NCBI GenBank assembly: GCA_017545905.1 | Contig: JAFWXL010000014.1 | Span: forward strand, 1-35,931 | Length of the DNA: 35,931 bases | Direction: 5' to 3' | Source: Clostridia bacterium | GTDB taxonomy: Bacteria > Bacillota > Clostridia > Christensenellales > Aristaeellaceae | Shown here: positions 1 through 35,931 of the stretch, piece after piece | Layout: each line of letters opens with the position of its first letter | How positions within the stretch are numbered: position 1 is the first letter of the stretch | The notes under the pieces: model-generated | Databases searched by the model: none | What the model saw: only the letters and a program-made list of their open reading frames with translations | Told to the model about the DNA's origin: nothing | Made by a program: the position numbers and the translations under genes

Positions 1-1136
1 GTGCCGCCTTCGGCGAGGATCTTCTCAACCACAGCGTTGGAGCCGACGAAGTCGCCGGAATCCTTCGCATACTGATACAGGAACTCTTCGCTCATGGTGA
101 AGAACAGGATGAAGTCCTTCACAGCAGCCTTGGTGGCTTCGTCCATCTGAGCAACCTTGGCCTCGTTCGCGCCGATCCAGGTGCCGCCCCAGCTGTAGCC
201 AACCGGGCCAACGACCATGCGCCAGTCGCCGTAGGTGCCGCCGTCCTTCTCGCAGGCAGCCTTCATCTCTTCGTCGTTCATGGTGTCGTTGGTGGTCAGG
301 CCGCAGTTCGGCTTGAGGGTGTAGTGCAGGCCCCAGGTCGGGAGCAGGAAGCACAGGGTGGTGTCGTTCTTCATGCCGTTGAACCAGGCCTCGGACCAAG
401 CGGTGCCCTTATTGGACAGATCGTCTTCCTCGAGGATCTTGCACAGATCGAGGTAGTCGTAGAGGATCGGGTCGATGACGAGCTTGCCGTCGACAACCCA
501 GCCCTGCTCACGGCCGTAGTTGTAAGCGTTCCAGATGTCGCCAGCGCCGACGACCATCTTCACGGCGCCTTCGGAAGCCTCGTTCAGCTCCGCAGCGGTC
601 TCCATGAACAGATCCCAGTCAGCGACCTTCTCCTGCATTTCTTCCGGAGTGGTGACGCCCAGGTACTTCTCAGCCAGGGAAGCGCGATACATCAGCGCGC
701 CCGGAGTGGCCTGCCAGGACAGACCCTTGAGCTGACCGTTGACGTTGCTGGTGCCGATCTGCTTCATGACCGGGATCGCAGCAGCGACTTCTACCTCGGT
801 GATGCCCACGGTGCCCATCAGGTCCGCAGTCACATCGCTGTTGACGTACTTCTTGACGAAGGCCGCCTCGAGGGTGAAGATGTCCGGGGCTTCGGCGCCA
901 GCGGCGTCGGCAGCCATGATGGTGTCGACCTTGGAGGTATACTCACCGCCGTCGGTCGGATAGATGGTGTACTTGATCTCAACGTTCGGATGAGACGGCT
1001 TGTAGTACTTTTCGATCATGCCTTCGAGCTCATTGGTGAAGGACCACACGTTCAGCGTGATCTTCTCCTCAGCGAAAGCGGAGCCCGCGATCACGATCAT
1101 CGCGAGAACCAGGACCAGAGAGAGGATCTTCTTCAT
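1..1136 (-). CDS. Sugar-type ABC transporter solute-binding protein, C-terminus beyond window
   Basis: The protein would bind a substrate, probably a carbohydrate, outside the membrane for an ABC importer; no permease gene is in view. 378 codons are visible and the frame is still open at the left edge. The N-terminus MKKILSLVLVLAMIVIAGSAFA is a signal peptide ending in AFA, apparently for signal peptidase I, because no lipobox cysteine is present. The following region, with NVWSFTNELEGMIEKYY and APDIFTLEAAFVKKYV, has the pattern of extracellular solute-binding family 1. The ATG at 1136 is supported by AGGAGG at 1145-1150. A near-consensus promoter, a 20-bp palindrome and two hairpins lie in its leader. 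The family is clear; the substrate is unknown. Confidence 0.88.
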   Translation of the reverse strand, partial: MKKILSLVLVLAMIVIAGSAFAEEKITLNVWSFTNELEGMIEKYYKPSHPNVEIKYTIYPTDGGEYTSKVDTIMAADAAGAEAPDIFTLEAAFVKKYVNSDVTADLMGTVGITEVEVAAAIPVMKQIGTSNVNGQLKGLSWQATPGALMYRASLAEKYLGVTTPEEMQEKVADWDLFMETAAELNEASEGAVKMVVGAGDIWNAYNYGREQGWVVDGKLVIDPILYDYLDLCKILEEDDLSNKGTAWSEAWFNGMKNDTTLCFLLPTWGLHYTLKPNCGLTTNDTMNDEEMKAACEKDGGTYGDWRMVVGPVGYSWGGTWIGANEAKVAQMDEATKAAVKDFILFFTMSEEFLYQYAKDSGDFVGSNAVVEKILAEGG

Positions 1137-1160
1137 AAGGGAAACCTCCTTTTATTATTT

Positions 1161-1202
1161 GCGGCGAACCGCAGTTTCTGCGCAAAACACCGGTTTGCGC
1201 AG
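1161..1202 (-). promoter_or_regulatory. Leader hairpins of the binding-protein mRNA
   Basis: CTGCGCAAA (1178-1186) pairs perfectly with TTTGCGCAG (1194-1202) around a 7-nt loop. GCGG (1161-1164) pairs with CCGC (1169-1172), giving a UUCG tetraloop in the mRNA. Both lie between the promoter and the ribosome site. There is no U-run, so this is not a terminator; it may stabilise the transcript or regulate it. Confidence 0.5.
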
Positions 1203-1203
1203 C

Positions 1204-1223
1204 GGAGTTATTGCAATAACTCC
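1204..1223. promoter_or_regulatory. Perfect 20-bp palindrome at the start of transcription, possible operator
   Basis: GGAGTTATTGCAATAACTCC is a perfect palindrome starting about 8 nt after the predicted transcription start of the binding-protein gene. That position suits a repressor operator, for example of a LacI-type sugar regulator, but it could equally be the first RNA hairpin of the leader. No regulator gene is adjacent in the window. Confidence 0.55.
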
Positions 1224-1236
1224 TGAGTTTGGTAAT

Positions 1237-1264
1237 ATTATATCATAACCAAGAGGCTTGTCAA
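1237..1264 (-). promoter_or_regulatory. Sigma-A promoter of the binding-protein gene
   Basis: On the minus strand TTGACA (1264-1259) and TATAAT (1242-1237) are both perfect and separated by 16 bp. Transcription should start near 1230, giving a leader of roughly 95 nt. Confidence 0.85.
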
Positions 1265-1441
1265 GCGCATTTGGTCAGTCCTCATATGTTTTTCGTAAAT
1301 TTTCGGATGTTCTGCCTATCGAAAACGAACGAAAACGATTATGGTTTATGCATATCTGTAAAAAAAGTGTACCTTTTGCCGCCTGCAATGCAGGCATGCA
1401 CAGCGCTTTCACAATGGTACTTCCCTCTTCCCCTTTCCTTA
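1265..1441. other. AT-richer intergenic stretch without a gene
   Basis: This stretch lies between the divergent promoters of the binding-protein and ABC-F genes. I see no gene. The only structure is a small stem, GCCTGC (1381-1386) with GCAGGC (1390-1395). Confidence 0.5.
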
Positions 1442-1450
1442 TGGTATAAT
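1442..1450 (+). promoter_or_regulatory. Extended -10 promoter of the ABC-F gene
   Basis: TGGTATAAT is a perfect -10 with the TGn extension. No good -35 is seen about 17 bp upstream, as is usual for extended -10 promoters. The predicted start is near 1457, about 70 nt before the ATG. Confidence 0.6.
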
Positions 1451-1473
1451 GATAGTTACTGTGTCCGGCGCAG

Positions 1474-1494
1474 CCGGCGTCCAGAAGACGCCGG
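1474..1494 (+). promoter_or_regulatory. Hairpin in the ABC-F leader
   Basis: CCGGCGTC (1474-1481) and GACGCCGG (1487-1494) form an 8-bp stem with a 5-nt loop close to the 5' end of the predicted mRNA. No U-run follows. Some ABC-F genes are controlled by leader attenuation, but no upstream peptide with a clear ribosome site is visible here. Confidence 0.4.
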
Positions 1495-1525
1495 AACGCT
1501 TCATATCGGCTATAAGGAGTATATC

Positions 1526-3082
1526 ATGAGCATTTTAACCGTAGAACATCTCTTCCACGGCTTTGGCGACCGAGCAATCTTCGAGGACGTCTCCTTCCGC
1601 CTGCTCAAGGGCGAGCACATCGGCCTCATCGGCGCAAACGGCGAGGGCAAATCCACCTTCATGAACACCATCACCGGCAAGCTCCAGCCCGACGAGGGCT
1701 CCATCGAGTGGGCCAGAAACGTTCGCGTGGGATATCTGGATCAGCATGCCGCGCTTGCCCCGGGCATGACCATTGCCGATGTGCTGCGCAGCGCATTCGC
1801 GCATCTGTTCAACCTGGAAACCCGCATGAACGACATCTGTGCGCAGCTGGAAACCGCCGGCGAGGACGAGATGACGACGATGCTCGAGGAGCTGGGCTCC
1901 ATTCAGGAAACGCTGGACAGCCACGACTTTTTCAATCTCGATTCCAAGGTGGAAGAGGTTGCGCAGGCCTTCGGCTTCATGGACGTCGGGCTTGACCGTC
2001 AGGTCACCGACCTGAGCGGCGGCCAGCGCACCAAGCTGCTGCTGGCTAAGCTGCTTCTGGAAAAGCCGGACATCCTGCTGCTCGACGAGCCGACCAACTA
2101 CCTCGACGAGGAGCACATCTCCTGGCTCAAGCGCTATCTGGTGGAATACGAGAATGCGTTCATCCTCATCTCCCACGATATCCCCTTCCTCAATTCGGTC
2201 ATCAATATCGTCTATCACATGGAAAACCGCAAGCTCAACCGCTATGTGGGCGACTACGACCGCTTCAAAGAGGTCTATGCCATGCAGCAGGCGCAGCTGG
2301 AAGCCGCCTACAAGCGCCAGCAGCAGGAGATCAGCGAGCTCAAGGATTTCGTCAACCGCAACAAGGCCCGTGTGGCTACACGCAACATGGCCATGTCCCG
2401 CCAGAAGAAGCTTGATAAAATGGACATCATCGAGCTGGCCGCGGAAAAGCCCAAGCCTGAATTCAATTTCAAAACCGGCCGCGCGCCCAGCCGCTATATC
2501 TTTATGACGAAGGATCTGGTCATTGGCTACGATGAGCCGCTCTCAAAACCGCTCACGCTCTCCATGGAGAGCGGACAGAAGATCGCGCTCGTCGGCGCTA
2601 ACGGTATCGGCAAAACTACGCTGCTGCGCAGCATTCTGGGCCTGATTCCTTCCCTCTCCGGCTCCGTGGAGCTGGGCAATTATCTGCAGATCGGCTATTT
2701 TGAGCAGGAGGTTGCCGCAGACAATTCCACCACCTGCATTGAGGAAATCTGGAAGGAATTCCCCACGCTCAATCAGGCCGAGGTGCGCGCAATGCTCGCC
2801 AAGTGCGGCCTGACCACCAAGCATATCGAAAGCCAGGTCCGCGTGCTCAGCGGCGGCGAGCAGGCCAAGGTTCGCCTGTGTAAGCTGATCAATCGAGAAA
2901 CCAACATCCTCCTGCTGGACGAGCCGACCAACCATCTGGATCAGGACGCCAAGGATGAGCTGGGGCGCGCGCTCAAGGCTTACAAGGGCAGCGTGCTGCT
3001 CATCTGCCACGAGCCGGAATTCTACATGGACGTCGTCAGCGAGGTATGGGACTGCAGCAAGTGGACGACGAAGATCCTGTAA
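1526..3082 (+). CDS. ABC-F family ATPase (YbiT/YkpA-like)
   Basis: The protein is 518 residues, a normal ABC-F size, with two ATP-binding cassettes and no membrane segment. It should act on ribosomes rather than as a transporter. Cassette 1 has Walker A GANGEGKST (36-44), signature LSGGQRTK and Walker B ILLLDEPTNYLD. Cassette 2 has GANGIGKTT, LSGGEQAKV and LLLDEPTNHLD. The linker between them is basic and glutamine-rich (YKRQQQEISELKDFV), as in the ABC-F interdomain helix. The sequence resembles the housekeeping YbiT/YkpA branch more than the antibiotic-resistance branches; that is my reading without a tree. The ATG at 1526 follows AAGGAG at 1514-1519. The gene stands alone with its own promoter, and a repeat element (R1) follows its stop. 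Confidence 0.93.
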   Translation: MSILTVEHLFHGFGDRAIFEDVSFRLLKGEHIGLIGANGEGKSTFMNTITGKLQPDEGSIEWARNVRVGYLDQHAALAPGMTIADVLRSAFAHLFNLETRMNDICAQLETAGEDEMTTMLEELGSIQETLDSHDFFNLDSKVEEVAQAFGFMDVGLDRQVTDLSGGQRTKLLLAKLLLEKPDILLLDEPTNYLDEEHISWLKRYLVEYENAFILISHDIPFLNSVINIVYHMENRKLNRYVGDYDRFKEVYAMQQAQLEAAYKRQQQEISELKDFVNRNKARVATRNMAMSRQKKLDKMDIIELAAEKPKPEFNFKTGRAPSRYIFMTKDLVIGYDEPLSKPLTLSMESGQKIALVGANGIGKTTLLRSILGLIPSLSGSVELGNYLQIGYFEQEVAADNSTTCIEEIWKEFPTLNQAEVRAMLAKCGLTTKHIESQVRVLSGGEQAKVRLCKLINRETNILLLDEPTNHLDQDAKDELGRALKAYKGSVLLICHEPEFYMDVVSEVWDCSKWTTKIL

Positions 3083-3105
3083 GACGACAGGGAACGATCG
3101 GGAAC

Positions 3106-3165
3106 TCCGTCTCCGAACCCCTGCTGGGGATGCAATCCCCAGCCCCCTTCTTCTCTACGCGGCGG
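3106..3165 (+). repeat. Two-hairpin intergenic element, copy R1 (first stem degraded)
   Basis: The second stem is intact: CTGGGGAT (3124-3131) with ATCCCCAG (3135-3142), loop GCA. It is followed by a tail CTTCTTCTCTACGCGG. The first stem (about 3109-3120) survives only as a weak GGAAC/TCTCC remnant. The element begins about 25 nt after the ABC-F stop and is read in the same direction as that gene. Confidence 0.75.
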
Positions 3166-3170
3166 CTTCA

Positions 3171-3459
3171 TGAAGCTAATCATGGTAAACTCCGTTTGCC
3201 TGCACCAACTCCTTAAAGCCACACATATACCGTCTCATTCCGTCTGCGTAAAAGCACAGTTGCGACTCTGTCGCACGCGTGCGCCGCAAACGTAGCTCCG
3301 CTGCTGTACCATTTCTTATACCTCCCCAGCGTTCGCGGGTGGTATGGGAATCCAGAGGGATGCAGGAGGGGCGTGCAGCTCCTCCTCATCCTTCTGGGCA
3401 TAGCGCAGCGCGTTTCCCTGCGCAGCGCGTTCCGCGCCGCAGGCAATTTCATTGATGCA
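3171..3459. other. Intergenic stretch without a recognisable gene
   Basis: No frame here has a ribosome site and a convincing product. I see a short direct repeat, GCGCAGCGCGTT, near 3406 and again near 3421, and an imperfect stem around 3363-3386 (AGGAGG with CCTCCT). It may be decayed sequence. Confidence 0.4.
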
Positions 3460-3503
3460 AAAGAACTCCTCAGATCATCATCGCGTGATCCGAGGAGTTC
3501 TTT
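3460..3503 (-). terminator. Rho-independent terminator of the small secreted protein gene
   Basis: AAAGAACTCCTC (3460-3471) and GAGGAGTTCTTT (3492-3503) form a perfect 12-bp outer stem, with an inner GATCA/TGATC stem. On the minus strand it ends in TTTTGC. It lies about 15 nt downstream of the stop at 3518. Confidence 0.85.
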
Positions 3504-3517
3504 CCTTATTCTCTTAA

Positions 3518-4024
3518 TCAGCCAACCTCAGCCGTGGAATCAACCACTTCAGCGCCGTCAGTGCTCACGCTCATGGAACTGAGCATCGCCTGCACCTGCG
3601 CGTCGATCTGCGCAGCGCCCAGCTCCTGCGGATACACCGCGCTGAACACCAGCGTCTCGCTGGCATCTACAACGACCAGCGTCACATCCAGCGCTTCCTG
3701 TCCCGCCTCAAAGTAGCTGAAGCGCAAGCCCTGCGCCGGACAGCCGCCGATTTCACTCACGCCCAGCTCGCGCACATCCGTCGCGCCGACCCATTCGCTG
3801 GCAATCAGATCGCCCAGCGTCATGTCAAAGGATGCATAGCGAACCAGCTGCACGCGCGCGCCGCCGGCAAGCTGATAGGTCTGGATGAAGTCTCCGTCGT
3901 CAAAAGCGACATTCTCCACCAGCTGCGCATCCTGTTCCAATTCCACCAGCAGCACGCTGCCCTCGGCCAGCGCCGCGCCGGCCAGCAGCATCAGCGCAAG
4001 CATCACAGCAAATACCTTTTTCAT
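3518..4024 (-). CDS. Small secreted protein of unknown function
   Basis: I do not recognise the family of this 168-residue protein. It starts with a clear signal peptide, MKKVFAVMLALMLLAGAALA, with no lipobox cysteine, so it should be exported and released or wall-associated. The mature part is acidic, with alternating hydrophobic stretches (RVQLVRYASFDMTLGDLI, DVTLVVVDASETLVFSAVY) that suggest a compact beta-rich fold, and a single cysteine in GGCPAQG. The ATG at 4024 follows AAGGAGGAG at 4032-4040. It lies only 17 nt after the dehydrogenase stop and is probably co-transcribed with it; a strong terminator closes the unit. Confidence 0.75.
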   Translation of the reverse strand: MKKVFAVMLALMLLAGAALAEGSVLLVELEQDAQLVENVAFDDGDFIQTYQLAGGARVQLVRYASFDMTLGDLIASEWVGATDVRELGVSEIGGCPAQGLRFSYFEAGQEALDVTLVVVDASETLVFSAVYPQELGAAQIDAQVQAMLSSMSVSTDGAEVVDSTAEVG

Positions 4025-4041
4025 CGGATATCTCCTCCTTT

Positions 4042-5025
4042 TTACTTCACCTCATAGGGATAGGACTCGCCGCGCTCAAACGCAGCGCACGCCTCTACAA
4101 CACAATTCGCCATATCATGCACCGTTACGTCCGTATAAAACGCTGTATGCGGCGCGACGATCACATTCGGAAAACTGTTGAGCAGTGCCAGCTCACGGTT
4201 GTTCATCGCCTCGCCCGTGTGATTGAGGTAATACAGACCATATTCATTTTCGATCACGTCCAGACCAGCCGCGCCGACATGACCGCTCTCCAGCGCGTCA
4301 ATCAGCGCCATCGTATCAATCAGGCCGCCGCGCGCAGTATTGATCAGAATCACGCCGGGCTTCATCTTCGCCAGCGTACCGGCATGGATCATATGATGGT
4401 TATCCTTCGTCGCCGGGCAGTGCAGCGAAATCACATCGCACTCCCTGTAGATTGTCTCCAGATCCACCATTTCGCACAGCTGCGCCGCCTCTTCCCCCGG
4501 ATACCGGTCATAGCCCAGCAGACGGCAGCCAAAGCCGGAAAGATGCTTGAGCACAGTCCTGCCAATCCGGCCCGTGCCGATCACGCCGACGGTCATCTTC
4601 GAGAGTTCGCGCCCGCGCTTGCCCGGCAGCGAGTAATCCTGCAGTCTGGCGCGATCGAGCACATACGGAAACTTGCGGCAGCACATGAGCATCAGCATAA
4701 TCGCATAGTTCGCCACGGATTCCGGCGAATACACCACACTCGCCACGCGCAGACCCAGCTTTCTCGCCGCTTTCATGTCGATATGCTCCGTACCGATGGA
4801 ACGCGTGAGGATATAGCGGACGCCCTGTGCGGCCAGCGCCGTGAGCAGCGCTTCGTTCATATCGGTCACGATGATGCTGATTGCATCGCAGCCCTTGGCC
4901 AGATGCGCATTTTCCACCGAGGGATAATCCGCGCAGGTCGCGTATTCAAAGCCCTCCTTCGCACAGAGCTGATCAAAGTATTCCTTTTCATCAAACGTGC
5001 GGAAGCTGTATACCAGAATCTTCAT
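4042..5025 (-). CDS. D-lactate dehydrogenase, VanH-like D-2-hydroxyacid dehydrogenase
   Basis: The enzyme should reduce pyruvate or another 2-ketoacid to the D-2-hydroxyacid with NADH in the cytoplasm. It has 327 residues, a normal length. The Rossmann motif is GTGRIG (150-155). The catalytic set is R232 in TARGG, a glutamate in DVIENE (256-261) and H293 in APHTAFYTD. The stretches TRSIGTEHID and YSPESVANYAIMLMLM are close to VanH and D-LDH. There is no VanA ligase or VanX gene nearby, so a fermentative role is more likely than glycopeptide resistance. The ATG at 5025 has GGAGGAG just upstream; the open frame runs further back to 5094 but that part crosses the promoter. Confidence 0.9.
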   Translation of the reverse strand: MKILVYSFRTFDEKEYFDQLCAKEGFEYATCADYPSVENAHLAKGCDAISIIVTDMNEALLTALAAQGVRYILTRSIGTEHIDMKAARKLGLRVASVVYSPESVANYAIMLMLMCCRKFPYVLDRARLQDYSLPGKRGRELSKMTVGVIGTGRIGRTVLKHLSGFGCRLLGYDRYPGEEAAQLCEMVDLETIYRECDVISLHCPATKDNHHMIHAGTLAKMKPGVILINTARGGLIDTMALIDALESGHVGAAGLDVIENEYGLYYLNHTGEAMNNRELALLNSFPNVIVAPHTAFYTDVTVHDMANCVVEACAAFERGESYPYEVK

Positions 5026-5064
5026 CCGATCTCCTCCATCCAAAGCGCCATAGCTTTCGACCTG

Positions 5065-5094
5065 ATTATACCATCCCGTGCATACATCCGTCAA
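5065..5094 (-). promoter_or_regulatory. Promoter of the D-lactate dehydrogenase unit
   Basis: On the minus strand TTGACG (5094-5089) and TATAAT (5070-5065) are 18 bp apart. The predicted leader is about 35 nt and contains the GGAGGAG ribosome site. The promoter is back to back with that of the asparaginase gene. Confidence 0.75.
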
Positions 5095-5114
5095 AGTTCT
5101 TCTTTTTTCCTTCT

Positions 5115-5143
5115 TTGCGCAGCGCGCAGCAGTGTGATATAAT
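5115..5143 (+). promoter_or_regulatory. Promoter of the asparaginase gene
   Basis: TTGCGC (5115-5120) and a perfect TATAAT (5138-5143) have 17-bp spacing. Transcription should start near 5150, leaving a 45-nt leader. Its -35 lies about 20 bp from that of the divergent dehydrogenase promoter, so the two could influence each other. Confidence 0.7.
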
Positions 5144-5195
5144 CGCCTTACAATCGCCCTATGATATAGAAGAAACGCCGAAAGGATTCTTTCAT

Positions 5196-6197
5196 ATGAA
5201 GAATATTCTGCTCATCGCCACCGGCGGCACCATCGCCTCCCGCCCGACAGAGGGCGGCCTTGCGCCTCAGCTTCGCGCAGAGGACATTCTCTCCTGCGTG
5301 CCCGCGCTGGCAGATCTCTGCCGCATCGACGCGCTGCAGCTGCTCAACATCGATTCCACCAACATGACCCCGGAAAACTGGCTGATCATCGCCGATTGCG
5401 TGAAGGAAAACTACTTCCGCTACGACGGCTTTGTCATCACGCACGGCACGGACACCATGGCTTACACCGCCAGCGCACTCAGCTATCTCATCCAGAACAG
5501 CGCAAAGCCCATCGTGCTCACCGGCTCGCAGAAGTCCATCTACGATCAGGAAACCGACGCGCGGCGCAATCTCTATGACGCCTTCCTCGCCGCGCAGGAC
5601 AACGCCCTTTTCGGCGTGATGCTGGTGTTTGACGGGCGCGTGATCAGCGGTACCCGCGCGCGCAAGACGCGCACAAAATCCATGAATGCGTTTTCTTCCA
5701 TCGATTATCCGGAACTGGCGCTGCTGCGCGACGGAAAGATCCTGCACTATATCCGCCAGCAGCGTCCGGCCGGGCTGCCTGCATTCTATGAAAAGCTCAA
5801 TCCGCGCGTCTTTGTCCTGCGGCTGATTCCGGGCATGAGCCCGGCAGTGCTGCATCTGCTGCTGCCGGAGTTTGATGCGCTGGTGATTGAGAGCTTCGGC
5901 GTGGGCGGTCTGCCCTGTTATGAGCAAAAGGATTTCCTCGACGCCGTGAACGCATGGAGCGCCGAGGGTAAGCCAATCGTCATCACCACGCAGGTGCCGC
6001 ACGAGGGCAGTGACATCGGCGTATATCAGGTTGGCGCGCGCGCCAAGAGCATTGCCGGCGTGCTGCAGGCGCACACCATGACCGCGGAAAGCGCCGTGAC
6101 CAAGCTGATGTGGATTCTGCCCCAGACCAAGGATCTCGAGCGCATTGAGCAGCTCTTTTACACGCCGGTCGCGCACGATCTGCTGAAGTTCGAGTAA
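5196..6197 (+). CDS. ansA: L-asparaginase, cytoplasmic type I
   Basis: The enzyme hydrolyses asparagine to aspartate and ammonia. At 333 residues it has the usual size and no signal peptide, which fits the cytoplasmic type I enzyme. The first catalytic motif is ATGGTIAS with nucleophile T12; the second is THGTDTM with T85 and D86; TGSQKSIYDQETDARRNL follows, as in the family. The ATG at 5196 is preceded by AAAGGA (5181-5186). It is a single-gene unit with its own promoter, a repeat element (R2) right after the stop and a strong bidirectional terminator beyond that. Related glutamyl-tRNA amidotransferase GatD is unlikely, because it carries an extra N-terminal domain. Confidence 0.92.
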   Translation: MKNILLIATGGTIASRPTEGGLAPQLRAEDILSCVPALADLCRIDALQLLNIDSTNMTPENWLIIADCVKENYFRYDGFVITHGTDTMAYTASALSYLIQNSAKPIVLTGSQKSIYDQETDARRNLYDAFLAAQDNALFGVMLVFDGRVISGTRARKTRTKSMNAFSSIDYPELALLRDGKILHYIRQQRPAGLPAFYEKLNPRVFVLRLIPGMSPAVLHLLLPEFDALVIESFGVGGLPCYEQKDFLDAVNAWSAEGKPIVITTQVPHEGSDIGVYQVGARAKSIAGVLQAHTMTAESAVTKLMWILPQTKDLERIEQLFYTPVAHDLLKFE

Positions 6198-6205
6198 CGA
6201 GAGTA

Positions 6206-6271
6206 CGTTGGGGCTATCGCCCCAAACCCCATCTGGGGATGCAATCCCCAGACCCCTTCTTCGCTTCGCGC
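6206..6271 (+). repeat. Two-hairpin intergenic element, copy R2
   Basis: The first stem is TTGGGGC (6208-6214) with GCCCCAA (6219-6225). The second stem is CTGGGGAT (6233-6240) with ATCCCCAG (6244-6251). The tail is CTTCTTCGCTTCGCG. It starts 9 nt after the asparaginase stop. Positions 6206-6259 are identical to the reverse complement of copy R4 (7951-8004). Confidence 0.9.
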
Positions 6272-6305
6272 ATATCATCAGGCATCGCTGATAATAAGAC
6301 GAAAC

Positions 6306-6339
6306 AAAATCCCCTTTTCTTGCAGAAAAGGGGATTTTT
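6306..6339. terminator. Bidirectional terminator between asparaginase and ABC ATPase genes
   Basis: A perfect 14-bp stem, AAAATCCCCTTTTC (6306-6319) with GAAAAGGGGATTTT (6325-6338), has a 5-nt loop and T-runs on both strands. It serves two convergent units and sits exactly between the inverted element copies R2 and R3. Confidence 0.93.
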
Positions 6340-6409
6340 CGCGAAGCGATAAAAGGGAGTCTGAGGGACAATGTCCCTCAGGCGGGGTTTGGGGCCAGCG
6401 GCCCCAACG
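6340..6409 (-). repeat. Two-hairpin intergenic element, copy R3
   Basis: Read on the minus strand, the first stem is TTGGGGCC (6407-6400) with GGCCCCAA (6396-6389). The second is CTGAGGGAC (6381-6373) with GTCCCTCAG (6369-6361). The tail is TCGCTTCGCG. Compared with R2 the second stem has changed on both arms while staying paired. It lies 13 nt after the ABC ATPase stop and is tail-to-tail with R2. Confidence 0.88.
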
Positions 6410-6422
6410 TCCCTCTCTTCGT

Positions 6423-7169
6423 TTACAGAACCTTGTTGAGGAAGTCCTTTGTGCGCGCGTTCTGCGGATGAGAGAATACCTCGTCCGGCGTGCCTTCCTC
6501 GATGATGTAGCCGCCGTCCATGAAGAGCACGCGGTCGGCCACCTCGCGGGCAAAGCCCATCTCATGCGTGACGATGATCATCGTCATGCCCTCGCGCGCA
6601 AGCTCCTTCATGACCTCAAGCACCTCGCCGACCATCTCCGGGTCCAGCGCGGAGGTCGGCTCGTCAAAGAGCATGATGTTCGGATTCATCGCAAGCGCAC
6701 GGGCAATCGCCACGCGCTGCTTCTGTCCGCCGGAGAGCTGCGCCGGGAAAGCGAGCGCCTTGTCGGCAAGGCCCACGCGCTCAAGCAGCTTCTTTGCATT
6801 CTCTTCCGCCGAAGCCTTATCGGCCTTCTTCAGATCGACAGGCGCGAGCGTCAGGTTGCGAAGCACGTTCATGTTATTGAACAGATTGAAATGCTGAAAC
6901 ACCATGCCCACGTTTTCGCGGACCTTGTTGATATCCACCTTTTTGTCGGTGATGTCGTATCCATCGACGACAACGGTGCCGCCTGTGATATTCTCCAGCC
7001 TGTTCATGCAGCGCAGGAACGTGGATTTGCCGCTGCCGGAAGGGCCGATGATCACGACGACCTCGCCCTCATAGATATCCGTGGATACATCCTTGAGCAC
7101 TTCAAGCCTGCCGAAGTTCTTCTTGAGGTGCTCCACATGAATCTTGACGTTGTCCTTGTTAATGGCCAT
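6423..7169 (-). CDS. glnQ: Polar amino-acid ABC transporter ATP-binding protein
   Basis: This 248-residue ATPase powers uptake of a polar amino acid. It has Walker [10 protein letters not shown] (42-50), a Q-loop region [15 protein letters not shown], signature [15 protein letters not shown], Walker [14 protein letters not shown] and the switch histidine in [10 protein letters not shown]. The [10 protein letters not shown] pattern is typical of the GlnQ/HisP/ArtP branch. The ATG at 7169 follows GAGGAGG and overlaps the permease 3' end by 11 bp, so translation is probably coupled. It is last in the unit; R3 and a strong terminator follow. The symbol reflects the family, as the true substrate cannot be read from the sequence. 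Confidence 0.93.
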
Positions 7170-7830
7170 GCTTGAGCCTCCTCTCCATGCTCTTGGCAAA
7201 GCGCGACAGCAGCGTGATCACAGCCAGATACATCACAGCAACGATCGCCCATGTCTGGAAGGACATGAACGTGTTCGCCACGACGTTCTTGGCCGTGTTC
7301 ACCAGCTCCGGGAATCCGATAACGGACAGGATGGACGTATCCTTGAGCGTGATGATGAACTGGTTGATGATGCTGGGAATCATCGTGCGGATCGCCTGAG
7401 GCAGCACAACGCGCTGCATGGCGCGCCAATACGGCAGACCGACGCTGCGCGCAGCCTCCATCTGCCCGCGGTCGACGGATTCAATACCCGCGCGGATGAT
7501 CTCGGCCATATACGCGCCGCAGTTGAGCGCCAGACAGATCGTGCCCGCCTGAAGCGCCGTGAGCATCACGCCGCCAAGGCCCATAATCGTATTGAGCAGA
7601 TACGGCACGCCAAAATAGATGAAATACGCCAGAACGATCATCGGCACGCCGCGGATGAGATCGACAAACACCACCGCAATGAAGTTGCACAGCTTATTCT
7701 TCACGACGCTCATCAGGCCCACAATCAGGCCGATGATACACGCAAAGAACAATCCGCACAATGCCAGCAGCAGCGTCTGCCCCATCGCGGTAAGCAGCAG
7801 ATTGCCGTAAATATCCAGGATTCTGAGCAC
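7159..7830 (-). CDS. glnP: Polar amino-acid ABC transporter permease
   Basis: This 223-residue membrane protein belongs to the HisM/GlnP family. It starts with a membrane helix ([20 protein letters not shown]) and has further hydrophobic segments. The EAA loop, [20 protein letters not shown], contacts the ATPase. I chose the GTG at 7830 because AAAGGGG (7846-7840) lies 9 nt upstream. An in-frame ATG at 7872 has no good ribosome site and would start inside the tail of the terminator at 7878-7907. The gene lies 183 bp behind the binding-protein gene, separated by a terminator and a repeat element, so it should be expressed at a lower level than that gene. Confidence 0.9.
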
Positions 7831-7877
7831 GAGGAGACGCCCCTTTCGTGGGTAAAATTGATGGCAGTCCATCTGTG

Positions 7878-7907
7878 AAAAAGAAGGGGCACTTCATGTG
7901 CCCCTTC
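7878..7907 (-). terminator. Terminator inside the transporter unit, between binding protein and permease
   Basis: GAAGGGGCAC (7883-7892) and GTGCCCCTTC (7898-7907) form a perfect 10-bp stem with a 5-nt loop; on the minus strand it is followed by TTTTT (7882-7878). It should stop most transcripts after the binding-protein gene and let a fraction read into the permease and ATPase genes, as in many binding-protein operons. I see no separate promoter for the permease gene. Confidence 0.85.
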
Positions 7908-7939
7908 AGGCTTATCATTGCCATTCCCCTCAAAACTGC

Positions 7940-8004
7940 CGCGAAGCGTTGAAGGGGTCTGGGGATTGCATCCCCAGATGGGGTTTGGGGCGATAGCCCC
8001 AACG
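7940..8004 (-). repeat. Two-hairpin intergenic element, copy R4
   Basis: Read on the minus strand, the first stem is TTGGGGC (8002-7996) with GCCCCAA (7991-7985). The second is CTGGGGAT (7977-7970) with ATCCCCAG (7966-7959). The tail contains CGCTTCGCGG. It begins 10 nt after the binding-protein stop. It lies inside an operon and is identical to R2 over 54 nt. Confidence 0.9.
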
Positions 8005-8013
8005 TTTCCCCGC

Positions 8014-8754
8014 TTAGTTCAGGTACTTCGCCAGAATCTCGTCATACTTGCCGTTGGCCTTGATGTTGGCGAGGCCGGCGTTGAACATATCAACCAGATT
8101 CTGCTTGTCAGCGTTGAAGATGGCGAAGCCGTACGGAGAGCCCTCGTTCTCAGAGCCTTCGACAACCTTGAGCGGGAGGCCGTTTTCCTTGATGGTCGCC
8201 GCCATGATCGGGGTATCCTCGAAGCAGGCCACACACTGGCCGCCCATGACAGCCTGATACATCGTGGGAGAATCCTCGAAGTAGGTGATGGTGAAGCCAT
8301 TGGCATCCTTCAGGCTCTCGGCATAGGCAGCGCCCTGCGTACCGGTCTTGACTGCAACGGGCTTGCCGGCCAGATCCGCAAAGGAAGCGATCTTGGAGTT
8401 GGCCAGCACGGTCATGCACTGGGTCGCATTGTAGTAGCCGTCGGAGAAGATCCAGCCGGACTCCTTGCGGGCGTCGGTGATAGAGGCGCCGGCGATCATG
8501 CCGTCAGCCTGACCGGCCTGGCAGGCCGCGATGGCGGCGTCCCAGCCCAGAGAGTTGAGGTCGTAGGTGAAGCCCTGATCTTCCGCGATAGCGGCGAGGA
8601 TATCCACGTCGATGCCAACAAAGTTGCCGTTCATGTCGGTATACTCAAACGGCTTGAACACGGTATCCGTCGCAATAACGAAATGATCGGCAAGCGCGCC
8701 GCAGGCGCACAGGCACATGGTCATAACGAGAACCGCCGCGATAATCTTCTTCAT
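8014..8754 (-). CDS. glnH: Polar amino-acid ABC transporter binding protein
   Basis: This 246-residue exported protein belongs to solute-binding family 3. The signal sequence MKKIIAAVLVMTMCLCACGA allows two readings: a lipoprotein cut before the second C of LCAC, or signal peptidase I cleavage after ALA. The mature part starts DHFVIATDTVFKPFEYTD and has GWDAAIAACQAGQADGMI and VKTGTQGAAYAESL, as in glutamine- and polar amino-acid-binding proteins. The ATG at 8754 follows AAAGGAGG. The gene has a consensus promoter and is followed by element R4 and a terminator, so it should be the most abundant product of the unit. Ligand identity is inferred from family only. Confidence 0.92.
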   Translation of the reverse strand: MKKIIAAVLVMTMCLCACGALADHFVIATDTVFKPFEYTDMNGNFVGIDVDILAAIAEDQGFTYDLNSLGWDAAIAACQAGQADGMIAGASITDARKESGWIFSDGYYNATQCMTVLANSKIASFADLAGKPVAVKTGTQGAAYAESLKDANGFTITYFEDSPTMYQAVMGGQCVACFEDTPIMAATIKENGLPLKVVEGSENEGSPYGFAIFNADKQNLVDMFNAGLANIKANGKYDEILAKYLN

Positions 8755-8775
8755 AGTAAAATCCTCCTTTTGACT

Positions 8776-8794
8776 GCCGGCTGTGACCGCCGGC
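8776..8794 (-). promoter_or_regulatory. Leader hairpin of the transporter mRNA
   Basis: GCCGGC (8776-8781) and GCCGGC (8789-8794) form a 6-bp stem with a 7-nt loop between the predicted start of transcription and the ribosome site. It may protect the 5' end of the message. Confidence 0.4.
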
Positions 8795-8804
8795 GAATGA
8801 GCTC

Positions 8805-8833
8805 ATTATACGGACCCCAAACACTTTTGTCAA
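8805..8833 (-). promoter_or_regulatory. Consensus sigma-A promoter of the transporter unit
   Basis: On the minus strand TTGACA (8833-8828) and TATAAT (8810-8805) match the consensus exactly with 17-bp spacing. The predicted start is near 8798. This is the strongest promoter in the window by sequence. Confidence 0.92.
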
Positions 8834-8839
8834 GTCAAA

Positions 8840-8985
8840 TTCATAATCAAAGATTCAATTTTGCACTTTTTCTGATTATTCAGCAATTTTCGACCATTTT
8901 TCCGAATTAAATGAAGTTTTCAATCGAATTAAATGCAAAAACGAAACTTGCAGTTTCTGTTTTGTCAACCAATTATGTAAATAAT
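8840..8985. other. AT-rich stretch upstream of the transporter promoter
   Basis: This stretch has no gene. It is clearly AT-richer than its surroundings and contains CGAATTAAATG twice, at 8903-8913 and 8925-8935, 22 bp apart (about two helical turns). It could act as an UP-type or regulator-binding region for the promoter at 8805-8833, but no known site is recognised. Confidence 0.4.
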
Positions 8986-9012
8986 ACAAAAAGAACAGGC
9001 TTGCGCCTGTTC
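8986..9012 (-). terminator. Terminator closing the ketopantoate reductase transcript
   Basis: GAACAGGC (8993-9000) and GCCTGTTC (9005-9012) form an 8-bp stem with a 4-nt loop; on the minus strand it is followed by TTTTTGTATT. It is the last hairpin of the array at 8993-9264 and the only one with a U-run. Confidence 0.8.
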
Positions 9013-9264
9013 AGATGATCGGTAAAGTCTTATATGCACTCAGGGGATGCATGAAAGGGCCGCAGCCCCTTCATATGAAATCCGCAGCAGCGACATGTGC
9101 GGTGCGAGGAGCGGCTGCAAGCCGCTTCCCAGATCATTTTCTTGCCGTGTGCGCAGCACACAAGAAAATGATGTTTTCTTCGCTGCAAGAATGCGTCAGC
9201 AGGCTTGCAGCGACAGACCGTCAACAAAGTATTGTTGACGGTCTGAACAGGCCTGCGCCTGTTC
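8993..9264 (-). repeat. Array of hairpins downstream of the ketopantoate reductase gene
   Basis: This 272-bp non-coding stretch is made almost wholly of inverted repeats. Perfect stems are 8993-9000/9005-9012, 9110-9116/9120-9126, 9133-9143/9162-9172 with an inner 9147-9152/9156-9161, 9181-9189/9204-9212, 9214-9227/9232-9245 (14 bp) and 9245-9252/9257-9264. An imperfect one is 9051-9060/9065-9074. The two outermost hairpins are nearly the same 20-nt palindrome, GAACAGGC plus YTGC plus GCCTGTTC. It follows the stop at 9271 by 6 nt, so it would form the 3' end of that mRNA. Confidence 0.8.
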
Positions 9265-9270
9265 CCGTTG

Positions 9271-10182
9271 TCAATACGTGCTCTCTATCTCTTTTACCCG
9301 CTCATACAGCCATGCGTTCACCGGAAGATTCACACCATGCTTTGCGCCAAGGCGCACCATCGTGCCCGAAAACAGCTCTACCTCGCTCTTCCTGCGTGCC
9401 TCGCCGTCCTGGCGCATGCTTGGCTTTCCGTCGGGCGAAAAGCTGTCCAGCAGCGCCACCCACTCGGCGAATTCCTCTTCGGTTATGGAATAACCTTCCA
9501 GCGCCGCCATGTGCTGCGCCTCCCGCATCGCGCCAAGCATCACCTCGCGCGCCCTGCCCGGCTGCTGCACGCCGCCATAGTCGCATTCAAACACCATGCA
9601 CGCCTGATTCAAGCCGACATTGAGCATCAGCTTGCCCCACTGGCGGCGAACCATATCGCCCACCGGCGTGCAGGCAACGCCATGCCCATTCAGATAATCC
9701 GCAGTCATCTGCACGCGCGCGGAAATGCCGCCCGGTTCCTTCTCGCCCAGCACGATCCTTCCCGGATGCACATACGTCAGGCGGCTTCCCTCCTTGACGG
9801 CATCCATGCCCTGCGCAACGCTGTAGAGCACATTCGCCGCGCCGAAGCGCTCCGCCACAATGCCTTCGCTCGTCACGCCATTGAGCAGCGAAATGATCAG
9901 TGTATCCGGCCCGACAAAACCCGCCGCCGTATCCAGCGCACCGGAAAGGCCGCCCTCCTTGGTCACGATCAGCAGAAGATCGACCGGCGCAGCGTCCTTC
10001 GGTGCAGCGTACGGAAAATCCACGCGCTTTCCATTGACGTACACGCCATCCCGCGCATAACGTGCGCAGCGCGCCTCATCCGCAATCACGCGCAGATCCG
10101 CGCCGGAAGAAAGCAGCCTCTCGGCATAGAGCGCGCCGACCGCGCCCAGCCCGATCAGGCCGACTGTCTTGATTTCATTCAT
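9271..10182 (-). CDS. panE: 2-dehydropantoate 2-reductase (ketopantoate reductase)
   Basis: The enzyme reduces ketopantoate to pantoate with NADPH, a step of pantothenate and coenzyme A synthesis. The 303 residues begin with the Rossmann motif GLIGLGAVGALYAERL. The C-terminal domain shows KLMLNVGLNQ, with the family's catalytic lysine, and PSMRQDGEARRKSEVELFSG, matching the conserved ApbA/PanE signature. The ATG at 10182 has a GGGGGTG ribosome site (10196-10190), and the gene lies 6 nt behind endonuclease IV. Some ApbA-type proteins act on other 2-keto acids, and no other pantothenate genes are near, so the exact substrate is inferred. A long structured 3' region follows. Confidence 0.88.
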   Translation of the reverse strand: MNEIKTVGLIGLGAVGALYAERLLSSGADLRVIADEARCARYARDGVYVNGKRVDFPYAAPKDAAPVDLLLIVTKEGGLSGALDTAAGFVGPDTLIISLLNGVTSEGIVAERFGAANVLYSVAQGMDAVKEGSRLTYVHPGRIVLGEKEPGGISARVQMTADYLNGHGVACTPVGDMVRRQWGKLMLNVGLNQACMVFECDYGGVQQPGRAREVMLGAMREAQHMAALEGYSITEEEFAEWVALLDSFSPDGKPSMRQDGEARRKSEVELFSGTMVRLGAKHGVNLPVNAWLYERVKEIESTY

Positions 10183-10188
10183 GGCCTT

Positions 10189-11022
10189 TCACCCCCGATA
10201 AGCAGCGCGCAAAAGCGCGATTTCCTCTGCATAGCCGTCCAGTTCATTGGGCGTTTCCAGAAAAAACGGCAGATCGCGCAGCGCCGGATGATTGATGATG
10301 CGCACCAGCGCGTCCAGTCCGATGCTGCCCCTGCCGATCTTTTCGTGCCGGTCCTTCCGGCTGGCAATGGGGTTCTTGCTGTCATTGAGATGAATGGCTT
10401 TCAGGCGGCTCAGTCCGATGATCCGGTCAAACTCGCCCAGCACATCATCCAGATGACCGGCGATATCATAGCCGCCGTCATGCACATGGCAGGTATCCAG
10501 GCATACACCCAGCCTGTCCCCGGCTTTGCTCGCATCCATGATCGAGCGCAGCTCTTCAAACCTGCCGCCGACTTCGCTGCCCTTGCCCGCCATGGTCTCC
10601 AGCAGCACCTGCGTGGGCAGCTCCGGCGTATAAACCGTATCAAGCATGCCGGCAATGAGCCGAACGCCCGCGTCCGCTCCCTGTCTCACATGGCTGCCCG
10701 GATGGAAATTGAGCATGGCGCCGGGGATATGCGCAAGGCGCTCAAGATCCTCGCGCATGGTGCGAAAGGCAAAGTCGCGCACGCGCGCATCGCCCGACGC
10801 CGCATTGAGCGTATACGGCGCATGCGCCAGAACCGGCGCAAAGCCCTGCTCCTGCATAAAGGCATTGAGCGCATCTGCGTCCGCCCTGTCAAAGGGCTTG
10901 ACCGAGCCGCCGCGCGGATTGCGCGTGAAGAACTGAAACGTATTCGCTCCCAGCCCTGCAGCCTGCCTGCCCATGGCCAGATACCCGTTTGAGCAGGAGA
11001 GATGGCATCCGATATTCAGCAT
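10189..11022 (-). CDS. nfo: Endonuclease IV (AP endonuclease)
   Basis: This DNA-repair enzyme cuts 5' of abasic sites and uses a three-zinc centre. The 277 residues start NIGCHLSCSNGYLAMG. Zinc-ligand motifs are AHAPYTLN, FHPGSH, LLETMAGKGSEVG, CLDTCHVHDGGYD, HLNDSK and the C-terminal LETP; KIGRGSIG lies between the last two. The ATG at 11022 is preceded by GGGAGG and starts within 2 nt of the acyltransferase stop. It is followed after 6 nt by the ketopantoate reductase gene. Nothing unusual is seen in the enzyme; it has little functional link to its neighbours. Confidence 0.94.
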   Translation of the reverse strand: MLNIGCHLSCSNGYLAMGRQAAGLGANTFQFFTRNPRGGSVKPFDRADADALNAFMQEQGFAPVLAHAPYTLNAASGDARVRDFAFRTMREDLERLAHIPGAMLNFHPGSHVRQGADAGVRLIAGMLDTVYTPELPTQVLLETMAGKGSEVGGRFEELRSIMDASKAGDRLGVCLDTCHVHDGGYDIAGHLDDVLGEFDRIIGLSRLKAIHLNDSKNPIASRKDRHEKIGRGSIGLDALVRIINHPALRDLPFFLETPNELDGYAEEIALLRAAYRG

Positions 11023-11023
11023 A

Positions 11024-12235
11024 TTATGCCTCCCTTCCAGCCCGGCGCGCATTCCACATCGCCTGCAGCTTTTTCGCCACGGGACGCTCAAAGCCGTATG
11101 TCAGCACAGCGGATACGAGAATCGAAAGGACAAAACATGCAATCGTATACTGTATCTGCCAGACAGGATCGCCCTCCCAGTTGGGATTCTCGTATTCGCT
11201 GGGGATCACCCTGTATGTGATCAGCCAGACGGCGATCGTCTGATGCCAGATATAGAACTGAAACGAGATGCCGGAAAAGAATTTTGTGAGCGGATTGCCC
11301 AGAATCCGGCGCAGAACAAGTCCTGCATTCGCGCTGAATACGAGGAATGCCGCGCCCAGCATACCCATGGCCAGACGGTTGCTCATCTGCCCCAGACGGA
11401 TCGCCTCTACGTTCGGGCTGCCCGCCTGCCGCCTGAGCACCTGCCACAGGACCATCAGCACGCATATGCTGAGCGCCGAGCACAGCACACGCGTGAGCGC
11501 ATTATGCCTTCTGCGCGAGAGCCATGCGTGGATGCTCGCCGCCATCATGCCCAGCGCAAATGTATCCAGATACGCCGGCAGCTGATTGAAATACAGCGCG
11601 ACGTCCTGAATATTCACGCTCACCCAGCCGCGGAAGCAAAGCGAAATAGCAACCATCGCCGCAAACGTGGTCGCAGGCAGCCTGTAGAATGCGCGCGCAA
11701 TCAGTGGAAAGAGCAGGTAAAACTGCATCTCCACCGCCAGCGTCCACAGCGCGCCGCCGAGGTTGGATGAGTAATACGCATCATAGAAGAACATATGCGT
11801 ATACGTCAGATGCGACACAAGATCGCGGATCATGTGCGCCCGGTAATAATAGGCATTCGTCGCCATCGCCACGGAAAACATGATCGCAATCGTGAGCAGA
11901 TACGAAGGATGAATACGTACAAAGCGGCGCACATAGAAATCCAGCGGTCGCATCGGCTCTCCGCCCTCATGGCGCATGCGCGCCCACGGCAGATACAGGC
12001 AGAATCCGCTGATGAGGATCATCATATCCACCCAGATATAGCCGGAACGCACCAGCGGATCAAGGCTGATGTCCTTTCCGAACAGATAGAAGCCCGGAAA
12101 CAGCCAGCTCTGCTGCCAGATATGAAACCATGCGACGATCAGCACCGCCATCGTGCGCAGACCGTCGCAGGTATCCACGTATTTGAGGCTCGGCTGCGCC
12201 TTGGCGTCGCTAAGCCATCTTCTGATTGGGTTCAT
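11024..12235 (-). CDS. Membrane acyltransferase, acyltransferase-3 (OafA/YrhL-like) family
   Basis: This 403-residue integral membrane protein has about ten hydrophobic segments. The N-terminal motif DGLRTMAVLIVAWFHIW places the family's catalytic-type histidine at the end of the first helix. Members transfer acetyl or other acyl groups to cell-surface sugars, peptidoglycan or antibiotics. There is no periplasmic SGNH domain, so it is the short form. The ATG at 12235 is preceded by GAAAGGAC; the open frame continues back through repeat element R5, but that part is not coding. With a glycosyltransferase and a carboxypeptidase in the same run, modification of an envelope polymer is plausible but unproven. 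Confidence 0.87.
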   Translation of the reverse strand: MNPIRRWLSDAKAQPSLKYVDTCDGLRTMAVLIVAWFHIWQQSWLFPGFYLFGKDISLDPLVRSGYIWVDMMILISGFCLYLPWARMRHEGGEPMRPLDFYVRRFVRIHPSYLLTIAIMFSVAMATNAYYYRAHMIRDLVSHLTYTHMFFYDAYYSSNLGGALWTLAVEMQFYLLFPLIARAFYRLPATTFAAMVAISLCFRGWVSVNIQDVALYFNQLPAYLDTFALGMMAASIHAWLSRRRHNALTRVLCSALSICVLMVLWQVLRRQAGSPNVEAIRLGQMSNRLAMGMLGAAFLVFSANAGLVLRRILGNPLTKFFSGISFQFYIWHQTIAVWLITYRVIPSEYENPNWEGDPVWQIQYTIACFVLSILVSAVLTYGFERPVAKKLQAMWNARRAGREA

Positions 12236-12260
12236 CGTTTTGTCCTTTCGGGCATGTTTT

Positions 12261-12327
12261 TTGGGGACTGCCGTCCCCATACCCCTGCTCGGGGATGCAA
12301 TCCCCGAACCCCTTCTTCGCTTCGCGG
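12261..12327 (+). repeat. Two-hairpin intergenic element, copy R5
   Basis: The first stem is TGGGGAC (12262-12268) with GTCCCCA (12273-12279). The second is TCGGGGAT (12289-12296) with ATCCCCGA (12300-12307). The tail is CTTCTTCGCTTCGCGG. The first-stem end faces the start of the acyltransferase gene, 26 nt away, and the element is tail-to-tail with R6. Confidence 0.88.
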
Positions 12328-12363
12328 CATATGATGACAATCTGCAAAGTCTCATCCTGCTGT

Positions 12364-12427
12364 GCGAAGCAGAGAAGGTGTCTGGGGATGCAATCCCCAG
12401 ATGGGGTTTGGGGCGATAGCCCCAACG
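12364..12427 (-). repeat. Two-hairpin intergenic element, copy R6
   Basis: Read on the minus strand, the first stem is TTGGGGC (12425-12419) with GCCCCAA (12414-12408). The second is CTGGGGAT (12400-12393) with ATCCCCAG (12389-12382). It begins 9 nt after the NusG-II stop. It is nearly identical to R2 and R4, but its second loop is reversed (TGC instead of GCA when read in the same direction). Confidence 0.88.
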
Positions 12428-12435
12428 TGCTCTTC

Positions 12436-12816
12436 TTATTGAATGATGATGTCCAGATCGCTGTTGTCGTCAGGCGGCGCGTCGCCCGTAAGCTGCACCA
12501 CCAGCTTGTGCGGCAGGCAGACGATGGTCTTTGCGCCGTTTCGCATTTTGCCCTGCCGGATGCACAGCCCGTCGCGGCAGTTGGCCTCCTGCATGAATAC
12601 AGCGCCGTCCCTGACGGCAATGACATTCACGCTGCCGTCCTCCTGCGCAATCTCATAAGTATCCTCCACGGCGAGCGGCTTTCTGAGCACCTCTTTGCCA
12701 TCGAGCGTAGCCACCACGGTCGACGCTTCTGCGCCAAAGGATACCTGCGAGATCATGTACAGCGCCGCCGCACACACGAGCAGCGCTGCAATGATGATCA
12801 AATCTTTATTCTTCAT
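12436..12816 (-). CDS. NusG domain II-containing membrane-anchored protein
   Basis: This 126-residue protein has one N-terminal membrane segment (LIIIAALLVCAAALYMI) and an external domain with EANCRDGLCIRQGKM and TIVCLPHKLVVQL, the signature of the NusG_II (DUF1312) family. It is not a transcription factor; only the fold is shared with NusG. The three cysteines in NCRDGLC and VCLPH are conserved in the family. Members are often found near RNF or small-molecule transport genes, but here it follows the 919-residue TPR protein after 24 bp. The ribosome site before the ATG at 12816 is weak. Function is unknown. Confidence 0.85.
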   Translation of the reverse strand: MKNKDLIIIAALLVCAAALYMISQVSFGAEASTVVATLDGKEVLRKPLAVEDTYEIAQEDGSVNVIAVRDGAVFMQEANCRDGLCIRQGKMRNGAKTIVCLPHKLVVQLTGDAPPDDNSDLDIIIQ

Positions 12817-12840
12817 AGTTCTGTTTCTGCGATTCAGTCG

Positions 12841-15600
12841 TTATGGTGCAGCGCTTTCGCTGTCCGGGTTCTCTTCCGCCTCGCCCACATAGGTCAGGCG
12901 CATAGTCGATTTGTTTGCCAGATTCTTGAGCGTCAGCGTATTTCTGCGCAGGCTCACCACGGAATATACGGCCTTTGTCGGATACTCTTCTGCACCGATG
13001 AAGATATCATAGCCGATTCCGCCATAGAAGCCCTCTTCACCGGCGATCGAGCAGCTGCCGTCGCGCCGGAAGATATACTCCACGCCGCGCACATCCTTCC
13101 AGCGGCCGATGATCTTGTAGACATAGGCGTCCAGGCGCTTTTTCGCCGTCTTGTTGATGTCCTGAATCTGCTCGAGCAGCGCCAGCGCATCCAGCGGCCT
13201 GCGCATATCGATAAGCGCCTGTGCGCGCTCCATGCAGGCGTCTTCATACATTTCTGTAATCTGCGCGTAGCGTTCGGGCAGCTCCTGCTGCCAGTACGGC
13301 GCAAGCGCCGCAATCACGCCGGCATAGTCGCCCAGCTCCATATCCATGCGCGCGCTGGTGAAGGCAGGTTTGAGCCATGCATCCTCACATGCCTGCACGC
13401 GCAGCTTCGCATCCTCATAGCTGCCAAGCGCAGCATATGCATCGGCCGCCTGCGCGAATTCGCCCGCAGACTCAAGCGCCTGCGCATGCGCATACTGCGC
13501 TCTCATCGTGCGCTCCTCTGCATCCAGATACGCGCCGCACTGCGCATACAGTTCAGCTGCGGCGGCATATTCGCCCGTTTCCATCTTCTGTCCCGCCATT
13601 GCATATCGGCAGCGTCTGACTTGCCCCTTGGCGTCCTCATAATCTCTGAGCGACGAAAACTCCGCAAGCGCGCGCTCATACTCGCCCGCATCATAGAGCG
13701 CCTTTGCCGACAGATACCGGCATTCAAGCGCAAGCTGCGCAGCGTCCTTGTAATCGCCAAGGCCCTCAAAGCGCAGCATCGCCGCCTCCGGCGCGCTTTC
13801 CATCTCGCGCAAAGCCGCCTCGTATTCGATCGCCCGGATACGCGCAAGGCTGTCTTCATAATCGCCCAGCGACGCATACTCCAGCGCGGCCGCGTCGATC
13901 TGGCCCGCGTCCTCCAGCTCTCTGGCATATGCATAGGTCGCGCGGTTGAGCGCGTCGCCTGCATCACCCTCGCGCGGCAGCTGCTCCAGCCACGAGATCG
14001 CCTCGACATAATCGCCTTCATTCAGCGCAGCATGACCGAGTGTCGAGGCCGTATCGGCAAAGCGCGCATACGCATCCTCGTAATCGCCCGCCTGACGCAG
14101 CTGCTGCGCAGCCACTTCCAGCATACCGGCGCCAAGCGCATTCATGCCGGCCGTATAGCGGCACTGCTTTGCGCGCGTCTCCGCCTCTTCATACACGCCC
14201 AGCGTCTCATAGAGTTCCGCTGCGGCGATATAGTCGCCGTTTTCCTGCGCATCCCGGGCAATGGCGTAGCGGCACTGACGGATCAGCGTGATCGCATCGC
14301 CCCTATCCGCCACCAGCAGCAGCTGTTCATGCGCCAGCTGATACTGCCCCTCGCGCATGAGCTGGCGGCCATAGTCATAGGTGCATTCGCCCACCTGCTG
14401 CTGCGCATCGCTGTAATCCCCCAGCGACTTGAAGCGCGCAATCGCCGCCGGATAGTCCACCTTGTCGCGCGATGCACAGGCGAGATCATAGATCAGCGCG
14501 TGGAGCATCTGCGCGGCTGCGGCGCTTTCCGGCATCGCGCCAAGCAGTTCCTCCGCCAGAGCGGTATCGCCTGCATCGATGGCCAGCTGTGCGCGCGCAA
14601 GCACGGCGCGCTCGTACAGTGCAGGCGCATTCTCGCATTCGTGCGCCTTCGCGCGCGCCATCGCCTCATCCGGCGCTGCATCCGTATTTGCCCGGATAAA
14701 ACGCTCGATCATCTGCTCCTCGCAGCTGTCAGCCAGCGCATGCGCACCGTATTCATCCGGCCAGTACTGCCCGATAAAGACAAAGATCTTCTTCGCCTCC
14801 ATCAGCTTGCCCTCGTCCATGAGCCCGGAGGCATACAGCCCCGCGCCATAGGGCACGCCCCAGCGCGCAGTCGCCAGCAGCACAGCCGCCGCCACCAGCA
14901 GCGTGATGATCGTCTTCATCACACGGCGCTTCTTTTTGCTCTTCTTGCGGATAGCCGTCTGCTCCTTGACGGTTTCCTCGCTCGAGCGCCGGCGCGCATC
15001 CTCGGTAATGCGCTCGCGCTCGCGCTCTTTGCGGCCCACAGTCGAATCGATAGCTGCAAACGAATACTTCTCCAGCACGTCCTCTCGCCGGCGTTCACAG
15101 CGGATGCATGTATCGTCGCTGGTGCGGTTTGCCCTGCCGCACACGCACATCCAGACGATGTCATCCTCGCGTGCATAGCCTGCGGCGTCCGCCCCGGCGA
15201 CAGCGCGCAGGCGATCCAGTTCGCGGCCCTGCGGCAGATTGTTGGGCTCGTATTCGCGCACATTGCGCTCCTCGCGGCGCCAGATCACGCCGTCCTTGAA
15301 CCAGACCTTCTCCACCGCCGCTTCCACGCGCACAGCGCCGTCCACGCGATCGGGCATGAATGTACCCGAAAAATGCGCACGGCTCTCGCCCGCCGCTGCA
15401 GCGCGTACAAGCCTTCCGCCCAGGCGCGTGCCTTCCTGATCGAAACAGATGATATTCATCTGCAGGCTGTCGATCGCCTTTTCGGACAGATTGAAAAACT
15501 CAATGAGACAGACGATCCGCTCACGCTCTTTGGTATCCTCTTTTTCCCGGCTCACCGTCACCTTGGTAATCTCTACCGGGCAGGTCAGATCGCTCTTCAT
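12841..15600 (-). CDS. Large membrane protein with zinc ribbon and TPR-like repeats
   Basis: This 919-residue protein has an unusual layout. Residues 1-115 look like a beta domain (VCLIEFFNLSEKAIDSLQM). A four-cysteine knuckle, CVC then CIRC (C152, C154, C165, C168), suggests zinc binding. A highly charged, arginine-rich stretch follows (190-227), then one membrane helix (about 229-246, TIITLLVAAAVLLATA). Residues 260-830 are many TPR-like units marked by LGDYEDA and often ending C-x-Y. The last 90 residues (RWKDVRGVEYIFRRDGS) form a beta-rich domain. By the positive-inside rule the N-terminal part is cytoplasmic and the repeats extracellular. The ATG at 15600 has AGGTG upstream. I infer a scaffold or sensing role and cannot name a family for the whole. 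Confidence 0.8.
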   Translation of the reverse strand: MKSDLTCPVEITKVTVSREKEDTKERERIVCLIEFFNLSEKAIDSLQMNIICFDQEGTRLGGRLVRAAAAGESRAHFSGTFMPDRVDGAVRVEAAVEKVWFKDGVIWRREERNVREYEPNNLPQGRELDRLRAVAGADAAGYAREDDIVWMCVCGRANRTSDDTCIRCERRREDVLEKYSFAAIDSTVGRKERERERITEDARRRSSEETVKEQTAIRKKSKKKRRVMKTIITLLVAAAVLLATARWGVPYGAGLYASGLMDEGKLMEAKKIFVFIGQYWPDEYGAHALADSCEEQMIERFIRANTDAAPDEAMARAKAHECENAPALYERAVLARAQLAIDAGDTALAEELLGAMPESAAAAQMLHALIYDLACASRDKVDYPAAIARFKSLGDYSDAQQQVGECTYDYGRQLMREGQYQLAHEQLLLVADRGDAITLIRQCRYAIARDAQENGDYIAAAELYETLGVYEEAETRAKQCRYTAGMNALGAGMLEVAAQQLRQAGDYEDAYARFADTASTLGHAALNEGDYVEAISWLEQLPREGDAGDALNRATYAYARELEDAGQIDAAALEYASLGDYEDSLARIRAIEYEAALREMESAPEAAMLRFEGLGDYKDAAQLALECRYLSAKALYDAGEYERALAEFSSLRDYEDAKGQVRRCRYAMAGQKMETGEYAAAAELYAQCGAYLDAEERTMRAQYAHAQALESAGEFAQAADAYAALGSYEDAKLRVQACEDAWLKPAFTSARMDMELGDYAGVIAALAPYWQQELPERYAQITEMYEDACMERAQALIDMRRPLDALALLEQIQDINKTAKKRLDAYVYKIIGRWKDVRGVEYIFRRDGSCSIAGEEGFYGGIGYDIFIGAEEYPTKAVYSVVSLRRNTLTLKNLANKSTMRLTYVGEAEENPDSESAAP

Positions 15601-15684
15601 CCTGTCACCTCTTCTGCTCGTTGATATGCTGGTTCTTTGCGCACATAAAACAGTATTTCAGACACGTATCATCATCGCCGCCGG

Positions 15685-16395
15685 TTACAGCCTGTGCAGC
15701 GCGTCGATTTCCTCCTGCGTCAGCTCGCGCCACTCGCCGCGGCGCAGGCTGCCCAGCTCCACCGCGCCAAAGCGAATCCGGCGCAGCAGCAGCACCTTAT
15801 GGCCCACCGCGTCAAACATGCGGCGCACCTGACGGTTTCTTCCCTCATGGATTGTGACCACAATATCTGAAAACAGGCTTTCATCGCGCACCACGCGCAC
15901 ATCTGCAGGATACGTCTTTCGCTGGTCGCCCTCCATGTACACGCCCCGGCGCAGGCGGTCGATCGCCTCATTGCTCGGGTTGCCCGTCACGCGGGCAAGG
16001 TATACCTTGTCAACCTCGCAGCTCGGGTGCGTCAGGCGCTGCGCCAGCTCGCCGTCATTGGTGAGCAGCAGCAGGCCTTCGCTGTCGTAATCCAGACGGC
16101 CGACCGGGTACAGGCGCACCGGAAAATCGCGGAAGCGGTCCATGACCGTCTCGCGGCCCTTCTCGTCGCTGACGGTCGTCACCTCGCCCGCCGGCTTGTG
16201 ATAGAGGACATAGCGCTTCTCCTCCTCAGGCCTGATGAGCGCTCCGTCCACGCGGACCTCGTCTCCGTCCTCCACCTGCGTGCCCATCTCCGCGACAATC
16301 TGCCCGTTAACCGACACGCGGCCTGCAGCAATGATCTCCTCGCACTTTCTGCGCGCAGCCACACCGCACATGGCCATGTATTTCTGAAGTCTCAT
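15685..16395 (-). CDS. Pseudouridine synthase, RluB/RsuA family
   Basis: The enzyme isomerises uridine to pseudouridine in rRNA. The 236 residues carry an N-terminal S4 RNA-binding domain (MRLQKYMAMCGVAARRKCEE) and the catalytic motif GRLDYDSEGLLLLTNDG with D102. Later motifs are KVYLARVTG and EGRNRQVRRMFDAVGH, as in the RsuA/RluB/RluE/RluF group; Gram-positive members most often act like RluB on 23S rRNA, but I cannot separate RluB from RsuA here. The ATG at 16395 follows AAAGGAGA and lies 11 nt behind the carboxypeptidase stop. The next gene starts 84 bp further on, without an evident terminator. Confidence 0.92.
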   Translation of the reverse strand: MRLQKYMAMCGVAARRKCEEIIAAGRVSVNGQIVAEMGTQVEDGDEVRVDGALIRPEEEKRYVLYHKPAGEVTTVSDEKGRETVMDRFRDFPVRLYPVGRLDYDSEGLLLLTNDGELAQRLTHPSCEVDKVYLARVTGNPSNEAIDRLRRGVYMEGDQRKTYPADVRVVRDESLFSDIVVTIHEGRNRQVRRMFDAVGHKVLLLRRIRFGAVELGSLRRGEWRELTQEEIDALHRL

Positions 16396-16406
16396 ATCGT
16401 TCTCCT

Positions 16407-17519
16407 TTACAGCATCCAATGTGCCAGTATCCTGCGCACATCCATTCTGATCGCATCTGTTTTCACGCGTTCGCTGGCGACCACTTCTCCCTCGGCATAC
16501 ACGCTGCCGCCCACGACAAGCCGCGCCGTACCCAGATGCATGCCCGGATAGACCGGCGCCTGTATCTGCTGCGGCACATCCAGAACGACCTGCGCCGCCT
16601 CGCCTACGGCCAGCGGAATCTCCAGCGGCTCCATCACGCACATGCCGCAGTGGTCCCGTTCTCCGTCCGTCACAGCAATCTCACCGGCGGAAAGCGTCGG
16701 GCCCAGCATGCGCGTCATCGAGTAGGTCGCATAGCAGCCGTCCATCAGGCGCTGCGCCTCGTCAAACCAATCGCTGCACGAGAGCACAGCGCCGACAACC
16801 TCCATGCCGTCGCGCTGCGCGCCGAAGACGAGACAGCGCCCGGCCTTGCTGGTAAAGCCCGTCTTCACACCTGTAGCCCCCGGATAATCGGACAGCAGCC
16901 GGTTCTTGTTGGTCAGCTGCCGGTCATAGCTGCGCCCTTCCCACGGAATGCTCGCCTTCTTCATGGAGACGAGCCTGCGGAAGGATTCGTTTTTCATTGC
17001 CTCGCGGCTGATGAGCGCCAGATCGTACGCTGTGGTATAGTGATCCTCGTCCGGCAGACCGTGCGGATTGGCAAAATGCGTATTCACCGCGCCGATCTCT
17101 CCGGCGCGCGCATTCATCAGCGCAACAAAGCCGTCCACCGTCCCTGCGATATGCTCGGCGATAGCGACAGATGCATCATTGCCGCTGGAGAGCATCAGCC
17201 CCAGCAGCATCTGCTCAAGCGTGAGCCGCTCGCCCAATTGCAGGTAAATCGACGTGCCGGATACGCCGAACGCATTCTCTGAGCAGATAACCTCATCCTG
17301 CGCATTGCCCAGTTCGATGGCCAGCAGCGCAGTCATCACCTTGGTCGTGGAGGCCATCGGCAGGCGCTGATGCATGTTGCTTTCGAAGAGCACGCGCCCT
17401 GTCCGCATCTCAAGAATACACGCTGCTTTGGCGCTGGTTTCGCCCTGCGCCAAACATCCACTATGATTATACATAAAAACCAGAGCCATGAAAAGCCCTG
17501 CCGCCCATCTTTTCGTCAC
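16407..17519 (-). CDS. D-alanyl-D-alanine carboxypeptidase (DacF-like)
   Basis: This serine-type penicillin-binding protein trims the terminal D-Ala from peptidoglycan peptides outside the membrane. The 370 residues have a signal sequence (AAGLFMALVFMYNHSGCLAQ) and the three active-site motifs: STTK with S57 and K60, SGN (112-114) and KTG (219-221). The C-terminal 90 residues resemble the beta-rich PBP5_C domain. I chose the GTG at 17519 because GGAGGAG lies a few bases upstream, overlapping the end of the glycosyltransferase gene, and because the signal sequence starts there. In Bacilli DacF acts during sporulation, which is worth noting next to the collagen-like gene, but vegetative DacA-type action is equally possible. 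Confidence 0.92.
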   Translation of the reverse strand: MTKRWAAGLFMALVFMYNHSGCLAQGETSAKAACILEMRTGRVLFESNMHQRLPMASTTKVMTALLAIELGNAQDEVICSENAFGVSGTSIYLQLGERLTLEQMLLGLMLSSGNDASVAIAEHIAGTVDGFVALMNARAGEIGAVNTHFANPHGLPDEDHYTTAYDLALISREAMKNESFRRLVSMKKASIPWEGRSYDRQLTNKNRLLSDYPGATGVKTGFTSKAGRCLVFGAQRDGMEVVGAVLSCSDWFDEAQRLMDGCYATYSMTRMLGPTLSAGEIAVTDGERDHCGMCVMEPLEIPLAVGEAAQVVLDVPQQIQAPVYPGMHLGTARLVVGGSVYAEGEVVASERVKTDAIRMDVRRILAHWML

Positions 17520-18629
17520 TTACTCCTCCCAGATCGCCTTTTCCTTATCCTGTCTGTCTTTTTTCAGTTTCTGGGCGAAGTATGCCCGATTGTACAGCGC
17601 TGCCGGATCGCCGGGGCGCAGCAGCAGCGCCTGTTCATTCATCCGGCATGCCTGCCCTTCCTCGCCCAGCCTGGACAGGATCACGCACAGCTGCATCAGC
17701 GGAATATAGCCGTAGGCGTCCGGCTGGGTGAAGAAAAGCGTCTGCGCAGGCATCCGGCACAGCAGCGCCGCCCGATACCACAGTCCTGCCGCATGCAGCG
17801 CGTCTTCCGAAAGAAAGCATGCGCCCAGCGCACACAGAATCTCCGCCCGCGGCTCCCCCGTTTCCAGAGCGGCAAAATACGATCGCTTCGCCTCCAGATG
17901 CCTGCCCAGTTCCTCCAGGCATTTTCCCCGCTCCAGCAGGGCGTCCTGATGGTTGATGCCGCCGCCATCCATGGAAAGAAAGGTATCGTAAGCCCGCACT
18001 GCCTGTGCGCTTTGGCCGGCGCTGCCAAGCTCCCGCGCGTAATAATACCAATCCCGAGCCGACAGGGTGTTTCCCTGCGCAATCTGTTTTTCATAGATCG
18101 CCAGATTCCTCCGGTTGCTCTGCTTTCCATGTTCGCCTGTGTGACGGATGACGATGTCTTCATGAATCACATGGCCGCTTACCGCCATCGCCTCGTGTAC
18201 CGCGCCGCTGAACGCAAACCCCGCCGCGCGCCGGACGATGCGTTCGCGCTCAAAGACAAGCGACGGCCTTCCATCCGGCGAAAAGGCGTAATGATAGGGC
18301 ATCATCACCGCGTCAATCTCATCGGTCAGGCGCTGTTTGAGCGCAACGAGCTTTTCACGCTGCGGCGCATCCAGCACGTCATCCGCGTCCAGCCAGAGCA
18401 CAAACGGCTTTGTCGCCAGAGAAAACGACTCATTTCTGGCATGGGCAAAGTCGTCGCGCCACGCATAATCATACACGTGCGCCGTATACCGCCCCGCAAT
18501 CTCCTTCGTTGCATCCGTAGAACCCGTATCCACAATGACAATCTCATCCACTGCATCCCCGACGCTCTGCAGACATCTCTCCAGACAGGCCTCTTCATTT
18601 CTGACGATCATGCACAGCGAAAGCTCCAC
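17520..18629 (-). CDS. Family 2 glycosyltransferase with TPR-like C-terminus
   Basis: The protein has 369 residues. The N-terminal GT-A domain begins ELSLCMIVRNEEACLERCL, has VDTGSTDAT and a DxD-type motif in LWLDADDVLD, and shows AVHEAM. The C-terminal half (from about residue 205) is helical and TPR-like: DWYYYARELGSAGQSAQAVRAY, LERGKCLEELGRHLEAKRSY. Enzymes of this build glycosylate proteins and often sit beside collagen-like genes in Bacillus and Clostridia, which is the case here (divergent, 122 bp apart). I prefer the GTG at 18629, with AAGGGGG 7 nt upstream, over a TTG at 18635 that would touch that ribosome site. It is the first gene of the long minus-strand run. Its acceptor is inferred from context. 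Confidence 0.88.
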   Translation of the reverse strand: MELSLCMIVRNEEACLERCLQSVGDAVDEIVIVDTGSTDATKEIAGRYTAHVYDYAWRDDFAHARNESFSLATKPFVLWLDADDVLDAPQREKLVALKQRLTDEIDAVMMPYHYAFSPDGRPSLVFERERIVRRAAGFAFSGAVHEAMAVSGHVIHEDIVIRHTGEHGKQSNRRNLAIYEKQIAQGNTLSARDWYYYARELGSAGQSAQAVRAYDTFLSMDGGGINHQDALLERGKCLEELGRHLEAKRSYFAALETGEPRAEILCALGACFLSEDALHAAGLWYRAALLCRMPAQTLFFTQPDAYGYIPLMQLCVILSRLGEEGQACRMNEQALLLRPGDPAALYNRAYFAQKLKKDRQDKEKAIWEE

Positions 18630-18655
18630 GCCCAATCCCCCTTGAAATTCATCTC

Positions 18656-18683
18656 ACATACTGCTCGCTTCACGCATAGAGTA
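18656..18683 (+). promoter_or_regulatory. Possible sporulation-type (sigma-K-like) promoter of the collagen-like gene
   Basis: AC (18656-18657) and CATAGAGTA (18675-18683), a CATAnnnTA match, are 17 bp apart, as in sigma-K promoters. The same spot read backwards is CATACTCTA, so a similar -10 faces the glycosyltransferase gene. I see no sigma-A promoter in this 122-bp divergent region. Short motifs like these can arise by chance. Confidence 0.3.
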
Positions 18684-18751
18684 TGCCTGAGGGCTGAAAA
18701 CAAGTTCCCTGATTTTTCATGCCCGCAATTCTATGAAAAGAGGTGTCGCTT

Positions 18752-19471
18752 TTGCCTTTCTTCTCCGCCAATCAGAATGCAAGGGGGTCGCGCTGGGGCT
18801 GCGATAACGGATGCGGCAGCAATGACTGCGGCAGCTGCTGGAATTCCGGCGGCTACACGCCCAATCCCAACTGCCAGCAGGGGCCCGTCGGTCCGCAGGG
18901 ACCTGTCGGCCCTCAGGGGGCGCAGGGTCCGATCGGCGCGACCGGACCGACTGGAGCAACCGGACCGCAAGGACCTCAGGGCCCGCAGGGCCCGCAGGGC
19001 GCAACGGGTGCAACAGGTCCTGCCGGCCCGACCGGCGCAGCCGGACCGCAGGGACCTGCCGGCCCAGCGGGCGCTGTCGGTGCGACTGGTGCAACGGGTC
19101 CTGCCGGCCCGACCGGCGCAACCGGTCCGCAGGGGCCTGTCGGCCCAGCGGGCGCTGTCGGTGCGACCGGTGCAACGGGTCCTTCCGGTCCGCAGGGTCC
19201 TGCCGGCCCAGCGGGCGCTGTCGGTGCGACTGGTGCAACGGGTCCTGCCGGCCCAACCGGCGCAACCGGACCGCAGGGGCCTGCCGGCCCAGCGGGCGCT
19301 GTCGGTGCGACTGGTGCAACGGGTCCTGCCGGTCCGCAGGGTCCTGCCGGTGCGGACGCCGTAATCACGCCTGCCGCCCCTGTAGCAGACGCCACAGAGG
19401 AGACCGGCGTGCTTACACAGTTCAATCTGCTGCTGGCAAACCTGCGCGCAGCAGGCCTGCTCGAAAGCTGA
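18752..19471 (+). CDS. Collagen-like Gly-X-Y repeat protein
   Basis: The protein has 239 residues. After about 44 residues with a cysteine-rich cluster ([15 protein letters not shown]) come 53 uninterrupted Gly-X-Y triplets, rich in GPA, GAT and GPQ, then a 36-residue end with [18 protein letters not shown], an ending I know from clostridial collagen-like proteins. There is no signal peptide, which fits a spore-surface protein of the BclA kind made in the mother cell rather than a secreted one. I chose the TTG at 18752 because AAGAGGTG ends 6 nt before it; an in-frame GTG at 18743 lies inside that ribosome site. The threonines in GAT triplets are likely sugar acceptors for the adjacent glycosyltransferase. 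Spore location is inference. Confidence 0.9.
19061..19366 (+). repeat. Tandem DNA repeats inside the collagen-like gene
   Basis: The segment GGCCCAGCGGGCGCTGTCGG recurs at 19061, 19142, 19205 and 19286, that is at spacings of 81, 63 and 81 bp. Each full unit encodes nine triplets, and the shorter one lacks two. Near-identity at DNA level suggests recent duplication and a length that can vary between strains. Confidence 0.85.
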
Positions 19472-19487
19472 TGATTCTCTTCACGCA

Positions 19488-19524
19488 AAACCGGGGCTGC
19501 ACAGGCAGCCCCGGTTTCATTTTT
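19488..19524. terminator. Bidirectional terminator between collagen-like and DUF5662 genes
   Basis: AAACCGGGGCTGC (19488-19500) and GCAGCCCCGGTTT (19505-19517) form a perfect 13-bp stem with a 4-nt loop. TTTTT follows on the plus strand, and TTTTGCG on the minus strand. It ends two convergent units. Confidence 0.93.
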
Positions 19525-19529
19525 CTCGC

Positions 19530-20069
19530 TTATTTTTCTTTTAGCCATACCCGCATCGACGCAAACATCGCCTCTTCGCCCTCGTCGCGCAGCTGCGTGA
19601 GGAAATGGACGAGCGTATTCAGCGTATCGGGATGCATGCTGTCGCGCATCCTGCCGTTCATCAGATAATCCAGCGGCGCACCGCTTGTATAGGCTGCGCC
19701 CTTGTAGATCTTGCTTGCCGCGACGCGGTCGCAGATCATCTCCGCCAGATATCGTCTGGGCATCGGCACAGCGGTATAGCGCTTCTCCTTCGGGCTGTAA
19801 TCCGTCCAGTATTCCCAGTGGTGGCGATTCCTGCCCTTGTGATGCATCCATGCCTGCGAACAACCGTGCTTACGTCTTTCATCCTCCGTGGGCGAGTGCG
19901 TGCCATTGAAAAAACGTACGCCCGGCAGGAATTCCGTCGGGCCGTACTTGGACAGATCGTGAAACAGCCCCTGCCAGAGAATGCCGGCCTTCGCGCAGTG
20001 CGCGATGACGCGGTGTCTGTGCCGGGTGATCGTTGCGAAATGACCAAGCAAACGCCGAAATCCGTTCAT
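19530..20069 (-). CDS. DUF5662 family protein
   Basis: This 179-residue protein matches the pattern of DUF5662: [49 protein letters not shown] and MHPDT. The HD pair in FHDLSKY and the later histidines recall HD-type metal sites, but no activity is known to me. I chose the ATG at 20069, because AGGTGG lies 7 nt upstream and the ATG is one base from the MnmA stop; an in-frame ATG a few codons earlier would overlap mnmA. It is the last gene of the long right-hand minus-strand run and is followed by a strong terminator. Confidence 0.85.
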
Positions 20070-20070
20070 A

Positions 20071-21174
20071 TCAGCCCACCTGTCCATTGTCCAGCACGCT
20101 GGCGCACACAGCGCCGCCCAGACATACATCGCCCATGTAAAGCACCATGCTCTGCCCCGGCGTCACGGCGCGCTGACGCTCCTTCGCTGACACATGCAGC
20201 TTTCCGCCCTCCAGCACGGTCACGTGAACCTCCTGATCCGGCTGGCGGTAACGGTATTTGCACGTACAGTCAAATTCCATCGCAGGCGGCTCGCCTGCGA
20301 TCCACGTCGCATCCTCGCCGATGGCGTTTTTGCTGTAGAGCAGCGGATGATCCGCGCCGCAGGTGACGATGAGCTCGTTACGCTCCATGTCCTTGGCCAG
20401 CACAAACCAGCGTCCGCCGTCCTTCACACCGTCCATGCCGCCGATGCCAAGCCCCCGGCGCTGGCCAAGGGTATAATACATCAGGCCGTCATGTCTGCCA
20501 ACCTTCCTGCCCTCAAGCGTCACCATATCGCCCGGCTGCGCCGGCAGGAACTGCTTGAGAAACGGCTTGAAATGGCGCTCGCCAATGAAGCACACACCGG
20601 TGGAATCCTTTTTGAGCGAGTTGACCAGACCGGCGTCTTTTGCGATTTCGCGCACCTGCGCCTTGGTCAGCCCGCCCACGGGAAACATTGCCTTCTCCAG
20701 CGCCCGCTGTCCAAGCATATACAGGAAATAGCTCTGATCCTTGTTGCCGTCCACGCCGCGAAGCAGCTGCTTCTTTCCATCCTGCGCCGTACCCAGATTG
20801 CAGAAATGGCCCGTCGCAAGCCTGTCTGCGCCAAGCTCCATCGCAAAATCCAGAAACGCCTTGAACTTGATCTCCCTGTTGCACAGCACATCGGGATTGG
20901 GCGTGCGCCCGCGGCGGTATTCATCCAGAAAATAGGAAAACACGCGGTCGTAGTATTCCCTGACAAAATTGACCGAGTAATACGGGATGTCGATCTTCTC
21001 GCAAACCTCGCGCACATCCGCCCAGTCCGTCTCGCTGGTGCATACGCCGTTGTCGTCCTTTTCCTCCCAGTTCTTCATGAATACGCCGATAACCTCGTGC
21101 CCCTGCCGCTTGAGCTCAAGCGCAGCCACCGACGAATCCACGCCGCCGGACATGCCGACTACGATTCTTGCCAT
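20071..21174 (-). CDS. mnmA: tRNA-uridine 2-sulfurtransferase MnmA
   Basis: The enzyme adds sulfur to U34 of Lys, Glu and Gln tRNAs, using ATP and a persulfide supplied by a cysteine desulfurase. It has 367 residues. The PP-loop is SGGVDSS (9-15). The catalytic cysteines are C98 in NPDVLCNREIKF and C195 in STGVCFIGER. The ATG at 21174 follows AAGGAG. It lies 9 bp after the HAD-thymidylate kinase gene. No desulfurase gene is adjacent, unlike in many Bacillota. Confidence 0.96.
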   Translation of the reverse strand: MARIVVGMSGGVDSSVAALELKRQGHEVIGVFMKNWEEKDDNGVCTSETDWADVREVCEKIDIPYYSVNFVREYYDRVFSYFLDEYRRGRTPNPDVLCNREIKFKAFLDFAMELGADRLATGHFCNLGTAQDGKKQLLRGVDGNKDQSYFLYMLGQRALEKAMFPVGGLTKAQVREIAKDAGLVNSLKKDSTGVCFIGERHFKPFLKQFLPAQPGDMVTLEGRKVGRHDGLMYYTLGQRRGLGIGGMDGVKDGGRWFVLAKDMERNELIVTCGADHPLLYSKNAIGEDATWIAGEPPAMEFDCTCKYRYRQPDQEVHVTVLEGGKLHVSAKERQRAVTPGQSMVLYMGDVCLGGAVCASVLDNGQVG

Positions 21175-21183
21175 GATATCTCC

Positions 21184-22467
21184 TTATGCCTTCAGCTGAC
21201 GAAGCTTTTCGTCCACCTTGGCAATCATCTCTTCAGACACTTCTGCGATGCTTCTGCCCGCATCCACCGTCACCACGCGTTCCATGCCCTTGTGCGCATA
21301 GAGCTCCTCGTATGCCGCATATGTACGCTCAAAGAAGCTCGCCTTTTCTCGTTCGAGCCTGTCCGGCTCGGATACGCTCAGCCTGCGCGAGAGCGCCTTT
21401 TCCGGCAGCATGCGCAGATAGACTGTGATATCCGGCGTCGCATGCTCAATCGCAAAACGATTGATCTGTGCCACCTTCTGTGTGCCCATCCGCCTGCCGC
21501 CGCCCTGATAGGCGATCGACGAATCCACAAACCGGTCGCAGACCACGGCCTTGCCGCTGTTCAGCGCCGGAAGGATCTTCGCGCGGACATTCTGCGCGCG
21601 CGAAGCCGCATACAGATACGCTTCAGTCAGATCATCCATCGCGGTATTGTCCGGATCGAGGATCAGCGCACGGATCTTTTCAGCGACCTCGTCGCCGCCC
21701 GGCTCGCGCGTGAGCTCGACCTCCCAGCCCAGCTGCTCAAGATGTGCGATCAGCGCATTGCGCTGGGTCGTCTTGCCGCAGCCATCCACGCCCTCCATCG
21801 TAATGAACACGCCGCGCGCCCCCGGCGCATCGCCCAGCAGAATATCCGTAAGCTCTTCCACCGTCTCGGCGATGTGCGTAGCTCCGGCCTCCTCCAGCTC
21901 CCCGCGCGTGCCGTAGCCATAGCACACGCCAATGGTGTCGATGCCGTTTTCTTTTCCGCCTTCGACGTCGTAGCAGCGGTCGCCAATCATCACCGGTACG
22001 CCGCCCAGCTGCCCGATCGCCTTTTTCACGATCCATGCCTTGCTGGCATGCGTGTTATCCATGCCCGGGCCGATGAGCGCGTCCAGATACGGTTCAAACC
22101 CGAACTTCCTTGCGATTTTTTCGGCAAAGGCCTGCGGTTTCGCCGTGGTGATGGCGATTTTGCAGCCGTTTTTCTTCAGGCTGCGAAGCAGCGGCGCAAT
22201 GCCGGTATAGACCTCATTCTCTGCCCAGCCCACCACAGAAAAACGCTCACGGTAAAGCTCAATGGCCCTGTGTGCCTGCTCGGGCGTCATACCGCACACC
22301 TTTTGAAAGGACTCGAAAAGCGGCGGGCCGATGAATACCTTGAATTCTTCCTCATTATGACCGGTGAAGCCCATCTTCTCGCAGGCATAGAGCGCCGAGC
22401 GCGTGATACCCTTCTCGCTTCTGGTCAGCGTACCGTCCAGATCAAAGAGAATCGTCGTGTATTTCAT
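21184..22467 (-). CDS. tmk: Fusion of a HAD phosphatase and thymidylate kinase
   Basis: One 427-residue frame joins two enzymes. Residues 1-212 are a HAD phosphatase: FDLDGTLT (D9, D11), AITTAKP with T108, K143 and IGDRCYDVEGG with D163 and D167, plus the FIGPPLFESF cap seen in phosphoglycolate phosphatase/5'-nucleotidase-like members. Residues 218-427 are a complete dTMP kinase: EGVDGCGKTT (225-234), TREPGG, DRFVDSSIAYQGGGR and a lid region EPDRLEREKASFFERT. The linker (LLGDAPGARG) is short and there is no stop between the halves. Dedicated Tmk is about 210 residues. A nucleotide-related role for the HAD half is inferred from the fusion. The ATG at 22467 follows GAGGGG. Confidence 0.93.
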   Translation of the reverse strand: MKYTTILFDLDGTLTRSEKGITRSALYACEKMGFTGHNEEEFKVFIGPPLFESFQKVCGMTPEQAHRAIELYRERFSVVGWAENEVYTGIAPLLRSLKKNGCKIAITTAKPQAFAEKIARKFGFEPYLDALIGPGMDNTHASKAWIVKKAIGQLGGVPVMIGDRCYDVEGGKENGIDTIGVCYGYGTRGELEEAGATHIAETVEELTDILLGDAPGARGVFITMEGVDGCGKTTQRNALIAHLEQLGWEVELTREPGGDEVAEKIRALILDPDNTAMDDLTEAYLYAASRAQNVRAKILPALNSGKAVVCDRFVDSSIAYQGGGRRMGTQKVAQINRFAIEHATPDITVYLRMLPEKALSRRLSVSEPDRLEREKASFFERTYAAYEELYAHKGMERVVTVDAGRSIAEVSEEMIAKVDEKLRQLKA

Positions 22468-22470
22468 CGC

Positions 22471-23322
22471 TTATCCCCTCTTTCTGCGCCGGCGCGGTGC
22501 GTCATCCTGTCCGCCGTCCGCTTTTTCGCCATCCTGTGTATCAGCCTGCGGACGCTTTCCGTCCTTTTTTCCTTTTCGCTCCGCCCTCTGCCTGTCAATC
22601 TCCGCGCGCGCCCACTCGACATCCTCCGGCTTGACCAGCGGATCGACAAAAGGATACAGCTGCGGGAACGCACGCTCAAGCGCACGACCATAGAGCGTAC
22701 GCACCTTTGCATGCGTCATCCGCTCGTCAAAACCATGGCGTTCGCCGACAGCCGCCTCAAGGCGTGCAAGCATCTCCTCATTCGGGCAGAACGTGCAGGC
22801 CCGGCGAAGGCTTCCCTCGTCAAACACGATTACGTAGCCGATGGCATCCTGCGCCTTCTTTCCTGCGATACGCCTGGCCAGCCTGCTGGAAATCAGGCTG
22901 ACGGCAAATGCCGTGCGCACGCGCATCGGCGGACGGGTAGATGCGTCGATGTGCATCACATCGCGATAGCTGATATGCAGGTTCTCGGCCATACGCACCT
23001 GTCTGAGGCTCGCCACGTTTTTCAGCGGCACTTCCACAACCGTGATCGTGCTGTCGCCGAGCTTGCGCTCAAGCACCAGCGTGTCCTCCTTCAGCGTATA
23101 CACATAGCCCGCCACCGTATCGTGCATAAAGCGGATAAGCAGCAGCACGGCATACAGATAGAAGGCGATATTCAAAAGCCCTACGCCCGTGGCAGAAATA
23201 AGCTGGTTGATCACAATCTGCGCAATCGACAGCCGGATCAGAATTCCTGCAATGCTGAGCACAAACGCCCTGCCCGTGAGGGCCTTGGCGGCGTTTCGCT
23301 GCTTGAAAATAATTTCCTGCAC
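22471..23322 (-). CDS. Membrane protein with PH-like domain, unknown function
   Basis: This 283-residue protein has two hydrophobic segments (about 17-40 and 47-67) followed by a soluble part. The stretch TLKEDTLVLERKLGDSTITV with VPLKNVASLRQV is the kind of sequence found in bacterial PH domains and YdjM/YvbH-type proteins, but I cannot name the family with certainty. The last 50 residues are strongly charged (RKGKKDGKRPQADTQDGEK, then RRRRKRG) and probably disordered. The GTG at 23322 is chosen because GGAGG lies 4 nt upstream. It is 3 bp from the HAD-Tmk gene and likely co-transcribed with it and mnmA. Confidence 0.7.
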   Translation of the reverse strand: MQEIIFKQRNAAKALTGRAFVLSIAGILIRLSIAQIVINQLISATGVGLLNIAFYLYAVLLLIRFMHDTVAGYVYTLKEDTLVLERKLGDSTITVVEVPLKNVASLRQVRMAENLHISYRDVMHIDASTRPPMRVRTAFAVSLISSRLARRIAGKKAQDAIGYVIVFDEGSLRRACTFCPNEEMLARLEAAVGERHGFDERMTHAKVRTLYGRALERAFPQLYPFVDPLVKPEDVEWARAEIDRQRAERKGKKDGKRPQADTQDGEKADGGQDDAPRRRRKRG

Positions 23323-23352
23323 AATTCCTCCAAATAATCACTCAAACAGACG

Positions 23353-23358
23353 ATTATA
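23353..23358 (-). promoter_or_regulatory. Possible -10 box before the PH-like membrane protein gene
   Basis: TATAAT on the minus strand lies about 30 bp before the GTG at 23322 and overlaps the stop of the YfhO remnant. I see no good -35 box at 16-18 bp, so the promoter is uncertain, though a new unit starting here would be sensible. Confidence 0.3.
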
Positions 23359-23870
23359 TAAACCACTTTTTCTTTCGACGTCCGATTTCAATAGCAACCA
23401 TTGCCAGCAATCCCATACAGCTGATGAGCATACCCGCCTTTAAGCCCGGCGTAAAATATCTGAATTCTATAAAATGCTCGCCCGCCTCAAGTTCAATTGC
23501 CATGCTCCAGACATTTGCTCGCATCACATCGGTTTCGATTCCATCTACATACGCTTTCCAGCCTGCAGAATACGGTACTGCCATGCACAGAATTTTCGGC
23601 CTGTCCACGGTGATTACGCCCGAAAACATGTCGTTTCCAAACTTCACCTGTTCAAACGATTCATTTCTCAGATCGTCAACATATCTCGCATAGTTGTCCA
23701 TCGGTTGGCAGATTACTTCCATTTTCTCAAAGGAATAATGGCCCGTTTGCGGGAAAGTGATTTTGATTTTGCTGCGCCCTTCCGGCCTCATCATACTGGT
23801 ATACTTCCAAGGCAGTCATGTATTGCGCATTCAAGCCTTCGAAGCTCAGATACAATTCACGTTCTTCTCA
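23354..23870 (-). pseudogene. Remnant of a YfhO-type membrane protein gene
   Basis: An open stretch of 146 codons carries only the C-terminus of a YfhO-family protein: VDRPKILCMAVPYSAGWKAY, then VDGIETDV, AGEHFIEFRYFTPGLKAG and a last membrane segment. Full members have roughly 800-900 residues with a dozen or more helices. Just upstream another frame encodes ELYLSFEGLNAQYMTALE (about 23858-23805), which belongs to the same protein, so at least one frameshift separates them, and a TGA stands before that piece. No ribosome site precedes the ATG at 23794. Base composition is clearly AT-richer than the neighbours, suggesting a foreign origin. Confidence 0.72.
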
Positions 23871-23937
23871 GAATCCTTCCGTATTCTTCCCGTGAGAATC
23901 CAGCCGACTTTATTTTGAATCATCGTTCGCTTCCTTC

Positions 23938-24270
23938 TTATTCCATCAATCCTGCTGCTTCCATAAAATCCTGCTGCGCAGCCATGTAGCTGTCCAGCAT
24001 CTGCGCAAGGGCGTTCATCGCATCGTCGTCCTGCGCATCCGCTGCAAGCACGTCCAGCAGCTCCTCAAACGCGTCGTCATCGTCATATTCGCCCTCGCCC
24101 ATCATGCCGTTCTCGTCGATGACGTCGATTTCGCGCATATATGTCATATCCGCCTCGATGGCGCGGCGGATGAAACCCTCCAGCTCCTGCTGCGGGTTCT
24201 TGTGCCCTGCCTTGCGCATCGCCTTGGCGATGAACGCCACGGCGGACTCCATATCATAACCCTGCATCAT
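23938..24270 (-). CDS. Small acidic protein of unknown function
   Basis: I do not recognise this 110-residue, strongly acidic protein. It has a basic N-terminal third (AVAFIAKAMRKAGHKNPQQE) with the look of a helical domain, then an acidic linker with DDDDAFEELLDVLAADAQDD, and a methionine- and glutamine-rich end. There is no signal or membrane segment. The ATG at 24270 overlaps the stop of the oligoendopeptidase gene in an ATGA arrangement, so translation is probably coupled. A GTG nine bases earlier is a possible alternative start. Confidence 0.65.
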   Translation of the reverse strand: MMQGYDMESAVAFIAKAMRKAGHKNPQQELEGFIRRAIEADMTYMREIDVIDENGMMGEGEYDDDDAFEELLDVLAADAQDDDAMNALAQMLDSYMAAQQDFMEAAGLME

Positions 24271-26081
24271 TGTGCACACGCTCCCTCCGAAAGCAGCTGA
24301 CGGTACTCCATCACCAGCTCAGCAAAGTAATCCAGCGCCTCGCACACCGGCTGCGGCGTGGACATGTCCACACCGGCGGCCTTGAGCTCCTCGATGGGCG
24401 TCATGCTGCCGCCCAGCGTCAGGAAGCGGCGGTATGCAGCAACCTTGTCCGGATCGCCGCTGAGCACGTTTCTCGCCAGCGCAACCGCCGCGCAGAAGCC
24501 CGTCGCATACTTGTAGACATAGAACGAGCTGTAGAAATGCGGAATGCGCATCCACTCGCAGGCGACCTCCTTATCCACTTTGGCAGCCTTGCCGTAGTAC
24601 AGCTTGTTGAGGTCATAGTACATTTCGCACAGGCTGTCCTTCGTCAGGCTCTCGCCCGCCTCGGCCATCAGGTGCGCCTTGTGCTCAAACTCAGCAAACA
24701 TCGTCTGCCTGAACACCGTCGTGCGGAAATGCTCGAGCAGATTGCCGATGAGCATGATCCTTGCCGCACGGTTATCCTTGTACTTCCTGAGCAGATGCTC
24801 GCTGAGCAGAATCTCATTGAGCGTCGAGGCAACCTCCGCGACAAAGATCGTGTAATCCGCCTTGGCTGCGGGCTGGGTCTTGTTGGAGTAATAGCTGTGC
24901 ATCGCATGGCCCATCTCATGGCAGAGCGTGGACAGGCCGTCATAGGTCTGCTTGTGATTGAGCAGCACATAAGGCGCTGTGCTGTAAACGCTGGTGGAAT
25001 ACGCGCCCGAACGCTTGTTCTTCGTCTCATATACGTCGATCCAGCGCTCAGAAAGGGCGCGCGACGCATCGGCGGCATAATCCGCGCCCAGCGGCTTCAC
25101 AGCTTCAAGGAAGGTTTCAAACGCCTCGTCGATATCCATCTGAATATCAAAGCCCGTATCCACGCCCAGATACATATCGTACATGTGCATGTTTGCAAGG
25201 CCGGTCTGCTCCTTCTTGATACGCAGATACTCGGCAAGCGTGTCGATGCCGCCGTGCACAGCGTCGATCAGGCTGTCATAGACGCTCTCATCCACATCAT
25301 CCTGATAGAGATAGCTCTCGCGGCAGTTTTTATACTTGCGCGCCTTGGCGCTGAAGATATCCGCCTTGACCTGACCAGCATACAGCGCGGCGATCGCATT
25401 GCCCAGCCTGCCATAGCCGTTCATCACACGGGTATAAGCCGCCTTGCGCACAGCGCGGTCGGGGCTGATCAGAAAGGAATGCAGCCTTGCATCGGTGAGC
25501 TTTGCCTTCTTTCCGTCCTCGCCGCGGGTCGTGCCCAGATCCATGTCCGCATCTGTGAGCATGTCGTAGACATTCTCGCTCACAGAGCAGACCTCGGACG
25601 CCATCGCCAGCAGCGTTTCACCCTCTGCGCAGAGGGTATGCGGCTTCAGGCGCAGTGTTTTGGACAGGGACACGTCGAAATCTGCAAAGTCCGGATCGGC
25701 GATATAGTTTTCCAGCACGCCCTCTTCCAGCGCAAGCAGCTCCGGCGTGAGGAACGCAGCCCTGGCCATCGCCTCGCTCACCAGCGTACCCGCACGGCCG
25801 AGCATCGCCTGATACCGGCCGACAGTCGTATCCTCATGCTGCTTCATCATCGCATACGTATAGATGCAGCCGAGCGCCTGCTCCAGTTCGTTTTCCAGCT
25901 TCAGCGCGGCAAGCACGGCCTGCTTGCCGTCCTTCATCGTGCCAGCCATGGCTGCGAGGCTGTCCGCCTGCTTTTTCGCGTTTTCAAAGGCGCGCTCCCA
26001 CGCCTCGTCGTTTTCAAAAATGCGGGTCAGATCCCATGTATACCTGGGATCGACCGTACCGCGGGTGAGTTCCTGTTCCAT
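24267..26081 (-). CDS. pepF: Oligoendopeptidase F (M3 family metallopeptidase)
   Basis: This cytoplasmic zinc peptidase degrades short peptides. The 604 residues are full length. The zinc site is HEMGH (H388, E389, H392) with the third ligand E416 in VAEVASTLNE, as in the M3B group. The N-terminal region LTRGTVDPRYTWDLTRIF is typical of PepF. The ATG at 26081 follows AAAGGAAAG. Element R7 lies between it and the UPF0210 gene upstream, and the small acidic protein gene is coupled downstream. Confidence 0.95.
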   Translation of the reverse strand: MEQELTRGTVDPRYTWDLTRIFENDEAWERAFENAKKQADSLAAMAGTMKDGKQAVLAALKLENELEQALGCIYTYAMMKQHEDTTVGRYQAMLGRAGTLVSEAMARAAFLTPELLALEEGVLENYIADPDFADFDVSLSKTLRLKPHTLCAEGETLLAMASEVCSVSENVYDMLTDADMDLGTTRGEDGKKAKLTDARLHSFLISPDRAVRKAAYTRVMNGYGRLGNAIAALYAGQVKADIFSAKARKYKNCRESYLYQDDVDESVYDSLIDAVHGGIDTLAEYLRIKKEQTGLANMHMYDMYLGVDTGFDIQMDIDEAFETFLEAVKPLGADYAADASRALSERWIDVYETKNKRSGAYSTSVYSTAPYVLLNHKQTYDGLSTLCHEMGHAMHSYYSNKTQPAAKADYTIFVAEVASTLNEILLSEHLLRKYKDNRAARIMLIGNLLEHFRTTVFRQTMFAEFEHKAHLMAEAGESLTKDSLCEMYYDLNKLYYGKAAKVDKEVACEWMRIPHFYSSFYVYKYATGFCAAVALARNVLSGDPDKVAAYRRFLTLGGSMTPIEELKAAGVDMSTPQPVCEALDYFAELVMEYRQLLSEGACAQ

Positions 26082-26107
26082 GTTTCTTTCCTTTCAGTGG
26101 GAAGGGC

Positions 26108-26180
26108 ACGTTTGGGGACGCCGTCCCCAACCCCCTGGCAGAGACACCGTCCCTGCACCCTTCTTCGCTTCGCGCGGCTT
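26108..26180 (+). repeat. Two-hairpin intergenic element, copy R7
   Basis: The first stem is TTGGGGAC (26112-26119) with GTCCCCAA (26123-26130). The second is GCAGAGAC (26138-26145) with GTCCCTGC (26149-26156), with one A-C mismatch. The tail is CTTCTTCGCTTCGCG. The first-stem end faces the oligoendopeptidase start, about 30 nt away. Confidence 0.82.
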
Positions 26181-26195
26181 TAAGATACGGTCGCG

Positions 26196-27551
26196 TTAAT
26201 TCTTGAGGCTCTGCAGCGGCGCGGGAATGCGTCCGCCGCGCGCGATAAACTTCTCTGCGGAATACGGGCTCACGCGCATGATCGGCGCACGGCCGAACAG
26301 GCCGCCAAACTCAACCTCGTCGCCCACATCCTTGCCCGGCGCGGGAATGATGCGTACAGCCGTCGTCTTATGATTGACCATGCCGATGGCCGCCTCGTCC
26401 GCGATGATCGCAGCGATCGTGCTCGCCGGGGTATTGCCCGGCACGGCGATCATATCCAGACCAACCGAGCACACGCAGGTCATCGCCTCCAGCTTTTCAA
26501 GGCTGAGCGCGCCGCAGGCCGCCGCATTGATCATGCCGATATCTTCGGAAACCGGGATAAACGCGCCGGACAGGCCGCCGACATGGCTGGACGCCATCAC
26601 GCCGCCCTTCTTGACCGCGTCATTAAGCAGCGCCAAGGCTGCCGTGGTGCCGTGGCAGCCGCAGACCTCAAGGCCCATTTCCTCCAGAATATGCGCCACA
26701 GAGTCGCCCATCGCCGGGGTCGGCGCAAGCGACAGATCGACGATGCCAAATGGCACGCCGAGGCGGCTGGAGGCCTCGCGCGCAATCAGCTGGCCCACAC
26801 GCGTGATCTTGAACGCCGTGCGCTTGATCGTCTCGGCAACGACGTCAAACGGCTGATCCTTCGCAGAGATTTCCAGCGCGCGCTTAACCACGCCCGGGCC
26901 GGAAATGCCCACGTTGATGCAGCAGTCGCCCTCGCCCGGGCCATGGAAAGCGCCCGCCATAAAAGGATTATCCTCCACAGCATTGGCAAAGACGACCAGC
27001 TTCATGCAGCCGGAAGCGTCGGTATCCTTCGTCGCCTCAGCGATATCTTTGATCGCCTCGCCGCACAGGCGCACCGCATCCATGTCGATGCCCGCGCGGG
27101 TGGACGCCACATTCACAGAGGAGCACACGCGCTCCGTGGTGGAAAGCGCCTCCGGCAGGGATGCGATCAGCGCACGATCGGATTTGGTCATGCCCTTCTG
27201 CACCAGCGCGGTATAACCGCCGATGTAATTAACGCCGGTCTCCTTCGCCGCAGCGTCCATCGCACGCGCCACAACCACCGGATCGCCGCAGGCTGCCGCC
27301 ACAAGGCTTGCCGGCGTGACGGAAATGCGCTTATTGACGATCGGAATGCCGAATTCGCGCTCCAGATCCTCGCCGGTCTTCACCAGATGCTCCGCCTGTC
27401 TGGTAATGCGGTCGTATACATTGCTATACAGGGTTTTCTTATCCGGATGGGCGCACTCATAGAGCGAAATACCCATCGTGATCGTGCGGATGTCGAGCTT
27501 CTCCTCGTTGATCATCCGTACGGTCTGCAGAATTTCAGACGTATTGATCAT
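26196..27551 (-). CDS. UPF0210 (DUF711, PFL-like) family protein
   Basis: This 451-residue protein matches the UPF0210 family: ETVRMI-type start ([20 protein letters not shown]), [20 protein letters not shown] and [20 protein letters not shown]. Structures in this family resemble the pyruvate formate-lyase barrel, but no reaction is established as far as I know. The ATG at 27551 follows GGAGG. It is paired with the ACT-domain gene 100 bp upstream, an arrangement seen in many Bacillota and archaea, which suggests the two proteins work together, perhaps with an amino acid as effector. Confidence 0.9.
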
Positions 27552-27651
27552 ACGTTCCTCCAATGATCATTCAGAATTCCAGTACGATTCCGGCTTCGTC
27601 CGCTATGGACTTTGCTTGCAGCCCGCATCGCCGGAAGCGGCGGCCTGCCGG

Positions 27652-27927
27652 TCAGATGCGGTGCATCGCGTCAAAAATCTCGCTGCGCTGGATGCGGATC
27701 TGCAGACCCATCTCATTGCCCAGCGCCACAAGGCTGTCGGACAGCTGCGCAAAGGCAGACAGGGAGATATCCACGATCATGATCATATTGAACATGCCGG
27801 AGAGAACCGTCTGAGAGATGTCCAGAATATTCGCCTCGTGCTCAGAGAGCACAGCGCTCACACGGGCGATGATGCCGACCGTATCGTTGCCCACAACCGT
27901 GACAACTGCAGTGTTCTTCTTTTCCAT
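27652..27927 (-). CDS. ACT domain protein, UPF0237 family
   Basis: This 91-residue protein is a single ACT domain: VVTVVGNDTVGIIARVSAVL is the beta-alpha unit with the ligand-binding GIIARV loop, followed by ANILDISQTVLSGMFNMIM. Such proteins bind amino acids and act as regulators. The ATG at 27927 has GGAGG about 6 nt upstream. It lies between a HAD phosphatase gene and its usual partner, the UPF0210 gene. Confidence 0.9.
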   Translation of the reverse strand: MEKKNTAVVTVVGNDTVGIIARVSAVLSEHEANILDISQTVLSGMFNMIMIVDISLSAFAQLSDSLVALGNEMGLQIRIQRSEIFDAMHRI

Positions 27928-27950
27928 ATTTTCCTCCGAATCAGTCATTA

Positions 27951-28646
27951 TCATATTTCGGCGATCACACGCATACAGGCCTGCGTCACCTGCTGCGCAT
28001 TGTCGCACAGCACATCTGCGCCCAGCAGTTCTTCCCGGGAACCCATGCCGAACGTCACGCCGATGGCGCAGGCATTCGCGGCGCGCGCGTTGGAGATATC
28101 CGTGCTGCGGTCGCCCACCACAATCACGCGGCGCACGCCCAGCTCGCGCTCCCACATGCCGATGCGCATCGCCTTGCTCACGCCGCTTGTAAAGCCTGCG
28201 CTCAGGCCGATATACGGCGCAAAGCCGTAATGCTCAATACATGTCTCGCAGTACGCTGACGAGCCGTTGGTCAGGATCGACAGATGCGCATGCGGCGCAA
28301 GGGTTTCCAGCATCTCGATGACGCCCGGATAGATTTTGCCCATCTTCCTGACCAGTTCCGTCTCCACCTCGTCGATAAGCGCATTGTACTCCGCCTTGCG
28401 GTCTTCGATGCCCATGATGCGGCAGACCTCGTCCGAGCTGGGGCCATTGAATGAATCCGCCATCTCATCGCTGATCTCCCCAAAGCCCAGCCGCCTGAAG
28501 ACCTCCTTAAAGAGCAGATGCCCCAGTTCATAGCTGTCTGTCAGCGTTCCATCCAGATCAAATACGATCAGCACCGGCCGCTTCATAGCCAGCAGCCCGG
28601 CAGAGCACGCATCCATGCTCCGGCTGCAAAAGAGCGCTCCGTTCAT
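27951..28646 (-). CDS. HAD-family phosphatase
   Basis: The protein has 231 residues. The motifs are FDLDGTLTDS, SILTNGSS, a lysine in GVSKAMRIG and VVGDRSTDISNA, the set of a HAD subfamily I phosphatase resembling phosphoglycolate phosphatase or pyrophosphatase PpaX. The cap is helical (EISDEMADSFNGPSSDEV). I chose the ATG at 28646, although the HAD domain begins only about residue 21, because GGAGG is placed 6 nt before it and no ribosome site precedes the later ATG at 28586. The gene follows the fructose-bisphosphatase gene by 16 bp. The substrate is unknown. Confidence 0.85.
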   Translation of the reverse strand: MNGALFCSRSMDACSAGLLAMKRPVLIVFDLDGTLTDSYELGHLLFKEVFRRLGFGEISDEMADSFNGPSSDEVCRIMGIEDRKAEYNALIDEVETELVRKMGKIYPGVIEMLETLAPHAHLSILTNGSSAYCETCIEHYGFAPYIGLSAGFTSGVSKAMRIGMWERELGVRRVIVVGDRSTDISNARAANACAIGVTFGMGSREELLGADVLCDNAQQVTQACMRVIAEI

Positions 28647-28662
28647 GTAAATCCTCCGAGTA

Positions 28663-30633
28663 TCAGTTTTCGCCGCGGGATTCCTTGATCACGCCGCTGC
28701 GGTACGCGCTGATGAGCAGCATCAGATCGTCGATGCGCCCGCGCAGCGCTTCGCCGTCGTCCGTATCGGCGATAAGCAGACGATGCTCCATCACCTTGAC
28801 AATCTCATGCACGCTGTGAATATCCAGCTCGGCACGGATCGCATTTGCCTTGGATTCAAACGGCTGATGCGCGACGAGGCTCAGCTCGTGCGAGGAGAAA
28901 ATCAGCGTGTAGCCCGCGATACCCGTCACCGGCTGATAGGCGCGCGACAGACCGCCGTCGATCACCAGCAGCCTTCCGCCGGCTTTGATCGGGCTCTCGC
29001 CCTTGCCCAGCTTCACCGGCACGTGGCCGTTGATGATGAAGCCGGTGTCCGCCATGCCAAACTCTTTCAGGATGCGCAGCGCAGTCGCCTCGTCGTCCTG
29101 GAAGTTATAGTACGCATTCTTAATTTCCACATGCGGGCGCTTATCCGCGATGAAATAGCGCTCAAACGTCGCCATTTTGCTCTTACCGAACAGCGGCGAA
29201 TACGGTCCGCAGCCCAGATACCACAGGAAATCCTGACCGTCTGCGCGGGACTTGCTGCCAAGATTTGCAAAGTAACCCTGACGCGCCAGCAGATCTGCCG
29301 CGTCGATACCCGCACGGCCGCACAGGTTTTCGCTGCCCGTAACAGGAATCGGCGCAAAACTGCCGTCCTCGTTCATCGGAATGCAGCCATGGTAGAGCAG
29401 GTTGCCGTTGCAGCGCAGATACATGCCGCCCGTGCTGTAGAGGAACTGGACATGCCGCTGCAGCTTTTCAGAGTGGGCAAACTCGAGCACGAGCCTGTCC
29501 ATCACCTCGCGCTCAATCGCGGTCAGCGCATACGGATCGGCGGGATCGATCGTCGGGAAATGGCAGCTTCGAAGCTGGTATTTCTCACCTTCGACCATCA
29601 CCGTGCCGTTTTCAAAATCAATGCCGTGCAGCAGGCGGCGTGCCTCCATGCCGTATTCCGGGTGGCGCTCAAGCAGCTGGCCTTCCAGCTTGAACTGCAG
29701 AATCGCCGCCGCCTTATGCATGCGCGCCAGCTCCATCTCGTCCTCGTGCACGTCCTCGCCGTTGTCCTTGGGATGGAATTCCGTGCACGGATCATCGCCA
29801 TAATACTTCATCGCCAGCGTGGAGAGCGGGCGCAGCGAAATGCCGTATCCGACCTCCAGCGTTTCCAGATTGCCGTACTTGACCGAGGTCACGATGACCT
29901 GCGCGATGCAGGCCTCAGAGAGCGCCGCAGCGCCCATCCATGCAATATCGTGATTGCCCCACTGCACGTCGACCTGATGATAGTTTTCCAGCGCATCCAT
30001 GATCAGATCGGCGCGCGGGCCGCGGTCAAAGATATCGCCGATGATATGCAGGCGGTCAATCGCCAGCGCCTGAATCACGCGGCTGAGCGCGATGATCATC
30101 GCGTCCGCCTGACCGGTCTCCAGAATCGACTGCATGACCTCTCTGTAGTAGCCTTCCTTGTCGGGTGTGTTGTCGCTGAGCATCAGCTCCTCAATCAATG
30201 CGCCCATTTCTCTGGGCATCGCCTCGCGCACGCGCTTGCGCGTGTACTTGACCGAGCACATGCGGCAGACCTCCACCAGACGATAGATCGTCAGCCTGTA
30301 CCACTCAGCCGATACAATCTTCTGCTTTTTGAGCAGCGCCAGCTTTTCATCCGGATAATAGATCAGCGTGGAAAGCATGTCGCGCTCATGCGTGGAGAGT
30401 ATATTGCCGTACAGATCATTGATCTTGCGCTTGATGACGCCGCTGGCATTATGCAGGATATGCAGAAACGCCTGATGCTCGCCATGCAGATCGGAAAGGA
30501 AGTGCTCCGTACCCTTGGGCAGGCGAAGCACGGCGCGCAGATGCGCCACCTCCGCAGACGCCTCCTGAATCGTGCGGTACTGCTTGCGCAGCAGCTTGAG
30601 ATAGCGGATATCCTGAGCAGTAAAACCTTCCAT
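28663..30633 (-). CDS. fbp: Fructose-1,6-bisphosphatase, class III (Firmicutes type)
   Basis: The enzyme makes fructose 6-phosphate from fructose 1,6-bisphosphate in gluconeogenesis. The 656-residue length and the start FTAQDIRYLKLLRKQYRTIQ are typical of class III. The metallophosphatase motifs are LSDLHGEH, GDIFDRGPRAD and WGNHDIAWMG, followed by a GHVPVKLGKGESP site. The ribosome site before the ATG at 30633 (AGAAGAG) is weak. Element R8 lies upstream. Confidence 0.95.
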   Translation of the reverse strand: MEGFTAQDIRYLKLLRKQYRTIQEASAEVAHLRAVLRLPKGTEHFLSDLHGEHQAFLHILHNASGVIKRKINDLYGNILSTHERDMLSTLIYYPDEKLALLKKQKIVSAEWYRLTIYRLVEVCRMCSVKYTRKRVREAMPREMGALIEELMLSDNTPDKEGYYREVMQSILETGQADAMIIALSRVIQALAIDRLHIIGDIFDRGPRADLIMDALENYHQVDVQWGNHDIAWMGAAALSEACIAQVIVTSVKYGNLETLEVGYGISLRPLSTLAMKYYGDDPCTEFHPKDNGEDVHEDEMELARMHKAAAILQFKLEGQLLERHPEYGMEARRLLHGIDFENGTVMVEGEKYQLRSCHFPTIDPADPYALTAIEREVMDRLVLEFAHSEKLQRHVQFLYSTGGMYLRCNGNLLYHGCIPMNEDGSFAPIPVTGSENLCGRAGIDAADLLARQGYFANLGSKSRADGQDFLWYLGCGPYSPLFGKSKMATFERYFIADKRPHVEIKNAYYNFQDDEATALRILKEFGMADTGFIINGHVPVKLGKGESPIKAGGRLLVIDGGLSRAYQPVTGIAGYTLIFSSHELSLVAHQPFESKANAIRAELDIHSVHEIVKVMEHRLLIADTDDGEALRGRIDDLMLLISAYRSGVIKESRGEN

Positions 30634-30669
30634 TTTCTTCTCTTCTTTCTCCCGGGAATTGCCGGGGTA

Positions 30670-30745
30670 CGCCGGGCTGCCGCCCGGACCTGCCCGAGGG
30701 TCGATATCCCTCGGACTCCCTTTTACGCTTTGCGGTGGCTTAAAG
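30670..30745 (+). repeat. Two-hairpin intergenic element, copy R8 (divergent)
   Basis: The first stem is CCGGGC (30672-30677) with GCCCGG (30682-30687). The second is CCGAGGG (30694-30700) with CCCTCGG (30708-30714). The tail is CTCCCTTTTACGCTTTGCGG. Almost every stem base differs from R2, but pairing and layout are kept. The first-stem end faces the fructose-bisphosphatase start. Confidence 0.72.
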
Positions 30746-30750
30746 CAAGG

Positions 30751-31137
30751 TTATTGATGGCAGCGGGCGATGCACTCGATTTCGATGGCAAGGCCCATCG
30801 GCAGCTTCGATACTTCCACACAGGAGCGCGCCGGATAGTTGGGCGCAAAATACTCCGCGTACATCTTGTTCACCTCAGCAAAATCGCCCAGATCCTTGAG
30901 GAAGACGGTCGTCTTGAGCACGTCGTCCATCGTGAGGCCCAGCTCGCCCAGAATCGTGCGGATATTTTCAAACACCTGCTTCGCCTGCGCCAGCGTGCCG
31001 CCCTCCACGGGCTTGCCCACCGCCGGATCCACGCCGATCACACCGGACATATACACGGTATCGCCATACACCACAGCACTGCAGTACGGGCCGATCGCGG
31101 CCGGACCCTTGGTGCTCTTGAAACAAATCTTATCCAT
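30751..31137 (-). CDS. ridA: RidA family enamine/imine deaminase
   Basis: The enzyme hydrolyses reactive 2-aminoacrylate-type enamines released by PLP enzymes. The 128 residues match the family: SGVIGVDP, TVFLKDLGDFAEVNKMY, and the ligand-binding arginine in PARSCVEVSKLP with the glutamate in IEIECIA. The start at 31137 is the only reasonable one. It lies between the VanW gene (29 bp) and repeat R8. An aminotransferase is encoded further upstream in the same run, which would be a fitting source of substrate. Confidence 0.93.
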   Translation of the reverse strand: MDKICFKSTKGPAAIGPYCSAVVYGDTVYMSGVIGVDPAVGKPVEGGTLAQAKQVFENIRTILGELGLTMDDVLKTTVFLKDLGDFAEVNKMYAEYFAPNYPARSCVEVSKLPMGLAIEIECIARCHQ

Positions 31138-31166
31138 AAACTGCTTCCTCTCTTTCTGTCGCTCTG

Positions 31167-32651
31167 TTATTCTCTTTGCGCTGTGCCGACATAAATCGTC
31201 GGCGCCACCGCTTCATATACATTTTGAGAAACAATCGTACGGGCAATCTCCTGCCCGTCTTCACCAAGATCAATACGCTCAACGTCTGCCGTATACCCCG
31301 TCAGCGCCTCGCCGACAGGTATGCGCTCGTCGGCATACTTTGCATATCTGCCCTCGCGGTCGCGCACATAGATGGGCTCCTCGATCGTGCCCGTCTCGTC
31401 GATGAGCGATTCAAGCGCGTATCGCCTGCCCAGCTCGTCGCCGATGATCATGATCTCCAGCATCGTGTCATCGTCCTGTACATACACGCGCGAGGTAATG
31501 AACAGCTTGGCATCCGTCTGATTGCGCAGCACCAGATCCAGCCCCTGATCGGAAACCGCCGCCTCCTGACCCATCGGGCAGTAATCCACGGGCCGCACAG
31601 CAGCGCTGCGCTCGCTGACCTCGATACCGGCAAGCAGCGCCGCGCGATACAGCGCTGTGGACGTCTGGCACACGCCGCCGCCCACGCCGGACACGTCCGG
31701 GCCGTAAGCCGGTTCCGGCGCGGTCAGATAGCCGCGCTCCTGAGAGCGCACACCGACCGTCTCATTGAACGAGAGCGCAGCGCCCGGCTCCACACACAGC
31801 CTCGCCAGCTGCTCTGCGGCAAGCGATGCATTGGTCACGGCGGCCTCGCCGCCTTCAAGCTTTGTAACCAGCCGTGCACGCAGAGAGAGTGAATTCTCCA
31901 GCACTGCGCGGTAAACCTTCGGCTCGATCACCTCAGGCTCAAGCGTAACGCAGGCAGCATTCAGCCGGGCGATTCCGCGCTCGATCTCTGCCTTTACATG
32001 CGAGGTATCCAGTGCATAACCGTTTTGCTCATCAGTAAAGACAAACGGCTGAGCGCTGCCGGGATGGAACACAACCGTCGCATCGACGCTTTCGCATTCC
32101 ACATCAGCACGGATGATTTCAAGGATTGCATCCACCGGCTCCAGATCATAGGTAAGCACGGGCTGCATGATCACCGGCTCGCTGCGCATGCGCAGCATCT
32201 GCGCATACCGCGCCATCATGCCGCCCTCGCGCGCCGCAGCCCACAGGGGCTCAAGCGTCGCCTCTTTATCCACGGCAAGGCCGATATCCTGCGCCGTGAT
32301 CGTGTAGGTCTGATTCATGCAGACGATTTCCGCCTGCCACGGCTGCACATATTCAGCGGCAATCGTATCGATAAGCGCCTCGGCGTCCATCCGCGTCGCG
32401 CCCTGCAGCGGATATCCCATGAGCATCGTTCCCGGAGCAAATGCGGCAAGGTATGGCTGCGTCTGCGTATATACGTAGATCGTACCCGCGCCGATGAGCG
32501 CTGCCGCCGCAAAAATGATCAGCGATACAACCGCTGCACCGCTCAGGCCTTTTTTTCGTTTTTTCTTTTTCTTCTTTGGCGTCTGTGCTCTGGGCGGCTT
32601 CTTCGGATCCGCCTTAGGGGGCGTATAGCCCGCCCGTGTCATCATCGGCAT
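31167..32651 (-). CDS. VanW family membrane-anchored wall protein (YoaR-like)
   Basis: The 494 residues start with a lysine-rich tail (KKKKKKRKKGLSG) and one membrane helix (about 37-60), so most of the protein is outside. A putative peptidoglycan-binding domain (PF12229-type) follows, then the VanW domain with NETVGVRSQERGYLTAPEP, SGVGGGVCQTSTALYRAALL and RNQTDAKLFI. A G5-like C-terminal part may end the protein. VanW alone does not give vancomycin resistance, and its activity is unknown. ATGs at 32651, 32645 and 32642 are all possible; the first has AGGTGA 4 nt upstream. The gene overlaps the PHP gene by up to 10 bp, so they are coupled. Confidence 0.88.
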   Translation of the reverse strand: MPMMTRAGYTPPKADPKKPPRAQTPKKKKKKRKKGLSGAAVVSLIIFAAAALIGAGTIYVYTQTQPYLAAFAPGTMLMGYPLQGATRMDAEALIDTIAAEYVQPWQAEIVCMNQTYTITAQDIGLAVDKEATLEPLWAAAREGGMMARYAQMLRMRSEPVIMQPVLTYDLEPVDAILEIIRADVECESVDATVVFHPGSAQPFVFTDEQNGYALDTSHVKAEIERGIARLNAACVTLEPEVIEPKVYRAVLENSLSLRARLVTKLEGGEAAVTNASLAAEQLARLCVEPGAALSFNETVGVRSQERGYLTAPEPAYGPDVSGVGGGVCQTSTALYRAALLAGIEVSERSAAVRPVDYCPMGQEAAVSDQGLDLVLRNQTDAKLFITSRVYVQDDDTMLEIMIIGDELGRRYALESLIDETGTIEEPIYVRDREGRYAKYADERIPVGEALTGYTADVERIDLGEDGQEIARTIVSQNVYEAVAPTIYVGTAQRE

Positions 32652-33511
32652 CCGTTCACCTCGCCTTCGTCATTTTCTGCGATGCGTGCAAGCAGCCTCT
32701 GCATATCGCTGTGCATCGTCTGCCAGCGATCCAGTCCCTCGCCGATATCGGTCTTTCTGACCTCTTCGCCGTGGAAATCGCTGCCGCCGGTGATCAGCAG
32801 ATCCTCCCGCTGCGCCAGACGCTTCAAAAACGACGCATGATTATTCTGCGCGCTGGGATGATAAACCTCCACGCCGGCAAGCCCCTGGCTCTTCCATTCG
32901 CCGATGAGCGATTCAAGCATCGTCTCGCCCATTTTCAGCTCCATCGGGTGGGCCAGCACAGCAATGCCGCCCGCCGAGCGAATCAGGCTCACGGCTTCGC
33001 CCACCTTCACGTCCTCCTTGGGCACATAGGCGGGCTTTCCGGGCTTGAGATAGCGGTCAAATGCCTCATTGACCGAGAGCACATGTCCTGCTTCCACCAT
33101 CGCGCGCGCAATATGCGGTCTGCCCATCACACCGCGCGCAAGCTCCCGCACGCGCGCCATCTCAACGGGCTTGCCCAGCTCGCACAGCCTCTGCACCATC
33201 GCAGCCGTACGCGCCTCGCGCTGGCGCACACGCTCCCGGCAGAACGCACGCAGCGCCTCATCCTCCGGATCAAAGCCGTAGCCCAGCACATGGATTTCCT
33301 TCTGCGCGCCGCAGCTGAGCTCCACGCCATGAATCAGCGTCATGCCCAGCTCCTGCGCCATACGCTTCGCCAGCGGTATCCCGTCCACGCAGTCGTGATC
33401 GGTCAGCGCCACATGCGTAAAGCCCAGCGACGCCGCGCGGCACATCAGTTCATCCGGCGCAAGCACGCCGTCCGATGCAGTGGAATGCATATGCAGATCA
33501 GCCTTGATCAA
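32642..33511 (-). CDS. PHP domain phosphoesterase (RNase AM/TrpH-like)
   Basis: The 289 residues carry the PHP metal-site motifs: DLHMHSTASDG, LTDHDCVDG, IHGVELSC, GRPHIARAM, VLAHPMELK and GGSDFHGEE. The size and order match the YciV/TrpH group, whose E. coli member removes 5' nucleotides from RNA and 3',5'-nucleotide bisphosphates. I chose the TTG at 33511 because AAAGGAGG lies 7 nt upstream. The first hairpin of element R9 ends right against that ribosome site. The stop overlaps the VanW start. Confidence 0.88.
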   Translation of the reverse strand: MIKADLHMHSTASDGVLAPDELMCRAASLGFTHVALTDHDCVDGIPLAKRMAQELGMTLIHGVELSCGAQKEIHVLGYGFDPEDEALRAFCRERVRQREARTAAMVQRLCELGKPVEMARVRELARGVMGRPHIARAMVEAGHVLSVNEAFDRYLKPGKPAYVPKEDVKVGEAVSLIRSAGGIAVLAHPMELKMGETMLESLIGEWKSQGLAGVEVYHPSAQNNHASFLKRLAQREDLLITGGSDFHGEEVRKTDIGEGLDRWQTMHSDMQRLLARIAENDEGEVNGCR

Positions 33512-33524
33512 TCAGAAACCTCCT

Positions 33525-33590
33525 TTGTGGGCTCTGCCCACACCCGGCAGGGACATTGTCCCTGCACCCTTCTTCGCTTCGCGCTGGTTT
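33525..33590 (+). repeat. Two-hairpin intergenic element, copy R9
   Basis: The first stem is TGTGGGC (33526-33532) with GCCCACA (33536-33542). The second is GCAGGGAC (33547-33554) with GTCCCTGC (33558-33565). The tail is CTTCTTCGCTTCGCG. The first stem touches the ribosome site of the PHP gene. The element is tail-to-tail with R10. Confidence 0.87.
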
Positions 33591-33605
33591 TAAGCTTCTT
33601 ATCCG

Positions 33606-33627
33606 TGGAGCGGCAATAGCCGCTCCA
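33606..33627. repeat. Hairpin between element copies R9 and R10
   Basis: TGGAGCGGC (33606-33614) and GCCGCTCCA (33619-33627) form a perfect 9-bp stem with loop AATA. No T-run follows on either strand, so it is probably not a terminator. Confidence 0.6.
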
Positions 33628-33645
33628 AGAAAAGAATGTTTATGC

Positions 33646-33714
33646 CGCCGCGAAGCGGAAATGGGGTCTGGGGACTGGTCCCCAGTCAGGGGCATGGGGA
33701 TGAAATCCCCATCG
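33646..33714 (-). repeat. Two-hairpin intergenic element, copy R10
   Basis: Read on the minus strand, the first stem is ATGGGGAT (33712-33705) with ATCCCCAT (33701-33694). The second is CTGGGGAC (33685-33678) with GTCCCCAG (33675-33668). The tail contains CCGCTTCGCGG. It begins 9 nt after the aminotransferase stop. Confidence 0.85.
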
Positions 33715-33722
33715 TCCCCGCG

Positions 33723-34898
33723 TTACTCCCCTTTACGGATCATGCCGCTTTCGGCGATGCGGCGCACAGCCTCGGTCAGCACCGCTTCGGACTGCACCAG
33801 CGCCATGCGCACATGGCCCTCGCCGCCCGGACCGAACGCCGTGCCCGGCACGCAGATGACGCCGGTCTTTTCCATCAGTTCATAGGCAAATGCGCGCGCG
33901 CTCGCATAGCCCGACGGAATCTTCGCCCAGACGAACATCGTCGCCTTCGGCTTTTTGATCTGCCAGCCGGCCTCCGCCAGACCGTCGATCAGGATATCGC
34001 GGCGGCGCTGATACGTCGCCCGCATCTCCAGCACATAATCCTGCGGGCCATTCAGCGCAGCCTCCGCACCCAGCTGAACCGGAATAAAGCAGCCGAAGTC
34101 GATGTTGGATTTGAGGCTCTTGAGCCGCTTGATCATCTCTTCATTGCCCAGCGCAAAACCGATGCGCGCACCGGCCATGGAATACGTCTTGGAGAGCGAG
34201 TTGAACTCAATGCCCACATCCATCGCGCCCGGTGTCTGTAGGAAGCTGCCGCAGCGATAATCGTCAAACGTCAGATCGCTGTATGCATTGTCATGCAGCA
34301 CGGCGATGTCATGCTTCTTTGCAAAGGCGACGAGCTTCTCGTAGAAGCCGTCGTATGCCACGGAAGCGACCGGATTATTCGGATAGGAAACGACCATCAG
34401 CTTCGCGCGGTCGGCAAGCTGCGGATCGATCAGATCAAAGTCGATCACATAGCCATTTTCTGCAGGCTGCGCCATGTAGTGCACATCGCAGCCGTTGAGC
34501 TTCGGGCCGTCGGCGAAGATCGGATAGCACGGATCGGGCACAAGCACCACATCGCCCGGATCGCACAGCGCCATGGACAGATGCGCAAGGCCGTCCTGCG
34601 AGCCCAGCAGCGACACGATCTGCTTCGCCGGATCAAGCGTCACACTGAAGCGGCGCTGATACCACGCAGCCACGGTTTCAAGCAGCTGCGGCCTGTCCTT
34701 GACGGCATAAATATAGTTCTTCGGCTCCATGCATGCCTCGGAAATCGCGCGCATGACATGCGCCGGCGGCGTCAGATCGGGCGTGCCGATCGACAGATCG
34801 ATGGTATCCATGCCTTTTGCGCGAAGAGCGAGCTTCGCCTCAAGCAGTTCTGTAAAGATGCTGGCCTCAAAAGCGTCCAGCTTATGAGAAAATTTCAC
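33723..34898 (-). CDS. PLP-dependent aminotransferase class I/II (LL-DAP/alanine type)
   Basis: The 391 residues have the fold-type I motifs: SIGTPDLTPP, NYIYAVKDRPQLLETVA, YPNNPVASVA, HDNAYSDLTFD, the PLP lysine in FNSLSKTYSMAGARIGFALG and a C-terminal VRMALV arginine region. It resembles proteins annotated as LL-diaminopimelate (DapL2-type) or alanine aminotransferases, and I cannot decide between them. The GTG at 34898 is chosen because AAAGGAG lies 8-9 nt upstream. The gene follows ftsH by about 107 bp, without a clear promoter. Confidence 0.88.
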   Translation of the reverse strand: MKFSHKLDAFEASIFTELLEAKLALRAKGMDTIDLSIGTPDLTPPAHVMRAISEACMEPKNYIYAVKDRPQLLETVAAWYQRRFSVTLDPAKQIVSLLGSQDGLAHLSMALCDPGDVVLVPDPCYPIFADGPKLNGCDVHYMAQPAENGYVIDFDLIDPQLADRAKLMVVSYPNNPVASVAYDGFYEKLVAFAKKHDIAVLHDNAYSDLTFDDYRCGSFLQTPGAMDVGIEFNSLSKTYSMAGARIGFALGNEEMIKRLKSLKSNIDFGCFIPVQLGAEAALNGPQDYVLEMRATYQRRRDILIDGLAEAGWQIKKPKATMFVWAKIPSGYASARAFAYELMEKTGVICVPGTAFGPGGEGHVRMALVQSEAVLTEAVRRIAESGMIRKGE

Positions 34899-34960
34899 AG
34901 GGAAAAACTCCTTTGATCATTGGAATATTCCGCAAAGGGCTGTGCCAGAAATGAAGCAGA

Positions 34961-34987
34961 CGCCGCGTCAAAAAAACTGACGCGGCG
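34961..34987 (-). terminator. Hairpin behind ftsH, possible terminator
   Basis: CGCCGCGTCA (34961-34970) and TGACGCGGCG (34978-34987) form a perfect 10-bp stem whose loop is AAAAAAC. It starts 18 nt after the ftsH stop. No U-run follows the stem on the minus strand, so termination may be partial or absent. Confidence 0.4.
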
Positions 34988-35005
34988 CTGCGTTTATGTC
35001 GCCAA

Positions 35006-35931
35006 TCAGGCGTTTTCGCCGCTTTCGCAGGCTGTCTGCACATCGGACAATGCTTCCTTCGCGTCAGGGCGCGCCGGCAGCGCTTCGCCCTTCATGAACG
35101 CCGCAAACTCCCCGCGGTCGATCGTCTCGCGCTCAATGAGCAGCTGCGTCAGGCCGTCCAGCTTATCGCGGTTTTCGGTGAGAATCTGCTTTGCGCGTTC
35201 AAACGCGCCGCTCATCCTGCGCTGCACCTCGCCGTCAATGCGCGCCGCCACGCTCTCAGAGAACATGCGGCTCTGCTGGCCATAGTCTCGCGCAAGGAAG
35301 ACCTCATCGTGATCGCCGCCCAGATAGATCGGTCCCAGCTCGTCGCTCATGCCGTACTGCATCACCATGCGCCGGCAGATATCGGTCGCGCGCTGCAGAT
35401 CGCTGCTCGCGCCGGTGGACATTTCGCCCAGCACCACATTCTCAGCCGCATAGCCGCCCAGCGCCATGGATACATAATCCAGCAGCTGCGTGCGGGTGGT
35501 AAAATCGCTCTCCTTTTCCGGCAGCAGCAGCGTGTGTCCGCCGCTGGAACCGCGCGGCATGATCGTCACCAGATGCACATCGTCGCAGCCCGGGAGCAGC
35601 TCGCCCACGATCGCGTGGCCGGCCTCGTGGATGGCGACGAGGCGCTTGTCCTCATCGGAAACGACGTGGCTCTTCTTCTCCGGCCCCATCTGCACACGCT
35701 CGATAGCGTCGCTCAAGTGGCGCGCGGTGATCTTCTCCTTACCCTCGCGGGCGCAGAGGATCGCAGCCTCGTTCATGACATTTTCAAGATCCGCGCCGGC
35801 AAAGTACGGCGTGCGCTTGACGATATTGCCAAGATCCACATCATCCTCCAGCGGCTTATCCTTGGCATGCACCCTGAGGATCGCCTCGCGGCCGCGCACA
35901 TTCGGATAGCCCACGGAAATCTGGCGGTCAA
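35006..35931 (-). CDS. ftsH: ATP-dependent zinc metalloprotease FtsH, C-terminal part
   Basis: Only the last 308 or so codons are visible; the frame is open at the right edge. The first visible residues, DRQISVGYPNVRGREAIL, are the end of the AAA+ module, followed by TPYFAGADLENVMNEAAILC. The protease zinc site is HEAGH in VAIHEAGHAIVGELL, with the third ligand in the later SSDLQRATDICRRMV segment. GGYAAENVVLGEMSTGAS is also typical. The protein degrades membrane and some soluble proteins. The tail after the protease domain is short and ordinary. A hairpin follows the stop. Confidence 0.96.
   Translation of the reverse strand, partial: DRQISVGYPNVRGREAILRVHAKDKPLEDDVDLGNIVKRTPYFAGADLENVMNEAAILCAREGKEKITARHLSDAIERVQMGPEKKSHVVSDEDKRLVAIHEAGHAIVGELLPGCDDVHLVTIMPRGSSGGHTLLLPEKESDFTTRTQLLDYVSMALGGYAAENVVLGEMSTGASSDLQRATDICRRMVMQYGMSDELGPIYLGGDHDEVFLARDYGQQSRMFSESVAARIDGEVQRRMSGAFERAKQILTENRDKLDGLTQLLIERETIDRGEFAAFMKGEALPARPDAKEALSDVQTACESGENA

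Follow-up and report, generated by a model that had tools for sequence, protein, structure and literature searches.

The ten elements found between genes in the window (the whole 35,931-nt stretch, positions 1–35,931 of contig JAFWXL010000014.1 of a Clostridia bacterium) are members of a large interspersed repeat family with a sequence of its own. We consider it likely that this family is a mosaic, non-coding, REP/BIME-like repeat that has spread in part as a MITE, that persists behind stop codons, and whose copies exchange hairpins with one another. All ten copies (R1–R10) were confirmed at the places given for them in the original prediction, and they score 49.4–85.1 bits with a covariance model. 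This model was built from R1–R10, so that their own matches exist by construction; the other matches in the window reach at most 16.5 bits and are mostly antisense echoes of the ten.

The repeat unit is about 85 nt long and runs GGGATACG...TTTAAG, with GGGATACG as its head and the bases after ACG belonging to stem 1. At the other end, the tail closes in a mini-hairpin of the form NGC-loop-GCN in 61/68 copies (loops TTC, TTT or TGC being accepted), and the tail was taken as the 3′ end in assigning strands. By this rule, R1, R2, R5, R7, R8 and R9 lie on the plus strand and R3, R4, R6 and R10 on the minus strand. R1 (3092–3166; 78.1 bits) begins 9 nt 3′ of an ABC-F-like gene and possesses a degenerate stem 1 (3098–3116; TCGGGA...TCTCCGA) followed by stem 2 at 3124–3142. 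R2 (6202–6275; 85.1 bits; stems 6208–6225 and 6233–6251) lies 4 nt 3′ of an asparaginase-like gene, and R3 (6335–6413; 70.7 bits; stems 6389–6407 and 6361–6381) lies 9 nt 3′ of an amino-acid ABC ATPase-like gene, with a native terminator-like hairpin discernible in the sequence downstream of it on the same strand (6306–6338). R4 (7935–8008; 84.9 bits; stems 7985–8002 and 7959–7977) is found 5 nt 3′ of a solute-binding-protein-like gene. R5 (12,255–12,331; 71.9 bits; stems 12,262–12,279 and 12,289–12,307) is located upstream of an acyltransferase-like gene and antisense to it, and R6 (12,358–12,431; 72.8 bits; stems 12,408–12,425 and 12,382–12,400) lies 4 nt 3′ of the gene at 12,436–12,816. R7 (26,106–26,179; 73.2 bits; plus-strand stems 26,112–26,130 and 26,138–26,156) sits antisense between the genes at 26,196–27,563 and 24,267–26,081, as does R8 (30,665–30,739; 49.4 bits; stems 30,672–30,687 and 30,694–30,714) between RidA-like and fbp-like genes. 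Finally, R9 (33,519–33,588; 61.9 bits; stems 33,526–33,542 and 33,547–33,565) lies upstream of and antisense to a PHP-like gene, and R10 (33,644–33,718; 71.0 bits; stems 33,694–33,712 and 33,668–33,685) is 4 nt 3′ of an aminotransferase-like gene. Between these last two is a central hairpin without strand, GGAGCGGCAATAGCCGCTCC (33,607–33,626), which is kept in G022, the closest relative found, and which recurs in another dimer of the same genome (L097).

The core is seen singly, in tail-to-tail pairs (in the window R2/R3, R5/R6 and R9/R10, with further ones elsewhere in the genome), and fused to other hairpin modules as mosaic composites. The original prediction included neither these pairs and composites nor the placement of copies against stop codons and the MITE form of a sister species, both described below. 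R1, with its degenerate stem 1, folds no better than its own shuffles (z −0.46). R2, R3, R4, R6, R9 and R10 beat nearly all of their shuffles (z −2.29 to −4.61); R7 and R8 barely do so (z −0.75 and −1.07), and the two hairpins of R5 are predicted to pair with each other.

At least 149 copies were counted in the window's genome (149 of 150 scored candidates), and the 73 matches at E≤0.01 in 651,633 sampled bases extrapolate to approximately 280 copies per genome. Used as a plain DNA query, the R1 region alone retrieves 31 genomic places, itself included. Within the genus the distribution is patchy, with at least 145 copies in each of G010 and G011, 76 in G003, and none in the congeners G002, G004, G006 and G012; among 291 genomes sampled across the class, the family is almost absent. 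R2 found no match in plasmid and phage collections. Comparison with Rfam (4227 models) yielded no window match above the gathering cut-off, and the 12 matches obtained at E≤10 for positions 6100–8100 all fell under it. No recognised description of the family was retrieved by a literature search whose coverage mostly excludes subscription journals.

The copies are placed in the manner of REP/BIME repeats. Context and flanks were counted for 68 of the 83 model matches, leaving out 14 below 35 bits and L134:19787 (42 bits), and none of the 68 overlaps a gene called by a simple gene predictor, in agreement with the claim that the elements occur only between genes. Where two neighbouring genes could be assigned (n=64), these were co-directional for 51 copies and convergent for 13; divergent pairs held no copy, compared to the 11.8 expected by intergenic length. 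Among 31 head-to-stop copies, 22 lie no more than 12 nt from the stop codon, where 2.25 would be expected. REPs lying no more than 15 nt from the stop codon stall ribosomes, according to work cited in PMC12306157; the present family is like them in its distance from the stop and differs from them in sequence, the likeness being one of position only. The elements sit ahead of the gene's native terminator: such a terminator follows within 90 nt 3′ of the element in 10/24 cases, relative to 102/231 for element-free gene ends and 53/480 for shuffles. That no copy carries a U-run proved nearly right, since TTTTT occurs in 4/68 copies, and the claim that the elements are not ordinary terminators was borne out.

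How such a family spreads is most clearly seen in relatives. In the sister species G034, the core is embedded in a 195-bp MITE with inverted ends of about 15 bp; 17 TIR-bounded copies were found (18 stretches), and all 17 are flanked by identical 3-bp TNA duplications. The CAMFCQ records are the G034 genome again and were not counted as independent. In the G022 records, 3 of 29 cores possess both ends, and TNA flanks are present in all three, while G036 holds 59 + 60 matches to the MITE ends against 0 for the control. TIR-bounded cores that lack matching flanks also occur (1/3 in G036 and 1/1 in the CAMENN records). The features that define a MITE, namely TIRs and a target-site duplication around noncoding DNA, are thus present in relatives only, and the window's own copies do not qualify: inverted ends surround none of 46 cores sampled from the window's genome, and across 68 TIR-less copies the best 3-mer agreement for a target duplication was 6/68, with a shuffled maximum of 10. 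The R4 site is empty in G011, G009 and G008, and R6 has no counterpart in G011 and G009. Some of the family's spread was probably that of a small transposon. A MITE that inserts exactly at stop codons was also considered; just 4 of the 17 copies lie where an ORF of at least 80 codons stops, and stop-specific insertion is therefore not claimed.

On this reading, at least part of the family spreads as a non-autonomous MITE with inverted ends and TNA duplications, presumably mobilized by a transposase supplied from elsewhere. The ends expected of a matching transposase are TACTAYTCTCAAATA. Duplication of TNA is a mark of IS5-like elements, and an IS5-like transposase is suggested on this basis; different forms of the repeat may be acted on by the RAYT that two relatives possess. 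No TIR pair 1–3 kb apart was present among 80 places in G034, several of them so close to the end of a contig that a longer copy might have been missed. An IS5_3-type element adjoins one G034 copy and has ends that differ from the MITE's, in assemblies that may lack IS copies. The DDE_Tnp_1 domain gave seven matches in four of nine genomes, none shown with the MITE ends.

The covariation first reported for the two stems held against both controls: in 83 aligned copies, it scored 0.357, relative to 0.159 for the shuffled control and no more than 0.080 for the slid one, and 93.5% of cells are paired, compared to 80.8% after shuffling, in an alignment that is biased towards the covariance model. 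In 39 copies the innermost pair of stem 1 (columns 14–35) is U-G, and this pair probably belongs to the loop; the outermost pairs are unpaired in 17 copies for stem 1 and in 26 for stem 2. Pairing is therefore conserved, as had been proposed; the further suggestion, that pairing is kept rather than sequence, implies a selection on the fold that is unproven, because exchange of hairpins between copies also explains the whole-hairpin differences, and covariation alone is no proof of selection on RNA. At seven sites shared with G022 and compared by hand (R7 with the C15 version of that genome), 9 of 14 stems differ wholesale in both arms. At one shared site, the cores are only 57.4% identical between flanks of 90.6% and 88.7% identity, and copies within three mismatches of each allele occur elsewhere in both genomes. 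Exchange between copies is probably the best account of such differences, and gene conversion is the probable route. More tentatively, and with somewhat less than even confidence, we propose that the family as a whole evolves in this way, with hairpins being replaced in place by the alleles of other copies, gained and lost as units, while position and surroundings are kept. If true, covariation within a genome would be the product of recombination between perfect palindromes and not of selection on RNA, and covariation-based discovery of RNA families would be misled.

A functional structured RNA, serving as a 3′-end stabiliser, processing site or protein-binding site and selected for pairing at each locus, with mobility either ancient or secondary, would likewise produce strong covariation and strict 3′-UTR placement. 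It would also fit the lone compensatory pair seen at one shared site (CTGAGGGA/TCCCTCAG versus TTGAGGGA/TCCCTCAA) and the fact that the positions of R5, R2 and R8 are also occupied in G011 and that of R7 in G003. We regard this as unlikely, however, given that many shared-site stems change wholesale to alleles present elsewhere in the genomes and that the congeners named above do without the family; nor are G.T cells clearly in excess of A.C cells (14 vs 9, in a low-power hand count of 59/68 copies).

A REP/BIME-like role had been among the suggestions made for the elements, and it is upheld by copy number, dimers and placement. RAYT-moved REPs are expected to lack both TIRs and target duplications. 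REP/BIME elements of the GTAG and CGTC superfamilies, as described in PMC3733652, are intergenic palindromes that for the most part lie no further than 20 bp from the 3′ end of a gene, and the window's family resembles them in its copy-number class, inverted dimers, and co-directional or convergent neighbours. Unlike them, it combines two palindromes with a mini-hairpin, rather than a single 20–40 nt palindrome with an unpaired GTAG or CGTC tag, which is absent here. Movement by a RAYT (a Y1 tyrosine transposase) since lost from, or unassembled in, the window's genome would account for this resemblance and for the core-only copies that have neither TIR nor target duplication. RAYT-type genes do exist in relatives: G003 carries an intact one (NF047646; 87.3 bits, cut-off 80), that of G022 is broken by a stop codon, with the part beyond the stop scoring 73.7 bits, and the copy-rich G030 and G033 have a single PF01797 match each. 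The same PF01797 search that recovers the G003 and G022 genes nevertheless found no match in the copy-rich G000, G010, G011, G034 and G036, whose assemblies are 78–96% complete. When the G003 gene was used in tblastn searches of the loci examined, it matched just L051 and L052, its own locus and that of G022; within 1.5 kb on each side of the match, L051 contains no core, and the sole core of L052 lies behind the next gene. Together with the TIRs and TNA duplications of G034, which further distinguish the family from REP/BIME, this makes a RAYT-driven origin improbable.

That the elements are transcription terminators, perhaps bidirectional, is very improbable indeed: the hairpins are GC-rich and immediately 3′ of stop codons, but 64/68 copies have no T5 run and native terminators follow downstream at the usual rate, e.g., at 7878–7907 on the minus strand behind R4, a Rho-independent terminator that is kept in G011. 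A G-quadruplex on the opposite strand was also considered, and subtypes with CC or CCC spacers argue against it.

Among known repeats, EFAR of Enterococcus faecalis is MITE-like, assembles from variable modules, integrates into stem-loops, and in its common form comprises two independent stem-loops. The window's family is likewise MITE-like and modular and occurs in a different host lineage; the two are likened by description, not by sequence. PMC3733652 only names EFAR, and its text contains neither Firmicutes nor Clostridi... as a word. The BOX, RUP and SPRITE elements of pneumococcus, as presented in PMC3049150, are small interspersed repeats that are partly co-transcribed with genes and have been proposed to be parasitic; here, too, the likeness is to the description of the elements and not to their sequence or layout.

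For the mosaic repeat that we favor, copies persist almost only between the stop codon and the native terminator, and from this placement the elements should be transcribed as 3′-UTR hairpins. Their effect on the host is likely to be REP-like, with mRNA 3′ ends being shielded or ribosomes slowed at the stop codon. An uncultured gut lineage of Clostridia thereby gains a REP/BIME-like mosaic family of its own and, since sister species hold a MITE form and some relatives carry a RAYT gene, the origin of such repeats becomes traceable stepwise. As the exchange of palindromes can yield strong covariation, caution is advisable in covariance-model searches that pool the copies of one genome.

The ten elements of the window (R1-R10) are present and intergenic as first noted, judging from the window sequence and gene prediction. 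With the tail as the 3' end, the consensus unit (~85 nt) runs from GGGATACG through a first hairpin, a C-rich spacer, and a second hairpin to ACCCCTTCTTCGCTTCGCG and GGCGGCTTTAAG. The tail forms a third mini-hairpin centred on GCTTCGC, and among the 61 copies with this motif its outer pair is C-G (51), T-A (2), G-C (2), T-G (3), or unpaired (3). The two-hairpin layout had been ascribed to all ten elements, with some corrections needed: the first stem of R1 is poor, the predicted fold of R5 differs from the layout, and R7 and R8 fold barely better than shuffled sequences. The cores in stretches L229 and L101 (at 6917) have three hairpins rather than two, which suggests the gain or loss of entire hairpins. 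In 83 aligned copies, 93.5% of cells are paired (80.8% when shuffled), both-side changes occur in 12 of 16 pairs (7.8 when shuffled), and the covariation score is 0.357 (0.159 when shuffled and at most 0.080 when slid); since same-genome copies are non-independent and the alignment followed the model, these values demonstrate complementarity, not its cause.

A covariance model built from the ten copies was matched by 149 of 150 scored candidates in the window's genome, giving at least 149 copies. In 40 stretches of this genome totalling 651,633 bases, 73 matches were found at E ≤0.01, which extrapolates to ~280 copies per genome; the copy density of the window is 2.5 times that of the sampled genome. 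Among 20 relatives, three are copy-rich (G011, at least 150; G010, 145; G003, 76), G005 (20) and G009 (18) are intermediate, G008 (4), G007 (3), and G001 (1) have few, and the model search returned zero matches in G002, G004, G006, and G012. G019, a member of another family, gave 21 weak matches. Some match at E ≤0.001 was found in 77 of 200 sampled genomes of the bacterial family, with strong matches confined to the genus except for one in G080 (1.0e-15), and 2 of 291 sampled genomes of the class, one being the window's own, match at E ≤1e-6.

According to a simple codon-usage gene caller (587 genes across 41 sources), 0 of 68 copies are genic. Four lie at stretch edges, and the neighbours of the other 64 are co-directional in 51 cases, convergent in 13, and divergent in none, relative to 11.8 divergent copies expected by length (divergent gaps make up 17.9 of the 97.3 kb in gaps of at least 75 nt). 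When the head, the end opposite the tail, faces a stop codon, 22 of 31 copies begin within 12 nt of it, with 2.25 expected under even placement in gaps. A terminator-like hairpin lies within 90 nt downstream of 10 of 24 head-to-stop copies, compared with 102 of 231 gene ends that lack an element and 53 of 480 shuffles; R3 and R4 are each located after a stop codon and before the native terminator. The elements are REP-like in placement and probably in behaviour: the account of REP placement in PMC3733652 matches these copies, and a passage of PMC12306157, citing earlier work, reports that E. coli REPs stall ribosomes at a comparable stop-codon distance. The present elements are presumably transcribed, and would probably affect mRNA or translation. 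The repeat lacks the defining tag of the GTAG/CGTC superfamilies and is therefore not placed in them.

Comparison of three intergenic regions of the window with G011, G009, G003, and G008 revealed both gains and losses. R4 is missing from G011, G009, and G008, R3 and R6 are missing from G011 and G009, and the R2 and R5 positions are occupied in G011. The RidA-fbp site (R8) is occupied by an element in the window, G022, and G011 but not in G034, G003, or G009; the R7 site holds a core in G003 (L187:1-61). A ~280-nt composite of L101 is missing from the matching gap of G022, where other DNA is found. The G022 assembly holds two versions of the R7-site gap (L197 and L198, from C15 and C67), both with an element and differing in their hairpins, which may be paralogues or a strain mixture. 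The window also contains a separate multi-hairpin repeat of ~280 bp (8986-9271; hairpin ends GAACAGGCGCAGGCCTGTTC at 9245-9264 and GAACAGGCGCAAGCCTGTTC at 8993-9012), pieces of which occur in G011, G003, and G009, and which is missing between the corresponding genes of G011 and G009. Strongly repeated DNA also encodes an open frame with collagen-like GPQGPAG/GATGPAG repeats (18743-19471, + strand).

Of the relatives found, G022 is the closest, at 84% across the right part of the window. In a hand count of 14 stems at seven sites shared with the window's genome, 4 are the same or one base apart, 1 has one compensatory pair plus loop changed, and 9 are different throughout; a hairpin has been gained or lost at two of the sites. 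At L101:10965, core identity is 57.4% versus 90.6% and 88.7% in the flanks. The allele of the window's genome recurs unchanged in L105 and, with at most 3 mismatches, 18 times among the sampled G022 loci; the G022 allele has relatives at ≤3 mismatches in both genomes. Exchange between copies would be the simplest explanation for differing hairpins at shared sites. Re-insertion at the same place could possibly have replaced the element, although this reading requires close reuse of the site. Cores of the window's genome and G022 are fused to varied upstream and downstream modules, as in BIMEs. The palindrome GGCRAACTNCGTTYGCC occurs five times in the sample of the window's genome, each within 75 nt behind a core, and one occurrence has a T-to-A change in its second half. 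A further palindromic module, GGAATCTCAGCGGAGCCGAAGGCGACTATTGAGATTC, lies between head-to-head cores in composites L339:8290-8920 and L101:10900-11400.

In G034 the core is embedded in a larger unit, the MITE form of the family, which is 195 bp long and bounded by TACTACTCTCAAATA...TATTTGAGAATAGTA. Both ends were present in 17 of 20 inspected copies, and all 17 have identical 3-bp flanks, in every case TNA. G036 has a related unit (59 and 60 end matches versus 0 for the reversed pattern). TIR-bounded cores of 126-135 bp account for 3 of 29 in the G022 records, with TNA flanks in 3/3; the corresponding flank counts are 2/3 in G036 and 0/1 in the CAMENN records. In the window's genome, TIR ends were found on 0 of 46 sampled cores and no target-duplication signal was found among the copies; one copy, at L128:17814, resembles a decayed G034-type unit.

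Mobility was presumably supplied by a transposase. TNA target duplication is the rule for IS5-type enzymes, and the TNA duplications therefore suggest such an enzyme for the MITE form. The IS5_3-type element beside a G034 copy (two-frame transposase, DUF4096 + DDE_Tnp_1; L221:1092-1902 and L223) has ends, GAGTGTGTTTCTAAA, that differ from those of the MITE; in L221, a TIR-bounded core lies directly behind this transposase. Within the genus, 16 of 29 genomes have Y1 transposases (PF01797), with no match in the window's genome, G010, G011, G034, or G036. The weak matches of G003 and G022 turn out to be RAYT-type genes flanked by the same two neighbours: the G003 gene (L051:1312-1893) is intact, encoding 193 aa (NF047646, 87.3 bits; cut-off 80), and that of G022 (L052:1294-1836) has an internal stop and a GTAGGGGAGGGGCTCTGCTCCTCCC palindrome within it. 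No core was found in the G003 locus, and the sole core of the G022 locus is behind the next gene.

We conclude that this mosaic repeat of an uncultured Clostridia lineage is REP/BIME-like and has, at least in part, the character of a MITE.
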